DNA of 64,000 nt from Bacteroidales bacterium (lineage in GTDB: Bacteria; Bacteroidota; Bacteroidia; Bacteroidales; UBA932): positions 1 through 64,000 of the forward strand of contig JAFUZO010000028.1 in NCBI GenBank assembly GCA_017476575.1, in the 5' to 3' direction. The notes beneath the pieces are model-generated. The model saw only the letters and a list, made by a program, of their open reading frames with translations. It was not told the origin of the DNA and did no database searches. The stretch's first letter is position 1, and each line of letters opens with the position of its first letter. This document shows positions 1-64,000 of this stretch, one piece after another. Position numbers and translations under genes: made by a program.

Positions 1-2
1 AC

Positions 3-788
3 GCTTTCACCCTCGGCCTGCTCCGGGAAGCGCCCCGCCTGGACATCGAAGTCCGCTCCCTCCACACCGACATGCCGGCCACCTGCCCGACACGCTCGGC
101 CCTCGACAGCAAAGTTCGCTATGCAGGACGCATCCATGTGCCCGAGAGTGTGGATTCCTTCCGGGCCCGCAAGGTCGATGTGGACGGTATCTTGGACAAG
201 CTCTTTTCTGACAGGCGTTTCCTGGAGGAGACCGGCGGGCGTTGGCGCTTCGTGTACGAACTCTTCACCCTCTGGTGCGGCTACCATAATTACTGCGAGG
301 ACGGCCGGTTCGACGACCTTTTCACGTCGGCGCAGGCCGCCGGGCTCTGGGAATCGGAGAACTACGCCTTCTATGCCGGCCATTCCGCCGCCCGTTACCG
401 CCACCTGCCGCTCCTTGCCGACATCATCGACCGGGCCGACGAGGCCATCCGGACCGGCGGCTCCAAAGCCGACTTGCGTTTCGGGCACGATTTCGTCCTG
501 AACGCCTTCTGCCCGCTCCTGGACATCGACGGCTGCGGCCACGAGCCCGAGACGGCCGACGAGGTGAAATACTGGTTCCACAGTTACGACACCCCCATGG
601 CCTCCACCCTCCTGTTCATCTTGTACCGCTCCCGGAAAAGCCCCGACATCCTGTTCAAGGTGCTGCGCAACGGCGCTGAGGTCACCCTCCCTCAACTGAA
701 CCCTGTCAGCGGCCCCTATTACCGCTGGGACGATTTCACCGCCTGGTCCCGCGCCCTCGCCGCCGCCCACCCGGCCCGGCCCCGGTAA
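3..788 (+). CDS. Histidine-type (acid) phosphatase, C-terminal part
   Basis: The reading frame is open to the left edge, so only the last 261 or so residues are seen. The tail matches the C-terminal half of the histidine-phosphatase domain encoded at 25729-27984: both have an FGHD motif (the catalytic HD of the family), a PMAS..L..ILYR strand, PDILFK/PDILVK, and a final GPYYRW. Members of this family remove phosphate from small phosphomonoesters or inositol phosphates in the periplasm or at the surface. The N-terminal RHGxR motif lies outside the window and cannot be checked. The internal ATG at 72 is not the true start, because the similarity continues upstream. The family is clear; the substrate is not. 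Confidence 0.85.
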   Translation, partial: AFTLGLLREAPRLDIEVRSLHTDMPATCPTRSALDSKVRYAGRIHVPESVDSFRARKVDVDGILDKLFSDRRFLEETGGRWRFVYELFTLWCGYHNYCEDGRFDDLFTSAQAAGLWESENYAFYAGHSAARYRHLPLLADIIDRADEAIRTGGSKADLRFGHDFVLNAFCPLLDIDGCGHEPETADEVKYWFHSYDTPMASTLLFILYRSRKSPDILFKVLRNGAEVTLPQLNPVSGPYYRWDDFTAWSRALAAAHPARPR

Positions 789-832
789 CTGCTCTTCTAT
801 CGCCCGGCCCCCACGGCAGGTGGCCCCCACTA

Positions 833-1122
833 TCCGTCCACGCATCAGGCCCTTTTTCGTGGATGAACAACCGCATCCTCCTTTCCATCCACGATTATGG
901 TCGTTTTCGTGGGCGGGTGGGCTCTCCCAGCCTTCTTGTCCATGATATCGCCCCATTTTCGTGGATGGGTTCGGTCCCTTTCCCTGTCCATCCACGATAA
1001 CGCCCTGAAACGTGGACAGGATGGCCGGATTCACCTTCCCATCCACGATTTCGGTCCTTTTCGTGGACGGATGGGTCTTCCCAGCCTTCTTGTCCACGAT
1101 TCCTGCCCTTTTTCGTGGATGG
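833..1122. repeat. Tandem array of six palindromic repeat units, about 52 bp period
   Basis: Six units begin near 833, 884, 937, 986, 1038 and 1091, so the period is 49-53 bp. Each is about 33 bp and has the form TCCACGA, about 12 nt, TTTTCGTGGA, which makes an imperfect inverted repeat. The spacers are about 18-20 bp and partly conserved: CCCAGCCTTCTTGTCCA follows units 2 and 5, which suggests duplication of larger blocks. The left arm reads TCCGTCCACG in unit 1 and is decayed to TCCATGA in unit 3; unit 4 has AAACGTGGA as its right arm. The spacers are too short and too conserved for CRISPR. Function is unknown. Confidence 0.8.
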
Positions 1123-1153
1123 ACATCTCGGGTCCGGGCATTTTGGGCAAAAG

Positions 1154-1181
1154 AAAAGCGCCCCAGATGTGTCTGGAGAGC
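1154..1181 (-). terminator. Degenerate copy of the tRNA-Gly terminator, probably ending the toxin-antitoxin operon
   Basis: On the minus strand a stem-loop (arms 1158-1167 and 1172-1181) is followed by TTTTCTT. It is a near copy of the terminator downstream of the intact tRNA-Gly at 1916-1944, with one changed base in the arm. Because the toxin gene reads toward it, it may now end that transcript. Confidence 0.5.
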
Positions 1182-1187
1182 CGTTTG

Positions 1188-1258
1188 GGCCGGAAAACGA
1201 GACTTGAACTCGCGACCCAGACCTTGCCAAGGTCGGGGTCTACAGATGCACGATTTCT
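1188..1258 (-). pseudogene. tRNA-Gly pseudogene (degenerate duplicate)
   Basis: The minus strand carries the T arm and 3' acceptor half of the tRNA-Gly at 1952-2024 almost unchanged (GGGTCGCGAGTTCAAGTCTC, then TTTTCCG). The D arm is scrambled, and the 5' acceptor reads TCAGAAA, so it no longer pairs with the 3' side. The anticodon loop reads TTGGCAA instead of TTGCCAA. The similarity continues through the 3' flank and terminator, so the duplication covered more than the gene. It is unlikely to fold as a working tRNA. Confidence 0.7.
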
Positions 1259-1266
1259 GAAACAGA

Positions 1267-1602
1267 TTATTCTTCAACTTTGTTGCGCAGTGCAATAATC
1301 TCTGCATCAGAAATCGTCTCCCGCTCTGATTTGTCATAGACGGTCAGCAGGGTAATGTTTCGATGGTCGGCATCAACGGCCATGTTGAAAGTGATTACTC
1401 TGGCTCCGCCGCTCTTTCCTTTTCCTTTGCTCTTGATGGACATGCGGACTTTTCTGATACCGCCGCCCAAGTCTGACCCGGCAAGGGGATTTGCCGTTAT
1501 CTCATTGATAAAGGTGTGAAAATCCTCCGGAAAGGAGGGATATTTCTTGGTGAGCCGTTTCGCCTGTTTCAAGAACTCCGGCAGATAGGAAATGTTCACC
1601 AT
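1267..1602 (-). CDS. RelE/ParE-superfamily toxin of a type II toxin-antitoxin pair
   Basis: 111 residues from the ATG at 1602, beginning MVNISYLPEFLKQAKRLTKK. The frame stays open further upstream, but that part overlaps the antitoxin gene in another frame and has no RBS support. The basic N-terminal helices, a GGARVI strand and the end VYDKSERETISDAEI are typical of RelE/HigB-like ribosome-dependent mRNA nucleases of Bacteroidales. It starts 4 nt after the antitoxin stop, which gives the usual antitoxin-first order. The module sits between an intact tRNA-Gly and a degenerate copy of it. The family is likely; the exact subfamily and activity are not shown. Confidence 0.8.
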   Translation of the reverse strand: MVNISYLPEFLKQAKRLTKKYPSFPEDFHTFINEITANPLAGSDLGGGIRKVRMSIKSKGKGKSGGARVITFNMAVDADHRNITLLTVYDKSERETISDAEIIALRNKVEE

Positions 1603-1606
1603 AACC

Positions 1607-1834
1607 CTACACGGCTTCAAGTTCCTTGAACAGTTGCTCGATGCCGGGCAGAGCGGTTCCGTTCTCCTGTGCCGACTTAAGTTCACGGAAGCCCTGCTCT
1701 ATACTTTTCAACGTTTCCTCCTTTTCGCTCCGGGAGGTGTTGTCTGAATATGTCCACCCCATCTTCCGGGAAAGTTTGCGGAAGAAAGGCATGTCTCCTT
1801 TCGGAATATTGACAGATATATTGTTCATTGCCAT
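1607..1834 (-). CDS. Antitoxin of the RelE-type pair
   Basis: 75 residues from the ATG at 1834, chosen because a strong Shine-Dalgarno (AAAAGGAGGT) lies just upstream, which is rare in this window. The N-terminus (MNNISVNIPKGD) looks like a short strand for a ribbon-type DNA-binding fold. The middle is charged and helical, and the C-terminus (LPGIEQLFKELEAV) would wrap the toxin. A perfect palindrome at 1860-1872 beside the -7 element fits autorepression by the antitoxin or the complex. The role is assigned mainly from its size and its coupling to the toxin gene. Confidence 0.7.
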   Translation of the reverse strand: MAMNNISVNIPKGDMPFFRKLSRKMGWTYSDNTSRSEKEETLKSIEQGFRELKSAQENGTALPGIEQLFKELEAV

Positions 1835-1851
1835 AGTAACCTCCTTTTCGG

Positions 1852-1859
1852 CAAAGTTA
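1852..1859 (-). promoter_or_regulatory. -7 promoter element of the toxin-antitoxin operon
   Basis: Reads TAACTTTG on the minus strand and matches the Bacteroidetes -7 consensus TAnnTTTG. It lies 17 nt before the antitoxin ATG, leaving room for the AGGAGGT ribosome site. Confidence 0.6.
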
Positions 1860-1872
1860 ACGAAAGTTTCGT
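1860..1872. promoter_or_regulatory. Candidate operator palindrome for the toxin-antitoxin operon
   Basis: ACGAAAGTTTCGT is a perfect inverted repeat centred on G. It lies immediately upstream of the -7 element, where binding would block RNA polymerase. That is the usual place for antitoxin autoregulation. Assignment is by position only. Confidence 0.45.
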
Positions 1873-1915
1873 AATAGCGGTTGTGAGGTTGCATTTTTTC
1901 GCATCGCGATATCAG

Positions 1916-1944
1916 AAAAAGCGCCCCAGATGTTTCTGGAGCGC
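1916..1944 (-). terminator. Terminator of tRNA-Gly
   Basis: On the minus strand GCGCTCCAGA, loop AACA, TCTGGGGCGC, then TTTTT. The 10-bp stem has one G-T wobble pair. It starts 7 nt after the tRNA 3' end. Confidence 0.85.
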
Positions 1945-1951
1945 CGTTTGG

Positions 1952-2024
<73 letters not shown>

Positions 2025-2127
2025 ATTGCCGTTTTGAGATTACAAAGGTACGACATTTTTTTGGAAGTCCAAATTTTTTCTGAAAAATTTTGCGTGCCAG
2101 CGGGTCGCGCCGATTTTGCCCGCCGTC

Positions 2128-2204
2128 GTCATTCCCGGCTCGACCGGGAATCTTTTTCGTGGGTCGTCCTTTCGAGATGCCCGATCGGGTCGGTCGGGCA
2201 TGAC
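2128..2204. repeat. REP-like palindromic doublet
   Basis: Two related hairpins face each other: GTCATTCCCGG..CCGGGAATC (2128-2152) and GATGCCCGA..TCGGGCATGAC (2176-2204). The second, read in reverse complement, starts GTCATGCCCG and ends CGGGCATC, so the pair forms a head-to-head doublet as in REP/BIME elements. It lies inside the last codons of the HTCS gene; the HTCS stop codon is within the first unit. Confidence 0.7.
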
Positions 2205-5200
2205 GGACGGGGCGAGGGGGACGGATTACGGGCTTGACGGGAATCAGGGGCTTTCGCATAGTCTTTCGGCAGCACGCCGAAACGCTGCTTGAAGCACTTG
2301 GCGAAGTAGGAGGACGAGGTGAAGCCCACCTTTTCCGCCGCTTCGTTGATCCGGGCTCCGTCGCGGATGAGTTCCGCCGCCCGCTGGAGCCTGTAATGCT
2401 TGAGATAGTCGTTGGGCGTGCTGCCAGTGAGGGCCTTGAACTTCCGGAAGAAGTTCGTACGGGACATGGCCATGTCGTAGGCGAGGGCCTCGATGGAGAA
2501 GGATTCCTCCGCGATCTGGTTCTCGATGGAAGCGTTGATGGCCTTCATGAAGTCGGCATCGGGACCGCTGCGGCTTTCCTCGGGCAGGTCCGCCCCCTTC
2601 GACAAGGCCTGCCGGAAGGCCTCCCTCAGGCGCAGGAGGTTGTCGATCTGGCCATGCAACTGGCGGAGGGAGAAGGGCTTTTCCACATAGGCATCGGCCC
2701 CGCTGTCCATGCCCTCGGTCTTGTCCGGGAGCGAGACCTTGGCCGTGAGGAGGATGACGGGAATGTGGCTGTAGGCAAGGTTCCCCTTGATGGTCCGGCA
2801 CAGTTCCAGCCCGTCCATGACCGGCATCATCACATCGCTCACGACCACATCCACCTCCTGTTCTTCCAGCACCTTGAGCGCCTTGGCGCCGTCTGTCGCC
2901 GTCAGGATGCGGTAGTAGGAAGACAGGTCCCCGCGCACGGTTTCCAGCAGGTCCGTGTTGTCCTCGACGATGAGGACGCAGGTGTCGCTTGCGTCGGTAG
3001 ACGGCCCTTCCCAGGCCGCGGCGGCGGCCGATGCCGTCCCTTCCTGCAGGAGAGGAAGCCGCAGGGTGAAGGAGGCCCCGCCCAGCGAGGAATCGCCCAC
3101 GCGGATGGTGCCGCCGTGCGCCTTGGCGATCTGCAGGGCATAGGCAAGCCCTACCCCCATGCCCGAGGCTTGGGCGACCTTGTCGTCGGCGGGCGTGTAG
3201 AAGATGCCGAAGATCTTTTCCTTCTCTTCGTCCTTGACGCCGGGACCGTTGTCCTCCACGCTCAGCAGGGCCTGGCCGCCGTCCGTGGAGATGCCGACCC
3301 GGATGGTGTCCCTGGCATATTTGAGGGCGTTGGAAAGGAGGTTGTTCAGGATCTTGGTCAGATGGTCCTCGTCGGCCTGGACCCAGACGGGACTTTCGGG
3401 GAACGCGGTCTCCGTCCGGATGCCCTTGGCCCGGGCGCTTTCCCTGAAGTTGGACGTGACGGACGCGGCAAAGGCGCACAGGTCCACGCGTGTGATGAGC
3501 ATGTCGATGCCGTCGGCCGTATTCTTGTCGTAACTCAAGATCCGGTTGATCGTCTCCTGCATATAGTCCAGGTTGCGGCTGATGACGTCCCCCGGCTCAT
3601 GCTGCTCCCTGTCGTGCTGGAGCCGGATGAGCGTGAGCGGCGTGCGTATCTCATGGACCAGGCCGATAAAAAAGCGGATGCGCTGCTCGTACAACTCTTT
3701 TTCACGCGCCTCCTCCCGTTCCTTCATCATCCGGGAATAGCGGTGCTGGATGGTTCTCTGGTAAAGGACCAGGGCGGAGGCGACGGCGCCGACGGCCAGC
3801 AGGATCCAGGCGATCCGGGCCAGCGGGGTGCTCCACCACGGAGGACGGACGGTGATGTGGAGCACGTCGTCGGCGCCTTCCGCCTCGAAGACATAGTCTC
3901 CGTGGGGAATCTTGGTGTAGGTGGCGATGTTCTGGCTGCCACCCTTGGTCATGCTCTTTTCAAAGCCCCGGAGCCGCCAGGAATACAGTTTCTTGGAAGG
4001 CTCCGAGTAGCCGAGTTCCGCCAGCCGGATGGAAAAACTGTTCTGGGCATACTTCAGGACGATGTCCCGGCCTCCCGGGGGAATGAAGATGGTGCTGTCC
4101 CCGACGGTCATCTCGCGGATCACCACCCGGGGTTCCGGCCGGCGGCCGGGCCCTTCGTCGGGCGTCATGGAAACCAGGGCGTCGTTCTGTCCCACGAAAA
4201 GCCGGCCCCCGGTGGAGTACAGCAGTTCCCCGGGGTGGATATTGTAGGGTGTGATGCTATGCCCGGAAGGATCGTAGCACCAGATGCCCAGGTTGGTGCT
4301 CATCCACAGGAGACCGCCCCCGTCCGTGGCCAGGGAGGTGATGCGGGCCCCGTCTAGGCGGCGGTCCGGAAGCAGGATGCGGGAAAACGACAGGCTGTCC
4401 TTGGGCAGGTACCACAGCCCCTCCCCGGACGTCCCCGCCCAGATACCTCCGTCCTTCCCCGGGAAGAGCAGGGTGACTTTGTTCCCGGGCAGGTATCCGT
4501 CGCCGGTCCGGGTGTTCACCAGGTGCTCCCAGTTGCCCGAGATGAGGTCTTTCCGGAAGATGCCCCGGTTGGAGGTCGCCATATACAGGTGATAGGACCG
4601 GTCTTCCGCGAAAGCGGTGATGGAACTCTTGGCGACGACCTCGAACTCGATGAGATGGTTGTCGGAAAGCGCATTCCCGTCCAGGATGATCCGGATGTCC
4701 TTGCGGTTGAGTTCGGGCTCGAAGTTGTCGTTGCCGCTGTGGTACGAGAAAACGCCCAGGTCCGTTCCCACCAGGATTTCCCCGCCTTCGAGCCGGTGGA
4801 GGGCATTGATGGTGGCATCCAGCGGATAATGCTTCATCTGGTGGGTGGCGGGGCTGTAGCGGTACAGGCCGTCGGCGTCGGTCCCGATCCAGAGATGTCC
4901 CGGCGACGCCAAGAGCCCCGTGATGGTCCCGCGCAGCCGCAGGCCCGCCGCGACAGGTTCGATCCGGTCCGCTCCGTCCGGCAGGATGAAGAGATGCTTC
5001 CCGGTGCCGAGCCAGAGGTTGCCGTCCCGGTCCTCCGCCAGCCTGGCGGGAGCGTCTGCGGCCCCGTCGTCCGGAAAGGGAATGGATACGGTCCCGGCGT
5101 CCTTGCCGGGAATCTTCAGCAGTCCGTTGTCCCGGGTCGGGATCCAGAGCGTGCCTTCCCGGTCCTTCAGGGTGTCTTCCTTCGGGGGGATCCGGAGGTC

Positions 5201-5767
5201 GGTATTCCGCAGGAAACTGCCGTCGGCGCTGAACAGGGCGACGCTTCCGTCCATGCTCTCGACCAGGAGGCGTCCCTCCGGCCCTTTGACGATGCGCTTC
5301 ACGTAAGGGGTGTGGATGCTGTGCTGGACCAGTTCGTCGGTGGCGGTGTTGTAGAGGAAGAGGCCCTGCCCCTGCGTCCCCGCGTAGAGAAGGTTCTGCC
5401 CCGCCGCAGTGAGGGTGTTCACCCGGGAAACGATGTTCACCCCGTAGCGTGTGGTCGTCCGGAAGGGGGACAGGCGGCCCACGGCGGGATCGTAGGTGTA
5501 GATTCCCTCCGGCGTTCCCGCCCAGACGAGTCCTCCCGCCTCGGCCAGGGACAGGACGGGGCGGGGGAACGTCTGCACGGTCTCGCCGTCATAGAGGTCC
5601 AGGCCGGCGTCCGTGCCGATCCACAGGAAGCCCCGGTTGTCCTGCATGACGCAGTTCACGTGGTTGCTGGAAAGGCCGTCCTTCTGCCCCAGGTATTCAT
5701 GGACGGGTGCCGCGCCGAGAGAAAGGGGGGCCAGCAGGGAAGACAGTATGAGAGCCAGGTTCCTCAT
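2129..5767 (-). CDS. Hybrid two-component system sensor/regulator (HTCS)
   Basis: 1212 residues from ATG 5767, chosen for its signal peptide (MRNLALILSSLLAPLSLGAA) and the promoter just upstream. Order: a periplasmic two-component propeller repeat region (about 25-570; WIGTDAGL, LWIPTRDNGL, IWAGTSGEGL repeats), Y_Y_Y domain (about 575-640), one membrane helix (about 650-670), HisKA with HEIRTPLTLI (about 705), HATPase with LLSNALKYA and VEDNGPGV, a receiver with SDVMMPVMDG (Asp near 977), and an AraC-type HTH (about 1082-1168). It would sense a glycan fragment in the periplasm and control the adjoining locus. The last 44 or so residues lie past the AraC domain and are encoded by a REP-like repeat, so that tail is probably acquired. 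Confidence 0.95.
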   Translation of the reverse strand: MRNLALILSSLLAPLSLGAAPVHEYLGQKDGLSSNHVNCVMQDNRGFLWIGTDAGLDLYDGETVQTFPRPVLSLAEAGGLVWAGTPEGIYTYDPAVGRLSPFRTTTRYGVNIVSRVNTLTAAGQNLLYAGTQGQGLFLYNTATDELVQHSIHTPYVKRIVKGPEGRLLVESMDGSVALFSADGSFLRNTDLRIPPKEDTLKDREGTLWIPTRDNGLLKIPGKDAGTVSIPFPDDGAADAPARLAEDRDGNLWLGTGKHLFILPDGADRIEPVAAGLRLRGTITGLLASPGHLWIGTDADGLYRYSPATHQMKHYPLDATINALHRLEGGEILVGTDLGVFSYHSGNDNFEPELNRKDIRIILDGNALSDNHLIEFEVVAKSSITAFAEDRSYHLYMATSNRGIFRKDLISGNWEHLVNTRTGDGYLPGNKVTLLFPGKDGGIWAGTSGEGLWYLPKDSLSFSRILLPDRRLDGARITSLATDGGGLLWMSTNLGIWCYDPSGHSITPYNIHPGELLYSTGGRLFVGQNDALVSMTPDEGPGRRPEPRVVIREMTVGDSTIFIPPGGRDIVLKYAQNSFSIRLAELGYSEPSKKLYSWRLRGFEKSMTKGGSQNIATYTKIPHGDYVFEAEGADDVLHITVRPPWWSTPLARIAWILLAVGAVASALVLYQRTIQHRYSRMMKEREEAREKELYEQRIRFFIGLVHEIRTPLTLIRLQHDREQHEPGDVISRNLDYMQETINRILSYDKNTADGIDMLITRVDLCAFAASVTSNFRESARAKGIRTETAFPESPVWVQADEDHLTKILNNLLSNALKYARDTIRVGISTDGGQALLSVEDNGPGVKDEEKEKIFGIFYTPADDKVAQASGMGVGLAYALQIAKAHGGTIRVGDSSLGGASFTLRLPLLQEGTASAAAAAWEGPSTDASDTCVLIVEDNTDLLETVRGDLSSYYRILTATDGAKALKVLEEQEVDVVVSDVMMPVMDGLELCRTIKGNLAYSHIPVILLTAKVSLPDKTEGMDSGADAYVEKPFSLRQLHGQIDNLLRLREAFRQALSKGADLPEESRSGPDADFMKAINASIENQIAEESFSIEALAYDMAMSRTNFFRKFKALTGSTPNDYLKHYRLQRAAELIRDGARINEAAEKVGFTSSSYFAKCFKQRFGVLPKDYAKAPDSRQARNPSPSPRPSCPTDPIGHLERTTHEKDSRSSRE

Positions 5768-5772
5768 CCCTG

Positions 5773-5780
5773 CAAATATA
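5773..5780 (-). promoter_or_regulatory. -7 element of the HTCS gene
   Basis: TATATTTG on the minus strand, a full match to TAnnTTTG. Only 5 nt separate it from the ATG, so transcription should start at or beside the start codon (leaderless mRNA). Confidence 0.65.
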
Positions 5781-5876
5781 TGAAAAAGCGCGGGACGGGA
5801 GAGCCTGCAAAAGGGTAATCGCGGCCCGAAAAAAGAAAAAAACGTCCCAGGACGCCTCTCCCGTCCGGAAAAAGAG

Positions 5877-5884
5877 TATATTAG
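5877..5884 (+). promoter_or_regulatory. Possible -7 element of the GH43 gene
   Basis: TATATTAG is a near match to TAnnTTTG with one mismatch. It lies 4 nt before the ATG at 5889 and faces away from the HTCS promoter. If active, this transcript would also be leaderless. Confidence 0.4.
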
Positions 5885-5888
5885 CGCC

Positions 5889-6953
5889 ATGGAACGACTG
5901 AATGTGCTGCTGCTTGCCCTCATGCTGGTCCTCTCCTGCGGCCATCCCCGCAAGGGAGTCGGGGACCTGCAGCAGGATGTGTATACCAACCCCATCTACC
6001 CCGCCGGTTCCTCGCCGCGCCTCATCCGCCATGACGGACACTACTATTATACCCAGTCCATGAACGACCGGGTGTCGGTCTGGCGGACCGACCGCATCGG
6101 CGACATCGCCACGGCGCCGGAGCATGTGGTGTATTCCCCGGGCGGGACCTGGCACATATCGGCCCCGCAACTGCACCGGATCGACGGGAAATGGTATCTC
6201 CTGTTCTCCTCCGACGATGGTTCCGGGAGCGATATCCGCCACATCTATGTGATGGAGAACGGGGCCGACGACCCGCTGGACGGCACCTTCGCCATGAAGG
6301 GCTGGATCGAGACCGGCCATGTGAAGGACATCCATCCCACCACGTTCACCCATGGCGGGAAGCGGTATCTGCTCTGGTCGGGGACCGATTCCGTAGTGCC
6401 CGGAAAGCCCACCGTCTGGAACATCTACATTTCGGCCATGAGGGACCCGTGGACCCTGGAGGGCGAGGCGGCCGTGATTTCCACGCCCCAATACGAATGG
6501 GAATGCCAGTGGATCGACGAGGACGGGACGTCCTATCCCGCCCCCTCGCTGGTGAACGAAGGGCCGGAGTTCCTGTACTCCCGCGACAGCACCCGTCTCC
6601 TGGTCTATTATGCGGCCAGCGAGACCTATACCAGTTATTACTGCGAGGGCCTTCTCATCGCCTCCGCAGGGGCCGACCCGCTGGACCCGGCCTCCTGGCA
6701 CAAAAAACCCGAGCCGGTCTTCTCCAAATGCGAGCGCACGGGCGTCCTGGGCCCCGGTCACCTGAGTTTCTTCCGCACCGGGAGCCAACTCTATATCCTG
6801 TACAACGGAAAATCCCGCTTCCCGGACATGCGGGCCGTGGACAACCGTTCTCCCCGGATGCAGGAAGTGCAGTGGGGGAAAGACGGGATTCCGGTACTGG
6901 GTTTTCCCGTGCGGGAGGATTCCCTCCTTCTTGCGCCCTGTCCGGAGGATTAG
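5889..6953 (+). CDS. GH43-type five-bladed propeller glycosidase, lipoprotein
   Basis: 354 residues with a lipobox signal (LALMLVLSCGH), so it is probably anchored in the outer membrane. The start YTNPIYPAGSSPRLIRHDGHYYYTQS is the first blade of a GH43-type propeller. Asp/Glu-rich later blades (TGHVKDIHPTTF, VNEGPEFLYSRDSTRLLVYY) supply the expected general acid in the NEGPEF segment. The likely substrate is an arabinose- or xylose-containing glycan. The usual catalytic-base NPxxxxxxDP signature is not exact (the proline-serine-proline region reads SSPRLI), so the subfamily and even activity are uncertain. It lies between the divergent HTCS gene and SusC, and probably belongs to the locus controlled by that HTCS. 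Confidence 0.75.
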   Translation: MERLNVLLLALMLVLSCGHPRKGVGDLQQDVYTNPIYPAGSSPRLIRHDGHYYYTQSMNDRVSVWRTDRIGDIATAPEHVVYSPGGTWHISAPQLHRIDGKWYLLFSSDDGSGSDIRHIYVMENGADDPLDGTFAMKGWIETGHVKDIHPTTFTHGGKRYLLWSGTDSVVPGKPTVWNIYISAMRDPWTLEGEAAVISTPQYEWECQWIDEDGTSYPAPSLVNEGPEFLYSRDSTRLLVYYAASETYTSYYCEGLLIASAGADPLDPASWHKKPEPVFSKCERTGVLGPGHLSFFRTGSQLYILYNGKSRFPDMRAVDNRSPRMQEVQWGKDGIPVLGFPVREDSLLLAPCPED

Positions 6954-7005
6954 AGACAAATTTTTTCTTTTCCGGTACGGGATTCGCCCGTCCCTGTTCC
7001 GAGAG

Positions 7006-7034
7006 GGGTTATCTTTGCACTCGACTGATAACCC
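7006..7034. promoter_or_regulatory. Inverted repeat across the SusC promoter
   Basis: GGGTTATC (7006-7013) and GATAACCC (7027-7034) form a perfect 8-13-8 inverted repeat followed by TTTTCTT. The left arm overlaps the -7 element at 7010-7017. It may be an operator, or, for transcripts entering from the GH43 gene, a terminator. Confidence 0.5.
7010..7017 (+). promoter_or_regulatory. -7 element of the first SusC/SusD operon
   Basis: TATCTTTG is a perfect TAnnTTTG match, 24 nt before the SusC ATG at 7042. Confidence 0.65.
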
Positions 7035-7041
7035 TTTTCTT

Positions 7042-10000
7042 ATGGAAATGCCAAAAAACATTGCTGCGAGGCTGTCGGTGCTGCTGTTTTTCCTGCTGGC
7101 GCCCTGTGCGGCGCGGGCGCAGGCCCTCCGTGTGGAGGGCCTGATTACGGACGACGGGGGAGAGCCCCTGGCCGGAGCAATCGTGATGGTGCCGGGACCG
7201 TCCGGAACCCCCAAGGCGACGGCCATGGCCGACCTGGACGGGCGCTACCATATCGAATGCAGCGCTTCCGACCTCCTCGAATACCGCTATCTGGGGATGA
7301 AGGACGTGCAGGAGAAGGTGGACGGCCGGACGCGGATCGACGTCGTGATGCAGCCCGATGTCTCCCAGGTCCTGGACGAGGCCGTGGCCATCGGCTACGG
7401 TTCCGTGCGGCGCGAAGACCTGACCGGCTCCGTCTCCAACGTGAAGATGGCCGAAATCCGGGACAATCCCCTCACCTCCGTCGACCAGGCCCTGCAGGGC
7501 AAGATCGCGGGGGCCGATATCATGACCACCTCGGGCGAGCCGGGAGCCACCACCTCCATCCGCATCCGCGGCACCCGTTCCATCGAGGCGTCCAACGAAC
7601 CACTGATCGTCGTGGACGGCGTCATGGATGCGGTGAGCGACCTGAACGACATCAACCCGGCCGACATCGAGGACATTTCCGTCCTCAAGGACGCCTCCTC
7701 GACGGCCATCTACGGGGCACGGGGTGCCAACGGCGTTATCCTCATCACGACGAAGGCCAGTTCCACCACGGCGTCGTCCAAGCCCAGCATCACCTTCAAG
7801 GCGACGGCCGGTGTCTCCGAACTGCCTTTCAAGCCGGACATCATGAACGCCACGGAGTTCGCACTCTACCGGAACGACTACGCCTATTTCCTCAACCAGT
7901 ACAGTTCCACCCGGCCCGTTTCCTCCATGAGCGTCCCGGACCCCTTCTCCTACGGGGAAGGCACGGACTGGATCGACGAGATCACCCAGGTGGCACCGTA
8001 TCAGAACTACTACTTTTCCGTCAGCGGCGGGAACGCGGCGACGAAGTATTTCTTCTCGGCCAGTTACACCGACAACGAGGGTATCATCAAGAAGACCGGG
8101 GAGAAGCGTGCGACCGACACCTTCTCCGTGAACCACCAGTTGTTCAAGTGGCTCAAAGTGGGCTACAAGATGAGTTTCACCTACCGCCGCACGGAGAATC
8201 CCCTCACCAGGATCGGCGGTACGGGCTGGTGGAATTCGGCCCTGTACCTTTCCCCGCTGATAGGCCCGAGGGACAGTTACAACCCGCTCTATTTCAATGG
8301 CGGCGTCATCAACACCCCGGTTTCCGTCATCGAGAACGAGGAGGACTACTACCGCCGCTTCTCCAACTCCCAGACCTTCTGGGGCGACGCGACCCTCACA
8401 CCTTGGCTCAAGTTCAAGGTTCAGTACAACTTCCTCCAGTTCGACCGCCAGCGTTTCGCCTACAACCAGTCCACCCTCCCCGCCAAGCAGGGGCGCGAGG
8501 GCGGAGACGCCTACCAGGAGTCGCTTCCCGAATATCACCATACCTTCGAGACGAGCCTGAACTTCAACCAGGATTTCAAAGGCGGGCACCATGTGGACGC
8601 CGTGGCCGGGTTCACGGGCTTCGTGATCGACTACAGCCGCATGAGCGCCAGCGGAACGGGCTACCTGGTGGACTCCATGACCTGGAACGACCTGGGCGCC
8701 GTCATGGACAAGGAGACCTATACCATCGACTCCTATGCGCGCTACAAGGAGACCGCCTCTTTCCTCGCCCGGGTCAACTACAACTGGAGCAAACGCTTCT
8801 ACCTCACGGTCACGGGCCGCTTGGACGGTGCATCCAACTTTGCCGACAACCGCAAGTGGGGCTTCTTCCCGTCCGCCTCGGCCAAGTGGAACATCCACAA
8901 CGAGAAGTTCATGCGCGGGGCCAAGGACGTGGACGAACTGTCTTTGCGGGTGAGCGCCGGGCAGACCGGCAACGACGCCATCGGCTACTTCCTCTCGCAG
9001 GCGGCCGTCACCTCTTTCTCCGGCGCCCTGCAATACGGCTCCCGGACCACCTCCTACCGTCCCTCCCGGATTTCCTCCCCGGACCTGACCTGGGAGACCA
9101 CCACCCTCTACAATGTGGGCCTCACCGGAAAGTTCTTCAACAACCGCATCTCCGTCACCGCCGAGGCCTACGATTCGCGCACGAAGGACCTGCTCCTCAA
9201 CGTCTCCGTCCCCAAGAGCACGGGCTATTCCTCCGTGCTCCAGAACTTGGGACTGACGTCGAACAAGGGTTTGGAACTCACCCTGGACACGCGCAACATC
9301 GTTACCCGGGACTTCTCCTGGAACACCTCCTTCACCATCTCCCACAACGACCAGCGGGTGCTGGACATCGGGACCGAGGACTTCGTGTCGGTGTACAAGT
9401 CACCCAACAACAACCCCTACATGATGCTGGGCTATGTGAAGGGATACCCCCTGAACGCCCTCTGGGGCTTCCACTACGCCGGGGTCTGGCATAACCAGGA
9501 GGAGGTGGAGCGCAACGAGGTGACCCATGCCTACGCCGGGCAGACGGCCTCCCGCACGCTGGGCCTGCCCCGCTACGTGGACGTGAACCATGACGGCGTG
9601 CTGAACCAGAGCGACCTCTGCTACCTGGGCAACGCCGACCCCTACGTCTATGGCGGCCTCAACAATTCCTTCCGCTACAAGGGCTTCAAACTCAACATGT
9701 TCTGGACCTACAACCTGGGCGGCAAGATTTTCAACTACACCATGTTCTACATGGCGGGCGGCATCTACACCAACCAGTACCGCTTCATGCTCGACGCCTG
9801 GCATCCCGTGCGCAACCCCGACTCCGACATCCCCCGCGCCGGCAACTACGAGGTGGCCGTGCCCAGCGACTTCATGGTCTTCGACGCCAGTTACCTGCGG
9901 CTTCAGGACCTGAGCCTGAGTTACACCCTCAACCTTTCCCGGAAAACGTTCCTCAAGGACGTGGTCTTCACCCTTTCGGGGAACAACCTCCTTCTGTTCA

Positions 10001-10125
10001 AATACTACAACGGCTTCGACCCTGACGTGTCGTCGGACGCCTCCGGCTCCAAGATCCGCCGGATGGACGTGGGCGCCTATCCCAAGGCCAGGAAGTATGT
10101 TTTCTCCATCCAACTCAGGTATTAG
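7042..10125 (+). CDS. susC: SusC-type TonB-dependent outer-membrane transporter
   Basis: 1027 residues from ATG 7042, the first Met before the signal peptide (LSVLLFFLLAPCAARAQ). Domains: a carboxypeptidase-regulatory-like fold (VEGLITDDGGEPLAGAIV), a TonB-interacting segment (LDEAVAIGYGSVRREDLTGS), a plug domain (LIVVDGVMDA, DIEDISVLKDASSTAIYGA, GANGVILITTK), then a 22-strand barrel ending in a C-terminal aromatic strand (YVFSIQLRY). It imports large oligomers through the outer membrane under the SusD lid. SusD follows after 3 nt. Being the first gene after the promoter, it heads the large operon. The substrate is not readable from the sequence; phosphodiesterases and phosphatases downstream suggest a phosphorylated ligand. 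Confidence 0.95.
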   Translation: MEMPKNIAARLSVLLFFLLAPCAARAQALRVEGLITDDGGEPLAGAIVMVPGPSGTPKATAMADLDGRYHIECSASDLLEYRYLGMKDVQEKVDGRTRIDVVMQPDVSQVLDEAVAIGYGSVRREDLTGSVSNVKMAEIRDNPLTSVDQALQGKIAGADIMTTSGEPGATTSIRIRGTRSIEASNEPLIVVDGVMDAVSDLNDINPADIEDISVLKDASSTAIYGARGANGVILITTKASSTTASSKPSITFKATAGVSELPFKPDIMNATEFALYRNDYAYFLNQYSSTRPVSSMSVPDPFSYGEGTDWIDEITQVAPYQNYYFSVSGGNAATKYFFSASYTDNEGIIKKTGEKRATDTFSVNHQLFKWLKVGYKMSFTYRRTENPLTRIGGTGWWNSALYLSPLIGPRDSYNPLYFNGGVINTPVSVIENEEDYYRRFSNSQTFWGDATLTPWLKFKVQYNFLQFDRQRFAYNQSTLPAKQGREGGDAYQESLPEYHHTFETSLNFNQDFKGGHHVDAVAGFTGFVIDYSRMSASGTGYLVDSMTWNDLGAVMDKETYTIDSYARYKETASFLARVNYNWSKRFYLTVTGRLDGASNFADNRKWGFFPSASAKWNIHNEKFMRGAKDVDELSLRVSAGQTGNDAIGYFLSQAAVTSFSGALQYGSRTTSYRPSRISSPDLTWETTTLYNVGLTGKFFNNRISVTAEAYDSRTKDLLLNVSVPKSTGYSSVLQNLGLTSNKGLELTLDTRNIVTRDFSWNTSFTISHNDQRVLDIGTEDFVSVYKSPNNNPYMMLGYVKGYPLNALWGFHYAGVWHNQEEVERNEVTHAYAGQTASRTLGLPRYVDVNHDGVLNQSDLCYLGNADPYVYGGLNNSFRYKGFKLNMFWTYNLGGKIFNYTMFYMAGGIYTNQYRFMLDAWHPVRNPDSDIPRAGNYEVAVPSDFMVFDASYLRLQDLSLSYTLNLSRKTFLKDVVFTLSGNNLLLFKYYNGFDPDVSSDASGSKIRRMDVGAYPKARKYVFSIQLRY

Positions 10126-10128
10126 CAT

Positions 10129-11631
10129 ATGAAAAGGACCCTATTCACGGCGGCGTTGCTGCTTCCGCTACTTTCCTGCTCTCTCAAAGAGCCGGACGAC
10201 CTGTTCGTAAGCCCCGGCTTCGTGGAAACGCTCCAGCAGGCCGACGCCTGTGTCACCGCCACATACAGCCCCCTCAACCCCGTCTATGCCCTCGGCTTCG
10301 CCATCGCCACCGAGGGATGCACAGACCTCTTCTATATCCAGTCGGGCACGCAGGACGCCCAGATGGACGTGTCCCCTGCGAATGCCCGCTTCGGCAACAC
10401 CGTATGGGAATACGCCTATGCGGGCATCCGCAACGCGAACTACGCGATCTGGGCCATGGACCGTTCCGACATCGACCCGGCGGACCTCGCCCCGCTCTAT
10501 GCGGAGGCGAAGGCGATGCGGGCGTACTGGTTCTACATCCTCACCTCTTTCTTCGGGGATGTCCCTTATTATGAGGACTATGTGGGCGACCGGCCCACCC
10601 TCGACAAGGTGCGGCACCTCCCCCGCATGAGCGCCGTGCAGACGAGGGAAACCCTCATTGCCCAACTGGAAGCATGCGTGGACGACCTGCCCCGAGGACG
10701 GAGTTACGACCTGGGTCTCCAGCGGGCAGGCTGGGCCTTCACCCGGATGCTCATGGCGAAGATGGCCATGTGGAACGCCTGCAAGGACGAATCCCGCGCA
10801 GCGGAGTGGTGGGCCAAGGCGGCCTCGTCCCTGGAAGCCCTGCAGGAAGTGTACGGGGACCTCACGGAGGAGGCCTATCCCCTCGACGACACCGCCTTCC
10901 GCATCAAGGACACGCCGGAGAGCATTTTCGAGATCCAGCATACCTACACCCCGGGCGGCCTTCAGTATTTCAGCAACTACGCCGCCGTCCTCATGCCTTA
11001 TCCCCTGAGCAAGGATGCCGCCGGCAACTGCACCTTCAACGGGGTCAAGGTGGACGAACTGGGCACGGAGTGCATCGTCTGGCAGCCCATGCGCCCCAAT
11101 GCCTACCTCGCCAACGGCCTTTTCATCAACGGAGGCCGTGACCGCCGCGTGGGCCGGTCCATCGTCTACAGTTGGGACGGCAGTTCCTTCTCCCGCAGTT
11201 GGCCGGGCCCCAAGTTCTGGTGCTACGACATGATCAACACCTACGACAGCAACAACTATCCCGTTTTCCGCTATGCCGACGCCGTCCTCATGCTCGCCGA
11301 GACGTACAACGCCCTGGACCGTCCCGACGAGGCGATGGCCCTGCTGAACAGCGTCAAGACCCGCGCCGGGCTCTCCGGGGTCGAGAGTTTTACCACCAAG
11401 GACCGCCTCCTGGATGAAATTCAGATGGAGCGGGGCCGGGAACTGCTGGGCGAGTTCCAGCGCAAGTTCGACCTGGTGCGCTGGGGCATCTGGTTCAAGC
11501 GGACCTACGAATTTTCCGACTACCAGGTCCTCAAGGACAACCTGCGGCCTTGCCACGAATATTATCCCATTCCCGATACGGAAGTGGCCCTTTCAGAGGG
11601 CGCCTTGGACAATAAAGCCTACGAAGAATGA
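10129..11631 (+). CDS. susD: SusD-type surface glycan-binding lipoprotein (RagB/SusD)
   Basis: 500 residues. The lipobox (LLPLLSCSLKEP) places it on the surface as the lid of the preceding SusC. The N-terminal TPR-like helices (AYAGIRNANYAIWAM, AEAKAMRAYWFYIL) and the C-terminal RagB segment (RYADAVLMLAETYN, LLNSVKTRAGL, LLDEIQMERGRELLGE, FDLVRWG) are all present at the usual length. It binds the incoming ligand and passes it to SusC. Its stop codon overlaps the start of the next gene (ATGA), so translation is probably coupled to the DUF5689 proteins. Confidence 0.95.
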   Translation: MKRTLFTAALLLPLLSCSLKEPDDLFVSPGFVETLQQADACVTATYSPLNPVYALGFAIATEGCTDLFYIQSGTQDAQMDVSPANARFGNTVWEYAYAGIRNANYAIWAMDRSDIDPADLAPLYAEAKAMRAYWFYILTSFFGDVPYYEDYVGDRPTLDKVRHLPRMSAVQTRETLIAQLEACVDDLPRGRSYDLGLQRAGWAFTRMLMAKMAMWNACKDESRAAEWWAKAASSLEALQEVYGDLTEEAYPLDDTAFRIKDTPESIFEIQHTYTPGGLQYFSNYAAVLMPYPLSKDAAGNCTFNGVKVDELGTECIVWQPMRPNAYLANGLFINGGRDRRVGRSIVYSWDGSSFSRSWPGPKFWCYDMINTYDSNNYPVFRYADAVLMLAETYNALDRPDEAMALLNSVKTRAGLSGVESFTTKDRLLDEIQMERGRELLGEFQRKFDLVRWGIWFKRTYEFSDYQVLKDNLRPCHEYYPIPDTEVALSEGALDNKAYEE

Positions 11632-14078
11632 GAAAGAGTCTTGTTGGGGTGCCCGTCCTGGCGGCCCTGCTGCTCTCCTGCGAGAGCAAGTTCAGTTTCG
11701 ATGCGCCGCTCTCCCTGGCTAGTTACCGGGTGGAACTGGAGGCGGCCGAGGGGGAGACCCCCGTCATTGTCTATGCCAACGGCGCCTGGACGGCCTCCCT
11801 GTCCGAAGGGGCCGACTGGGCGCGGATCGAGGGCAGTTCCGGAAACGGGCTGGGACAGGTCCGGTTCATCTACGATGCCAATGAGGGCCTGGCCCGGCGG
11901 GCGGTCATCGACTTCCAGTCCGCCGGGGAGACCCGCAGCGTGGCCCTGGTGCAGAAAGCAGGCTTCGGCGACGTCCAGTTCGCCTTCGCCGCCCAGAGCA
12001 TCGAGATTCCGAGGAACGGCGCCTCCGGAGCGCTTTCCTTCGTCACCAACCTCCCGGCGTCGGAAGAGGGGAACATCGTGGCGACGGTCCTCTCCGAGGA
12101 AGGCGGGGAACTTTCCTGGATCGGCGGTCTCCGCCTTTCGGGCTCTTCCGTGGCATTCAGCGTCGAAGCCAACGCTACGGGGGCCGACCGGGCTGCCGTC
12201 ATCACCCTCTCCTACACGGATGTCATGGAGACGGAATACCGTTCCTCCCTCAAACTCACCCAGAAGGACGAAGCCCCGTACCTCAGTTTCCCGGCCGACG
12301 TGACGGGCCTCCGCTACTCCTCCCTCTCCGCCACCGTGACCCTGCCGTTCACCACCAACCTGCTTCCCTACCTGGGGAACATGCTGCAGGCGGCGGACGC
12401 TTCCGCCGCCTGGGCGAAACTCTCTCTCGCCGAGGACGGGATCCCCGCCTTCCTGGTGCAGTTGGAAGAGAACCCAGATGCGGCCTCCCGGCAGGCCACG
12501 CTCACCTTCCCCTTCACCGACGCTTCCGGGGTAACGGCCCCGTTCAGTTATATCCTGGTCCAGAAAGGGAAGACACCCCGCTTCACCTTCGCCGAGGTGA
12601 AGGCCCTCGTGACGGACGCCGCCTATCCCTTCGTCCAGGACGGGGCCCTGGAGGGCGTTGTCATCTCGGACATGGATTCCCCCAACCTGGAGACCGCCCC
12701 CAACTTGACCCCATCCACGCTGGACACGTCCCTGAACGGCGTCACGGGCTATCTCCAGTCCCCCGACGGGACCCAGGGCTTCCGCCTCGTGTTCGCCTCC
12801 CGCAGCGACAACATCCTTCACCGGGGCGACCGCGTCGTCCTGGACCTGAACGGAACGACCGTGACCAAGGAAGAGGAGCCGCTGCGCTATACGATCGAGG
12901 GCGTGAAGGCCTCCGCCCTGGCCGTCGGAGACCGTGAAACCCCGGTCGCCCGGGAAAAGACGCTCGCGGAACTCACTGACACGGACCTCTACACCCTGGT
13001 CAAGGTGAAGGGCCTGGAAATGAGTTTCAAGCACGGGGCCTACACCAACTGCCATGACGGATACGCCCTGTCGGTGGCCGCCCTCAACCCGGCAGGGCAG
13101 AAGACCAACGCCTCGGGCGCGTCCTCGTCGCCGCAGAAGTTCGATACCACCCCGTGCAGCATGACCGATGCGGCGGGGAACGAGGTCAACCTCCTCATCA
13201 ACAACAATGTAACCTGGCGCCGCTACGGGAACGGCGTGCCGCAGGGGACGTGCGATGTCACCGGCATCGTGGTCCATACGGCCCTGGCCCGCTGGGCCAG
13301 GAACGGCGACCTGGGCCGCTACCAGGTCCGCCCCCTGGAAGAGGCCGACATCGCCCCGGCCGGGGACGCCTTCTCCCGGGTCATCGTTTCCTGGTACAAA
13401 GGCTGGGACGACAGCCGGCTCACCGGGGCCGACGCCATCGCCGTAGGACTTCACGGCAACGGTACCATCACCTCCAACGTGGGGACTGCGCAGACCGTGG
13501 TGAACTTCAACGACCTCACCAACTACAACGCCTCTCCCGCCGTCGCGGGCTCCTACAAGGGGCAGGTGAACAACGGCGCCCTCGGCTTTGCGAAGACAGG
13601 CGGTTATTTCTGGGCCTCTAATGACATCGACGACATGGATGCAGCCCCGTGGTTCTGCATCACGTTCTCGACGGAAGGGCTCTCCGGAAGCAATCTCGTC
13701 CTGGTCTGGAGTGCGGCCCAAGGCTCGACGCGATCGGCTACCGACGACATCCAAGGCCCCACGCAGTACCGCGTGGAGTACTCCACGGACGGGACCCGAT
13801 TCACCGCCCTGGACCGGATCTATGCGATGCACCCCATCGTGAGTTGGTCCGATTCGCTGGCGGGCGGCTTCTCCGTCCCCGGGCTGCACCAGTATGTCAC
13901 AAAACTGCCCGCCTCCCTCCTGGGACAGCCCCAGGTGCAGGTCCGCATCCGAGCGGCCTCCAACAAGTCCCTCGACAACGCCTATCTGACCCCGGAAGGC
14001 GGCACCATCAAGAACTATCCCGCTTCCAACTACACCATGGTCCGCTTTGGCGAACTGACGGTCCAATACAACCCCTGA
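11628..14078 (+). CDS. BACON/DUF5689-domain surface lipoprotein
   Basis: 816 residues, lipobox ALLLSCESK. The first 320 or so residues form three BACON-like Ig repeats (for example YRVELEAAEGETPVIVYANGAWTAS, followed by two similar blocks ending in LVQKAG/LTQKDE/LVQKGK). A DUF5689 region follows (ALVTDAAYPFV..LEGVVISDMDSPN, GYLQSPDGTQGFRLVF, DTDLYTLVKVKGLEM, then a second OB-like part with YGNGVPQGTCDVTGIV). The C-terminal 220 residues are a jelly-roll-like part. DUF5689 proteins are often found next to SusCD and nuclease genes in Bacteroidetes and may be substrate-binding accessory proteins. It is the longest of three tandem paralogues. No catalytic motif is visible. Confidence 0.8.
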   Translation: MRKSLVGVPVLAALLLSCESKFSFDAPLSLASYRVELEAAEGETPVIVYANGAWTASLSEGADWARIEGSSGNGLGQVRFIYDANEGLARRAVIDFQSAGETRSVALVQKAGFGDVQFAFAAQSIEIPRNGASGALSFVTNLPASEEGNIVATVLSEEGGELSWIGGLRLSGSSVAFSVEANATGADRAAVITLSYTDVMETEYRSSLKLTQKDEAPYLSFPADVTGLRYSSLSATVTLPFTTNLLPYLGNMLQAADASAAWAKLSLAEDGIPAFLVQLEENPDAASRQATLTFPFTDASGVTAPFSYILVQKGKTPRFTFAEVKALVTDAAYPFVQDGALEGVVISDMDSPNLETAPNLTPSTLDTSLNGVTGYLQSPDGTQGFRLVFASRSDNILHRGDRVVLDLNGTTVTKEEEPLRYTIEGVKASALAVGDRETPVAREKTLAELTDTDLYTLVKVKGLEMSFKHGAYTNCHDGYALSVAALNPAGQKTNASGASSSPQKFDTTPCSMTDAAGNEVNLLINNNVTWRRYGNGVPQGTCDVTGIVVHTALARWARNGDLGRYQVRPLEEADIAPAGDAFSRVIVSWYKGWDDSRLTGADAIAVGLHGNGTITSNVGTAQTVVNFNDLTNYNASPAVAGSYKGQVNNGALGFAKTGGYFWASNDIDDMDAAPWFCITFSTEGLSGSNLVLVWSAAQGSTRSATDDIQGPTQYRVEYSTDGTRFTALDRIYAMHPIVSWSDSLAGGFSVPGLHQYVTKLPASLLGQPQVQVRIRAASNKSLDNAYLTPEGGTIKNYPASNYTMVRFGELTVQYNP

Positions 14079-14080
14079 CA

Positions 14081-16255
14081 ATGAAAAAATTGATCATTCC
14101 GGCCTTTGCGCTGCTTCTCTTCTCTTGCGGATACGACGACATGATGCTCCAGGATGCCGTTGAACTGGGTGCGGTCCAGGAGGTCGTCCTCGCCCGGAAG
14201 GAAGGAGGCGAAGTGGAGATTCCCTACTATGCCAATCTTTCCGGGACCATCCGTCTCCTCGACGAGGCTCCGTGGGCAGACCTGGGCCAGACCACCTTCT
14301 CCTCCGACGGGACGCTCAAGGTCGCCGTGGCGGCGAACGGCGGCATCCGCCGCTTTGCCCGCGTGCTTTTCAGCGCATCGGACGTTGCCCGGAAGGACAC
14401 CGTGCTCCTCCGGCAGGACGGCCTCGTCGACACGTTGTCCGTTTCCACCTCCAGCGTCATCGTCTACAACCGGATGGGCGATACGGAAATCCCCGCCGAA
14501 GTCACCGTGGACCCCGCGTCTGTCAAGGCCACGGTGCGCTACCTGGAGGCCGACGCCGAGCCCTGGGTCACGGCCTGCTCCGTGGACAGGGCGCGCGTGC
14601 GGATCCGGACGGAGGACAACCCTTCCTCCACGGCGGTGAGAAGCGCCGTCCTCACGCTCTCCTGGACCAACGGATGGAACCAGAAGATGCAGCGCAGCAT
14701 CAACCTGACCCAGGCCACGAGCGCCGCCTCGGGCAACCTCATCGGCCTTCCCGTGGACTTCGCGTATGTGCGGGGGCTTGCGGGCGAGGATCCTGTCGTC
14801 ATCAACGACAACATCTGCCTGGAAGGCTATATCGTGAGCGACAGCGCCTCCAGGAACGTGACGGAGAACACCCGGCGCACCTCCACCTCCATCGACTACA
14901 GCGTCACCGACAAGTCCGTCGTCCTGGAAAGCACGGACGGGCGCTACGGCTTCCTGGTCGAGACCGTGAGCGAGGAAGAGAACCGTTTCGTCCCCTACAG
15001 CAAGGTGACGCTCCTCCTTTCCGGAGCGCAGGTCCGGAAATACACGTCCCCGGACCGCTACGTCATATCCAATGTCCGTGCTTCCATGATTGCCTCCTCC
15101 CGGGAGGTGGGCCTGGGAAGCATCCCCGCCAAGAAGATGCGGATCAGCGAACTGGGCGATGAGGACATCTACACCCGGGTCACCCTCACGGACTGCGAGT
15201 TCCCCATCCGGAAGGGCGGGCTCTCCCCGCTCAACGAGGGCTACACCTCCCTGTACAAGGCCGACCGCGTGACCAAGTCCGCCTCCCTCATCCGGGACGT
15301 GGAGGGGAGCAGCCTCTATCTCTACACCAACACCACCTGCCCCTACCGCCGGGACGGCCGCCGCATCGGCAACGGCAGCGGCAGCGTGAGCGGGATCGTG
15401 GTGTCGGAGCCGTACGAGAGTTTTCAGGATGTCGGCCGCTTCCAACTCCGGCACCAGCGCTGGGAGGACCTGGACTTCGCCCCCGACTTTTCCGACGGTT
15501 TCTCCGGCCTCGTCTGCGAATGGCGTTACCTGCGCCCGGGCAACACCGACCGCAGTTGGAGCGCGACCTACGGCAGCGGGACCATGACCCACACCTACGC
15601 CAGTACCTACAGCAGTGCCCTGAACACGCTGTGCTACCCCGTCTACGACATGAGTTACCTGGGGCCCGTCTTCAGCGGCTGCACCAACGAGAACGGCTTC
15701 GGAATCATCCTTGAAGATGGGTCGGATTACGCCTCGGCCTACACGGGGAGCGTGGACAAGGGGCAACTCCTGGCCGGGGCCGGCTGGCCCATGGCTTGGA
15801 TGAAGGAGTACTGGGCAGGCGCCGCAGGCACCTTCCATGCGTGGGAAATCCATTTCTCGACGGAGAACCTGTCCACCGACGTCCTCTCCCTCCAGATCTC
15901 CACGCTCAATGCCTCCCAGGAGGGCCGGAGCCCCGTGCACTGGAAGGTGCAGTGGGCCACCTCCAACGGCGCGGATGCGAAGTGGCAGGATATCGGCACC
16001 TACTCTGTCCCCGACATCGTCCTCTGGACCATGACCCAGCCCTGGCAGAGCGCCGGCTACAAGCCCGTCGACATCCCCCTGCCGTCCGCCATGCTTTCGC
16101 AGGCCGATGTCTATATCCGCCTCACTCCGGCCGATAGTGCTGGGAACACCACCCTGGGCTACTGCGACACCACGTTCGCCAACGGCACGGCGGGGTCTTC
16201 CTCCAAGGCGAACAACGCCCTCAACTATGTGGCCGTAAGATACAACAAGTCATGA
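14081..16255 (+). CDS. DUF5689-domain surface lipoprotein, second paralogue
   Basis: 724 residues from the ATG at 14081, chosen for the lipobox (FALLLFSCGYDD). Two BACON-like Ig repeats come first (EVEIPYYANLSGTIRLL; STSSVIVYNRMGDTEIPAEV), then the DUF5689 part (VVINDNICLEGYIVSDSAS, RYGFLVETV, LGDEDIYTRVTLTDCEF, GNGSGSVSGIVVSEPYE) and a C-terminal carbohydrate-binding-like region (AWEIHFSTENLSTDVLSL, HWKVQWATSNG). It shares the order of the preceding gene with one repeat fewer. Its last 4 bases overlap the next gene. It probably works as an additional surface-binding protein in the same transport complex. Confidence 0.8.
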   Translation: MKKLIIPAFALLLFSCGYDDMMLQDAVELGAVQEVVLARKEGGEVEIPYYANLSGTIRLLDEAPWADLGQTTFSSDGTLKVAVAANGGIRRFARVLFSASDVARKDTVLLRQDGLVDTLSVSTSSVIVYNRMGDTEIPAEVTVDPASVKATVRYLEADAEPWVTACSVDRARVRIRTEDNPSSTAVRSAVLTLSWTNGWNQKMQRSINLTQATSAASGNLIGLPVDFAYVRGLAGEDPVVINDNICLEGYIVSDSASRNVTENTRRTSTSIDYSVTDKSVVLESTDGRYGFLVETVSEEENRFVPYSKVTLLLSGAQVRKYTSPDRYVISNVRASMIASSREVGLGSIPAKKMRISELGDEDIYTRVTLTDCEFPIRKGGLSPLNEGYTSLYKADRVTKSASLIRDVEGSSLYLYTNTTCPYRRDGRRIGNGSGSVSGIVVSEPYESFQDVGRFQLRHQRWEDLDFAPDFSDGFSGLVCEWRYLRPGNTDRSWSATYGSGTMTHTYASTYSSALNTLCYPVYDMSYLGPVFSGCTNENGFGIILEDGSDYASAYTGSVDKGQLLAGAGWPMAWMKEYWAGAAGTFHAWEIHFSTENLSTDVLSLQISTLNASQEGRSPVHWKVQWATSNGADAKWQDIGTYSVPDIVLWTMTQPWQSAGYKPVDIPLPSAMLSQADVYIRLTPADSAGNTTLGYCDTTFANGTAGSSSKANNALNYVAVRYNKS

Positions 16256-17748
16256 AAGGGCTGCTTCTCATCCTGTCTCTGCTGCCGGTGCTCCAGGACG
16301 GGACCGTCCTGGAGGAGACCTTCGTGGAGGGCATCGTGATATCGGCCCCGGCGCATCCCAACCTGGACCAGTCCGTGCAGACCAACTACCGCACGGCCAG
16401 CGCCACGCAGAACAACCGCACCGCGTATATCCAGACGCCGGATGGGGCCCGGGGGCTCAAACTGGTCTTCCAGCACCTGGACCCCGAGGCGCGCAAACTG
16501 GAACGGTTCTCCCACGTGCGGATCAACATCCAGGGTGCGGAGGTCGCGGAGGGCGGCAAGGTGGTGAAGGGCATCCCCAACGGTGCCGTCGTGTCGGTGG
16601 AGCCCGGTTCCCGGGACGATGTTCCGCTGAAGATCCGGCGGGTGCGCGAACTCACCGAAGACGACCTGTACACCTGGGTGAGCATCCCGGACTGCGAATT
16701 CGTCTTCAAGGACGGTTCCTACTGCAACATCCTGGAATCCTATGCGGCCCGTCCCGCCGACAACCGGGCCCTGGGCGGCAACGGCATGATGGGCACGTGG
16801 CAGACCCTCCTGACCGACGACGACGGCGTCCCGCTCTATGCCGTCATCAACTCCCGGGTCCCGTGGCGGCGCAGCGGCAACGGCGTTCCCCAGGGAAAGG
16901 GGACGTTCAGCGGCATCTACGTGCGTTCGGACATCCTGCGCTACGGCAAGGTGTACGCCCCGCAACTGCGTCCGCTGGAGGAGGCGGATTTCGACTTTGC
17001 CTGGGAAGGCCCTTCGTCCTTCAACACCCTCTGCGAATGGAACTGGGACGACAATGTCAAGACCATCCGCACGGAAGAGGGCGAAAAGGACTACATCAAG
17101 CGCCAGAAGGTGCTGCCGGACAAGGGGGAGGGCCGCCTGTATGTCGATTTCGAGGCCTCCACCTACCGGGGCCGGGATGTGAACAACCCCGCCGTCGAGC
17201 CGGACAACGGATACAAGGTGGGCAGCCGGGGACAGGTCCCCTACGGCTCCCTCCAGGTGCGGACGATGGCGAAAAACTGGTGGGACTGGGGCTCCGATTG
17301 CGGCAACGCCTTGGTTGTCAAGTTCTCCCTGGCGGGCATCACGGGCGGGCGCCTCGTCCTGGACTTCTCCTTCGCCGCCGGGGACAATTATTCGGGGAAC
17401 ACCCGCATGTGCCCCGTGTACTGGGGCGTGGAGGTGTCCACGGACGACCGCGCCTATGCCCGCATCGATATCCCCGACATCACCTGCCGGGCACTCCCCT
17501 GGTGGGAACGGGAACTCGACGGGGTCACCTATTACACCTCGGCCGAGGCGGGGATGGGGCTCACCGAGCATCAGGTGGTGCTGCCCTCCTCCCTCTTCGG
17601 GGCGAAGGACGTGTGGGTGCGCATCACCCCGGTGCGGAAGAACGCGACCACCCTCGCGATGTACGGCTCCGACAACGGTGTCCTCCGCCCGAACAGCCAG
17701 TTGTGGACCTATCTGGAATTTGGAACCATAGCCATCCGTTACAAATGA
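16252..17748 (+). CDS. DUF5689-domain protein, short third paralogue
   Basis: 498 residues. It lacks the BACON repeats of its two upstream paralogues and starts almost directly with the DUF5689 part (EETFVEGIVISAPAHPN, AYIQTPDGARGLKLVF, LTEDDLYTWVSIPDCEF, WRRSGNGVPQGKGTFSGIYV). The C-terminal part (VVKFSLAGITGGRLVLDF, YWGVEVSTDDRAYARIDI) resembles the same region of the other two. The short signal (MKGLLLILSLLPVLQDG) has no lipobox Cys, so it may be a soluble periplasmic or secreted form, unlike the two lipoproteins. Translationally coupled on both sides (ATGA overlaps). Confidence 0.75.
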   Translation: MKGLLLILSLLPVLQDGTVLEETFVEGIVISAPAHPNLDQSVQTNYRTASATQNNRTAYIQTPDGARGLKLVFQHLDPEARKLERFSHVRINIQGAEVAEGGKVVKGIPNGAVVSVEPGSRDDVPLKIRRVRELTEDDLYTWVSIPDCEFVFKDGSYCNILESYAARPADNRALGGNGMMGTWQTLLTDDDGVPLYAVINSRVPWRRSGNGVPQGKGTFSGIYVRSDILRYGKVYAPQLRPLEEADFDFAWEGPSSFNTLCEWNWDDNVKTIRTEEGEKDYIKRQKVLPDKGEGRLYVDFEASTYRGRDVNNPAVEPDNGYKVGSRGQVPYGSLQVRTMAKNWWDWGSDCGNALVVKFSLAGITGGRLVLDFSFAAGDNYSGNTRMCPVYWGVEVSTDDRAYARIDIPDITCRALPWWERELDGVTYYTSAEAGMGLTEHQVVLPSSLFGAKDVWVRITPVRKNATTLAMYGSDNGVLRPNSQLWTYLEFGTIAIRYK

Positions 17749-19448
17749 AAAGGATCCTTCTCTTCTTCTGGGGCTGTGCCCTGCTGTCGGCGCCCGCTTT
17801 CGCGGAGCGCCTGAGGCCCCTTGACCTTTCCAGCACCAGGGACGGTTCACTGGTCCTCACGTATTCCCAGGGGGACCGGGTGGAGCAGGTCACTTCGGCC
17901 GATGGCGGCGCCACCTGGTCCAAGCCGATTCCCGCCGAGACTCCTGCAGCGGCGGCCATCCGCCTCCGCAGCGGGATGCTGCTGCGTCCCGTCCAGGGAA
18001 CAGGGGCCGTCTCCATGGAGGTTTCGATGGACCAGGGCGGGCACTGGATGCCCTTCGGCGTGCCTGTCCCCCTGGTGGAAAAGGTGGACGACGGGCGCAA
18101 TTTCCCGGAACTGGTGCCCCTGCGGGACGGACGGATCGCCCTGTTGACCTCGGCCCACGGGTACAATTGGCGCTACAAGAGCGTTTCGTCCGACTTCGGC
18201 CAGACCTGGAGCGTCCCCCAGCCGTTCTTCTGCAACCCGTGGACGGCCTCGACGGTCACCGTGCTTCCCAGCGGGAAATGGCTCCTGGTGAAAAACGGGA
18301 AGATCGACGAAAACCTCTTTTACGTTCCCCGCAAGTTGTACGCCTATCTCTCTGACGACGAGGGCACTACCTGGTATGGCGGGATGATGCTGGACGACCG
18401 GGTGGATGCGGTGGATCCCGTTGTCTGCGCCCCCGGGAACGGAAGCATCTACATCGCCTATGCCTTCGCGCCCGAGGACGGGCACAGTGCGGAGATCCGG
18501 CTGGTAACCACAGGCGAGGCGGAAATCGGCATGAGCGAGATCACCGCCGCCACGAAGGCTTCCAACGCCAAGATCGTCGTGGACGGCAACAAAGAGGCGA
18601 AAGCGGCGTACGACACCTGGCTGAAGGGCGTGACCTCGTCCAAGGGGACGTGGGCGTCACAGCCCATCCGGGTGGCCAGTTACAACATTGAATACAAGCA
18701 TCCCGACCCTTCCCGCCCCGCGTGGGAGGACCGGCTTCCCTACATCGACTGGGTGGTGCGGGAATACGGCTTCGATGTGATGGGGGTGCAGGAGCCTTTC
18801 GAACCGGAATTCCATGACCTGGAGCGGCTGCTGGGGGACGAGTACGATGCGGTGTTCGCCTCCACCAACCTGGAGGCCCCTGATTTCTCGAACGCCATCT
18901 TCTGGAAGCGTTCCCGGGTGGAGAGACTGGACGGCGGCGTGATCTGGTTCACGGAGAACCCCGGGGCCAAGGGCGGCTTCGGCGGCAGCACCTCCCGCCT
19001 CTGCATCTGGGCGAAGTTCCGCGACCGGGAGACGGGGATGATCTTCTTCCACTTCAACTCCCACTACGATTTCATCAGCCCCGAGGCCATGCTGGTGTCG
19101 TCCCGTCTCCTGGTGGACCAGGTGCGGGAAATCGCCGGGGAGTATCCTTCCTTCCTCACGGGGGACTTCAACTGTTCGGACGGCCATCCCGCCCTCCTGT
19201 GGATCGAGGAATCCGGATTCCTGGCCGATACGAAGAAGCGGGCGGCCAAGGCGGAGAACGCCGAATACTCCTCCATGCGGCGCTATGCCCCCGAAGTGGC
19301 CAAGAATGCCTACCAACTCGACCACATCTACTTCACGACCGGAAAGTCCAAGGTGAAAACCTGGAAACTGGTCATGGACGAACATGACGGTATGCGGGGC
19401 GGCTCGGACCACATGCCCATCTACATAGACTGGATATTATCCAATTAG
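17745..19448 (+). CDS. Secreted BNR-propeller / EEP phosphodiesterase fusion
   Basis: 567 residues from ATG 17745, signal peptide LLFFWGCALLSAPAFA without lipobox. Residues about 25-270 hold Asp-box (BNR) repeats seen in sialidases and related propellers: TSADGGATWS, SSDFGQTWS, LSDDEGTTWY. Residues about 305-567 are an endonuclease/exonuclease/phosphatase (EEP) domain with its whole active site: SYNIEY (Asn), GVQEPFEPE (metal Glu), FNSHYDF (His), GDFNCSDG (Asp/Asn), QLDHIYF (Asp) and GGSDHMP (final Asp-His). The enzyme should cut phosphodiesters of nucleic acid or lipid headgroup type. The propeller lacks the sialidase arginine triad as far as can be seen and is more likely a binding or scaffold domain. 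The fusion is unusual. Confidence 0.8.
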   Translation: MKRILLFFWGCALLSAPAFAERLRPLDLSSTRDGSLVLTYSQGDRVEQVTSADGGATWSKPIPAETPAAAAIRLRSGMLLRPVQGTGAVSMEVSMDQGGHWMPFGVPVPLVEKVDDGRNFPELVPLRDGRIALLTSAHGYNWRYKSVSSDFGQTWSVPQPFFCNPWTASTVTVLPSGKWLLVKNGKIDENLFYVPRKLYAYLSDDEGTTWYGGMMLDDRVDAVDPVVCAPGNGSIYIAYAFAPEDGHSAEIRLVTTGEAEIGMSEITAATKASNAKIVVDGNKEAKAAYDTWLKGVTSSKGTWASQPIRVASYNIEYKHPDPSRPAWEDRLPYIDWVVREYGFDVMGVQEPFEPEFHDLERLLGDEYDAVFASTNLEAPDFSNAIFWKRSRVERLDGGVIWFTENPGAKGGFGGSTSRLCIWAKFRDRETGMIFFHFNSHYDFISPEAMLVSSRLLVDQVREIAGEYPSFLTGDFNCSDGHPALLWIEESGFLADTKKRAAKAENAEYSSMRRYAPEVAKNAYQLDHIYFTTGKSKVKTWKLVMDEHDGMRGGSDHMPIYIDWILSN

Positions 19449-19461
19449 ACAATGAACCGAT

Positions 19462-19614
19462 ATGCAGAACAACAAAACACTGAAAACGTACGGCGCCCCC
19501 GTTGCGGCCGTGCAGGAATTGAGGTTGGATGCGGGACTCTGCCAAAGCAAGGCGGGGGACGTATCCCTGCCGTCTCTCTTCGAGGAGGACGATTTGTTTG
19601 ACGAATTATCTTGA
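19462..19614 (+). CDS. Small acidic-tailed peptide A
   Basis: 50 residues: MQNNKTLKTYGAPVAAVQEL at the start, C-terminal SLFEEDDLFDELS. No signal peptide or known domain. The pattern (basic start, Pro, short V-x-E-L strand, acidic end) fits small orphan peptides that precede surface lipoprotein genes in Bacteroidales. Its neighbour at 19621 looks like a diverged relative, with aligned LRLDAGLC/LRMEVEPVC and LFDE ends. Function unknown. Confidence 0.55.
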   Translation: MQNNKTLKTYGAPVAAVQELRLDAGLCQSKAGDVSLPSLFEEDDLFDELS

Positions 19615-19620
19615 TGCATC

Positions 19621-19734
19621 ATGGGGAACACTGTTTACGAGGCCACGGAGGCCCTGGTTCTCCGGATGGAGGTCGAACCTGTGTGTGCCAGCATGGGGGA
19701 TTATGAGGAAAGAAACCTGTTTGATGAAGAATAA
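19621..19734 (+). CDS. Small acidic-tailed peptide B
   Basis: 37 residues: MGNTVYEATEALVLRMEVEP, then VCASMGDYEERNLFDEE. It lies 6 nt after peptide A and 6 nt before the GLUG lipoprotein gene, so all three are probably cotranscribed. It shares the LRMEVEPVC and acidic LFDEE features with peptide A. No domain is recognised. Confidence 0.5.
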   Translation: MGNTVYEATEALVLRMEVEPVCASMGDYEERNLFDEE

Positions 19735-19740
19735 AACCAC

Positions 19741-22209
19741 ATGAACATGAAAACGAATATGATGAACGTGGCGGCAGCGTCCCTGGCCATCGCCCTGGCT
19801 TTTGCCGCGTGCAACAAAGAGGCGGAACCGTCGGTGCCGGAAGTTCCTGCCACGGAAGAACCGTCGGTGCCGCAGAAGGCCGTCATCGCCGCCGGGATCC
19901 CGGAAGACATGACCAAGGTGGCGCTCACGGACAAGGGCGTGGGGAACGGCATGGCCCTCGCCTGGCAGGCGGGCGACCAACTCCGGGTCATCGCCACCGA
20001 GGGCGGCTCCGGCAACGAAGTCTTCGACATCCAGGAGGGCTTCACGGAGCACAGCGCCCGGTTCGAGGGGACCAGCGTGACCGGTGAAAGATTCACGGTG
20101 TTCTATCCCGGCACCTATGCCGGTGTGGACGCCATCAACGCCCGGGATTACACCGTCCAGACCCAGACCGGAAACGGTTCCACCGCCCACCTGAAGTGGA
20201 ATGCCATCGAAAGCGGCCTGACCGACTATTCCACCGTCTCGTTCGCGACCCGGCAGAACGGCGCCCTCCGTGTCCGGCTCTCCCTCCCGGACACCTTCAC
20301 GACGGTCCAGTACATCCAGGTCGAGGCGGGTGACGATGTCTTCTCCACCACCAACGGCGGCGGCACCAAGACGAACCTCCTCACCCTCAACCTCAAGACG
20401 GACGACACCACCCCCGGCATCACGCTGGGTGACGACAAGATGCTCACCGCCTACATCATGGTCTCCTGGAACGACGACGTCCTCCCGGAAGGAACCACCC
20501 TCACCTTCAAGGTGAAAGGGGAGGAAGACGCCCTCTGGACCAAGTCCAAGACCATCCCCGAGGGCGGATTCACCATCGCAGGCGGCAAGGTCACCAACAT
20601 CGGCCTCAACGACTCCGACTGGGACGAGCCTCTCTTCTTCGGCGGCGACGGCACCGCCGAGCATCCCTATCTCATCAAGACCTACCAGCACCTTGACAAT
20701 ATGCGGAAGGTCCTGTCCACAACGAAGATATATTTCAGGCTGGTTGACGATATCGACATGAGTGGATATCCGTGGACGATCCCTAATTCCAGCGTCAACA
20801 ATGTATGTCCCATAGATTTTGACGGGAACGACCATACAATCAGTAACTTGTCTTGCACCGGCCAGGGCGGGGCCTCGCTCTTTGGGGCTCTATACGGTTC
20901 CGTGTATGACCTTACCATTGAAAATGCCACGATAGCATCAACGTCGCAAGCGGGATTGCTGTCGTATGCATTGAACAATAATAATCCTGCACAGGCTGTT
21001 ATCCGTAACATTACGGTGAATACGGCTTCTGTCTCAACAAGTTCGACATCAGATTGGAATGATATCGGTGGATTGGCCGGACTTGCGGTGAACACTTCCA
21101 TCAGCGGATGCGTCCTGAACGATGTGACGATATCGTCGGGGACCCATCGTGTCGGAGGGCTTGTCGGGCGTCTTGGGACAGCCGCGTCAACCATATCTGG
21201 TTGTTCTGTTTCCGGGACTGTCACTGGCGTTAATTATGTAGGAGGGATGGTAGGTCGAAACCATGTCAATTCCGGCGTGAGCATCACCGACTGTCATGTC
21301 AAGGGTTCAACGTCATCGATAAACGGGACCTCGATAATCGGAGGTATTATCGGAGAAGGTGGCGGAGTTACGGAAATAACATCTTGCAGCACTGCGGGCA
21401 CTCTCAAAACGCCCGCAACGGGTGCTAACGAGCAGGCTTTTGTCGGTGGAATCGCAGGTCGCTTGAACGGCTCGATAAAAAAGAGTTGGTCCGCGATGAA
21501 TTTGACGTATACCACCAACAGGCAGAAGGCTTTGGGAGGGCTTGTCGGTGGTTCGTTTGGCGCGATTACCATTCAGGAATCATATTATGCCGGAGGAACG
21601 GTAAATGGATATTCCCAACTTGGTGGAATTGTCGGGCAATGCGGCCATAACCTCGTATTGGAAAACAGTTATTCGGCGGGAACGCTCATTGCCTATGCCG
21701 GCTATACCGGAGCGCTTGTGGGATATGTGTCGGCAGCAGTAACTGTCAATATCAATAATTGTTACTCTTCAATGGCTGTTTCCAATTCAAACTCAGGCAG
21801 TAACAACGCTCTTGGCGGGTTGATTGGCGGATCTGACCAGAAGGCAACGACGTGGACGGTCGCCCAACTCCTGGCATGGAACAATAGTATTTCATTTAGA
21901 ACAAGTACGGATTCGGAGGGTGTAATCGTAGGCCAAATACATCCCAGTGGCGGCACTGGAAGTACATCATTTACCAATTGCTGGTACAGGAACGATCTTT
22001 CTTATACAAAGGCAGCCACCGCTCGTACGCCAGGAAATGATGAAGACTGCACAACTGCGGATACTCGCCGGTACGATGGAAAGGATGTCGGCAAGGACGT
22101 CGACGGCAATGCTGTGACATGCTCTGCGAAGGCCGCCGAACTGGGCTGGAGCACCGATATCTGGGACCTTGACGGCGACCTCCCTGCCCTCAAGAACGTA
22201 GCCAAGTAA
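19741..22209 (+). CDS. Fimbrillin-like / GLUG-repeat surface lipoprotein (mosaic)
   Basis: 822 residues; lipobox LAFAACNKE. Residues about 50-310 form a fimbrillin-like beta-sandwich (MALAWQAGDQLRVIATEG, FTVFYPGTYAGV, GTTLTFKVKGEED). From about 317 the protein is built of GLUG-motif repeats (GGLVGRLG, GGMVGRN, GGIAGRL, GGLVGGSFG, GALVGYVS, GGLIGGSD), typical of adhesins. The C-terminal tail (CSAKAAELGWSTDIWDLDG) recurs in the paralogue at 23246. The GLUG part, about 20690-22070, is visibly AT-richer than the ends. This suggests its middle was replaced by recombination. Probably binds a host or glycan ligand. Confidence 0.8.
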   Translation: MNMKTNMMNVAAASLAIALAFAACNKEAEPSVPEVPATEEPSVPQKAVIAAGIPEDMTKVALTDKGVGNGMALAWQAGDQLRVIATEGGSGNEVFDIQEGFTEHSARFEGTSVTGERFTVFYPGTYAGVDAINARDYTVQTQTGNGSTAHLKWNAIESGLTDYSTVSFATRQNGALRVRLSLPDTFTTVQYIQVEAGDDVFSTTNGGGTKTNLLTLNLKTDDTTPGITLGDDKMLTAYIMVSWNDDVLPEGTTLTFKVKGEEDALWTKSKTIPEGGFTIAGGKVTNIGLNDSDWDEPLFFGGDGTAEHPYLIKTYQHLDNMRKVLSTTKIYFRLVDDIDMSGYPWTIPNSSVNNVCPIDFDGNDHTISNLSCTGQGGASLFGALYGSVYDLTIENATIASTSQAGLLSYALNNNNPAQAVIRNITVNTASVSTSSTSDWNDIGGLAGLAVNTSISGCVLNDVTISSGTHRVGGLVGRLGTAASTISGCSVSGTVTGVNYVGGMVGRNHVNSGVSITDCHVKGSTSSINGTSIIGGIIGEGGGVTEITSCSTAGTLKTPATGANEQAFVGGIAGRLNGSIKKSWSAMNLTYTTNRQKALGGLVGGSFGAITIQESYYAGGTVNGYSQLGGIVGQCGHNLVLENSYSAGTLIAYAGYTGALVGYVSAAVTVNINNCYSSMAVSNSNSGSNNALGGLIGGSDQKATTWTVAQLLAWNNSISFRTSTDSEGVIVGQIHPSGGTGSTSFTNCWYRNDLSYTKAATARTPGNDEDCTTADTRRYDGKDVGKDVDGNAVTCSAKAAELGWSTDIWDLDGDLPALKNVAK

Positions 22210-22223
22210 GTTGTGACGATCCT

Positions 22224-22250
22224 GCCCGGCGGGCCGGAAACCTGCCGGGC
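22224..22250 (+). terminator. Hairpin after the first GLUG gene
   Basis: GCCCGGC and GCCGGGC form a perfect 7-bp stem with a 13-nt loop, 15 nt after the stop codon. No T-run follows, so it may be a weak terminator or an RNA-stabilising hairpin. Confidence 0.4.
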
Positions 22251-22266
22251 TCATCCAAGTTCTTTG

Positions 22267-22288
22267 ACATTCTGTTTACCGCTTTGTT
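22267..22288. repeat. Left copy of the dinD-flanking repeat
   Basis: Contains CTGTTTACCGCTTTGT followed by a T-run. It is an inverted copy of 23196-23211 and a near direct copy of 23217-23232. It looks like the 3' arm plus T-tail of a terminator whose 5' arm is missing. The promoter -33 TTTG of dinD lies in its end. Confidence 0.6.
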
Positions 22289-22305
22289 TTTTCGGCAACA
22301 ATCAC

Positions 22306-22313
22306 TATGTTTG
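22306..22313 (+). promoter_or_regulatory. -7 element of dinD
   Basis: TATGTTTG matches TAnnTTTG. A TTTG lies about 18-19 bp upstream, within the -33 spacing range of Bacteroidetes promoters. The ATG inside this element is therefore not the dinD start. Confidence 0.6.
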
Positions 22314-22327
22314 CAGAAAAAGGAAGT

Positions 22328-23170
22328 ATGATGAATGAATTGACGAAAGAGGTTGCTTCCCTGTTCGAGAGTTTGAAGCACGTGAACGAAAACGGCGTGG
22401 AGTATTGGTCTGCGCGAGAACTCTATCCTTATCTTGGCTATACGCAGTGGCGACGCTTTGAGGATGCCATAGAAAGGGCAAAGGAATCCTGTAAATCGGC
22501 CTCCCAGGCCATTGAGGAACATTTTGCCGGCGCCGGCAAAACATTCCCGATGCCCAAAGGTGGAGAGAAGGTCATCTCCGATGTCTACCTTACACGGTAT
22601 GCCTGTTACCTTGTTGCCCAGAATGGAGATCCGAGAAAACCGGAAATAGCCCAGGCACAAACGTACTTTGCCATTCAGACCAGATATGCCGAAATACAGC
22701 AGATGGAAGCGTATCAGGCGCTGACGTCAGAAGAAAGCAAACGTCTGTTCTTACGCGAAGAACTGCGAAAGCATAATTCAAAGTTGGCCGACACGGCGCA
22801 TGAAGCCGGGGTTGTAACATCGCTGGATTATGCCATCTTCCAGAACTTCGGCTACAAAGGGTTGTATGACGGACTGACGGCACAAGGAATCCATCGGAAA
22901 AAAGGATTGGAAAAGGGACAGAATATTTTGGACCACATGGGGAGTACCGAACTCGCAGCCAATTTATTCCGTGCAACTCAGGCAGAGGAGAAGATTCGGA
23001 AGGAAAGGATCAAGGGAAAATCAAAAGCCAACGCCGCCCACTTTGAAGTGGGCAGGAAAGTCCGGAAAGCCATTGAAGATATAGGTGGTACCATGCCCGA
23101 GGACCTTCCTCCGGAAGAAAGCATAAAAACGGTTGAATCGAAGCAAAGACGACTTCTCAAAGAAGAATAA
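22328..23170 (+). CDS. dinD: DNA damage-inducible protein D family protein
   Basis: 280 residues from ATG 22328, chosen because the in-frame ATG 21 nt upstream lies in the promoter. The sequence is typical of DinD: VEYWSARELYPYLGYTQWRRFEDAIERAKESC (a BRO/KilA-like N-terminus), DVYLTRYACYLVAQNGDP, AQTYFAIQTR, then YKGLYDGLTAQGIHRKKG, LDHMGSTELAANLFRATQAEEK. E. coli DinD is SOS-induced and inhibits RecA filaments; related proteins ride on mobile elements. Base composition is lower in GC than the flanking adhesin genes, and repeats frame the gene. It has nothing to do with the surface functions around it and is probably a recent passenger. Confidence 0.9.
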   Translation: MMNELTKEVASLFESLKHVNENGVEYWSARELYPYLGYTQWRRFEDAIERAKESCKSASQAIEEHFAGAGKTFPMPKGGEKVISDVYLTRYACYLVAQNGDPRKPEIAQAQTYFAIQTRYAEIQQMEAYQALTSEESKRLFLREELRKHNSKLADTAHEAGVVTSLDYAIFQNFGYKGLYDGLTAQGIHRKKGLEKGQNILDHMGSTELAANLFRATQAEEKIRKERIKGKSKANAAHFEVGRKVRKAIEDIGGTMPEDLPPEESIKTVESKQRRLLKEE

Positions 23171-23194
23171 AACCCGATAATAAGGTGTTGTGGC

Positions 23195-23232
23195 GACAAA
23201 GCGGTAAACAGATGTCTTGTTTATCGCTTTTA
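23195..23232 (+). terminator. dinD terminator / right-hand repeat
   Basis: AAAGCGGTAAACA (5' arm) pairs with TGTTTATCGCTTT (3' arm) across a short loop and is followed by T-rich sequence, a good intrinsic terminator 25 nt after the dinD stop. The 5' arm is the inverted copy, and the 3' arm the near direct copy, of the repeat at 22267-22288. Confidence 0.65.
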
Positions 23233-23245
23233 TTGTGCAAAAAAT

Positions 23246-25732
23246 ATGAGAAGAAAACGATTTTGGGCTCCTCTGGCGGTGTGGGCGGTGCTGCTGTCCT
23301 CCTGCGGCAAGGAACTTCCTCCGGTGAACGAGCCGGAGGAAGCGCCTCAGGAGCAAGAGGAAGAGCCGGGACTTCCGGGGATAGGGGACACGTCGGCCCC
23401 GTCGCTGATCAGTGCGGAGATTCCGTCCGCCATCGAGAGCAAGGTGTCGCTGCAGGACTCCGATGCCCCGGGGATGGCGCTTGCCTGGGAGGCGGGGGAC
23501 TGCCTCCGTATCATCGGCACGGGGGCGGCGGAGACGTTCCAGATCGTGGAGGAGGGCAAGACCGCCTCCAAGGCGGGCTTTACGGGAAAGGCCGTGGAAG
23601 GCAGCACCTTCACCGTGCTGTATCCCGGCACGTATGATTCCGAGGCCGCCTGGGAATCACGTTCTTACACCGGCCAGAAACAGACGGGCAACGGCTCCGT
23701 CTCCCATCTTTCCTGGAACGCCAGGATGACCGGCCTGTCCTCCTATTCCTCTCTCATCTTCGCTCCCGCATCCACGGGAACCTTCTCCCAAAACGGCGTG
23801 GTGAAATTCACCTTCAACCTTCCGGAACGGTTCTCCGGCCTGGAGCGGTTGTCCCTCACGGCGCAGGAGGCCGTCTTCCCCACCACCAACAGCGCCGAAG
23901 GTCCGAAGGCGGCGACGCTGTCCCTGGACCTGGAGGACCTGGCCTTCGCGGACGGTTCCCGGGCGGTCACGGCCTACATGATGGCCTCCGCCGCCCCCGT
24001 GCTCCTTGCGGCGGGAACGGAGTACACGCTGACCCTTGCCGGGCCGGGCGGACAGGTCGAGGACGTGGTGAAAACCGTCCCCGAGGGCGGCCTGCAGATC
24101 GGCGGAGGCACCGTCACCGTCATCCACCTGGATGCGAAGGACCTCCAGGAACCCCTGTTCTGGGGCGGAGAGGGAACGGAGAGTGCCCCCTACGAGATCA
24201 AGACCCTGAAGCACCTCCGGAACATGAACGACCTCATTGCCGAGACCAAGGGCGCCTCCACGCTCTTCTTCCGCCTGGTGGACGACATCGACATGACGGA
24301 CGTGACGGACTGGCTGTACAGGAACAACGACGCTTCCCACAACTGGCCCATTGACTTCGACGGTGCGGGGCACAGCATCGTGCATTTCACCATGACACAG
24401 TATTCGGCCTCGCTCTTCGGCGCCCTGGCCGGCTGTGTGCACGACCTGACATTCAAGGACGCCGCCATCCAGACAGCCGAAGCCTCCAACGGCGGCCTGA
24501 TCGCCTACCGTGCGGGCCGCAAGACCGCCTCCATGGACGCGCCGGTGGTCATCCGGAACGTCTCGGTTGAGGGCCTGACCGTCACCGGCGGGACGGCCTC
24601 CGTCGGCGGCCTGGTGGGACGGCTGTCCAACGGCACCCTGGAAAACTGCCACGTCACGGGCCTCGTCCTCACGGGTGAGGACGGCATCGGCGGCCTGGTC
24701 GGCACCGTGGAAGAGGCGCCTTGCACCTTGACGGACTGCACCGTGTCCGGGAGCATCACCTCGACCGGGAAGCAGGCGGGCGGCCTGGTGGGATACAGCA
24801 ATGCGTCCGGGACCCGGTACGACCGCTGCTCCTTCGACGGCACGGTCACGGCGGTCTCCCATGCAGGCGGCCTCATCGGCTATGCCAATTCCCGCTGCGA
24901 CATCGCCTCCTGCAAGACGGCGGGCACCATCAGCGCCACCGCCACCGATTCCATCGTCGGCGGCCTGGTGGGTTGTGCCCACAATTCGTCGGAGGGATGG
25001 GGAACCATCCGGTATTCCCGTTCCAACTGCACCATCAAGGGACTGCGGCGGCTGGGCGGCCTGGTCGGCGAAGCGAGGAACCGCCTTTCCATCGAGGAGA
25101 GCGCCTATGACGGAAGCATCGAAGGCGGCGTCTACCGCTGCGGCGGGGTCATCGGCTGGGTGAACAACAACTTTGCCGAGATGGACGTCCGCATCCTGAA
25201 CTGCCTTTCCGCAGGCACCCTCTCTGCCAGCGGCTGGAGCGGCGGCCTGGTGGGCTGGTCCCCCGGCCTTCTGACCCTGAAGGACTCCTACACCACCATG
25301 GCGGTCAGCGGAAGCGGCAACGGCATGGGCGGCGTCGCGGGGGCCGTGGGCTCCGACTCGGCGGCCATCCGGGCCTCCCAGGAGATCGCGTGCACCGTCG
25401 ACGGATGCCTGGCGTGGAACAGCACCTTCCGGAATGCGGGCACGTCGGCCCAGGCGGGCGCCATCATCGGTGCAAGGGCCTGGAAGGCCCGGTCCGTGGG
25501 CAGGTGCTACCGCAATGCCGCCCTGGATTATTCCGACGGCAACGCTTCCCATACGGCCCTCTCCGACGACCCGGACGCCAGCCCGGATGCCCCGGCGGCG
25601 AAAGACCGCTATGACGGTATCGCCGCAGGGAGCGATGTGACCTGTTCGGCACAGGCGGCGGCCTTGGGCTGGTCGACGGAGGTGTGGAACCTGGACGGGG
25701 CCTATCCTGTGCTGAAAAACCTGGTGCCATGA
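23246..25732 (+). CDS. Fimbrillin-like / GLUG-repeat surface lipoprotein, second paralogue
   Basis: 828 residues, lipobox AVLLSSCGKE. It shares its plan with the gene at 19741: fimbrillin-like sandwich (SKVSLQDSDAPGMALAWEAG, TFTVLYPGTYDS), then GLUG repeats (GGLVGRLS, GGLVGTVE, GGLVGYSN, GGLIGYAN, GGLVGCAH, GGLVGEAR, GGVIGWVN, GGLVGWSP) and the tail CSAQAAALGWSTEVWNLDG. Unlike that paralogue it is GC-rich throughout. Its stop overlaps the start of the next gene, so it belongs to the operon; the dinD cassette was inserted upstream of it. Probably an adhesin or glycan-binding protein. Confidence 0.8.
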   Translation: MRRKRFWAPLAVWAVLLSSCGKELPPVNEPEEAPQEQEEEPGLPGIGDTSAPSLISAEIPSAIESKVSLQDSDAPGMALAWEAGDCLRIIGTGAAETFQIVEEGKTASKAGFTGKAVEGSTFTVLYPGTYDSEAAWESRSYTGQKQTGNGSVSHLSWNARMTGLSSYSSLIFAPASTGTFSQNGVVKFTFNLPERFSGLERLSLTAQEAVFPTTNSAEGPKAATLSLDLEDLAFADGSRAVTAYMMASAAPVLLAAGTEYTLTLAGPGGQVEDVVKTVPEGGLQIGGGTVTVIHLDAKDLQEPLFWGGEGTESAPYEIKTLKHLRNMNDLIAETKGASTLFFRLVDDIDMTDVTDWLYRNNDASHNWPIDFDGAGHSIVHFTMTQYSASLFGALAGCVHDLTFKDAAIQTAEASNGGLIAYRAGRKTASMDAPVVIRNVSVEGLTVTGGTASVGGLVGRLSNGTLENCHVTGLVLTGEDGIGGLVGTVEEAPCTLTDCTVSGSITSTGKQAGGLVGYSNASGTRYDRCSFDGTVTAVSHAGGLIGYANSRCDIASCKTAGTISATATDSIVGGLVGCAHNSSEGWGTIRYSRSNCTIKGLRRLGGLVGEARNRLSIEESAYDGSIEGGVYRCGGVIGWVNNNFAEMDVRILNCLSAGTLSASGWSGGLVGWSPGLLTLKDSYTTMAVSGSGNGMGGVAGAVGSDSAAIRASQEIACTVDGCLAWNSTFRNAGTSAQAGAIIGARAWKARSVGRCYRNAALDYSDGNASHTALSDDPDASPDAPAAKDRYDGIAAGSDVTCSAQAAALGWSTEVWNLDGAYPVLKNLVP

Positions 25733-27984
25733 AAAAGTTTTGGCTTGCTGTATCGGCCTGTATCCTCACCCTCTCCTGCGCCCCGTCCCTGGAGCGCGGT
25801 GCCTGGGAAGAGGACACGTACCGGGCACTGGCATCGCTCCTGGAGGACCGGGACAACCGCGGCGGGTATGCCGTCTTTGACTGCGACAACACCTCCATCC
25901 TCCACGATGTCGCCCATACCATGATGCTCTACCAGATCGAGAACCTGGCTTTCGCCAAGGCCCCGGAACATGGTTTCACGGACGGGTTGCCGGAGGTGGA
26001 TGCCCCCCTCCCCGGCATCGGGACCAGCGCCCGGGAGGAGGGGGCCGCCCTCTCCCGTGCCTATGCGGCCCTCCGCGCCCGCCTGGACGGGGGCTGCCCC
26101 CTTTGGGAAATCCAAGCGGACAGCCTGTATCTCGATTTCAGGGCGCGTTTCCTTGCCCTGTACGCGGCGGTCGGGGCGCATTATGATTACGGAACTCTCT
26201 GCCTGTGGGAACCCTCCCTGGCGGCCGGTTTCAGCAAAGAGGAACGGGAACGCCTCGGACGTGCGAGCCTCCATCACTGGCTCTCGCAGGGACAGGTCTG
26301 GGAAGAGGAATGGGTGTCGCCCGACGGCACGCGCCGCGGGACGGCCATGAAGGGACTGGTGGTGCCGGATGACATGAAGGCCCTCTACCGCGCCCTTTCC
26401 CGTGCAGGCATCGAACCGTACATCTGCTCCGCCTCCCCCGAGTGGCTGGTGGAAGTCCTGGCCCGGGAGTGCTTCGGACTGGATTCCTCCCGGGTTTTCG
26501 GCGTGCGGTTCCAGGAACGGGCGGATGGCTCATGGGCCTATGACGACCAGGTGCCCCAGCCCTTCCTGGAGGGCAAGGTCGCGTGCATCGACCGCTTCAT
26601 CGCCCCGCATCACGGCGGCCGGGAGCCGGTCCTGGTGGGCGGCGACAGCGAAGGGGACGTGGCCATGCTCACCGCCTATCCCGGCATGAAAATGGGGCTG
26701 GTGATGAACCATTTCCGGGGTGGACCGATCGAGGCGCTGGCCAATGCCCATGACGGACGGTATTTCGCGCAGCCTGTGTGCATCAACGCCCGGCAGCGCA
26801 TCCGCCAGGCCTTCACGGAACTTCCTTCCCGTGCGGGCGGCTGCTATCATTCGTATGAGGGCGTCCCCGGTGCGGACACCCCGGCCCCCAAAGGATACAA
26901 GCCCTTCTATATCAGCCATTACGGTCGGCACGGTTCCCGTTATCATACCCCCAAGATGCTGTCCCGTTGCTATCCCCGCGAACTGGAAAGGGCGGCGGCC
27001 CAGGGCCTGCTCACGGAAGAAGGCATCCGGGTCCTGGAGCGCATGAAAGCGGTCTACCAGGCCCACGAGGGGCGGGTCGGGGACCTGAGCGCCCGGGGAG
27101 AAAGGGAGCACCGGGGCATCGGAAGAAGGATGGCACAGCGCTTCCCGGAGGTGTTTGCCGGGCGGGACAGCGTGCGGGCCATCGCAACGCATTATCCGCG
27201 CTGCCAGGCCAGCATGCGTGCCTTCATCGAAGGACTGGGAGCGGACGCGTCCGCCGTCACGGCCGACGCGGGAAGGCAGTATTTCTCCCTCCTCTGCCAT
27301 GAATACATCGACCAGCGGGCCCTGTTTGACGACGTATCGGACTTGCAGTGGGCAATCCGGGAAAGCCGGATTGACCCCGCACCCCTCCAGGAAAGGCTTT
27401 TCCAGGACGGGTTCCGCCCGGACAGCATCCAGATGGTGCTCAAGGGCATCTATATCTACGGCTGCCAGGAAGAGGACTTGGATTTTCCCGAGGAAGGCCG
27501 TCTCTTCGACTTTTTCACCCCCGAGGAACTGTACGGGCAGTGGAGCGTCTATTCAGACGTGGTGTACGGTGAAATGGGCCCGAGCGCCACGTTCGGCGAC
27601 CAGGTGGTTCCCACGGCGAAGGGCCTCCTCGCCCAGTTGCTGGATACGGCATCCGAGGCCGTGGACGCCGGGTCGGACGTGGCGGCGGACCTCCGCTTCG
27701 GCCATGACAACGGCCTTTCCCCCCTGCTGGCGCTGATCGGGATAGAGGGCTATACGGAGCGCGTCCCTGTCGCGGGGTCCTTCCTCGTCTGGCCCAGTTT
27801 CGATCGCATACCCATGGCCTCCAACCTGCAGATGGTCTTCTACCGCAAGGCCGGCCGTCCCGATATCCTTGTGAAACTCCTTTTCAACGAAAGGGAGGCC
27901 CTGATTCCGGGGCTCGACCCCGCCATCGGCCCCTATTACCGGTGGGAGACGCTGGAAACGTACCTGAGAGGCAGAACACGATGA
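25729..27984 (+). CDS. HAD phosphatase / histidine-type phosphatase fusion, lipoprotein
   Basis: 751 residues from ATG 25729 (lipobox ILTLSCAPS). Residues about 35-330 are a HAD hydrolase of the phosphoserine-phosphatase type: motif I FDCDNTS, motif II Ser in YICSASPEW, a Lys in EGKVACIDRF, and motif IV GGDSEGDVAML. Residues about 375-751 are a histidine-phosphatase domain: SHYGRHGSRYHTP (RHGxR nucleophile block) and FGHDNGLSPLL (catalytic HD). Both active sites look intact, so the protein should remove phosphate by two different mechanisms outside the cytoplasm. The second domain matches the partial phosphatase at the window start. The substrate pair is unknown. Coupled by ATGA overlaps to both neighbours. 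Confidence 0.85.
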   Translation: MKKFWLAVSACILTLSCAPSLERGAWEEDTYRALASLLEDRDNRGGYAVFDCDNTSILHDVAHTMMLYQIENLAFAKAPEHGFTDGLPEVDAPLPGIGTSAREEGAALSRAYAALRARLDGGCPLWEIQADSLYLDFRARFLALYAAVGAHYDYGTLCLWEPSLAAGFSKEERERLGRASLHHWLSQGQVWEEEWVSPDGTRRGTAMKGLVVPDDMKALYRALSRAGIEPYICSASPEWLVEVLARECFGLDSSRVFGVRFQERADGSWAYDDQVPQPFLEGKVACIDRFIAPHHGGREPVLVGGDSEGDVAMLTAYPGMKMGLVMNHFRGGPIEALANAHDGRYFAQPVCINARQRIRQAFTELPSRAGGCYHSYEGVPGADTPAPKGYKPFYISHYGRHGSRYHTPKMLSRCYPRELERAAAQGLLTEEGIRVLERMKAVYQAHEGRVGDLSARGEREHRGIGRRMAQRFPEVFAGRDSVRAIATHYPRCQASMRAFIEGLGADASAVTADAGRQYFSLLCHEYIDQRALFDDVSDLQWAIRESRIDPAPLQERLFQDGFRPDSIQMVLKGIYIYGCQEEDLDFPEEGRLFDFFTPEELYGQWSVYSDVVYGEMGPSATFGDQVVPTAKGLLAQLLDTASEAVDAGSDVAADLRFGHDNGLSPLLALIGIEGYTERVPVAGSFLVWPSFDRIPMASNLQMVFYRKAGRPDILVKLLFNEREALIPGLDPAIGPYYRWETLETYLRGRTR

Positions 27985-28097
27985 AACAGTCCTATTTCCC
28001 GCCTTTGTGCGAGGTGACGGAACTGGCGCCGTGCGGTGCCATGCTGGTCCCGGCCTCCCTCCAACCCATGAACCCTCAAGATGATGACTGGGATTAG
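27981..28097 (+). CDS. Small acidic-tailed peptide C
   Basis: 38 residues: MKQSYFPPLCEVTELAP at the start and NPQDDDWD at the end. Its start overlaps the stop of the phosphatase (ATGA) and its end overlaps the next lipoprotein start, so it is translated in line with both. The YxxPxxEVxEL pattern with an acidic tail resembles the two peptides before the GLUG gene. No domain is recognised. Confidence 0.6.
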   Translation: MKQSYFPPLCEVTELAPCGAMLVPASLQPMNPQDDDWD

Positions 28098-29766
28098 ATC
28101 AAGAGAAGCGGCCCTTCTCGCCGCTGCGGTGGCGCTCCTTTTCTCCTGCGGGGAAAAGGGCGTGGCCCCGTCCGATGAGAAACCCTATACCCTCACCCTT
28201 CACGCCGCCTTCGAGCCCCTGACGCGGGCCGGGGCAGACGCCGCGACGGGCAGCATGGCCTGGAGCAGCGGCGACCGTATCGCCGTGGGCCTAGACGACG
28301 GCACGTTCATCCCCTTCGACCTGGTCTCCGGTGCAGGCGGACCGGATGCCGATTTTTCCGGGACCGTCCCCGCCGGCCGGGGCCTTTCCGGCACGGCCTG
28401 GTATCCGTATTGGGAAGGCGCTTATTCCACGGGGGAAAGGACGGTGACGCCGCCCCTTGCCGAGGACTTCGTCTCCGATGCCTACACCCCGGCCGTCATG
28501 AGCGCCCGGGTGGACGGCTCCTCCCTGTCCTTCACCCATGCGGGCGGCATCATCCGCTTCACTGTCAAGGGAATCCCCGCCTCGGCGGTCCGGTTCACCT
28601 TCACCTCGGACGGCGGGGTCTACGGGAACGACAGTTACAGCGTCCTCTTCCCTGCGGGTGGAGCCACGTCGCGTGTTTTCTCCGTCCCGGTGCAGGCGGG
28701 CACGCTCGCCCCCTACACCATTTCCCTGTCCAACGCGGCGGATGATGTCCTGGTTTCGAAGACCAAGGGCTCCGCGACCGAGGTGGAGCGCTGCGACCTG
28801 CGCCTCCTCACGCCGCTGGAGGTGGTCTTCGCGGACTCCTTCCGCGTGGTGTGCTGGAACATCCTCAACGGGATGGAGGCGGATTATGACAACGATTATG
28901 ACAACCTCGTCGCCTGGGTCAACGCCCTTTCTCCCGACGTGCTGGTGCTCACGGAGTCCAAGCCTTTCAACAAGAGTTCCTTGGAAAAGCGCGTCGCCAC
29001 ACTGTTCGCGGCAAGGATGAAGGCCCGGGCCGCCCGCTGGGGCCATGGACAGGTCGCGATCGTCAACATCGACAATTACCCGGTCACGATTACGTCGGCC
29101 CATCCCCTCACGGTCCAGTCGTTGCTGACAGACAAGGACTTCACGTCCCACGGAGCGGTCCATGTGAGCACGGGCGGGTATGAAATCGTGGGGCTGCACC
29201 TCCAGCCGACGCTGGACACGGGCTTCGACGCCGACGTCACCACCAAGTATGCGTATTATGGCGCCCGCCGGAAGGCGGAGTTCGCGTACATCCTGGAGGA
29301 GACGATGGCCGCCTGCCCGGACCGGAAAGACTGGATCTTTGCGGGCGACTTCAACAGTTACTCCCTCAAGGACAGGGGCGCCAGAAGCCCGTACGGAGGG
29401 GCTACGGCCTATTCCTATCCCGACGAGGACGGGCAGGTATCGTCCGCCTACGGGGTGTATGACGCCATCATTGGAAGCGGACTGGCCGATGTGCTCTATG
29501 ATTTCAACGCCGGCGCTTTCCAGCCCACGATGTATCACGGGCGCTCCCGCATCGACTATTTCTTCGCCACCCCCGGCGTCTGTTCGCGGGTGAAGCGGGC
29601 CGAGGTCGTCCGGGGCGGTTTCCCGGGGGACTACAGTCCGGACCTGGAACAGAACCCCTCCGACCATTTCCCCATCCTGATGGACATCGCTGACTATGCC
29701 TTCAAGGTCCTGGACGGCTATGACACCCTCAACGACTGGGAAGACGGTGCCGCACTTGAGGAATAA
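28081..29766 (+). CDS. Fimbrillin-like / EEP phosphodiesterase lipoprotein
   Basis: 561 residues; start at 28081 or 28084; lipobox ALLFSCGEK. Residues about 30-245 are fimbrillin-like (MAWSSGDRIAVGLDDG, GTAWYPYWEGAY). From about 255 an EEP domain keeps all key residues: CWNILNGM (Asn), VLTESK (Glu), VGLHLQP (His), AGDFNSYSL (Asp/Asn), RIDYFFA (Asp) and PSDHFP (Asp-His). It should be a surface-anchored nuclease or phosphodiesterase, and is the second EEP enzyme in this operon, with a different N-terminal module. Peptide C overlaps its start. Confidence 0.8.
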   Translation: MMTGIRSREAALLAAAVALLFSCGEKGVAPSDEKPYTLTLHAAFEPLTRAGADAATGSMAWSSGDRIAVGLDDGTFIPFDLVSGAGGPDADFSGTVPAGRGLSGTAWYPYWEGAYSTGERTVTPPLAEDFVSDAYTPAVMSARVDGSSLSFTHAGGIIRFTVKGIPASAVRFTFTSDGGVYGNDSYSVLFPAGGATSRVFSVPVQAGTLAPYTISLSNAADDVLVSKTKGSATEVERCDLRLLTPLEVVFADSFRVVCWNILNGMEADYDNDYDNLVAWVNALSPDVLVLTESKPFNKSSLEKRVATLFAARMKARAARWGHGQVAIVNIDNYPVTITSAHPLTVQSLLTDKDFTSHGAVHVSTGGYEIVGLHLQPTLDTGFDADVTTKYAYYGARRKAEFAYILEETMAACPDRKDWIFAGDFNSYSLKDRGARSPYGGATAYSYPDEDGQVSSAYGVYDAIIGSGLADVLYDFNAGAFQPTMYHGRSRIDYFFATPGVCSRVKRAEVVRGGFPGDYSPDLEQNPSDHFPILMDIADYAFKVLDGYDTLNDWEDGAALEE

Positions 29767-29770
29767 TGCT

Positions 29771-29778
29771 TATCTTTG
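29771..29778 (+). promoter_or_regulatory. Internal -7 element before the GH3 gene
   Basis: TATCTTTG, a perfect TAnnTTTG, lies 5 nt before the ATG at 29784 and just after the preceding stop. It would give a leaderless mRNA for the two glycosidase genes, separate from the upstream operon. Confidence 0.55.
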
Positions 29779-29783
29779 ACGCC

Positions 29784-31952
29784 ATGAAACGTTTTGCCCT
29801 CCTTCTCGCACTCTTGGGTTTCCTTTCCTGCGGCCGACAGGAGACGGTGGAACTTTCTCTGGATGAAAAACTGGCGCTCACCCATGCGCAGTCGCGTTTT
29901 TCCTCTCCCGGCGTCCCGCGCCTCGGCATCCCGGAACTGTGGTGGTCCGACGGCCCCAACGGGGTCCGGGCGGAGGCCCTCTGGGACAGTTGGGCGCAGG
30001 CGGGTTGGACCAGCGACTCGTGCACGGCCTATCCCGCCCTCACCTGCCTGGCCGCCACCTGGGACGAGTCCCTGGCCGGGGAGATGGGCATCTGCCTGGC
30101 CGAGGAGGCGCTGTACCGGGGGAAGGATGTCCTCCTGGGCCCCGGCGTCAACATCATGCGCCTTCCCACATCCGGGAGGAACTTTGAATACATGGGGGAG
30201 GACCCCTTCCTGGCCGGGAAGATGGCTGCGGCCTACATCCGGGGCGTGCAGAGCAAGGGGGTGGCGGCCAGCGTGAAGCACTTTGCCCTGAACAACCAGG
30301 AAAAGGCGCGTGCAAGGGTGGATGTCCATGTCGATGAGCGGGCGCTGCACGAAATCTACCTCCCCGCCTTCAAGCGGGCGGTGCAGGAGGGGGGCGCCTG
30401 GACGGTGATGGCCGCCTACAACCGTATCTGGGACTCCCATTGCAGCGAGAACAGCCGTCTGCTCACGGACATCCTGCGGGATGACTGGGGCTTTGACGGC
30501 GTCGTGGTGAGCGACTGGGGGGCGGTCCATTCGACGGCCGCCGCGGCGGCGGGTCTTGACGTGGAGATGGGAACCAGCACGGACGGCCTCCGGGACAACC
30601 CCCTGGCGACGGACTACAATGCCTTCCACTTCGCCGCGCCCTACAAGGAAAAGATCCTCTCGGGTGAAATCCCCGCCGACGTCCTGGAAACCCAGGTGGA
30701 AAGGATCCTCCGCCTGCATGGGCGGACCACATTGTCTCCCGGACGGGGGCGCGGGCGGTTCGTCTGCCCTGAGCATGCGGCCCTGGCCCGGAAGGTGGGG
30801 GAGGAAGGAATCGTGCTGCTGGAAAACAGGGGCGGCCTTCTGCCGCTCGATGCGGCCAGGACCCTTGACATCCTGGTGGTCGGAGAGAACGCCGTCAAGA
30901 AGATGGCCGTCGGCGGCGGCAGTTCGTCGCTCAAGGCCAAGTATGAGATAACGCCCTTGGAGGGCATCAAAGCGGCCTTTCCGCTCTCCCGCGTCCGCTA
31001 TGAGCGCGGCTATGTGGGCGACCCGGGCGAGGTCTATTGGGGCGTCTCCTCCGGGCAGGACCTGACGGACCCGCGCACCCCCGGACGCCTGGTTGAGGAT
31101 GCCGTTGCCGCCGCGGCGGGGGCCGATGTCATCATTTTCGTGGGCGGACTCAACAAGTCCAAGAACCAGGACCGGGAGGGACGCGACCGCCTCTCGTACA
31201 CGCTGCCTTATGACCAGGACACCGTGGTCGAGGCGCTGGTCGGCACCGGCGTCCCGCTGGTGTATGTGAATGTGTCGGGCAATCCCGCGGCGCTTCCCTG
31301 GCATGGGCGGGCGGGGGCCGTCGTCCAGGCCTGGTACCTCGGCAGCGAGGCCGGGACGGCCCTCGGCGCGGTCCTCTCGGGCCGGGTCAACCCCTCCGGG
31401 AAACTGCCCTTCTCGTGGCCGTCGGCATTGGAGGATACGCCCTTCTACGGCAATGAGCGCACGTATCCCGGCATCCTCCGGGAGGACGGCCGCATCATGG
31501 ACGTCTATTACGACGAAGGCATCTTCGTGGGCTACCGCTGGTATGACCATGCGGGGGTGGCGCCGCTCTACCCCTTCGGCCACGGCCTTTCCTATACCAC
31601 CTTCGCATGGACGGACCTCCGGACTTCGGTCCGCCGGGGCCGGCTCCGGGTCTCGTTGTCGCTGGAGAACACGGGGGACCGTGCGGGCAAGGAGACTGTG
31701 CAGGTGTATGTGGGCGCCCCCGCCGCGGGTGAGGGCGCGTCCTACGAGCGGCCCCTCCAGGAACTCAAGGCGTTCCGGAAGGTTTCCCTCGGTCCCGGGG
31801 AATCGCAACGAGTGCATGTCGAGATCCCGCTTCCGGAACTGGGCTGCTATGACAGTGCGCAGGACCGCTTTGTCACCGTGCACGGCACGTATGTGGTACG
31901 GGTGGGGGCATCGTCCCGGGACATCAGGCTTGAAAAACAGATAGAACTATGA
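29784..31952 (+). CDS. Glycoside hydrolase family 3 (beta-glucosidase/beta-xylosidase type)
   Basis: 722 residues from ATG 29784; lipobox LLGFLSCGRQ. The N-terminal barrel carries LGIPELWWSDGPNGVR, GPGVNIMRLPTSGRNFEYMGEDP, KHFALNNQE and the nucleophile block VVVSDWGAVH (Asp near 243). The alpha/beta sandwich (LLENRGGLLPLD, ILVVGENA, GGSSSLKAKYEITPLEG) and a C-terminal fibronectin-III-like domain (PFGHGLSYTTFAW, VSLENTGDRAGKETVQVYV) complete it. GH3 enzymes release glucose or xylose from the non-reducing end. With the next gene (GH39-GH43), a pentose substrate is likely. Stop overlaps the following start (ATGA). Confidence 0.9.
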   Translation: MKRFALLLALLGFLSCGRQETVELSLDEKLALTHAQSRFSSPGVPRLGIPELWWSDGPNGVRAEALWDSWAQAGWTSDSCTAYPALTCLAATWDESLAGEMGICLAEEALYRGKDVLLGPGVNIMRLPTSGRNFEYMGEDPFLAGKMAAAYIRGVQSKGVAASVKHFALNNQEKARARVDVHVDERALHEIYLPAFKRAVQEGGAWTVMAAYNRIWDSHCSENSRLLTDILRDDWGFDGVVVSDWGAVHSTAAAAAGLDVEMGTSTDGLRDNPLATDYNAFHFAAPYKEKILSGEIPADVLETQVERILRLHGRTTLSPGRGRGRFVCPEHAALARKVGEEGIVLLENRGGLLPLDAARTLDILVVGENAVKKMAVGGGSSSLKAKYEITPLEGIKAAFPLSRVRYERGYVGDPGEVYWGVSSGQDLTDPRTPGRLVEDAVAAAAGADVIIFVGGLNKSKNQDREGRDRLSYTLPYDQDTVVEALVGTGVPLVYVNVSGNPAALPWHGRAGAVVQAWYLGSEAGTALGAVLSGRVNPSGKLPFSWPSALEDTPFYGNERTYPGILREDGRIMDVYYDEGIFVGYRWYDHAGVAPLYPFGHGLSYTTFAWTDLRTSVRRGRLRVSLSLENTGDRAGKETVQVYVGAPAAGEGASYERPLQELKAFRKVSLGPGESQRVHVEIPLPELGCYDSAQDRFVTVHGTYVVRVGASSRDIRLEKQIEL

Positions 31953-34198
31953 GAAGATTCTTTATATCAATGATTTTCATCGCTGCAGGCTGGGGTGCCG
32001 CGGCGCAGGTGAGCGTTTCCCCGTCCATCGAAAAGGGAAAGGTGAAACCCATGAACGCGGTGAACAACGGCCCCGAGCGGACCGACAACAAGAGCGAGCA
32101 GATGACGGATAATTTCGACCTGTTCAGTGCGCTCCGGGTCCCTTTCACGCGGGTGCACGACTCCTCCTACAATGCTGACTACGGGGCGGAGCATACCGTC
32201 GACATCTCCGCCGTCTTCCCGGACTTCTCCGCCGACCCCGCCAAACCCTCCTCCTACGATTTCGCCGTCACCGACCGCTACCTCAAGAACATCCAGGATG
32301 CCGGGTCCGAGGTGTTTTTCCGCTTCGGGCAGAAGATCGAGCACTTTGTGAAGAAGTACAACGTCTACCCGCCCCAGGATTTCAAGAAGTGGGCGCGGAT
32401 CTGCGAACATATCATCCTGCATTACAACTACGGCTGGGCCGACGGCTTCCAGTACGGCATCCGCTACTGGGAGATCTGGAACGAGCCGGACCTGGACAAC
32501 CGTACCTGGGCCGGGACCCGGGAGCAGTTCTTCGACCTGTACGCCATCACGGCAGGGCACCTCAAGAAGAAGTTCCCGGAACTCATGGTCGGCGGGCCCG
32601 CCTCCTGCGGAAACCTGGCCTGGTGCGAGGCCTTCCTTTCCGAAATGTCCCGCCGCAAGGTCCCCATCGACTTCTTCTCCTGGCACCGCTACACCGTTGA
32701 TCCGCAGAAGATCGCGAAGAAGGTCCGGGACTACCGCCAGATGCTGGACACCTACGGATACACGGAGACGGAATCCATCCTCAACGAGTGGAATTATGTG
32801 AGCAACTGGTCCACCCGGTATCCCTATTCCCTTTCCACCATCGTGAATGAAAAGGGAGCGGCCTTTGTGGCGGCGGTCATGAGTGTTGCACAGGACGCCC
32901 CCATCGACATGCTCATGTATTATGACGCCCGCACCCATACGGTGTTCAACGGCCTTTTCGAGAGCCAGAGCAACATGCCGCTCAAGCCCTATTACTCCAT
33001 CTATGCCTGGTCCCGCCTCCTGTATGATTACGGCACGCAGGTCCAGGCGCAGTCGTCGGACCCGGAACTGTACGTGACGGCGGCCACGGACGGGAAAGGG
33101 GCGGTGGGCCTCCTGGTCTCGCGCTATGTCGAGGACAACAACGTCGTGTCCGCCAAGTGGGTGGAGATCCGCGTGGAGGGGGCCGGCTCCGGCACCTTGC
33201 GGGCACACATCATCGACGGATACAGGACCTATACGGAGATTCCGCTCCGGATGGAGGACGGCGTCGTGTCCGTGTCCATGGACCCCCAGTCCGTGGTGTT
33301 CATCGACATACCGGACGTCTCCTGGACCAATCCGGTTTTCGGGGGCTGGTATGCGGATCCCGAGGGATTCGTGGACGGCGAGACCCTGTGGGTCTACCCT
33401 ACGAGTTCCCTCCCCTTCGACGAGCAGACCTCCTTCGATGCGTTCTCCACCCGGGACATGCTCCGCTGGGAGAAGCATGAGGGCATCCTCTCGACGGCCG
33501 ATGCCCCCTGGGCACGCCGTGCCCTCTGGGCGCCGTCCATCGTGAAGAAGGACGGGCGGTACTATCTTTTCTTTTCCGCCAACGATGTGCATGAGGGGGA
33601 GGTCGGCGGCATCGGCGTGGCCGTCTCCGACCGGCCGGAAGGCCCGTTCCGCGACCTCCTGGGCGAGCCGCTGGTGGGCCGGATCGTCAACGGCGCCCAG
33701 CCCATCGACCAGTTTGTCTTCGAGGATCCGCAAAGCGGCGGCTGGTACATGTACTACGGGGGCTGGAAGCATTGCAACCTGGTGCGGCTGGCTCCGGATT
33801 TCAAGTCCCTGGTCCCCTTCGAGGACGGGTCCGTTTTCAAGGAGGTCACCCCCGAGGGCTATGTCGAGGGGCCCTTCATGATTTTCAAGGACGGGAAATA
33901 CTACTTCATGTGGAGCGAGGGCAAGTGGCGCAAGGACAACTATTGCGTCGCCTATGCCATCTCCGATTCGCCGCTGGGGCCTTTCCGGCGGGAGGACACC
34001 ATCCTGCAGACGGACCCCGAGGTGGGAACCGGCGCGGGGCATCACAGCGTGGTCCGGGACATCCGGACGGGGGACTACCTCATCGTCTACCACCGGCATC
34101 CCCTTGGCGACAGTGACGGGAACCACCGCGTGGTCTGCATAGACCGTCTGGAGTTTACGGCAGACGGAAAGATTTCCCTGGTGCGGATGCGCAGATAA
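31949..34198 (+). CDS. GH39-like / GH43 two-domain glycosidase
   Basis: 749 residues; SPI signal peptide (MIFIAAGWGAAAQ). Residues about 25-450 are a GH39-like barrel: acid/base Glu in YWEIWNEPD (about 177) and nucleophile Glu in SILNEWNY (about 280), as in beta-xylosidases. Residues about 455-749 are a GH43 propeller: catalytic base Asp in GGWYADPEG, then LWAPSIVKKDGRYYLFFS, acid Glu in EGPFMIFKDGKYYFMW. Two exo-acting pentosidases in one chain would remove neighbouring side groups from a xylan- or arabinose-decorated glycan. It ends the first locus. The GH39 assignment rests on the two Glu motifs and could belong to a related clan-A family. Confidence 0.8.
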   Translation: MRRFFISMIFIAAGWGAAAQVSVSPSIEKGKVKPMNAVNNGPERTDNKSEQMTDNFDLFSALRVPFTRVHDSSYNADYGAEHTVDISAVFPDFSADPAKPSSYDFAVTDRYLKNIQDAGSEVFFRFGQKIEHFVKKYNVYPPQDFKKWARICEHIILHYNYGWADGFQYGIRYWEIWNEPDLDNRTWAGTREQFFDLYAITAGHLKKKFPELMVGGPASCGNLAWCEAFLSEMSRRKVPIDFFSWHRYTVDPQKIAKKVRDYRQMLDTYGYTETESILNEWNYVSNWSTRYPYSLSTIVNEKGAAFVAAVMSVAQDAPIDMLMYYDARTHTVFNGLFESQSNMPLKPYYSIYAWSRLLYDYGTQVQAQSSDPELYVTAATDGKGAVGLLVSRYVEDNNVVSAKWVEIRVEGAGSGTLRAHIIDGYRTYTEIPLRMEDGVVSVSMDPQSVVFIDIPDVSWTNPVFGGWYADPEGFVDGETLWVYPTSSLPFDEQTSFDAFSTRDMLRWEKHEGILSTADAPWARRALWAPSIVKKDGRYYLFFSANDVHEGEVGGIGVAVSDRPEGPFRDLLGEPLVGRIVNGAQPIDQFVFEDPQSGGWYMYYGGWKHCNLVRLAPDFKSLVPFEDGSVFKEVTPEGYVEGPFMIFKDGKYYFMWSEGKWRKDNYCVAYAISDSPLGPFRREDTILQTDPEVGTGAGHHSVVRDIRTGDYLIVYHRHPLGDSDGNHRVVCIDRLEFTADGKISLVRMRR

Positions 34199-34228
34199 CG
34201 AGGAATGATGGGCCGAAGTGCTGAAAAA

Positions 34229-34260
34229 TTTGTTCAAACGGGAAAAAAGCGATAATTTTG
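34229..34260 (+). promoter_or_regulatory. Promoter of the OmpA-family gene
   Basis: TTTG at 34229-34232, 20 bp, then TAATTTTG at 34253-34260: a full -33/-7 Bacteroidetes promoter. It is the best-formed one in the window and leaves a leader of about 35 nt. Confidence 0.75.
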
Positions 34261-34301
34261 GAGGCGTGAAGCAGATAACTGTCAACACAAAATCCAATAG
34301 T

Positions 34302-34985
34302 ATGAAAAAGTATGTAGCAATCGTGCTCTGCGGAGCACTCCTCCTCCAGAGCTGCGGCCTTTCCAAGACCGCTTCGGGATCCTTGATCGGTTCTGGTGCA
34401 GGTGCCGCCCTCGGTGCCGGCCTCGGTTACCTGATCGGCAAGGACGGCAAGGGTGCCGCCATCGGTGCCGCTATCGGAACCGCCGTCGGCGGAGGAACCG
34501 GCGCTGTCATCGGCAACAAGATGGACAAGAAGGCTGCCGAACTCGCCGCCCTCGAGAACGCCCAGGTCGAAACGGTGACCGACGTCAACGGCCTTACCGC
34601 CATCAAGGTTACCTTCGATAGCGGCATCCTCTTCGACTTCAACAAGTCCACCCTCACCGCCGGCGCCAAGTCCCAGCTCGACAAGTTCGCCGCCGAGATG
34701 GCCGACCTGCCCGAGACGGATATCACCGTCCTTGGCCACACTGACAACATCGGCACTGCCGCTGCCAACCAGAAGGTCTCCGACAACCGTGCCAATGCGG
34801 TCTCCAAGTACCTCCAGCAGAAGGGTATCGCAGCCAGCCGCATCATTGCCGAGGGGCACTCCTACAATGAGCCGGTCGCCAGCAACGACACCGAGGCCGG
34901 ACGCGCCCAGAACCGCCGGGTCGAGATCTACATCTCTGCCAATGAGAACATGATCAGGGCCGCCGAGAACGGAACGCTCCAGTAA
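34302..34985 (+). CDS. OmpA-family peptidoglycan-associated lipoprotein
   Basis: 227 residues from ATG 34302 (lipobox GALLLQSCGLS). A glycine-zipper membrane-like segment (GSLIGSGAGAALGAGLGYLI, GAAIGAAIGTAVGGGTG) follows the signal, then an OmpA C-terminal domain (ILFDFNKSTLTAGAKSQLDK, GHTDNIGTAAANQKVSDNRA, EGHSYNEPVASNDTEAGRAQNRRVEI) that binds diaminopimelate in peptidoglycan. This is the YiaD-like layout. It has its own promoter and terminator, so it is an independent housekeeping gene between the two utilisation loci. Confidence 0.9.
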   Translation: MKKYVAIVLCGALLLQSCGLSKTASGSLIGSGAGAALGAGLGYLIGKDGKGAAIGAAIGTAVGGGTGAVIGNKMDKKAAELAALENAQVETVTDVNGLTAIKVTFDSGILFDFNKSTLTAGAKSQLDKFAAEMADLPETDITVLGHTDNIGTAAANQKVSDNRANAVSKYLQQKGIAASRIIAEGHSYNEPVASNDTEAGRAQNRRVEIYISANENMIRAAENGTLQ

Positions 34986-35008
34986 CAGATTTCCTTGAAA
35001 AATGAAAG

Positions 35009-35040
35009 ACCGGCCCCTTTTTGGCGGCCGGTTTTTTTGT
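35009..35040 (+). terminator. Terminator of the OmpA-family gene
   Basis: ACCGGCC, loop with CCTTTTTG, then GGCCGGT followed by TTTTTTG. The GC stem and T-run make a strong intrinsic terminator 23 nt past the stop. Confidence 0.85.
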
Positions 35041-35092
35041 TTTATTAAGAAATATCCTCATCTTTGTGAAAATTTGTACAAAACAGACAGCC

Positions 35093-36010
35093 ATGGAAAA
35101 GATCACCGGCCTTATCGATGCCCCCTTTACCCCGATGTTCCCAGATGGGGACATCAACCTCGAACCCATTCCGCGTTATGCGGCCATGCTGGCGAAAAAC
35201 GGTCTCAAAGGAGTGTTCATCAACGGATCCTCCGGCGAAGGCTACATGCTCACACCGCAGGAGCGGAAGGCCCTCTCTGAGGCGTGGGTCAAGGCCGTCC
35301 CGGACGGCTTCAAGGTGATTGTCCATGTCGGCAGCTGCTGTCTCCGCGAGTCTGTGGAGCTGGCTCGCCATGCCGCTGCCATCGGTGCCTGGGGAATCGG
35401 CTCCATGGCCCCGCCGTTCCCGAAGATCGGCCGCATCGAGGAACTGGTCAAGTACTGCGAGGCCATTGCGGCGGCCGCTCCGGAACTTCCGTTCTACTAT
35501 TATCATATCCCTGCGTTCAACGGCGCCTTCCTGCCGATGCTCGATCTTCTGGAGGCTGTCGACGGACGCATCCCCAACTTCGCCGGCATCAAGTACACGT
35601 TCGAAAGTCTCTACGAGTACAACCAGTGCCGACTGTACAAGGACGGCAAGTACGACATGCTCCATGGTCAGGATGAGACCTACCTGGCATCCCTGGCTCA
35701 GGGCGGCGCCGAAGGCGGTATCTGCGGCACCACCAACTACAACGGCCGCGAGCAGGTCGCCATCGGGGAGGCCTGGAAGGCCGGCGACCTGGAGACCGCC
35801 CGTGAGAAACAGAACTTCTCCCAGGCCGTCATCAACGTCATCTGCAACTTCCGCGGCAACATCGTCGGCGGCAAGCGCATCATGAAACTCATCGGACTGG
35901 ACCTCGGCCCCAACCGCGTTCCGTTCCGCAACATGACAGACGAAGAGGAGGCGGCGATGAAGGCCCAGCTCGACGCCATCGGATTCTTCGGAAGGTGCAA
36001 CCAATTCTGA
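35093..36010 (+). CDS. nanA: N-acetylneuraminate lyase
   Basis: 305 residues from ATG 35093. The family signature is present: GLKGVFINGSSGEGYMLT, PFYYYHIPAF (Tyr that helps catalysis) and the Schiff-base Lys in FAGIKYTFES (near residue 166). The aldolase-type barrel splits N-acetylneuraminate into N-acetylmannosamine and pyruvate in the cytoplasm. It heads the sialic-acid operon and is followed by an AGE epimerase, as in the Bacteroides nanL/nanE arrangement. A weak promoter (CATCTTTG at about 35060) lies upstream, beyond the terminator of the preceding gene. Confidence 0.93.
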   Translation: MEKITGLIDAPFTPMFPDGDINLEPIPRYAAMLAKNGLKGVFINGSSGEGYMLTPQERKALSEAWVKAVPDGFKVIVHVGSCCLRESVELARHAAAIGAWGIGSMAPPFPKIGRIEELVKYCEAIAAAAPELPFYYYHIPAFNGAFLPMLDLLEAVDGRIPNFAGIKYTFESLYEYNQCRLYKDGKYDMLHGQDETYLASLAQGGAEGGICGTTNYNGREQVAIGEAWKAGDLETAREKQNFSQAVINVICNFRGNIVGGKRIMKLIGLDLGPNRVPFRNMTDEEEAAMKAQLDAIGFFGRCNQF

Positions 36011-36018
36011 GACAGGCG

Positions 36019-37197
36019 ATGACTGCAGACGAAGGACAATACCTTGCTTCCTGCCGCCGGCGCTGCGGCATGGACATCATCACCGATATCCTTCCCTTCT
36101 GGCTGGAAAACGGCCTTGACAAGGTCCATGGCGGTATCTACACCTGCCTTGACCGGGAGGGAGGCCTGATGGATTCCACGAAGTCCGTCTGGTTCCAGGG
36201 ACGTTTCGGCTATGTGGCGTCCCTGGCCTCTCTCCAACTCGGTCCGGACGACTATCTCGAGGCGGCCCGCTCCGCCATCGACTTCCTTGAAGCCCATTGC
36301 TTCGATACCGACGGCCACATGTATTTCGCCGTCACAGCAGACGGGCGGCCGGTCCAGAAACGCCGCTATGTCTTTTCAGAGTGCTTCGCCGCGATTGCGA
36401 TGGCGGAGTACGGCCTTGCTGCCGGCGAACCCGCCTATGCAGACAAGGCAGTGTCCCTGTTCAAGCGTATCCTCTGGATGCTCTCTGAACCGGGTTTCCT
36501 TCCGCCGAAGTTCGAGTTTGAAGCCCGCGGTCATTCCATCACCATGATGCTCATCAATGTGGCGAATGTGCTCAGGCAGGTTTCCGACGACCCGGTCCTC
36601 GACGCCCAGATCGACAAATCCATCCATGAATTGCATACCTGGTTCATGAAACCGGAGTTCGAGACGATCCTTGAAATGGTGGGCCCGGACGGAGAGTTCA
36701 TCGATACCCTTGCCGGACGTACCATCAACCCGGGTCACTGCATGGAGACCGGCTGGTTCATCCTCGACATCGCGAAGTCGCGTGGATGGGCTCCGGACCT
36801 CGTCAAGATGGGGACGACCATCATCGACTGGGCATGGAAATGGGGCTGGGACGAGCCTTACGGCGGAATGATCAACTTCCGTGACTGCAGGAATTTTCCT
36901 CCGCAGGACTACTCCCAGGACATGAAGTTCTGGTGGCCGCAGTGCGAGACCATCCTCGCTGCCCTCCATGCTTTCGAAGCGACGGGCGACGCGAAATATC
37001 TCGACATGCACAGGAAGGCCTTCGACTATGCGTTCCAGGCTTTCCCTGATGTGCAGTACGGGGAATGGTACGGCTATCTCCACCGGGATGGCACCCCCGC
37101 CCAGACGGCGAAGGGCAACCTGTTCAAAGGCCCGTTCCATATCCCGCGCATGATGCTCAAGGCAATACGGCTTTACGATGAAATCCTTGACGATTGA
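36019..37197 (+). CDS. N-acylglucosamine 2-epimerase (AGE type)
   Basis: 392 residues from ATG 36019, 8 nt after nanA; an upstream ATG at 35995 inside nanA is less likely. The alpha/alpha-barrel is recognisable: GGIYTCLDREGGLMDSTKSVW, QGRFGYVAS, RYVFSECFAAIAMAEYG, INPGHCMETGWFILD, KFWWPQCETILAALHAF. It converts N-acetylmannosamine to N-acetylglucosamine, linking sialic acid to amino-sugar metabolism, and is the alternative to the classical NanE used by Bacteroides. The end overlaps the next gene by 20 nt. Confidence 0.92.
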   Translation: MTADEGQYLASCRRRCGMDIITDILPFWLENGLDKVHGGIYTCLDREGGLMDSTKSVWFQGRFGYVASLASLQLGPDDYLEAARSAIDFLEAHCFDTDGHMYFAVTADGRPVQKRRYVFSECFAAIAMAEYGLAAGEPAYADKAVSLFKRILWMLSEPGFLPPKFEFEARGHSITMMLINVANVLRQVSDDPVLDAQIDKSIHELHTWFMKPEFETILEMVGPDGEFIDTLAGRTINPGHCMETGWFILDIAKSRGWAPDLVKMGTTIIDWAWKWGWDEPYGGMINFRDCRNFPPQDYSQDMKFWWPQCETILAALHAFEATGDAKYLDMHRKAFDYAFQAFPDVQYGEWYGYLHRDGTPAQTAKGNLFKGPFHIPRMMLKAIRLYDEILDD

Positions 37198-38254
37198 CCT
37201 TTTATCGCTGGCTGCCGCTGCTGCGGTGGTCAGTGCTTGTTTTAACATGAAAATTTCTGAATTGAAGGCTGTCCCCGACCTGGCCTATGCCAAGGGCGTA
37301 TCCGCCCCGTTCTGCGGCGTCGTACAGGATGCCCTGGTCGTGGCTGGAGGGGCCAATTTCCCGGACAAGCCGCTCCTCGAAGGCGGGCAGAAACGGGTCT
37401 ATGCCGATATCTGGGTCAAGGCGCCCGGATTCTGGAAATCATGGAAACGGGCAGGACATCTGCCGGATTCCACTGCTTATGGTGCGACCTTCCAGCTGGG
37501 CGACGCCCTTGTCCTTGCCGGCGGCAATGCGGCGGGGCAGACCACCGACAAAGTCTATGAACTCCGGATCAGCTACGGCCGTGCCGTGCTGCGGACCCTT
37601 CCGCAGCTTCCGGTCCCGCTCGAGCAGGCGGGCTGGACCCGTGACGGCAACCGCCTCTTCCTGGCGGGCGGCACTTCCGGCCCTGCCGGTTCCGCTGCTG
37701 TCTACACCTGTATCGCCGACGACTATCGATGGACGCATCTCCTGGACCTTCCCGAACCGCTGGTCCAGCCTGTCGCCTTCGCCGCTGAAAACATGCTCTA
37801 TGTCTGGGGCGGGTTCAACCCCGTCACGCTTGAAGTCTCCGACCGCGGTTGGTGCATCAACCTGGATGAAGCCTTTTCCGGTGCAGGGACATGGCGGGAA
37901 GCGCCGTCCGTCCCGGATGGAGGCTCCTTCGTCGGCGCTGCCGGCGCCACCTTGCCGGACTGTCGTCTTGTCGTGGTCGGCGGCGTCAACCGCGAAATCT
38001 TTGCCCGCGCCCTGCATAACACACCGGAAGACCGGATTTCCTATCTGTCCCAGAAACCATCCGACTATCGTTTCCGCCAGGCGGTGTACCTCTTCGACCC
38101 CGCCACAGAGGAGTGGAACCTCGTCGGAAGCGCTCCGCCCTGTGCCCTCGCTGGTCCCGGTCTGGCCGTCCGTAAAGCCTACGATATCTACGTCGTCGGC
38201 GGCGAACTCAAGCCCGGCGTCCGCTCTCCGAAGATTTTTGAGCTGAAATGGTAA
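37178..38254 (+). CDS. nanM: N-acetylneuraminate epimerase/mutarotase, kelch-type
   Basis: 358 residues, signal with a possible lipobox (AAVVSACFN), so secreted to the periplasm. Kelch-repeat blades are clear: FCGVVQDALVVAGGANFPD, ATFQLGDALVLAGGNAAGQ, WTRDGNRLFLAGGTSG, ENMLYVWGGFNP, CRLVVVGGVNRE and a last DIYVVGGEL. NanM accelerates alpha-to-beta conversion of released sialic acid so that it can be taken up faster. The FPDKPL loop after the first blade is as in NanM. Its start lies inside the epimerase gene in another frame, so translation is coupled. Confidence 0.88.
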   Translation: MKSLTIDLLSLAAAAAVVSACFNMKISELKAVPDLAYAKGVSAPFCGVVQDALVVAGGANFPDKPLLEGGQKRVYADIWVKAPGFWKSWKRAGHLPDSTAYGATFQLGDALVLAGGNAAGQTTDKVYELRISYGRAVLRTLPQLPVPLEQAGWTRDGNRLFLAGGTSGPAGSAAVYTCIADDYRWTHLLDLPEPLVQPVAFAAENMLYVWGGFNPVTLEVSDRGWCINLDEAFSGAGTWREAPSVPDGGSFVGAAGATLPDCRLVVVGGVNREIFARALHNTPEDRISYLSQKPSDYRFRQAVYLFDPATEEWNLVGSAPPCALAGPGLAVRKAYDIYVVGGELKPGVRSPKIFELKW

Positions 38255-38314
38255 AATCTTGATTCTAAGTTGTTTCTGCGGGAAGAAAAGCCCGTTTTCG
38301 CCTATCAGGATATA

Positions 38315-38345
38315 GGGCGCGACAAAGGTCGTGCCCTTTTTCTTC
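38315..38345 (+). terminator. Terminator after nanM
   Basis: GGGCGCGAC, loop AAAG, GTCGTGCCC (one G-T pair), then TTTTTCTTCT. It separates the catabolic genes from the SusC/SusD transcript. Confidence 0.8.
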
Positions 38346-38395
38346 TCCGGTCAAGAAGGGTTTCAAAAAAGTTTTCAGCAAAAGGTATTGATTTC

Positions 38396-38409
38396 TGAAT
38401 ATTTATTCA
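38396..38409. promoter_or_regulatory. Candidate operator palindrome at the second SusC promoter
   Basis: TGAATA-TT-TATTCA, a perfect 6-2-6 inverted repeat, ends next to the -7 element at 38410. Such a site between -33 and -7 would suit a repressor. No regulator is encoded in the locus. Confidence 0.4.
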
Positions 38410-38417
38410 TATATTTG
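38410..38417 (+). promoter_or_regulatory. -7 element of the second SusC operon
   Basis: TATATTTG, a perfect TAnnTTTG, about 90 nt before the SusC ATG at 38506. ATTG about 19 bp upstream could be the -33 part. Confidence 0.6.
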
Positions 38418-38505
38418 GCCCTAATAAGTGGCAGTTGTTAAAAACTGAAGACCGAACCGCATGATAACCCTAATACATAATTTTAACCAACAATTCCTTC
38501 TAACC

Positions 38506-41500
38506 ATGAGTAGAACATTGAAAACGGTAGCAGGCTGCTTGCTTCTCGGCATCCTTTTGCTGGTGGGAAGTCTGGGCCTGCACGCCCAAACGAACTCCTG
38601 CCGGGGCACTGTGACCGACCCGCAAGGCGAACCGGTGATCGCCGCCTCCGTCCTCATCAAGGGCGCGGCCCTCTCCACAGGCGTCGTCACCGACTTCGAA
38701 GGCAACTTCGTCCAGCCGAACGCCAAGCCGGGCAACGTCCTCGTCATCTCCTGCATCGGTTATGAGACCGTGGAAGTCATCTGGAACGGCGCACCCCTCG
38801 CCGTCACCCTCAACGAGGACTCCACGATGCTGGACGAGACCGTCGTCACCGCCTACGGCGGCAAGACCCTCCGCTCCAAACTGACGAACTCCATCTCGAC
38901 CGTCAAGTCCGAGACCCTGGCCTCCGGTATGCGCACCCAGGCCGCCACGGCCCTTGCCGGTGCCGTCGCCGGTCTGCGCGTCTCCCAGACCTCCGGCAGC
39001 CCGGATGCCGAGCCGTCGATCATCCTCCGCGGCGGTACGGAATTGACCGGTACGGGCTCCCCGCTCGTCATCGTGGACGGTGCCTACCGCTCGATGGCCG
39101 ACATCAACCCCAACGACATCGAGTCCATCGAGGTCCTCAAGGATGCCGGTGCCACCGCCATCTACGGTGCCCGCGCCGCCAACGGTGTCATCCTCGTGAC
39201 CACCAAGCGCGGCCAGGAAGGGCACACGTCCATCAACGTGCACGCGAAGACCTCTCTGAACTTCTTCCACAACCAGTACGACTTCCTCGATTCCGAAGAT
39301 TATCTCTACTGGATGCGCCGCTCCTACAATATCTCGTCCTGGGCGCCCAAGGGCAACTTGACGTCGAACCAGCCGATGGGAACCGGCAACATCTACTTTG
39401 CCTCCGACGGTTCCGTGGCGAACGGACAGGTCAACGGCAGCGCCCTCTGGGGTGTGTTCAAGTATGCCGACAACCTCGCCTTCCTGCTGGACAGCAGCGA
39501 CTGGGGCAAGATGGTCGACCCGATCTCCGATCCGGAGAATCCGGAATACCTGATCTTCTGGAATGGCGCTACGACCGCCGACATCAACATCAAGACGCCG
39601 GCCATCGCCCAGGACTACAGCGTCGACTTCCAGGGCGGCAACGACAAGGGTTCCTACTATGCCTCCCTCGGCTACAACAACACCGAAGGCAACGCAGTCG
39701 GCAACAACTACGACCGTTTCACCTTCGTGCTGAACGCCGACTACAAACTCCGATCCTGGCTGACCTCCAATTCGTCGTTCAGTTTCTCCCATACGAACAA
39801 GATTCCGATCAAGACCGGCAACGCCGAGTCCGACTATTTCTCCCGCGCCTTCTCCCTGCCGCCGACCATGCGTGTCTACAACGCCTACGGCGACTACAAC
39901 CCGAGCCCGAAGGGCAATATCACGGACTCCCCGATCGGCCATGTCATCGACAAGATCGACTACACCCAGATGTACGACAAGTTCAACATGAACCAGGCCT
40001 TCACCGTGACGTTCGCCCCGTGGCTGAACTTCAAGGCGAGCGGCAGCTGGTTCTACCAGGACTATAACTTTGAGTATTTCGTCCATGACTATATGAAGAG
40101 TTACGGCGGAACGAACGAGAATCCCGGCTCCTGGGTCACCACCCGGTACAGCCGCGATTATTACAGCAGGACCCTGAACCAGACCTACCAGGGCATCTTC
40201 AACTTCAACAAGACCTTCGGCGGCTACCACAACGTCTCCGCCATGGCGGGCGCCGAGTTCGTCCAGCAGGGCAACACCGGTTTCTACGCCTATGGCCAGG
40301 GTGCCGAGACCGATGAGTTCCAGGACCTGGAGCGCACCGAGGTGGGCGACTCCCGCGACATCGATTCCTGGCATACCTACACCCGCATCCTGTCCTTCTT
40401 CGGCAAGGCCGACTACGATTATGACGGCAAGTACCTGCTGTCCTTCGTCCTCCGCCGGGACGGCTATTCCCGCCTGATGGCCGGCAGCCGCTGGGGCACC
40501 TTCCCGGGCGTCTCCGCCGGTTGGGTCTTCACCAAGGAGCCTTTCATGGCCGCGACCCGCGACCTCCTCTCCTTCGGCAAACTCCGCCTGTCCTACGGCG
40601 CGAACGGTTCCTTCCCGTCCTACATCGGCGCCTATACCGTCCAGGGAATCTATGCTTCGGGCAACACCTACAACGGTTCCAGTTCCTCCTACATGAGTTC
40701 GCTTCCGGCCGGTTCCCTTCGCTGGGAGAAATCCTGGACCCTGGAAGGAGGTCTCGACCTCAGTTTGTGGCAGAACCGCCTGAATGTCAATATGTCCGCT
40801 TATAACCGGCACACCCGCGACCACGTTGCGAGCATCACCGTCCCGAGCCATACCGGCCGCAGCGGTATCGTCTCGAACCTCGGCGAGTTCCAGAACAAGG
40901 GCTTCGAGTTCGAAATCAACGCCCGCATCCTGAACACCCGTGACTGGAAGGTCAACTTCGGGCTGAACGGAGCCTACAACATCAACAAGATTATCAAACT
41001 CCCGGAGAACGACAATGAAAACAACCGCCAGGGCGGCCAGCAGATCTATGTTCCAGGATCCTATGACCCGGCAACCGGCGAGAGCCAGTTGATCTGGGTC
41101 GGCGGCTACCAGGAAGGACAGACCCCGGGCGACCTCTACTCCTTCAAATACGGCGGCATCTACCGGAGTTGGGCCGAAATCTACGAGAAGGCGGCCTATC
41201 TGGTGGACCAATCCTCCGGCAACAGCAGTTCGGACAACAAGATCCTCTACGGCCCTGATGCATGGGCGGCCCTCACCGACAGCGAGCGCGCCGCCGGCCT
41301 GCCGATCGAGCCGGGCGACGTCATCTGGGAAGATGTGAACGGCGACGGTATCATCGACAACTACGACAAGGTGAAAATCGGCAATCTCGTCCCCAAGTGG
41401 ACCGGCGGTTTCAATGCCAATGTGACCTGGAAGGGCCTGACCCTCTCCGGCCGCTTCGACTACGCCCTCGACTACAAGGTCGTGGATATGAAGACCCCAT

Positions 41501-41934
41501 GGATCCTGGGCAACATGCAGGGAACCTTCAACACAATCTCCGAGGTGAAGAAGTCCTTCGTCTATGACGCAGAGCAGGATACCGGCAGCGGCAAATGGCC
41601 GACCTACTATTATGCCGACCAACTCGGCAAGCGCAACTATGCCCGTTCGAACAACCCGTTGTTCGTCTACGAAGGCTCCTATCTCGCCATCCGGGAAATC
41701 ACCCTCTCCTACGCCCTTCCGAAGTCCCTCATCGAGAAGGTCCGCCTCCAGGCGGCCAGCCTCTTCGTCTCCGGACAGAACCTGGGCTACCTCACCAAGG
41801 CCGGCCTGATGTCCTCGCCTGAATATTCTTCCTACTACAGTTCGTCTTCCGGCTATTCGACCACCAACAGTACCTACTGGGGCGGTTACCCGCTGCCGCG
41901 GACGCTTATCTTCGGTGCGAACATCTCCTTCTAA
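38506..41934 (+). CDS. susC: SusC-type TonB-dependent transporter (sialic-acid locus)
   Basis: 1142 residues from ATG 38506, chosen for the signal peptide (LLLGILLLVGSLGLHAQ). It has the carboxypeptidase-regulatory-like start (CRGTVTDPQGEPVIAASVLI), the TonB segment (LDETVVTAYGGKTLRSKLTNS), the plug (VIVDGAYRSMADINPNDIES, DAGATAIYGARAANGVILVTTK) and a barrel ending LPRTLIFGANISF. With the SusD that follows after 6 nt it would import sialylated oligosaccharides or free sialic acid, judged only from its position among nan genes. The promoter upstream contains a palindrome that may be its operator. Confidence 0.95.
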   Translation: MSRTLKTVAGCLLLGILLLVGSLGLHAQTNSCRGTVTDPQGEPVIAASVLIKGAALSTGVVTDFEGNFVQPNAKPGNVLVISCIGYETVEVIWNGAPLAVTLNEDSTMLDETVVTAYGGKTLRSKLTNSISTVKSETLASGMRTQAATALAGAVAGLRVSQTSGSPDAEPSIILRGGTELTGTGSPLVIVDGAYRSMADINPNDIESIEVLKDAGATAIYGARAANGVILVTTKRGQEGHTSINVHAKTSLNFFHNQYDFLDSEDYLYWMRRSYNISSWAPKGNLTSNQPMGTGNIYFASDGSVANGQVNGSALWGVFKYADNLAFLLDSSDWGKMVDPISDPENPEYLIFWNGATTADINIKTPAIAQDYSVDFQGGNDKGSYYASLGYNNTEGNAVGNNYDRFTFVLNADYKLRSWLTSNSSFSFSHTNKIPIKTGNAESDYFSRAFSLPPTMRVYNAYGDYNPSPKGNITDSPIGHVIDKIDYTQMYDKFNMNQAFTVTFAPWLNFKASGSWFYQDYNFEYFVHDYMKSYGGTNENPGSWVTTRYSRDYYSRTLNQTYQGIFNFNKTFGGYHNVSAMAGAEFVQQGNTGFYAYGQGAETDEFQDLERTEVGDSRDIDSWHTYTRILSFFGKADYDYDGKYLLSFVLRRDGYSRLMAGSRWGTFPGVSAGWVFTKEPFMAATRDLLSFGKLRLSYGANGSFPSYIGAYTVQGIYASGNTYNGSSSSYMSSLPAGSLRWEKSWTLEGGLDLSLWQNRLNVNMSAYNRHTRDHVASITVPSHTGRSGIVSNLGEFQNKGFEFEINARILNTRDWKVNFGLNGAYNINKIIKLPENDNENNRQGGQQIYVPGSYDPATGESQLIWVGGYQEGQTPGDLYSFKYGGIYRSWAEIYEKAAYLVDQSSGNSSSDNKILYGPDAWAALTDSERAAGLPIEPGDVIWEDVNGDGIIDNYDKVKIGNLVPKWTGGFNANVTWKGLTLSGRFDYALDYKVVDMKTPWILGNMQGTFNTISEVKKSFVYDAEQDTGSGKWPTYYYADQLGKRNYARSNNPLFVYEGSYLAIREITLSYALPKSLIEKVRLQAASLFVSGQNLGYLTKAGLMSSPEYSSYYSSSSGYSTTNSTYWGGYPLPRTLIFGANISF

Positions 41935-41940
41935 ATCGAC

Positions 41941-43539
41941 ATGAACATGAAAAAGATATTATCCATCCTCGCCTTCTCCTGCGTCCTCGCCCTGGGCGCC
42001 TGCGACCGCATCCTGGACCTTGAGCCGGTGGATGACAGCACGGCGACGACGTTCTGGAAGAACGAAGGCAATGTGAAGACCTACCTCACCCGCCTGTATA
42101 TCGACCTCCGCAGCGACTACAACCTGCCCTTCGTCCTCGGCGAGGTCCGCGGCGGCACCCTGAAGAACGGAAACGCCATCGACGGCGTCTCCCTGAACTA
42201 TCCCAACATCGCCACCAACACCTTGACCAAGGATGTGACCGGCGTCACCAACTGGGCGGGCATCTATTCCTCCCTGCTGGACGTGAACAACTACATCATG
42301 AACCTGGAGGACGGCTGCCGCTTCCTGTCCGACGATGCCCGGAGGGCCTACCTGGCTCCGGCCTACGGCATCCGCGCCTGGTACTATTTCATGCTCTACC
42401 GGACCTACGGCGGCGTGCCGCTCGAGAAGTCCCCGCGCATCCTTGAAAGCGGCATGTCGCTGACGGACTACTACATGGCCCGCTCCACCGCCAAGGAGAC
42501 GCTTGCCTTCATCGAGGAGGACATCGCCAAGAGCGAGGAGTACTACGGCACCAACCGCAACTTCGACTGCTACACCTGGAGTTACTATGCAACCCAGATG
42601 CTCAAGGCGCAGGTCTACCTGTGGGCCGCCAAGGTCGACACGAAGTTCGTCGACAAGGCCGGCAACACCGACGGCTCCTACACCGTCGAGAACAAGGCCG
42701 AGAACCTGGCGACGGCCAAGAAGGCCCTGCAGGTCCTCGTGGACAGCCGCAAGTTCTCCCTCCAGCCGACCTACGCCTCCGTGTTCAGTTACGACAACAA
42801 GGCCAACGGCGAGATCATCTTCGCGATATACTTCGACAAGAACGAGTCGACCAACGCCGGTGCCAACTTCGTCAGCAAGCAGGACTACCTGGACGGCCTC
42901 TACGACGTCAACGGCAACCACTTCAGCAACCCGCTCGACCTCTGCAGCACCGGTACGCTCCGCAACGAGTACAGGCCTTCGTTCGTGCAGTCCCTGGCGA
43001 CGACGGACAGCCGCCGCGGCTTCTTCCTCGACGTGTACACGACCGCAGACCCGGCGACCCGGGAATACGGCACCAACATGACCAAGTATCTCGGACACGC
43101 CGAGGGAAGCACCCGCTACTATGACAACGACGTCATCTTCTACCGCTACGCCGATGTCCTCCTGATGCTGGCCGAGATCGAGAATGCCGAAGGGAATCCT
43201 GCCGGTGCCGCCCCGTACATCAACCAGATCCGGACCCGCGCCTGCGGCAGCGACGCCGAGACCTTCACGGCTCTTACCCAGGCCGAGACCGAACTGGCCC
43301 TCCTGAAGGAGCGCGACAAGGAATTCTTCGCCGAAGGCACCCGCTGGTTCGACCTCATCCGCATGCAGGACGCTTCCGGCAAGCCGCTGGCCTTCTCCGC
43401 AGCCGCCGCCTATCCCGAGACCCTGGGCGGGACGGCCGTCCCGGTCCTCGGTTCCGACGAGGAGTACAAACTCCTGTGGCCGGTCAACGTGGCCGTCCTC
43501 ACAGGTGACAACCTCCTGGCCCAGACCTACGGTTATTGA
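41941..43539 (+). CDS. susD: SusD-type surface lipoprotein (sialic-acid locus)
   Basis: 532 residues; lipobox CVLALGACDR. SusD landmarks: ILDLEPVDDSTATTFW, YGIRAWYYFMLYRTYGGVPL, YATQMLKAQVYLWAAK, FYRYADVLLMLAEIENAEG, APYINQIRTRACG, LLKERDKEFFAEGTRWFDLIR. This is the ligand-binding lid of the preceding SusC. Its stop abuts the next lipoprotein gene. Confidence 0.95.
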   Translation: MNMKKILSILAFSCVLALGACDRILDLEPVDDSTATTFWKNEGNVKTYLTRLYIDLRSDYNLPFVLGEVRGGTLKNGNAIDGVSLNYPNIATNTLTKDVTGVTNWAGIYSSLLDVNNYIMNLEDGCRFLSDDARRAYLAPAYGIRAWYYFMLYRTYGGVPLEKSPRILESGMSLTDYYMARSTAKETLAFIEEDIAKSEEYYGTNRNFDCYTWSYYATQMLKAQVYLWAAKVDTKFVDKAGNTDGSYTVENKAENLATAKKALQVLVDSRKFSLQPTYASVFSYDNKANGEIIFAIYFDKNESTNAGANFVSKQDYLDGLYDVNGNHFSNPLDLCSTGTLRNEYRPSFVQSLATTDSRRGFFLDVYTTADPATREYGTNMTKYLGHAEGSTRYYDNDVIFYRYADVLLMLAEIENAEGNPAGAAPYINQIRTRACGSDAETFTALTQAETELALLKERDKEFFAEGTRWFDLIRMQDASGKPLAFSAAAAYPETLGGTAVPVLGSDEEYKLLWPVNVAVLTGDNLLAQTYGY

Positions 43540-43556
43540 TGAACACTGAATCCCTT

Positions 43557-44750
43557 ATGAACATGAAAAAGCATATATCCCTATACATGGCGGCGGTCCT
43601 TGCCGTCGGAGGCCTCGCCCTTTCCTGCAGCAAGGACACCAGCAATCCGTACAAGGATGAGAAGGAGCCGGAGGTAAGCCTGACGACCCCGTCCTCCGCG
43701 TTCGTCCAGGACAAGGCCGAACTGGTCCTGACCCTCTCGCACTACGTCCACAAGGATGTCGTCGTCACGTTCGCCGTGGACGGCATCGAGCGTGCGGCCA
43801 TCGACCTCCCGGAAACCTTCACCATCGAAGCCGGCGCCGTGACCAAGACCCTTCCGGTGCAGGTCGACGAGGATGAAACCACCATTGGAAACAAGACCAT
43901 CGCCATCACGATGGCCGAGGCTGATGGTGCCAAGATTGTCAACGATCGGGTTTCTCTCGGAATCAAGGTTGAAGACATTGCCTTTGTCAACGTCTCTACG
44001 ACAGGGCTCAATGCAGGTAAGGCTACTCTTACCTTTACGCTCAGCAAGAAACTGACGAAGGATGCCGTACTCGGCCTTCGTCTGGCATCTGCCGTTCCCT
44101 CGGACAAGATCGCCCTTCCTGCTGCCAATGTCTCGTTCGCCTCTTCGGTGACAATCCCGGCCGGAGCGCGTACCGCTTCCATCGATGTCGAGGCCGATAC
44201 GGCGGGGCTTCCGGAAGGCGCGTATGAAGCCGACATCGAAATCGGTTCTTTCAGCGACAATGTTGTTGCCGGAAGCACGGTCAAGGCGGCTCTGTCAATC
44301 AATATCGGCTTCAAACCGACACTCCAGTCGAACCAGATCATGTACTTCCAATATTATAATTATTATTGGTATGTCAATTACGACAAGGTTGAGACGCATG
44401 ATTCATTTTTCCTGTGGCCTGAACCGGCGACGGCCGGGAGCCTTTCCGATGCCGAATACGTGAAAGCGGCCTTGTACCGCTGCCGGGACTTCATCCAGAA
44501 AGAATCCAACCGGAAGGCTGTACAGGATTATTGGGATAGTATGAGAGCATCGGGCTATACCAGTGTTCCCACCAGCACCCCGATTGCAAGATCTGCGGCA
44601 GGAGCATATCTGGGTTGGCCAGAATTGTTTGTCGACGGAACGGGTGTGGTGGATATGACCAAGGGAACAACGTACCATGTGTTCATGGTCGGCTTTGATG
44701 CCAACCTGAATGTCAGTGAATCCTACTTTGTCATCAGTTATACTGAATAA
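43557..44750 (+). CDS. Surface lipoprotein with Calx-beta-like repeats
   Basis: 397 residues from ATG 43557; lipobox GGLALSCSKD. Two Ig-like repeats come first (FVQDKAELVLTLSHYVHKDVVVTFAV and AGKATLTFTLSKKLTKDAVLGLRL), each ending in a strand of the type IDVEADT, as in Calx-beta or DUF1735-type binding proteins. The last 150 residues (MYFQYYNYYWYVNYDKV, FIQKESNRKAVQDYW) are not recognised. It occupies the place of a SusE/SGBP and probably binds the locus substrate on the surface. From about 43930 the base composition becomes lower in GC, within the gene, and this continues through the next one. Confidence 0.7.
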   Translation: MNMKKHISLYMAAVLAVGGLALSCSKDTSNPYKDEKEPEVSLTTPSSAFVQDKAELVLTLSHYVHKDVVVTFAVDGIERAAIDLPETFTIEAGAVTKTLPVQVDEDETTIGNKTIAITMAEADGAKIVNDRVSLGIKVEDIAFVNVSTTGLNAGKATLTFTLSKKLTKDAVLGLRLASAVPSDKIALPAANVSFASSVTIPAGARTASIDVEADTAGLPEGAYEADIEIGSFSDNVVAGSTVKAALSINIGFKPTLQSNQIMYFQYYNYYWYVNYDKVETHDSFFLWPEPATAGSLSDAEYVKAALYRCRDFIQKESNRKAVQDYWDSMRASGYTSVPTSTPIARSAAGAYLGWPELFVDGTGVVDMTKGTTYHVFMVGFDANLNVSESYFVISYTE

Positions 44751-44761
44751 CCTATTCTCCG

Positions 44762-44800
44762 AGAGGCGGCTTCTCGTCAAACCGCCTCTTTCTCTCTTTC
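44762..44800 (+). terminator. Terminator after the SGBP-like gene
   Basis: AGAGGCGG (44762-44769) and CCGCCTCT (44782-44789) form a perfect 8-bp stem, followed by TTCTCTCTTT. It would separate the SusCD part from the downstream lipoproteins. Confidence 0.7.
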
Positions 44801-44849
44801 GTGATGTCGGATTGAGGTGCAGATTGTTTCACCCACAAAATTCAAAACG

Positions 44850-46547
44850 ATGAAACTGAACCGAATATTACTCATTTCTTCCTTATCTGTCATCGTATGG
44901 AATTGTTCGCGGCTGGATGAAGGGGTGGTTTGTTCCGAAGTCACTGATGACATGATTTCGGATGTGGAAACACGGTCCGGGCTGGCAAGCGATACCGTCT
45001 TCTCGTTCCCTGACGTGGATTGGGCCTCATTCAAATCTTATCAGGAGAAGGTGGACGTATGCCAGATTCCTGAAGATCAACTTGCAGCCATGGCGACCGA
45101 TGATTTGGTCCGGTTGTGTCTGGATTATCCTTTATTGCTTGACGCCTATGCCTTCAATTCCATCGAGGAGGGTCTGACCACGGTCCTGTCCCGTTTCAAC
45201 GGCTTCAAGGAATTGGTTTCCAGGAAGGATGTCTATCCGGCTACATGCCGGACACTTCTAACCAAGGTACGAAAGGACTCTGTTGGGCCATTATCCGAGA
45301 GGGAGGAAATCGACAGGGCATTTCACCTCGCCCTATGGGAACGAATTCTTTCGATGGAACCGGTCCGTTCCCAAAGGACTGAGGACGACTCTTTGTTGGA
45401 GCAAGAACTGGAAGAACTGATACAGAAAGAGCATGGTGACATGAAAGGGCAAGGAGTTTCCTCGGCTCAAGTGAAAAGCATGGCCAGTGCCCCCTATCCT
45501 GACACAACTCTTTATACGCCGAACGGAACCAAGGTCCAAGACGTTTATGTCCGTCCGGAAGAATATACGGTAGCCGAACAAGAATATTGGGAAGAATATC
45601 TGCTGAACCATTATTCTGGTATCACGATTCTTGCCCCAGCAACCTCAACGTACAATTGTCATTATTATGCGTGGTCCGGGAGGGAAAATCATGATGCCTG
45701 GCTTGGTTATTCAACGGTAACAGCGGAGGATGTCTATTGGACGGATGGCAGTTACGTTGAAACGTCATCGACGGATGTTGAGGCCACGGTCGCCTCTTAT
45801 GTAAATGGCAATCATTCCGCACATGTGGTTGACAGTACGACCTTTATCTCAAAATGGGGAGCGGGGCCCTTGGTCAAGCATAACAGATACGTTTCCCCCT
45901 ACAATGCGAGTTCGTTGAAATATTACAAGACTTGTATGAATATCGGAGGTTCTTTTTCTCTGTCTGTTCCAATCCCCGGCATGTCAACTCCACCAGCGGG
46001 CGTGCCTTATTATATTAATAATTTTCCGATAGGGGCACATGCAAATTGGACGATTGAACCGATAAACTATATTGTTTCCGGAGAGGGCTCCCAACAAATC
46101 CAAGCAGTTATCTACGAAAGCACTTGGATTGGAGCGACGGTTGTGACCCAACATGGAATAAGCGTTCCGCTGTATCCCCGGTACATACAGATGAACTTTA
46201 ATCCAGAGTATGTTTATATTTCTGGTTTCCAGTTATTTAACACACTTCCGCCACCTTCTCCAGAGTTATTGAATCCGAATCCGATTTTTTCGGCTACGCT
46301 GGGTGTATTGACCAATTATCCAGAAGCCGATTATACCTTCGCCATAACATCCGGATCAACTTCTGGAATGAGGATTGTCTCTTCTGCCTTTCAAGGAGAC
46401 GCTTCGTTTATTGACAAAGTGGTAAGGGACGTTTTCTTTTATTCGGCGGGAACCTATACAATAAAAGTGACGGGCAGCAATGAATATGGCTCCTATTCCC
46501 GAAATGTAACCCTCTATTTTGACGGAACAACGGCACAAATCATCTAA
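44850..46547 (+). CDS. Lipoprotein with putative Cys-His (papain-fold-like) domain
   Basis: 565 residues from ATG 44850; lipobox VIVWNCSRL. The N-terminal part (AMATDDLVRLCLDYPLLLDA, EEGLTTVLSRFNGFKELVSR) matches a helical region common in Bacteroidetes lipoproteins. The middle has TYNCHYYAWSG, then VYWTDGSYVE, and GNHSAHVVDSTTFISKWG. A conserved Cys and a later His in such a setting suggest a cysteine peptidase or amidase like NlpC/P60 or CHAP, but this is not proven. An Ig-like strand-rich C-terminus follows. The gene is clearly lower in GC than the peptidase genes downstream, so it may have been acquired. No other function is recognised. Confidence 0.6.
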   Translation: MKLNRILLISSLSVIVWNCSRLDEGVVCSEVTDDMISDVETRSGLASDTVFSFPDVDWASFKSYQEKVDVCQIPEDQLAAMATDDLVRLCLDYPLLLDAYAFNSIEEGLTTVLSRFNGFKELVSRKDVYPATCRTLLTKVRKDSVGPLSEREEIDRAFHLALWERILSMEPVRSQRTEDDSLLEQELEELIQKEHGDMKGQGVSSAQVKSMASAPYPDTTLYTPNGTKVQDVYVRPEEYTVAEQEYWEEYLLNHYSGITILAPATSTYNCHYYAWSGRENHDAWLGYSTVTAEDVYWTDGSYVETSSTDVEATVASYVNGNHSAHVVDSTTFISKWGAGPLVKHNRYVSPYNASSLKYYKTCMNIGGSFSLSVPIPGMSTPPAGVPYYINNFPIGAHANWTIEPINYIVSGEGSQQIQAVIYESTWIGATVVTQHGISVPLYPRYIQMNFNPEYVYISGFQLFNTLPPPSPELLNPNPIFSATLGVLTNYPEADYTFAITSGSTSGMRIVSSAFQGDASFIDKVVRDVFFYSAGTYTIKVTGSNEYGSYSRNVTLYFDGTTAQII

Positions 46548-46553
46548 TCAACC

Positions 46554-48434
46554 ATGACATTTAAACCCACCTGGGCCCTGGGGCTCATGCTGATCCTGGC
46601 CGCAGTTTCCTGCGGAAAGGATGACCCTGCGACCGGCGGAAGCGGCGCCCTTTCTGTGCAGGCTTCCCTGCCCTCCGGCTCCCTGAAGGCCGGATGGACT
46701 GCTGCCGACCAGGTCCGCTGCTTCATCACAGCGGACGGGAAGCAGACCACGGTCACCCTGTCCTCCTCCGGCGCGGGGACCGTCACGACACTGACGACGG
46801 ACAAGGCGGCCGCCGGATCGGAATATCGTTTCTTCTATCCTGCGAACAAGGCCATCCTGGGACTTCCCAGCGCCGTTTTCGGCTCGATTCCGTCCCGTCA
46901 GACGGCGGTCGTCGGCGGGGTGGCGGACGATGCCTTCATCGCCGTGGCCTACACCGGCGACCCGAAGCAGACCGTCACGTTCCAGCCGGTGACCTCCTAT
47001 CTGAAATTCTCCCTGTCCGGCGCCGGAGCGGCTGCCGTGGACCGGATTGAATTCACCGCCACCAATGGGGAAATCCTCGTCGGCGACATCCGGGTCGTGG
47101 GCATGGAGGGCGCTTCGATGACCGTCCATTCGGACGGCTCCCGCGGCAAGGTGACGCCGACGTCGACCGTCGTCCTGTCCGGCCCTTTCAGCGCCGGGGC
47201 AGACTATTATGTGTCGGTCCTTCCGGGAACGGTCGGCGGCATCGACCTGTCGCTTGTCGATGCGGAGGGCCGCGCCCAGAACTACACGGTGTCCCGGAGC
47301 GTGGACCTGGAGCGGGGCCGCGCGGCCGACCTCGGTGCCGTCCCGGTCGGGGCGTTCACCGGCTCCAGCGACTTCGCCCCGCGGTTCCGCTCCACCCGGT
47401 CGGGCATCAAGCCGATCGTCTTCGTCTTCATGGCCGACGGATTCACCGAATCGGAGCGGGAGACCTATACGTCTGCCGCGCAGGCTTCCATCGACCACAT
47501 CTTCTCCGTCCAGCCGTACAAGGGGCTGAAGGAGTATTTCAGCGCCTATGTATGCTGGACCCCGTCGACGGCCTCGGGCCTCGGCGCCCGGTGGGGGACG
47601 ACCGCCAGTTCCGCTTCGATGATGCAGACCTACGGGCAGGACGGCCGCAACAAGATCTATGACTATGTGGCCGAACGCTGTCCGGAGGTGTTGGAAGGGG
47701 CGACGCCGCTGGACAATGTAGGCATTTTCATGCTCTGCAATGCGGACAAGTACATCCGGCCTGTGTGCGATTGGGAGACGTCGGGCCGCTTCGTGACCCC
47801 GGTGGGCATCAAGCCCAACACCAGCAGCGGGTATTCACGGTGGTGCTTCGGCGGCTCCTGGAAGAACTACGAGTTCCGTGACGGAGTCCGTCACGACATG
47901 ACGGCCGAAGAGTTGACGGCCCTGGGCTACACCAGTTCCGGAACCCGCCAGGGCGACTATCGCGACGAATGCCTCCACGAGGGCGCCGGACATGGGTTCG
48001 GCCGCCTGATGGATGAATATTGGACGGAGGGTTCGCGTCCTTCCGCCTCCACCCCTTCCGGAATCCAGTACTATTACAACATGACCTTCCCGACCGGCCT
48101 GAACGTGTCGGCTTCGGCTACGGATGCTCCGTGGAAGCATCTGGATGCCCTGCGGGATGAACTGGTCGCCAAGGACGCCCGCTACGCCAAGATCGGCACC
48201 TACGAGGGCGCTTACGGCTATGAGACGGGAGTCTGGCGGGCAGAGCAGGTGACGGCCATGATGGACAACCGTCCGTACTTCTCGACCTGGCAGCGCGCCT
48301 TGATCTACCAGCGCCTGATGCGCTCGTCCGGGGAGGACATCGCTTTCAACGCCGGAAAAACCGAGGATCTGAAGCGATACCTGGACCTCGACCTCCAGTT
48401 TGAAGGCGCCTACGACCGCCTCCGTGATCAATAA
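46554..48434 (+). CDS. Fimbrillin-like / M64 metallopeptidase lipoprotein 1
   Basis: 626 residues; lipobox LILAAVSCGKD. Residues about 30-270 are a fimbrillin-like sandwich (KAGWTAADQVRCFITADG, YRFFYPANKAI). The rest is an M64 (IgA-peptidase-type) metallopeptidase: PIVFVFMADGFTESE near 285, IFSVQPYKGLKEYFSAYVCW, DNVGIFMLCNAD, and the zinc site HEGAGHGFGRLMDEYW near 474, with the two His and third ligand region intact. M64 enzymes cut host glycoproteins, IgA in Clostridium. In this sialic-acid locus a mucin-type target is likely. A close tandem paralogue follows after 11 nt. Confidence 0.85.
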   Translation: MTFKPTWALGLMLILAAVSCGKDDPATGGSGALSVQASLPSGSLKAGWTAADQVRCFITADGKQTTVTLSSSGAGTVTTLTTDKAAAGSEYRFFYPANKAILGLPSAVFGSIPSRQTAVVGGVADDAFIAVAYTGDPKQTVTFQPVTSYLKFSLSGAGAAAVDRIEFTATNGEILVGDIRVVGMEGASMTVHSDGSRGKVTPTSTVVLSGPFSAGADYYVSVLPGTVGGIDLSLVDAEGRAQNYTVSRSVDLERGRAADLGAVPVGAFTGSSDFAPRFRSTRSGIKPIVFVFMADGFTESERETYTSAAQASIDHIFSVQPYKGLKEYFSAYVCWTPSTASGLGARWGTTASSASMMQTYGQDGRNKIYDYVAERCPEVLEGATPLDNVGIFMLCNADKYIRPVCDWETSGRFVTPVGIKPNTSSGYSRWCFGGSWKNYEFRDGVRHDMTAEELTALGYTSSGTRQGDYRDECLHEGAGHGFGRLMDEYWTEGSRPSASTPSGIQYYYNMTFPTGLNVSASATDAPWKHLDALRDELVAKDARYAKIGTYEGAYGYETGVWRAEQVTAMMDNRPYFSTWQRALIYQRLMRSSGEDIAFNAGKTEDLKRYLDLDLQFEGAYDRLRDQ

Positions 48435-48445
48435 ACCGTTTCGAA

Positions 48446-50398
48446 ATGAAAAGAATGACCCTTCTTCTCTGTGCCTTGCTGGCCGTCCTTTCGTGCCAGA
48501 AGGACCCTTCTTCCGGCTCCGGGACCTCTGTCTCCGACTTTTCCATCCGGGCCGCCCTTCCTTCTGGTGGCGGCAAGGCGGTCTGGCATGACGGCGACCA
48601 GATGGCCGGTTATTCCATAGCCGACGGGAAGATCCTGTCCACCTTCACTCTGGAGGCACAGGAGAGCGGCGCATCCACGGCATCTTTCAAGGCGGTTTCT
48701 TCCTTGAAGACCGGCAGCGAATACCGTTTCATCTATCCCAAGTCGGCTTCTGGACGGGCCATTGCAACGGTGGCCTTTGCAACGGCTCCGGTCGCCCAGA
48801 CGGCGCTCGCCGACGGGATTGACGACGGCGCCTTCCTGGCCTATGCCCATACGGCCGATGCGGGTGCGCCGGTGTTGTTCACGCCCGTCCTCTCCCGGGT
48901 TTCGTTCTCCCTGGCGGGGAGCAGTGCCTCCTCGGTGACGATGGCCACACTGACGGCGACCGGCGGCGAAACGCTGGCCGGTCCGGTCCGGATCCTGGAA
49001 AGCGGCGGTTCCCTGTCCGTCGCCGCCGACCCGTTCTCGAGTTCCGTGCCGACGGCCGTCACCCTTTCCGGAGCCTTCGAGGCGGGGAAGGAGTATTCTT
49101 TCTCGGTCATCCCCGGCAAGGTGGAGGAACTGGTCCTCACCCTTCGGGATGACGAAGCCCGCGTCTACCAGCAGACCTTTGACGCGCGGACGCTGGAAGT
49201 CGGCGCCAAGACATCCCTGGGCACGTTGACCCCTGTCTTCGAGGGTTCCCACGACTGGACCGTCTATCAGCGGGCGACCCGCGAAGGCATCCATCCGCTG
49301 GTGCTGGTGTTTACACCGGAAGGCTTTACGGAAAGCCGCCGCGATGAGTATATCGACGCCTGCCGGGCAGCGGCCGACCACATCTTCTCCGTGGAGCCGT
49401 TCAAGCATTTCCAGGACTATTTCTCCGTCTACATCGGCTGGGAGGCCGCCAAGGTCCAAGGGGTCGGAAGCCCGTGGAACGTCCCGCTCTACACCGATGC
49501 CAACGGCAACAAGTCCTTCAATTCGATGGGCCAGAACGGCCGGGATGTGGTCTATTCCTGGATTGCGGAACGTTGCCCTGAGGTGATGTCCGGGCGGACG
49601 TCGCTGAACGATGTGGGCGTAATCATGCTGATCGATACGAAGGACGAGGACGTCGGTGCCGTCTGCGACTGGGATATCTCGGCAGAACAGATGGGCCGCT
49701 TCGTCGCGCTGGTCTCCTACGCGCCGGGCAAGGTCTACGGGAGCCAGCCGGCCGGCAAGATTCCGCAGACCTATGGCGCCACCGGTGTCGGCCGGTACGA
49801 GGGTGGCGACGGCGGTACGACCGTCACCCTGACCAACGCCGAACTGGAGGAACTGGGGTACAAGACCACCTACGGCTCGACCCGCGCCTACCTGAATGAT
49901 TACCGGGGAACCATCTTGCATGAGGGCATGGGACATGGATTCACTCACTTGATGGATGAATACTGGATTTACTACAACCCGGGCTATACCTATCCGGACG
50001 GGCACTGGTACACGAACCTCACCACGGCGTACCATACCCTGTCCTTCCCTGCCGGCCTGAACCTGTCTCCCTCTTTGTCGGATGCCCCGTGGCGCAACCT
50101 CATGTCCATGCGGAGCGAACTGATTGCCAAGGACCAGCGGTATGAGCGGATTTCTGCCTGTCAAGGCGGTCTGGTACAATATATGTGGGGAATCTGGCGG
50201 CCGGAGCGGGTGTCCGTGATGATGGACTGCCGTCCCTACTTCTCCACCTGGCAGCGCGCGCTGGTGTACCAGCGGATCATGCGTTCGTCCGGCGAGAATC
50301 CCTCCTGCGATGTCCGGAACAACGAGGCGGACCTCCGCGCGTACATGGACATCGACCTGATGATCGGCGGCATCAACGACCCCGTCCGTGACAATTGA
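48446..50398 (+). CDS. Fimbrillin-like / M64 metallopeptidase lipoprotein 2
   Basis: 650 residues; lipobox LLAVLSCQKD. Same plan as the preceding gene: fimbrillin-like N-terminus (KAVWHDGDQMAGYSIADGK, YRFIYPKSA), then M64 with PLVLVFTPEGFTESR, IFSVEPFKHFQDYFSVYIGW, and the zinc site HEGMGHGFTHLMDEYW near 491. The last 120 residues (AEQ/PERVSVMMDCRPYFSTW, ALVYQRIMRSSGE) align closely with paralogue 1 (AEQVTAMMDNRPYFSTW). The pair probably arose by tandem duplication and may differ in the peptide or glycan recognised. Confidence 0.85.
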   Translation: MKRMTLLLCALLAVLSCQKDPSSGSGTSVSDFSIRAALPSGGGKAVWHDGDQMAGYSIADGKILSTFTLEAQESGASTASFKAVSSLKTGSEYRFIYPKSASGRAIATVAFATAPVAQTALADGIDDGAFLAYAHTADAGAPVLFTPVLSRVSFSLAGSSASSVTMATLTATGGETLAGPVRILESGGSLSVAADPFSSSVPTAVTLSGAFEAGKEYSFSVIPGKVEELVLTLRDDEARVYQQTFDARTLEVGAKTSLGTLTPVFEGSHDWTVYQRATREGIHPLVLVFTPEGFTESRRDEYIDACRAAADHIFSVEPFKHFQDYFSVYIGWEAAKVQGVGSPWNVPLYTDANGNKSFNSMGQNGRDVVYSWIAERCPEVMSGRTSLNDVGVIMLIDTKDEDVGAVCDWDISAEQMGRFVALVSYAPGKVYGSQPAGKIPQTYGATGVGRYEGGDGGTTVTLTNAELEELGYKTTYGSTRAYLNDYRGTILHEGMGHGFTHLMDEYWIYYNPGYTYPDGHWYTNLTTAYHTLSFPAGLNLSPSLSDAPWRNLMSMRSELIAKDQRYERISACQGGLVQYMWGIWRPERVSVMMDCRPYFSTWQRALVYQRIMRSSGENPSCDVRNNEADLRAYMDIDLMIGGINDPVRDN

Positions 50399-50409
50399 AA
50401 CATAAGACC

Positions 50410-50481
50410 ATGAAAAATCGTATTTTCTTCGCCATCGCGGCCTTGGCCCTCCTTCTCCCGGGAACGAGGCGGCGGTCGTGA
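50410..50481 (+). pseudogene. Truncated signal-peptide remnant
   Basis: A 23-residue frame (MKNRIFFAIAALALLLPG...) looks like a complete signal sequence that stops at TGA (50479-50481). One frame over, EAAVVNPLEGTGYRR continues to another stop, as if a larger gene had been lost by frameshift or deletion. It lies between the second M64 gene and the esterase gene. Confidence 0.4.
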
Positions 50482-50576
50482 ATCCGCTGGAGGGAACCGG
50501 TTATCGCCGGTAGTCATGCAGCCTCTTTCCGGTTGACAAATCCACATGCATTGGCGAGAACAACAAACCAGATTCT

Positions 50577-52712
50577 ATGTTCAGAAAAGTATTGATTGCA
50601 AGGATTCTGTTTTTGACGATTGCGTCTTTTTCATGTACGGTCGCCGGTCATGCCCGGCAGCCAGGCCGGATCAAAGTGTCGTGCATAGGAGACAGTATCA
50701 CCTACGGGATGAACCTTGAGGACAGGGAGAGGGACAGTTACCCTTCCAGGCTTCAGGCTCTCCTGGGAGATGACTACGAGGTTGAAAACTTCGGCAAGTC
50801 AGGGACAACCCTGCTTCGCCATGGTCACAGACCCTACTTCGAGCAGGAAGAAATGCACAAGGCTCTGGATTTCGCCGGTGACATAGTTGTCATACACCTG
50901 GGGATCAATGACACGGACCCACGCAACTGGCCGTTCTTTCAGGAAGAGTTTGTCGGTGATTATCTTGCCTTGATCGATACGCTCAGGTGTGTAAATCCCG
51001 CAGCGCGTTTTTACGTATGTCGGATGACCCCTATCGGGAACGGTCATCCACGTTTCATTTCTGGAACGAAAGTTTGGCACACGCAGATTCAGCGTGCGAT
51101 TGAAACGGTTGCGGCAGTTTCCGGAGCCACTCTCGTAGATCTTTACGAGCCCCTCCACAATTATCCGTGGCTGCTTCCCGACAATGTACATCCCTCGGCT
51201 GAAGGAGCGATGATGATCGCCACCAAGGTCTATCAGTCCATAACGGGAGATTTTGGGGGCCTGGACATGTCCCCGCTCTACTCCGACAACATGGTTCTTC
51301 CGCGCGACAGGGAATTTACCATCCATGGGATGTCGAATCCCGGTGAAGAGGTTATCGTATACGTATGTGGAAGGCAGTTCAAAGGCCGGACCGGAGACAA
51401 CGGGCGATGGAGTATCGTCATGGGACCATTCCCGGCTTCGCAAGGCAAATCCATGTCTGTCAGGACGAAGAACCGGAAACTCGACTTCAAGGACGTGGCT
51501 TTTGGAGAAATATGGCTGTGCAGCGGACAATCCAACATGGAATTTGAGCAGGGCTTCTGCTCCACTGCAGGCGACAGCGACAAGTCTGCCGATTCCGGGC
51601 TCCGCCTCTTTGACATGAAGTGCAGATGGCGCACTGATGATGTGCAATGGCCCGTAGCGGCGCTGGATTCGGTCGCTCACTTGCAGTACATGCGCCCGGC
51701 TGCCTGGAGGGAGGCCGTGCCGGAGACGGTAAGGCGCTTTTCTGCGGTCGGTTATTATTTCGGCCGGGCTTTGAGAGACTCGCTGGGCGTTCCCGTTGGA
51801 TTGATCTGCAATGCTGTGGGAGGCTCTACTGCTGAAAGTTGGATTTCAAGGGAAATCCTGGAAAACGAGTTTCCTGCCATCCTTGACAACTGGCTTGACA
51901 ATGATTTGGTGATGTCATGGGCCCGGTCGAGGGCCAGGAAGAACCTGTCTGCTTCGGGCACTCATAGAAGGCATCCTTATGAGCCGAGTTACCTCCACGA
52001 GGCCGCTATCATTCCCCTAGAGGATTTTCCTGTAAACGGCGTGATATGGTATCAATGAGAATCTAACGCGGACAGGATTGAAGTCCACGAGAAGTTGTTC
52101 CCTCTGCTTGTGGATTCATTCAGGGAGGCTTTCGGTCCCGTCAGTTTCCACTTTGCCCAACTATCGTCGCTCGACAGGAAGAGTTGGCCGCTCATGCGGG
52201 ATTCGCAACGGAGGTTACTGGGATGCCGGGACCGTCTTACCATGACTGTCACATCCGACCTGGGCGACTCCCTTGATGTCCATTACAAGAACAAGAGACC
52301 TGTCGGGGAAAGGTTCGCCTTGGCTGCCCTGGCAAAGGACTACGGGCGTGAGGACCTTGAGTATTCCGGGCCATTGGCTGACAGGGCCTTCCTTGAATCT
52401 CCTTCGTTGTTGAGAATCACTTTTACACATTCCGCCGGACTAAAAGCAGCCCCGAACACCGGCAACAGAATCTCCGGATTCGAAGTTCTCGACATGGCGA
52501 CCGGATTGTTTACGGAAGTGGACGCCTGGGCGGACGGAGAAAGCGTTATAGCCGATGTCTCTACCATTTCCCGGCCCACCGCCGTGCGCTACGGTTGGAA
52601 ACCTTTTTCGCGGGCAAACCTTGTTAACGATGCGGACCTGCCGGCATCTACATTCCGTGTGGATATCGGGTGTCCGCCGCCAAGAACGCCCTCGGGCAGG
52701 ACTCCTTTATGA
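50577..52712 (+). pseudogene. SGNH / sialate O-acetylesterase fusion with in-frame stop
   Basis: One frame runs 712 codons with a single TGA at 52056-52058 (codon 494). The first part (493 residues, signal MFRKVLIARILFLTIASFSC) has a GDSL-type domain (GDSITYG near 37, GINDTDPRNW, DNVHPSAEGA) and the beginning of a sialate O-acetylesterase domain (GQSNMEF near 316, AVGGSTAESWI, GVIWYQ). The stop replaces the Gly of the conserved WYQGESN block: GGA became TGA by one base. After it the frame continues normally (ESNADRIEVHEKLFPLL, DVHYKNKRPVGERFALA, AVRYGWKPFSRANL). It removes O-acetyl groups from sialic acids when intact. Here it is probably a recent pseudogene, or is read through. Confidence 0.85.
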
Positions 52713-52763
52713 GGGTTCCCAGGCACACATGACCTTCCAAGCCGTTAAATTCCTTGACATACA

Positions 52764-54011
52764 ATGAATACAAAAATACAAAAAATCTATCCCTGGATCG
52801 TGGTGGGCCTCCTTTCCATGGTGGCGTTCCTGAACTATCTGGACCGGCAGATGCTGTCGACGATGCAGGCGGCCATCGGTGTGGACATCGCCGAACTCCA
52901 GCAGGCGCAGAATTTCGGGCGCCTGATGGCCATCTTCCTGTGGGTCTATGCCGTCGTGAGCCCGTTCGCGGGCAGTGTCGCCGACCGGCTGAACCGGAAA
53001 TGGCTGATTGTCGGGTCGCTCGGTGTGTGGTCGCTGGTGATGCTCCTGATGGGGCATTGCCACTCCTTCACACAGATGTACTGGCTGCGCGGCCTCATGG
53101 GGGTGAGCGAGGCGCTGTACATTCCCTCCGCCTTGTCGCTCATCGCCGACTACCATGCGGGGAAGAGCCGTTCCCTGGCGGTGGGGCTCCACATGACCGG
53201 CCTCTACCTGGGGCAGGCGGTCGGGGGGTTCGGCGCCATCTTCGCTTCGGCCCTGTCGTGGCGGATGACCTTCCACTGGTTCGGCATCATCGGCGTGGCC
53301 TATGCTTTCGTCCTGATGCTCTGCCTGCGGGAGAAGCGCGCTGATTCCGGGCTTGTCTCTCCGGACAGGACCGGCGAAGCCACGGCCGGAGCCGGGAAAT
53401 CCCCCGGTCTCCTGCGCTCCTTCGGCCTCATCTTCTCCAATGTCGCTTTCTGGGTCATCCTGTTCTTCTTTGCCTCCACCTCCCTTCCGGGCTGGGCGAC
53501 AAAGAACTGGCTGCCGACCCTGTTCGCCCAGCATATCGGCGGCGGCATGAATGTAGCGGGCCCGGTTGCGACGATAACCATCGCTTTCGCGTCGTTCGTC
53601 GGCGTAATGATCGGCGGTCCGCTCTCCGACCGGTGGGTGAAACGCAATCTGCGTGGCCGCATCTATACCAGCGCCATCGGCCTCGGTATGATGATTCCGG
53701 CCTTGGTGCTGATGGGGCTCGGCCACGGCGTGGCGGCGGCCGTCGCCTCCGGTCTGCTCTTCGGCCTGGGCTACGGCATGTTCGACACCAACAACATGCC
53801 CATCCTCTGTCAGTTCGTGCCGTCCCGGCTGCGGGCTACCGCCTACGGGCTGATGAACATGGTCGGCGTGGCGATGGGCGCCCTCTGCACCCAACTGCTC
53901 GGGCGCATCCCGAATCTCGGCCTGTCGTTCGCCCTCCTCGGCGGCATCACCGCCCTCGCCCTGGTCCTCCAACTCACCATCCTCCGCCCCACGACCGACG
54001 ACATGCACTGA
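52764..54011 (+). CDS. MFS transporter, probably for sialic acid
   Basis: 415 residues with 12 predicted membrane helices. The ACS/NanT-type major-facilitator start is clear (VVGLLSMVAFLNYLDRQMLST, DRLNRKWLIVGSLGVWSLV, RGLMGVSEALYIPSALSLIADYH). The loop between helices 6 and 7 is short, and the second half begins with NVAFWVILFFFAS. Bacteroides nan operons use a similar inner-membrane NanT to bring sialic acid to the cytosolic lyase. The ATG at 52764 overlaps no other gene and follows the broken esterase by 51 nt. Substrate assignment is from context. Confidence 0.85.
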   Translation: MNTKIQKIYPWIVVGLLSMVAFLNYLDRQMLSTMQAAIGVDIAELQQAQNFGRLMAIFLWVYAVVSPFAGSVADRLNRKWLIVGSLGVWSLVMLLMGHCHSFTQMYWLRGLMGVSEALYIPSALSLIADYHAGKSRSLAVGLHMTGLYLGQAVGGFGAIFASALSWRMTFHWFGIIGVAYAFVLMLCLREKRADSGLVSPDRTGEATAGAGKSPGLLRSFGLIFSNVAFWVILFFFASTSLPGWATKNWLPTLFAQHIGGGMNVAGPVATITIAFASFVGVMIGGPLSDRWVKRNLRGRIYTSAIGLGMMIPALVLMGLGHGVAAAVASGLLFGLGYGMFDTNNMPILCQFVPSRLRATAYGLMNMVGVAMGALCTQLLGRIPNLGLSFALLGGITALALVLQLTILRPTTDDMH

Positions 54012-54119
54012 CCCTCTCTGGCCCCGCTGGTAAGATTCTTTGAACCCCTGCCTTGCGGATATCAAGGCCTGTATTCCCGGTCGAGAGGTCGGGAGCCCGC
54101 CCTTCTCGCTTTGTTCGGA

Positions 54120-54665
54120 CTACGCTTCCGTCGACCCCAGTTGCCGCTTGATGAGTATCCGTTTCAAGTCGGGACCGTATGCATATTCCCCGACGTCGAG
54201 GGTGTCCAGCAGGTAGAGGTCGCGCCCCTTGAAGAGGGTGGTTTCTTCGGCCTGGGACCGGATGGCACGCACCTTGTCCAGCGATTCTTTCGGGACGATC
54301 AGGTGGCAGGGGATGATGTATGCGACCGGGTTGACGGCCACGGCATGGGCGACGGCCCGGACGCCGGACGGATTGCCGCATTGTACGGCGAGTTCCGTGT
54401 AGCTGTACAGGTTCGGCGTCAGCCTGTACAGGGTCTCCCACACGTGTCGCTGGAATTTCGTGCCGAAAAGGCGCAGGTCCTCCCAGCGGAGCGTCCCGGC
54501 GAGCACAACCAGCTCGTCGGTCGAGACTTTCCGGGTCGTCACCCGATCTACCGACCGGGGCGGAAATGTGGCCACCAGGGCGGCAATCCGGGCAAAGTGC
54601 CCGTAATCAGCAGAAACCGATGCGACCTGGCCGTCGATCTCCGTGACAATCCATTGCGTATCCAT
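54120..54665 (-). CDS. ogt: Methylated-DNA-protein-cysteine methyltransferase
   Basis: 181 residues from ATG 54665. The C-terminal domain has the helix-turn-helix region (LYSYTELAVQCGNPSGVRAVAHAVAVNP) and the acceptor Cys in AYIIPCHLIVPKES (near 118). It repairs O6-methylguanine by moving the methyl group to that Cys. The usual PCHRV block reads PCHLI, so the Arg after the His is missing; many active members tolerate variation next to the PCH, but this should be noted. It is monocistronic and convergent with the transporter gene. Confidence 0.85.
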   Translation of the reverse strand: MDTQWIVTEIDGQVASVSADYGHFARIAALVATFPPRSVDRVTTRKVSTDELVVLAGTLRWEDLRLFGTKFQRHVWETLYRLTPNLYSYTELAVQCGNPSGVRAVAHAVAVNPVAYIIPCHLIVPKESLDKVRAIRSQAEETTLFKGRDLYLLDTLDVGEYAYGPDLKRILIKRQLGSTEA

Positions 54666-54797
54666 AGCAGAGCAGGTTTTCCGCAAGATACGAAAAAAAA
54701 CAGAAACGTGAGAGATAAACTCCGAAAAATCAACAGATTATAAAGATTCCTCTCCGCGATTTGCAGAGAGGAAAACAGATAAGTATATGAAGGTCAA

Positions 54798-56060
54798 TTA
54801 CTTGCCGCTTACCTTCTGGCCGATGTAGTAGCATGCGGCGGCGACGGCCATGCCGTTGATGGCCGGGAAGCCCCAGTGCACCAGGTTGGCGACAACAGCA
54901 CCCGCGACTACGCCGGCGACGGCCCACCAGTCGACCTTCTTCTCGGGGAGCGTCCCGTCAAGGTAGGCGGAACGGTGGGTGAAGTAGCTGATGATGAGGA
55001 TGATGCCGACCGGTGGCAGGGTGCAGTTCAGCACGTTGAGCCAGCCGCAGAAGTTCCAGTAGAGCCAGACGGCCGTGACCGTTCCGATGACGCCGGAGAT
55101 AAGGACCATCGCCTTCTTTGAGATGCCGAAGATGTTGGACAGGCCGAGGCCGGCGGTGTAGAGGGCGTTGTCGTTGGTGGTCCAGATGTTCAGGCCGAGG
55201 ACCAGGACGGCGAGGTAGAAGAGGTTGAGGTTGAGCATGACCTCGAAGATGTCGTTCCCGCCCACATAGATGCTGGAGACGGCACCGAAGCAGAACATCA
55301 GGCTGTTGCCGATGAAGAAGGCGATGATGGTGGTGACAAGGCCGATGCGTCCGCTCTTGGCGAACCGGGTGAAGTTCGGCGTCGCCGTACCGCCCGAGAC
55401 GAAGCTGCCGACCACGAGGCCTGCTCCAGCGATGACCCCGAGGTTCTTCGCGCCGATGGAGAACTGCTGCACCAGACCCGCATCCCCGCGGTGGATGGCC
55501 ATCACCATGGCGACGGTGCCGAGGATGGCGACTGCCGGGACGGCGATGTAGCTCACGATGGTCAGGCTCTTGATGCCGAAATAGGCGCTGGCCGTCATCA
55601 GGACACCGGCGATGCCGACCAGGAGATAGCCCTGCCACGGCATGTGGTCCGGCGTGACGTCGAGGCCCATGAGTTCCTTGGCGACCGGGATGGCGAACAT
55701 GGCGAGGCCGACCCCGAACCAGCCGATCTGGGTGAAGCTGATCATGGCGCTGGGAAGGTAGCTGCCACGGGTGCCGAAACTCCGGCGGGCGAGCAGGTCG
55801 AGGGAGAGACCGCTCTCGGCGCCGATATAGCCGAGGGCTCCGGTGTAGGCTGCCAGGATCAGGCCGCCGACGAGGAGCGCCCAGACGAACCCCCACCAGT
55901 CGAGACCGGCGGCGAGCTGCTGCCCGACCCACATGCTGGCGGAGAAGAAGGTGAAGCCGAGCATGACCATGAACATGCTCGTGGTGGATTTGCGCCCGGC
56001 GCGGTCGACCGGTACCGTCGTGTAATCGACATCGGTTTTGATTTTGCCCATATTTGTCAA
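54798..56060 (-). CDS. codB: Cytosine permease, NCS1 family
   Basis: 420 residues, about the usual length, with 12 hydrophobic helices. CodB-like features: MLGFTFFSASMWVGQQLAAGL, ALGYIGAESGLSLDLLARRSFG, FTQIGWFGVGLAMFAIPVAKEL, LVVGSFVSGGTATPNFTRFAK, NDNALYTAGLGLSNIF. It imports cytosine or a related base in symport with a cation. The start (ATG 56060 or 56051) follows the phosphoribosyltransferase gene by 3 nt, so both form one operon for base salvage. No cytosine deaminase gene is adjacent. Confidence 0.9.
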   Translation of the reverse strand: MTNMGKIKTDVDYTTVPVDRAGRKSTTSMFMVMLGFTFFSASMWVGQQLAAGLDWWGFVWALLVGGLILAAYTGALGYIGAESGLSLDLLARRSFGTRGSYLPSAMISFTQIGWFGVGLAMFAIPVAKELMGLDVTPDHMPWQGYLLVGIAGVLMTASAYFGIKSLTIVSYIAVPAVAILGTVAMVMAIHRGDAGLVQQFSIGAKNLGVIAGAGLVVGSFVSGGTATPNFTRFAKSGRIGLVTTIIAFFIGNSLMFCFGAVSSIYVGGNDIFEVMLNLNLFYLAVLVLGLNIWTTNDNALYTAGLGLSNIFGISKKAMVLISGVIGTVTAVWLYWNFCGWLNVLNCTLPPVGIILIISYFTHRSAYLDGTLPEKKVDWWAVAGVVAGAVVANLVHWGFPAINGMAVAAACYYIGQKVSGK

Positions 56061-56063
56061 GTT

Positions 56064-57152
56064 TTAAATGTAATGGCTGTCCAAGTCTCTGATAGAGCGG
56101 ATCCGGCGCTCTGCCACCGCTTCCAGGTCGATGCTCCCGGCACGCCTGATAAGTGCCTGTTCTGCTGCCCAAAGGTCCCGGAGTCCGTCTGCGGGAAGTT
56201 CCTGGAAATGGGTGATGCCGAGCCATTCTTCAAAGTCGACGGGCCCTTCGTAGCCGAGTTTCTCCCGCACGAGGGCGGCCGGGTCGATGCGGTCGGCCCG
56301 TTCCAGGATCCCTTCCCAGTATTCGAGCACTTCGGCGAAATGGACCGGAATCTCGTAGCGTCGGGCTCCGCCGTCATAAATGATACACTTCTCCAGCAGG
56401 GCATCCGGGTGGTTGAGAATATAGCGGCGGAAGTCCGGCGAGACGGCCCCGCCTTTCCAGCCGAAGTCGATGTCACGGACCTGGATGCCGTTCACACCGG
56501 CGTCTTCGTAGACGGTGAAGATGCCCTCGTAGAAGAAGCAGTCGAAGCCTTCGAAGCCCGGGAACAGCTCCCGGAGCCGGGCGGTCATCTCTTCCATCAG
56601 CTGGAAGGCCCGGGTGCCGCCGATGGTGAAGAACACGATGCGCCGGATGCTGCCGCCTCCCCGGTGGAACTCTTCCACGACATGGTCCAGGCAGAGGCGC
56701 AGGGTGTCGCCGGTCGCGAAGATGTCTCCGATGGCGAGGATGCGTCCCGGGGTGGGACGGAGTTTGTCATACTTGATGTCGAGGCCGGTGATGACATGGT
56801 CCCGGATGATGCGCTCGCAGGAGACGAAGTGCATGTCCCGCACGCGGATGCCGGTCCGGTGGCAAGCCTCTTCCAAGGGGTAGTTGAGCCCGCCCCGCAG
56901 GATGGTCAGGATATCGAAATCGCCGCTCATTCCGGACGACAACAGGAAACGGAGAGCGGCGACAGTTTCATCGAGGAGGGCGAGATAGCAGGGAAAGCCG
57001 ATGACTTCAGGAAAGGCGAGAAGAGGACGGCTCCCGGGCCCGCTGAGAATGAAATACCGGTTCTGGAACTGCGGTGCATGCAGTCCGTAGATGCTTGTTT
57101 CTTCCTGCAAGCCGACATACTGCAGGCTTGCTCCTTGCAAGAGGCTGGACAT
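56064..57152 (-). CDS. Phosphoribosyltransferase-family protein
   Basis: 362 residues from ATG 57152. The type I phosphoribosyltransferase fold is shown by GGLNYPLEEA (substrate loop) and the PRPP-binding block RILAIGDIFATGDTLRLCLD. The C-terminal 180 residues (FDCFFYEGIFTVYEDAGVNG, VSPDFRRYILNHPDALLEKC) are not recognised. Coupling to the CodB permease suggests a base-salvage role, for example making a nucleotide from an imported pyrimidine. It has its own promoter and a hairpin in its leader. Confidence 0.7.
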   Translation of the reverse strand: MSSLLQGASLQYVGLQEETSIYGLHAPQFQNRYFILSGPGSRPLLAFPEVIGFPCYLALLDETVAALRFLLSSGMSGDFDILTILRGGLNYPLEEACHRTGIRVRDMHFVSCERIIRDHVITGLDIKYDKLRPTPGRILAIGDIFATGDTLRLCLDHVVEEFHRGGGSIRRIVFFTIGGTRAFQLMEEMTARLRELFPGFEGFDCFFYEGIFTVYEDAGVNGIQVRDIDFGWKGGAVSPDFRRYILNHPDALLEKCIIYDGGARRYEIPVHFAEVLEYWEGILERADRIDPAALVREKLGYEGPVDFEEWLGITHFQELPADGLRDLWAAEQALIRRAGSIDLEAVAERRIRSIRDLDSHYI

Positions 57153-57153
57153 G

Positions 57154-57181
57154 AAAAATCCCGATTAGATGTAACCGGGAT
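57154..57181 (-). promoter_or_regulatory. Leader hairpin before the phosphoribosyltransferase gene
   Basis: On the minus strand ATCCCG, a 12-nt loop, CGGGAT and TTTTT directly precede the ATG. It looks like an intrinsic terminator between promoter and start codon, and could act as an attenuator or hide the start region. Confidence 0.5.
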
Positions 57182-57182
57182 G

Positions 57183-57190
57183 CAAAGATA
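57183..57190 (-). promoter_or_regulatory. -7 element of the phosphoribosyltransferase-codB operon
   Basis: TATCTTTG, a perfect TAnnTTTG, ends just before the leader hairpin. Confidence 0.65.
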
Positions 57191-57251
57191 GGGATTTTTT
57201 TCTCCTGTCGCAAGAGGTAGGAAGGAAAAAAATCCAGGTCCTTCCTGAGGG

Positions 57252-58808
57252 TCAGTCCAAGATGTGCTGCCGGTCGAGGAAGCGGTAGGAAGCCGCTTCG
57301 GCAAGGTGCGGAGGGGTGATGGCGGGATCGTCGGCAAGGTCGGCGATGGTGCGCGCAATCTTGATGATGCGGGTGTAGGCGCGGGCGGAGAGGCCGAGAC
57401 GGTCGATGATGCGCTGGATGAGGTCTTTGCAGTCGTCGGTCAGCGGGCAGAAGTGCTCCAGTTCGCGGGATGACATCTCGGCGTTGGTGAAGATGCCGGA
57501 TCCTGCAAGGCGGGCGCGCTGGATGTCCCGCGCCCGGAGGACACGAGCTGCGATGGCGGCGGACGGTTCACCCTTGAGCCCCTGGACCAGCTGTGCGGTG
57601 GCAACCGGGTGGACCCAGAGCTGGATGTCGATCCGGTCCATGATGGGACCGGAGAGTTTGGCCAGGTAACCGGCCCGGGCCCCCGGTGTGCAGGTGCAAC
57701 GGTCATCCTCTCCGTAGTAGCCGCAGGGACAGGGGTTGGAGGCGGCGACCAGCATGAACGAAGCCGGGTAGACAATCTTCGCCTTGAGGCGGGAGATGGT
57801 CACACGGCGGTCCTCCAATGGGCCCCGGAGTGCTTCAAGAGTGCTTTTCGGCGCCTCGCAGAACTCGTCCAGGAACAAGACGCCATGGGTGGCGAGCGAC
57901 ACTTCGCCCGGCATGATGTTCTCTCCGCTGCCCCCGCCGAGGATGGCCGGCTTGGAGGCAGAGATGTGGGGCGCCCGGAACGGCCGGGTCCGGATGAGCC
58001 CGCAGGGACCGTTGTCCAGCCCTGCGACTGAATAGATCTTGGACGTGACGGCCGATTCCTCCAGGCTCATCGGCGGGAGGATGCCTGCGAGAGCCTTTGC
58101 CATCGAACTCTTTCCCGACCCGGGTGCTCCGAGCAATATGACATTATGTCCGCCCGCCGCCGCGATTTCCAGGCCCCGTTTCGCCCCTTCCTGCCCGATG
58201 ATGTCGGCGAAGTCCATGCCGTTCCGTTCCCCCGGCTGTCCGTGGCTGGCGGCCGCGTGGTACTCGTCCGTGTTCCAGATCAGCAGGTCCGACGGGTCTT
58301 CCCGTTCCTCCAGGATACGGAAAACCTCTTCCAGGGTATGGACACCGAATATTTCCGCCTCGTGATAATCCGCTGCGTCCAAAGCCGAACGGGCAGGGAG
58401 GATACACCCGCGAAGCCCGCTTTTCAGGGCCAGTTCGACCATCGGCAGCGTCCCCGGGACATACCGGATGCTGCCGTCCAGGCCGAGCTCCCCCATGATG
58501 AGGTACTTCTCCAGCCCCGGCAGCGACCGCTGTTCCGAGCCTGCGATGATGCCGAGGGCGATGGGAAGGTCGTAGCCGCTGCCCTGCTTGTGCAGGTCGG
58601 CCGGGGCCAGGTTGATGACAATCTTCTTGCCGGGAATCCGGAACCCGTTGGCCTGCAGGGCCGTGATGGTCCGCAACAGGCTTTCCTTGACGGCGGCGTC
58701 CGCCAGCCCCACCAGGTGGATGCCGATGCCGAGGGTGATGTCCACCTCCACCGTGACCGGCACCGCCTCGATGCCGATGCATTTTGCACCATGTACATAA
58801 ACCAGCAT
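57252..58808 (-). CDS. yifB: YifB family Mg-chelatase-like AAA ATPase
   Basis: 518 residues from ATG 58808. It begins MLVYVHGAKCIGIEAVPV, an N-terminal subunit-ChlI/Lon-like domain (VVGLADAAVKESLLR, GKKIVINLAPADLHKQGSGYDL). Walker A is GAPGSGKSSMAKAL and the Walker B region is GVLFLDEFCEA; NPCPCGYYGEDDRCTCTPG is the Cys-rich loop typical of YifB/ComM. ComM-type helicases help integrate foreign DNA by branch migration in transformation. IspE lies upstream on the same strand after 134 nt; the gene has only a near-consensus promoter (TATGTTCG). Confidence 0.92.
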   Translation of the reverse strand: MLVYVHGAKCIGIEAVPVTVEVDITLGIGIHLVGLADAAVKESLLRTITALQANGFRIPGKKIVINLAPADLHKQGSGYDLPIALGIIAGSEQRSLPGLEKYLIMGELGLDGSIRYVPGTLPMVELALKSGLRGCILPARSALDAADYHEAEIFGVHTLEEVFRILEEREDPSDLLIWNTDEYHAAASHGQPGERNGMDFADIIGQEGAKRGLEIAAAGGHNVILLGAPGSGKSSMAKALAGILPPMSLEESAVTSKIYSVAGLDNGPCGLIRTRPFRAPHISASKPAILGGGSGENIMPGEVSLATHGVLFLDEFCEAPKSTLEALRGPLEDRRVTISRLKAKIVYPASFMLVAASNPCPCGYYGEDDRCTCTPGARAGYLAKLSGPIMDRIDIQLWVHPVATAQLVQGLKGEPSAAIAARVLRARDIQRARLAGSGIFTNAEMSSRELEHFCPLTDDCKDLIQRIIDRLGLSARAYTRIIKIARTIADLADDPAITPPHLAEAASYRFLDRQHILD

Positions 58809-58942
58809 ACGCGTCTGTTTTTGGCGCGAACATAGGCACAAAACGGGAGACGCAGGACAAAAAAGATAAAAATGTGGCGGAATTCTTTTTTACGATGTGC
58901 GTGAAACAACATCGGAATCGGCCTCCGGCAGGCCTGCAGGGC

Positions 58943-59785
58943 CTATGCGCGGAAAAGTCCGAAAAGGGCGGAACCGCTGCCTGACATAGCGGCATACAGG
59001 GCGCCTTGCCGGTAGATAGACTCCTTGATGCGGCCGAGTTCCGGGTATTTCGCGAAGACGGTGGTCTCGAAATCGTTATGGAGGTCGTCCCGCCAGGTCG
59101 CAGGCTCTTGGGCGAGGACGTCGCGCAGCGGCTTTGCAGGGAGATGCGGAACGATGCCGCGGTAGGCATCGGCGGTGGATACGCTGATGCCCTCGGGGAC
59201 GACGACCTCGATCCGGAGCCGGTCCAGGGACGGCAGTTCGAACGGCTCCAGAACCTCGCCCCGCCCGGTCCCGAACATCGGGCGGTCATACAGGAAGCAG
59301 GCACAGTCGCTTCCCAGCCGGGCGGCATAGCCGGCCAGGGCCTCGTCCGTCAGACCGAGACCGGCCAGGGCGTCGATAAGCCGGAGCGCGGCGGCGGCAT
59401 CGGAAGACCCGCCCCCGAGACCGGCCCCCACCGGCGCGGTCTTTTCCAGGAACACCTTCATCGGCGGCAAGCCGAAATCGGTGTCGAGCAGGCGGTAGGC
59501 CCGGGCCGTCAGGTCGTCGAGCGGGTCCCAGCCGATGCCCTCCTTCCGGGCGAGGGTCATCATCAACTTCCCGTCCGGGGAGATGGCCTGCTCCCGCTGG
59601 GCGGGGCTGTAGGCCTCCTGGAGATGGGCCGAGGTCCGGCTGTAATCGTCGCCGGCGATGATTTCCAGGGTGTCATGGAGCCCGGCGAACGGAACAAAGA
59701 GGGTCTCCAGGTCATGGTAGCCGTCTTCCCGTCGGCGCAGGACATGGAGCCCGAAGTTCAACTTGACATGCGGAGTTGCAATCAT
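58943..59785 (-). CDS. ispE: 4-diphosphocytidyl-2-C-methyl-D-erythritol kinase
   Basis: 280 residues. N-terminus KLNFGLHVLRRREDGYHDLETLF and the GHMP ATP-binding block PVGAGLGGGSSDAAAALRLI are diagnostic. LGSDCACFLYDRP and the C-terminal MSGSGSALFGLF complete the fold. It phosphorylates the 2-OH in the MEP pathway to isoprenoids. The promoter lies 4 nt before the ATG, so the mRNA is probably leaderless. Confidence 0.95.
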   Translation of the reverse strand: MIATPHVKLNFGLHVLRRREDGYHDLETLFVPFAGLHDTLEIIAGDDYSRTSAHLQEAYSPAQREQAISPDGKLMMTLARKEGIGWDPLDDLTARAYRLLDTDFGLPPMKVFLEKTAPVGAGLGGGSSDAAAALRLIDALAGLGLTDEALAGYAARLGSDCACFLYDRPMFGTGRGEVLEPFELPSLDRLRIEVVVPEGISVSTADAYRGIVPHLPAKPLRDVLAQEPATWRDDLHNDFETTVFAKYPELGRIKESIYRQGALYAAMSGSGSALFGLFRA

Positions 59786-59789
59786 GCCG

Positions 59790-59797
59790 CAAAGGTA
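59790..59797 (-). promoter_or_regulatory. -7 element of ispE
   Basis: TACCTTTG on the minus strand matches TAnnTTTG and is 4 nt from the ATG. Confidence 0.65.
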
Positions 59798-59825
59798 ATA
59801 AAAATAGGAGAAGGAACCCCCGTCT

Positions 59826-59911
59826 TGTCTACGTTTTGACCGTATTCATGGATGGTAAGGCATCTGGAAAAGACTTCCTGCCACGTTGGGGGGGAGTCCT
59901 TTCCGTGGACA
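59826..59911. repeat. Second locus of the 52-bp palindromic repeat family
   Basis: Two decayed units, 59826-59855 (TGTCTACGTTTTGACC...TTCATGGATGG) and 59879-59911 (TGCCACG...CCTTTCCGTGGACAGG), are offset by exactly 52 bp, measured between their ACG cores. Both match the units at 833-1122 in arm sequence and orientation. Confidence 0.55.
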
Positions 59912-59972
59912 GGATGAAAGGAAGTCCGGCAATACCAGACTTGATGTAGGCCACTGATGGTTCTGGGACCCG

Positions 59973-60530
59973 TTACAATTCCACCCGCAGGACCAGGCCG
60001 ACGGACCATTCCAGGGCATGGTGGTCCTCGTACCCGGAACCGTTCTCATGCTTTCCCGGATAGAAGACCCGGCTCCCGTCGAAGACGGCGCCCACCCGGA
60101 GCGGGACCCGCCCCGCCGCCAGGAACCGGTAGCCCGGTTCGAAGCCGAAACGCGGTCCCGGCTGGTTCTCCAGGTCCGACAGGCCCAACTTGTATTCGAA
60201 ATACACCGACTTCGGCCCGGCGGAGAAGTCGTGGGTATGGGTGAGGTACACGCTGAGCAGCGGCACCTCCGAGGCCCGGTGGTCGACCGCGTTGCGGCGG
60301 TTGTGGGTATAGCCGCAGTCCCCCTGGAGCGTGATGCCGAAGAGGTTCTTCCCGTCGATCCGGTAACCGAGCCCGATCTCGGGCGACACCTCCTGGTATC
60401 CCACCGGGTCCGTGAACTTCCATCCGAGACCGAAGCGGTATTGGATGCCCGGTTCCAGGGCCTTTTCCGTCTGCGCTCCGGCGGCTATCGCCGCCAGCAG
60501 GAGCGCCATTGTCAAAGCAATCTTTTTCAT
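59973..60530 (-). CDS. Outer-membrane beta-barrel protein
   Basis: 185 residues with a signal peptide (LTMALLLAAIAAGAQ). The rest alternates polar and aromatic residues in strands (IQYRFGLGWKF, SPEIGLGYRI, FGITLQGDCGYT, KSVYFEYKLGLSD, FGFEPGYRFL, ALEWSVGLVLRVEL), as in small eight-stranded barrels of the porin/OmpX type. It lies 19 nt after the FN3 lipoprotein gene and probably shares its transcript. Ligand unknown. Confidence 0.7.
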   Translation of the reverse strand: MKKIALTMALLLAAIAAGAQTEKALEPGIQYRFGLGWKFTDPVGYQEVSPEIGLGYRIDGKNLFGITLQGDCGYTHNRRNAVDHRASEVPLLSVYLTHTHDFSAGPKSVYFEYKLGLSDLENQPGPRFGFEPGYRFLAAGRVPLRVGAVFDGSRVFYPGKHENGSGYEDHHALEWSVGLVLRVEL

Positions 60531-60549
60531 GCCATTGAATTAGTGAAAC

Positions 60550-62277
60550 TTATGATCCGGATTCGGAAATCAGCAGCCTTGCTCCGTGATTCGGGAAGGC
60601 AAGCGTCTGCTCCGGATTGTCAAAATAATACAGCGAAACACTCCCGCAATCATCATCACCATTACCGATCTTGAAGGTAACGGATACCGTCGGGCCAGCC
60701 GAAATGTCCAATTTGCCCACCTCCAATTTGATGGGGACCGAGAAAGAGACGGTCACGTTCTGCGTTGCATCGCTCTCATACAGGGCAAGATCGATCCGGG
60801 AGAGCCATTCGTTTTTCAGGGCACCATACACCCAACTGTAAATATCCTTGTTGGTAAAACTCTCTTCTTTGTCCTTATATCCGCCGGAGAAATACATCCA
60901 GACTGTATTGATGACGGCAGCGTTCCCGGCCGGATCAAGGCCGAGCACCTTCATGTAGAACTCGGGAGCCCCCTGCGCCCAGCCATCCATATTGTGCCCG
61001 ATGTTCAGTTTCCGGGCATAGGTATGCGACGTGTAGTTGGTGTTCCGGAACGGAGGATAGATAACTGCCTCCTTCGTGTCAGACTGGCTTAACGCATTAC
61101 TCCTGTAGGCAATATACTCGTGCCGTAATCCGCGGTTGGAGGGAACCTTGTACCAATAGGAGTTCCATGTCGCCGCCCGGTAGATTTCCGAATATCCGGA
61201 ACTGGAGGGGCCTTTTTCCTCGATGACCAGATCGGAGGAAGCGTCCCCTCCCGTCCAGGAAAAGCGTAGCGAGGTACCGCTGGGCGCTACACCGAAGGAC
61301 GTCAGGGCTGACAAACGGGCCGGGGACTGGGCCGTCACAATAGCGGACGGCCCCGAATAATAGTAGACCAAGCCGTTGGACGTCAATTCATAGTTAGCGG
61401 CAATGACATAGTATTGATAATAGGTTTCCGCTGCAATCGCAGTATCTTCAAAGGATTGATTGGCGCTTCCACTCGATATGCCGATTTGCTGGAACTGGGT
61501 TTCGCCAAGGGCTTTTCGCCAGATGAAGTACACCATCGCTCCCGGATGGGTCCAGGTCAGCAGGATCGATTCCTGCGCACAGACGGCGGACAGATTCTGT
61601 GGAACCGCCGGATGCTGGTCAACCTCTTCCTCGGTCTCTTCCAGAAGGGACATCCTTTCGTTATGTGACAATACGATCACCGGGACATTCGGAGCCTGGA
61701 TAGCATCCACTTCGACATATTGTCCCTCTGCATCATATCCAGGAAGAGTCTCTGTCTCAAACTCTTTGTAATCTTCCGGGAGAAAGACGACAACGGGCGT
61801 ATAGGATTCCGGATCCCACGCCCCCGCATGGATCGGAACGGCGACTTGGAGGTCGGGATACTGCTCCTGCAGGGAGGCAAGCAGGTCTTCTCCCGACTTG
61901 GTTTTCGGCAGATACATGCCGACCATTTCCCCAAATGTCATTTCTGTCAATCCGGAACGGGTCCGGACTTCCCCGTTGGAGACAGAGACAGGTTTGTCCA
62001 TAGCCTTGGAAATCAGAAAATCATAGTCGCCATCGAAGCAAAGGAGACTTTCACTGTGGATGAATTGCCGCATGCCCGGATTGTTCCGGACAGCCTGGCT
62101 GACAGCCTTTGCCAGCATGTTCAATCCAGCATCATGAGGACAAGTGAAAGTCGGTTCTTCCGTCCGTACGATGGTGGCGACCGGGGTGGACTCTTCGGTG
62201 ACATCCTGCTCCTTCGAGCAACTGGACAAAGCCAAAGAGGCGGCAAGCGAAACCAAGAGCATGTATTTTGTATTCAT
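60550..62277 (-). CDS. Lipoprotein with fibronectin-III-like domain, function unknown
   Basis: 575 residues; lipobox AASLALSSCSKE. Residues about 40-200 (MLAKAVSQAVRNNPGMRQFIH, CFDGDYDFLISKAMD, EMTFGEMVGMYLPK) form an unrecognised helical region followed by a conserved-looking PVVVFLPEDYKEF strand. An FN3-like domain follows (PQNLSAVCAQESILLTWTHPG, VYFIWRKALGETQFQQIGI, TYYQYYVIAANYELTS). The C-terminal 190 residues may carry a lipid- or peptide-binding sandwich (VSFSVPIKLEVGKLDISAG). It is cotranscribed with the DUF3244-like gene and the barrel; composition is lower in GC than ispE and yifB. Confidence 0.6.
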   Translation of the reverse strand: MNTKYMLLVSLAASLALSSCSKEQDVTEESTPVATIVRTEEPTFTCPHDAGLNMLAKAVSQAVRNNPGMRQFIHSESLLCFDGDYDFLISKAMDKPVSVSNGEVRTRSGLTEMTFGEMVGMYLPKTKSGEDLLASLQEQYPDLQVAVPIHAGAWDPESYTPVVVFLPEDYKEFETETLPGYDAEGQYVEVDAIQAPNVPVIVLSHNERMSLLEETEEEVDQHPAVPQNLSAVCAQESILLTWTHPGAMVYFIWRKALGETQFQQIGISSGSANQSFEDTAIAAETYYQYYVIAANYELTSNGLVYYYSGPSAIVTAQSPARLSALTSFGVAPSGTSLRFSWTGGDASSDLVIEEKGPSSSGYSEIYRAATWNSYWYKVPSNRGLRHEYIAYRSNALSQSDTKEAVIYPPFRNTNYTSHTYARKLNIGHNMDGWAQGAPEFYMKVLGLDPAGNAAVINTVWMYFSGGYKDKEESFTNKDIYSWVYGALKNEWLSRIDLALYESDATQNVTVSFSVPIKLEVGKLDISAGPTVSVTFKIGNGDDDCGSVSLYYFDNPEQTLAFPNHGARLLISESGS

Positions 62278-62294
62278 GGCAAGTCCTCCGTCCT

Positions 62295-62684
62295 TTAAAG
62301 TTCAAATTCGCCATAATACGTCACGCCGCTCTCCAGCGTGAAGGTGACGGTCCAGAGACCGGAAGTGCCGCTGATGGGGATGAGGATAGCGCCCGGGGAG
62401 TCGAAAGAGCCGGAGGCCTCCTCGCCTTCTATGCTGTTTTCAAGGATGTAGTCAATCTCGCCGACATCGCGCTTGGCAGAAACCGTCAGGACACCCAGGT
62501 CCGTATCCAGCCAGACTTCAAACACACGGGTGGCAGGGGCGTGGGGACGATGGGTGTGTGTCGCGGGTTCTTCAGAGTGAACGGGGATTGATACAACTTC
62601 TTCTTTCCGCGTCGAGAAAGAAGAGGCCAGACAGGTCGTAGCCACCAGCAGGCCGGACATGATGGGGAAAATGGATTTGAACAT
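62295..62684 (-). CDS. DUF3244-like small secreted protein
   Basis: 129 residues from ATG 62684, chosen for its promoter and leader. Signal peptide MFKSIFPIMSGLLVATTCLA, then EEVVSIPVHSEEP, ARD-like strand VFEVWLDTDLGVLTVSAKRD, and the C-terminal GTSGLWTVTFTLESGVTYYGEFEL. This matches the short Ig-like DUF3244 proteins common in Bacteroides. It opens the operon of three genes reading left. Function unknown. Confidence 0.7.
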   Translation of the reverse strand: MFKSIFPIMSGLLVATTCLASSFSTRKEEVVSIPVHSEEPATHTHRPHAPATRVFEVWLDTDLGVLTVSAKRDVGEIDYILENSIEGEEASGSFDSPGAILIPISGTSGLWTVTFTLESGVTYYGEFEL

Positions 62685-62709
62685 GGTTAGATGAATTTTA
62701 AAAACGGTG

Positions 62710-62738
62710 CAAAGGTACGTCTTTCCTATGTATCGTCC
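62710..62738 (-). promoter_or_regulatory. Promoter of the DUF3244-like operon
   Basis: On the minus strand TTTG, 21 bp, TACCTTTG (the -7 element at 62710-62717), a complete Bacteroidetes promoter. The leader is about 20 nt. Confidence 0.7.
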
Positions 62739-62828
62739 CAAAATCCGATATAACACATGATAATTGAACGTATTGGTTTATAGCAATTTACACGGTCACT
62801 AACCTAACATGGCTGAAAATCGGGGAAA

Positions 62829-64000
62829 TCAGCCCAGTTTTTCCACCAGGACCGGGCCCAGGTCGGACGCCAGCGAGGTGAAAAGTTGCTTATAACGGGT
62901 TTTCCGCATCCGCACGGCGGGATCCGACATCCGGAGCAGGTAGCAGATGCTCTTGACCGGGAACCCGGAGAAGAACAAGGTGAGCAACTTGAAATCCGTT
63001 TCGTCCATGCGGGGAAAGGCCTGGCGGACCCGGGTCATCAGGCCGTTGTCTGAAAGGTCCAGCGCCTGCTCCAGGGCGGGGATGAAGGCCTGGTCGTTGC
63101 GCAGGGCGCCGACCTGTTTCCGGAACGCGTTGATGATTTCGTCCTGGCTCTCCCAACCGATTCGGTCCTTCCGTTTTTTCACTTGTTCATCATCCCACGA
63201 GAAATAGGCCGTTGACAGTTGCTGCAGCGACTGGATTTTGTCCTTGATGAACTGGTCCATGACCTCTGCCACTGCCGTGTCCTTCGCCCGCTGCGCTTCC
63301 ATGCTGGCGTAGACTTCCTGGACGGCGGCCATGTCTTCGAGGCTCTTGCGCTTCCTTTTGCGGAGCAGGACCGCCAGCCACAGGATGACCGTGGTCAGGA
63401 CGCCTCCCGCCAGGATGGACAGGTACAGGTGCGACCGTGCCTTTTCCCGCTCCAGCAGAAGACCGTCCTGGTAGTAGGTCTCCATCGAATGCGAAACGGA
63501 TTGTTCGAGTTGCCGGGTGATGATCCGGTTCTGGATCTTCACCGCCTCCAGCAGGGCGACATACGCGGCGGACGTATCCCTTCGCAAATCATATACATCT
63601 TGGGCAATATCGTAGAATATAGCGCTGTCCACCGCGCTCCGGGCCATGCTCTTCTCCATCTCGAGATATTCCTCCGCCCGCTTCCGGTTCCCTTCCACTT
63701 CGTTGATGATGGCCAGGTGACCGTAATTCTGGGCCGTCAGCGCAATGGCCTGCCGCCCGACCACAGCCTCCATACAGGTTGCCGCCCGCTTGTAATCCGG
63801 CACCTTCCGGAGCAGCAGCGACCGGGCCAGGGTCCGGGCGGCCTCGGAATACAGGATGTCATCTTCCGGATGGTCATCCATGATTCCCTGCAACAGTTCA
63901 TCTGCCTCGTCATTCCGATGATGGGCCATGAGCCGGTTGGCGATTTCCAATTTGGAGTATTCGATGTAGATCCGCTCTCCCGACCGTTCGAAGGCCTGCA
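62829..64000 (-). CDS. TPR / membrane / HTH regulator (DUF6377-like), 5' end outside window
   Basis: At least 390 residues; the frame is open to the right edge. Helical TPR-like repeats come first (ADELLQGIMDDHPEDDILYSEAA, NYGHLAIINEVEGNRKRAEEYL), then one membrane helix (LYLSILAGGVLTTVILWLAVLL), a coiled coil (QEVYASMEAQRAKDTAV) and a C-terminal HTH-like region (ETDFKLLTLFFSGFPVKSICYLLRMSDPAVRMRKTRYK). Such proteins act in Bacteroidetes as membrane-bound transcription regulators. Its target is not visible here. Confidence 0.75.
   Translation of the reverse strand, partial: QAFERSGERIYIEYSKLEIANRLMAHHRNDEADELLQGIMDDHPEDDILYSEAARTLARSLLLRKVPDYKRAATCMEAVVGRQAIALTAQNYGHLAIINEVEGNRKRAEEYLEMEKSMARSAVDSAIFYDIAQDVYDLRRDTSAAYVALLEAVKIQNRIITRQLEQSVSHSMETYYQDGLLLEREKARSHLYLSILAGGVLTTVILWLAVLLRKRKRKSLEDMAAVQEVYASMEAQRAKDTAVAEVMDQFIKDKIQSLQQLSTAYFSWDDEQVKKRKDRIGWESQDEIINAFRKQVGALRNDQAFIPALEQALDLSDNGLMTRVRQAFPRMDETDFKLLTLFFSGFPVKSICYLLRMSDPAVRMRKTRYKQLFTSLASDLGPVLVEKLG

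Follow-up and report, generated by a model that had tools for sequence, protein, structure and literature searches.

What does a SusCD importer take up when its operon encodes several phosphohydrolases as well as glycoside hydrolases (GHs)? This question is raised by a locus at 2129-34198 of a 64,000-nt stretch of DNA (the window) from a rumen-type Bacteroidales genome. An initial annotation had placed the locus at 7042-29766, which is inside it but too narrow, and had proposed that a phosphodiester polymer is captured, cut on the surface, dephosphorylated and imported. With a probability of roughly 0.4, we propose that this SusCD operon, under a hybrid two-component-type regulator (HTCS), takes up a phosphate-bearing glycan whose most likely form is glycerol-phosphate-bearing (teichoic-acid-like).

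Organization and conservation of the locus

The genes are listed in Table 1, and they include everything that the initial annotation had named: SusC and SusD, three DUF5689 proteins, two EEP proteins, a HAD/histidine-phosphatase fusion, two GLUG proteins and the HTCS. Many adjacent genes overlap by 4 bp. SusCD, CAZymes and an HTCS, the combination seen in PULs, are all in this one locus and are conserved in relatives; the GH43, GH3 and GH39 genes, which had been suggested to handle an attached pentose glycan, belong to this conserved locus. The Bro-N ORF had been missed and is apparently an insertion. The two GLUG proteins both match Pfam's Glug, but we have no evidence for the adhesin role that was assigned to them. 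An inverted repeat near the promoter (GGGTTATC/GATAACCC, 7006-7034) was set aside because its left arm is not conserved in relatives.

Table 1. Features of the locus, with positions in the window.
Feature	Position	Strand	Evidence
HTCS	2129..5767	-	Pfam Reg_prop, Y_Y_Y, HisKA, HATPase_c, Response_reg, HTH_18
GH43 lipoprotein	5889..6953	+	Pfam PF04616
susC Bacteroidetes-type -7 promoter element TATCTTTG	7010..7017	+	TAnnTTTG kept in G252, G240, G151
SusC TonB-dependent transporter	7042..10125	+	TIGR04056, 780 bits
SusD lipoprotein	10129..11631	+	Pfam SusD_RagB; clade analysis; defines DUF5689/EEP-associated clade
D1: BACON + DUF5689 + jelly-roll lipoprotein	11628..14078	+	Pfam, alignment
D2: DUF5689 + jelly-roll lipoprotein	14081..16255	+	Pfam, alignment
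D3: DUF5689-like + CBM4/CBM22-like jelly roll, without lipobox	16252..17748	+	Homology to D1/D2, model
EEP1: sialidase-like BNR propeller + EEP	17745..19448	+	Pfam BNR_2, Exo_endo_phos
GLUG protein 1, lipoprotein	19741..22209	+	Pfam Glug
Bro-N (DinD/antirepressor-like) ORF	22307-23170		
GLUG protein 2, lipoprotein	23246..25732	+	Pfam Glug
HAD (4gxt/PchP-like) + histidine acid phosphatase (HAP, MINPP-like) fusion	25729..27984	+	Pfam, PDB
EEP2: lipoprotein with ExoIII/APE-like EEP domain	28081..29766	+	Pfam, model
GH3 lipoprotein	29784..31952	+	Pfam; best NCBIfam match is of alpha-L-arabinopyranosidase type, below cut-off
GH39-like + GH43 two-domain protein	31949..34198	+	Pfam

Most of the gene order is found again in related species. 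The nine genes from the HTCS through GLUG protein 1 have the same order in G252, G240 and G151 (SusD identity 73-82%), and the run HTCS-GH43-SusCD-D1-D2-D3-BNR/EEP is kept, whole or in part, in these three and in G267, G145 and G237 (SusD identity 57-60%). Orthologues of the HTCS adjoin the locus in G252, G240, G151, G267 and G145, and GH43 orthologues (46-83%) lie beside SusC/HTCS in five species.

DUF5689 (PF18942) is matched above cut-off in D1, along with BACON, and in D2 in the genome scan. Pfam matches nothing in D3; however, D3 can be aligned to D1, D2 and their homologues and is homologous by profile, so it is by homology that the DUF5689 proteins number three. In its predicted structure (pLDDT 79.5), the C-terminal domain has a Z-score of 11.1 to CBM4-2. 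A profile search of the PDB with DUF5689 gave nothing significant.

A SusCD clade associated with DUF5689 and EEP

DUF5689 and EEP genes had been said to occur often beside SusCD. This holds for the clade to which the window's SusCD belongs: DUF5689 is present in 17 of 18 named clade loci and EEP in 14 of 18, as compared to none of 62 other SusD loci for each, although these counts are drawn from related genomes, so that the independence of the cases is overstated. Among the 42 clade loci that are long enough, all have DUF5689 and 41 have an EEP within 8 kb. In the window's own genome, an EEP is near 5/5 SusDs of the clade and 4/36 other SusDs. In another 12 genomes, 18 of the 150 EEPs have a SusCD-type DUF5689 gene no more than 12 kb away, where about 3 would be expected. 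The clade ranges from gut Bacteroidales to soil Sphingobacteriales. It is widespread and was previously uncharacterised, and its association with DUF5689 and EEP is a new finding. Because phosphohydrolases of unrelated folds occur at this clade far above chance, a phosphate-bearing substrate is likely. That much of the proposed phosphodiester polymer stands; little points specifically to DNA or RNA.

The phosphohydrolases

The active sites of both EEPs are complete (N/E/H/DxN/D/SDH), and their N-terminal modules differ, as had been noted: EEP1 has a BNR propeller that matches sialidase structures (1eur among them), and EEP2 has a weakly GLUG-like N-terminus. In the PDB, the EEP domain of EEP1 is nearest to 3g6s (1.5e-34). 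Its nearest characterised match is 4c1r (3.6e-24), a mannosyl-6-phosphatase from B. thetaiotaomicron that acts on mannose 6-phosphate and is therefore a monoesterase. With its full catalytic set and a significant match to 4c1r/3mpr, EEP1 looks like a mannosyl-6-phosphatase by sequence. The B. thetaiotaomicron enzyme also sits within a SusCD locus, that of the yeast-mannan system. In contrast, EEP1 is fused to the sialidase-like propeller, and the window's locus lacks GHs of the mannan type: in the window genes that were scanned, Pfam matched none of GH92, GH76 and GH125, the families of yeast alpha-mannan PULs.

EEP1 has no lipobox and is therefore probably periplasmic, while EEP2 is a predicted lipoprotein. 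In the model of EEP2, the EEP domain is closest to ExoIII/APE/LINE-1 endonucleases (Z 22.8-24.8 to ExoIII/APE structures). The earlier picture of two phosphodiesterases that cut at the surface is thus not supported: EEP1 is nearest to a monoesterase and lacks a lipobox, and EEP2, the lipoprotein of the two, may face either side of the membrane.

The HAD/HAP fusion is as originally described, and it retains all of the motifs DxDNT, CSAS, K, GDSxxD, RHGxR and HD. Its matches in the PDB are 7r5y (3.5e-47), 4fdt, 4gxt (6.7e-26) and, weakly, 4as2. The catalytic motifs of the two halves resemble those of MINPP-type histidine phosphatases (4fdt, 7r5y) and of PchP-type HAD (4as2) or 4gxt, but in the window both are fused in one lipoprotein. 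The fusion is retained in G252 (67% identity). We found no other fusion at E ≤ 1e-60 in 394 other genomes of the phylum.

Glycerol-phosphate genes in related loci

The glycerol-phosphate reading comes from close relatives, whose operons run from EEP2 into GpsA, a GlpT-type antiporter and a GDPD-GH2 fusion. In G151, the order is NPP-HAD-EEP2-GpsA-GlpT-GDPD/GH2, all genes share a strand, and the gaps between them range from -4 to 86 bp. G240 has the same arrangement minus the HAD; in both, the glycerol-3-phosphate dehydrogenase (GpsA) directly follows EEP2. In G145, GpsA-GlpT is on the opposite strand and converges on EEP2. A caveat is that the GlpT and GpsA calls rest on NCBIfam scores below cut-off. 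Also, GpsA has a common role in lipid synthesis.

More distantly, an operon of the same clade in G268 (SusC 47%, SusD 36%) encodes three DUF5689 proteins, three GDPDs, GpsA, GlpT, GlpA/GlpB-like proteins and an Fe-ADH_2 protein of the glycerol-1-phosphate dehydrogenase type. A protein of this last type is also encoded between D2 and an EEP in a paralogous locus of the window's own genome (C65), and GlpT and GDPD are at the end of two more clade loci (G240:C8 and G082:C1). Nevertheless, GDPD is not enriched near DUF5689 loci in general (2/79 versus 1.7 expected, in 13 genomes). We rejected a clade-wide association with GDPD, so glycerol phosphate is a trait of some clade members only. The window's locus and that of G252 have no GlpT, GpsA or GDPD.

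Which substrate?

If the substrate is a glycerol-phosphate-bearing glycan, then it would be bound at the surface by SusD and the DUF5689/jelly-roll lipoproteins. Judging by their families, the GH43, GH3 and GH39/GH43 proteins would trim sugar substituents. EEP2 would open phosphodiester links, and EEP1 and HAD/HAP would take off the leftover terminal phosphates; these roles are suggested by family membership, by the closest relatives with solved structures and by the completeness of the active sites. The trimmed product would be imported via SusCD. In the window's species, whose locus lacks GlpT, GpsA and GDPD, the fused HAP domain may dephosphorylate the product instead.

Further observations speak against glycerol phosphate: by sequence, the nearest characterised relative of EEP1 acts on mannose 6-phosphate, the modelled fold of EEP2 is nearest to DNA-acting EEPs, and the MINPP-like HAP domain could act on inositol phosphates. 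The first of these (with 3g6s, and by analogy to yeast mannan) would fit a pentose- or galactofuranose-containing glycan from plants, fungi or bacteria that carries sugar phosphates, from which EEP1 and HAD/HAP would strip phosphomonoesters, with no diester polymer. The two GH43 domains, GH3, GH39 and the HTCS would suit such a glycan, as would the C-terminus of D3, which in the model resembles CBM4/CBM22 binders of xylan and xyloglucan, and the GH115, glucuronoyl esterase and alpha-galactosidase-like genes of sibling loci. But EEP2, and the NPP and GDPD of relatives, are of the diesterase type, most clade loci keep EEP and DUF5689 with no recognised GH nearby, and GH92, GH76 and GH125 were not found. 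We consider this explanation somewhat unlikely. The fold of EEP2 would instead fit scavenging of nucleic acids or nucleotides, with EEP2 as a secreted nuclease and NPP, HAD and HAP as nucleotidases. Similarly, a DUF5689/choice-of-anchor J protein of Riemerella anatipestifer is linked to natural transformation (DNA uptake) and, like D1-D3, is encoded next to an outer-membrane protein, but no EEP or SusD is reported alongside (PMC8459023). The closest standalone homologue of the HAD, in the same genome (C50), adjoins SusCD, a ribokinase, an ADP-ribosylglycohydrolase and an NPP. However, ribokinase/nucleosidase-type genes are absent from our locus, homologues of the C50 ribokinase and ADP-ribosylglycohydrolase were not found in it or in the clade loci, and the GHs would be left unexplained. 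Also, the fold rank of EEP2 is weak evidence, given that most EEP structures in the PDB are ExoIII/APE entries. Scavenging is improbable, and we rejected nucleic acid as the main substrate because nucleoside genes are absent.

The initial annotation could not name a system of this kind, but Flavobacterium has a known counterpart, the phosphate utilisation systems (PUS, PusCD), in which SusCD adjoins phosphatases and diesterases. These systems are induced by low phosphate, lack CAZymes (unlike PULs) and use PhoA, calcineurin-like and PLC-like enzymes (PMC8115612). Like a PUS, the window's locus pairs SusCD with predicted phosphomonoesterases and phosphodiesterases (EEP1, EEP2 and HAD/HAP), but it differs in its CAZymes (two GH43, GH3, GH39), HTCS, DUF5689 proteins and EEPs. 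PUS-like SusCD with phosphatases are not new; what is new is their combination with CAZymes, an HTCS and DUF5689 proteins. We think it improbable that the locus is a Pho-controlled PUS that accepts organophosphates of any kind, or that it serves phytate use through the MINPP-like domain (relatives 7r5y and 4fdt), which by sequence could act on inositol phosphates. The CAZymes are conserved and the regulator is an HTCS. A PhoB box had been suggested as a check, but the intergenic region before susC has no pho-box-like site by the E. coli consensus. As for phytate, which had been listed for testing, little besides the MINPP-like domain points to it: HAP is missing from 4 of the 5 orthologous loci that reach far enough, and we rejected this substrate because the fusion's HAP is limited to G000 and G252 among orthologous loci. 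A sphingolipid/GIPC substrate would fit EEP, HAP and the pentose GHs; it was dropped, as we found no supporting gene or paper.

Implications

For a clade of SusCD importers that extends from the ruminant gut to soil, DUF5689 together with EEP is now a signature that can be tested, and phosphate-linked substrates are a candidate for its chemistry. A bolder idea, which we hold to be unlikely, is that the clade is a distinct, phylum-wide class of outer-membrane importers whose substrates are phosphate-linked and are bound at the surface by the DUF5689/jelly-roll proteins, and that the window's branch eats teichoic-acid-like Gram-positive walls in the rumen. In the part of the literature that we covered, we found no paper on a dedicated Bacteroidota locus for teichoic-acid-like polymers. 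If the glycerol-phosphate reading is true, then Bacteroidota would have dedicated loci for consuming such polymers.

The operon and its surroundings

The window is the beginning of contig C80 in a genome of 2.62 Mb (97% complete; GC, 60%), and some of its relatives within the genus are ruminant-gut MAGs. Every gene named in the initial annotation was found, but its limits for the locus (7042-29766) were too narrow: the genes within them stand, and four further genes belong to the operon (see table). Overlaps of 4 bp (SusD/D1, D2/D3, D3/EEP1, GLUG2/HAD-HAP, and GH3/GH39-43; D1 to D3 are the DUF5689-type proteins) indicate a tight operon. It is followed by a sialic-acid-type cluster that contains another SusCD. 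The Bro-N ORF is missing from orthologous loci and looks like a recent insertion. The T-rich/GGTAC element is common to the related genomes G252, G240, and G151, and is a possible regulator site.

Features of the window and of related loci
Feature	Position	Strand	Description
HTCS	2129-5767		operon member outside 7042-29766
GH43	5889-6953		operon member outside 7042-29766
GH3 and GH39/GH43	reaching 34198		operon members outside 7042-29766; end of the operon
T-rich + GGTAC element	about 6960-6985		5' of susC
Bro-N ORF	22307-23170	+	DinD/antirepressor-like; between GLUG1 and GLUG2 (Glug-domain lipoproteins); codon score poorly host-like
Another histidine acid phosphatase (HAP)	3-788	+	C-terminal part, truncated by contig start; 36-39% to window HAP
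Sialic-acid-type cluster	34302-54011		NanA, epimerase, NanM, SusCD, SASA esterase, MFS, two M64 peptidases
Second SusCD locus, same genome	L008 (G000:C50):5191-15146		ribokinase, ADP-ribosylglycohydrolase, type I phosphodiesterase, HAD
Permease-EEP frame	L008:440-2392	-	ureide-permease/sugar-transporter-like part and EEP domain in one frame
Tandem EEP protein	L001:8318-10090	-	two EEP domains; paralogous clade locus
GDPD-GH2 fusion	L045:8364-10979	-	glycerophosphodiesterase fused to GH2 domain set
GDPD-GH2 fusion	L043:6154-8772	+	glycerophosphodiesterase fused to GH2 domain set
G268 operon	L214/L208 (G268:C37), about 96-120 kb		SusCD/DUF5689/GDPD

DUF5689 and EEP proteins accompany one SusCD clade

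We searched named genomes with a SusD profile. Of the loci recovered, 18 had 35-46% identity and came from Bacteroidales, Sphingobacterium, Pedobacter, Parapedobacter, Chitinophaga, and other groups; in a further 62, identity did not exceed 30%. With identical gene caller and profiles, DUF5689 was found in 17/18 loci of the first set, the clade, versus 0/62 of the second, and EEP in 14/18 versus 0/62 (the sequences in the clade counts are mutually related, so P values overstate their independence). Within the genus, among clade loci flanked by at least 5.5 kb of sequence on both sides, an EEP lies no farther than 8 kb away in 41 of 42, and all 42 carry DUF5689. In the window's genome, which has 22 EEP matches and about ten HAP matches, an EEP lies within 8 kb of 5/5 clade SusDs versus 4/36 others. 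In another 12 genomes there are 150 EEPs, and 18 of them have a SusCD-type DUF5689 at a distance of up to 12 kb, where about 3 would be expected. The commonest order is EEP, BACON-like lipoprotein, SusC, SusD, D1, D2; soil Sphingobacteriales instead usually have a sigma factor and an anti-sigma-like gene, then SusC, SusD, EEP, D1, D2. EEP and DUF5689 are the constant members and glycoside hydrolases vary.

Enzymes and binding proteins

EEP1 joins a sialidase-like BNR propeller to an EEP domain. The solved structures that match this domain best are 3g6s and 4c1r (a B. theta mannosyl-6-phosphatase). Surface cutting by the EEP enzymes had been proposed. This is doubtful for EEP1, which is probably periplasmic because we looked for a lipobox and found none; EEP2 is a lipoprotein. 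Sequence comparison of EEP2 with the PDB gave no close relative, and its well-modelled EEP domain matches ExoIII/APE-type EEPs (Z 22.8-24.8). The HAD/HAP fusion combines a 4gxt/PchP-like HAD with a MINPP-like phosphatase, with complete motifs in both halves. We found the fusion again only in G252 (67%); the orthologous locus of G151 has a HAD without HAP. Among 151 genomes sampled from the genus, only three further ones had a match, confined to the HAD half, and there was no match in 394 other genomes from across the phylum. In a model built with 23 relatives, the C-terminus of D3 is a CBM4/CBM22-like jelly roll (Z 11.1, 151 residues, rmsd 3.1), and structural comparison of its DUF5689 half yielded no match.

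What is the substrate?

The initial annotation could not name such a combined system. The nearest described kind is the phosphate utilisation system of Flavobacterium (PMC8115612), to which this locus adds CAZymes, HTCS, DUF5689, and EEP. We consider it likely (probability roughly 0.8) that the substrate carries phosphate, as had been suggested. DNA or RNA and phytate, which were also put forward, are less likely candidates, and neither has locus-specific support. Elsewhere in the genome, the SusCD locus L008 (on contig C50), whose HAD is 53% identical to the window's, looks like ribose or nucleotide scavenging.

A glycerol-phosphate glycan is our best single guess, and a tentative one. It is a lead resting on few operons, not a clade-wide rule, because DUF5689 loci show no enrichment of nearby GDPD genes (2/79 versus 1.7 expected, in 13 genomes picked for assembly quality), GlpT identifications are at subfamily level, and the window and G252 loci lack GlpT, GpsA, and GDPD.

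The lead comes from relatives. G252, G240, and G151 (SusD 73-82%) and G267, G145, and G237 (57-60%) share HTCS, GH43, SusCD, D1-D3, and BNR/EEP1 in the same order, as far as contig extent allows comparison. In G151, NPP, HAD, EEP2, GpsA, GlpT, and GDPD-GH2 are consecutive on a single strand; G240 has the same set without HAD, and in G145, GpsA-GlpT adjoin EEP2 in convergent orientation. GH31-GlpT-GDPD closes two more clade loci. The clade operon of G268 (SusC 47%, SusD 36%) holds three DUF5689 proteins, an S1/P1-nuclease-like protein, three GDPDs, GpsA, Fe-ADH_2, GlpT, and GlpA- and GlpB-like genes, and is apparently a full glycerol-phosphate operon. In the window's own genome, a paralogous locus on contig C65 has a gene of the Fe-ADH_2 type, which we take to be a family of glycerol-1-phosphate dehydrogenases, between D2 and an EEP. 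Together, these GpsA, GlpT, GDPD, and Fe-ADH_2 genes suggest that some members of the clade, at least, release glycerol phosphate as a product.
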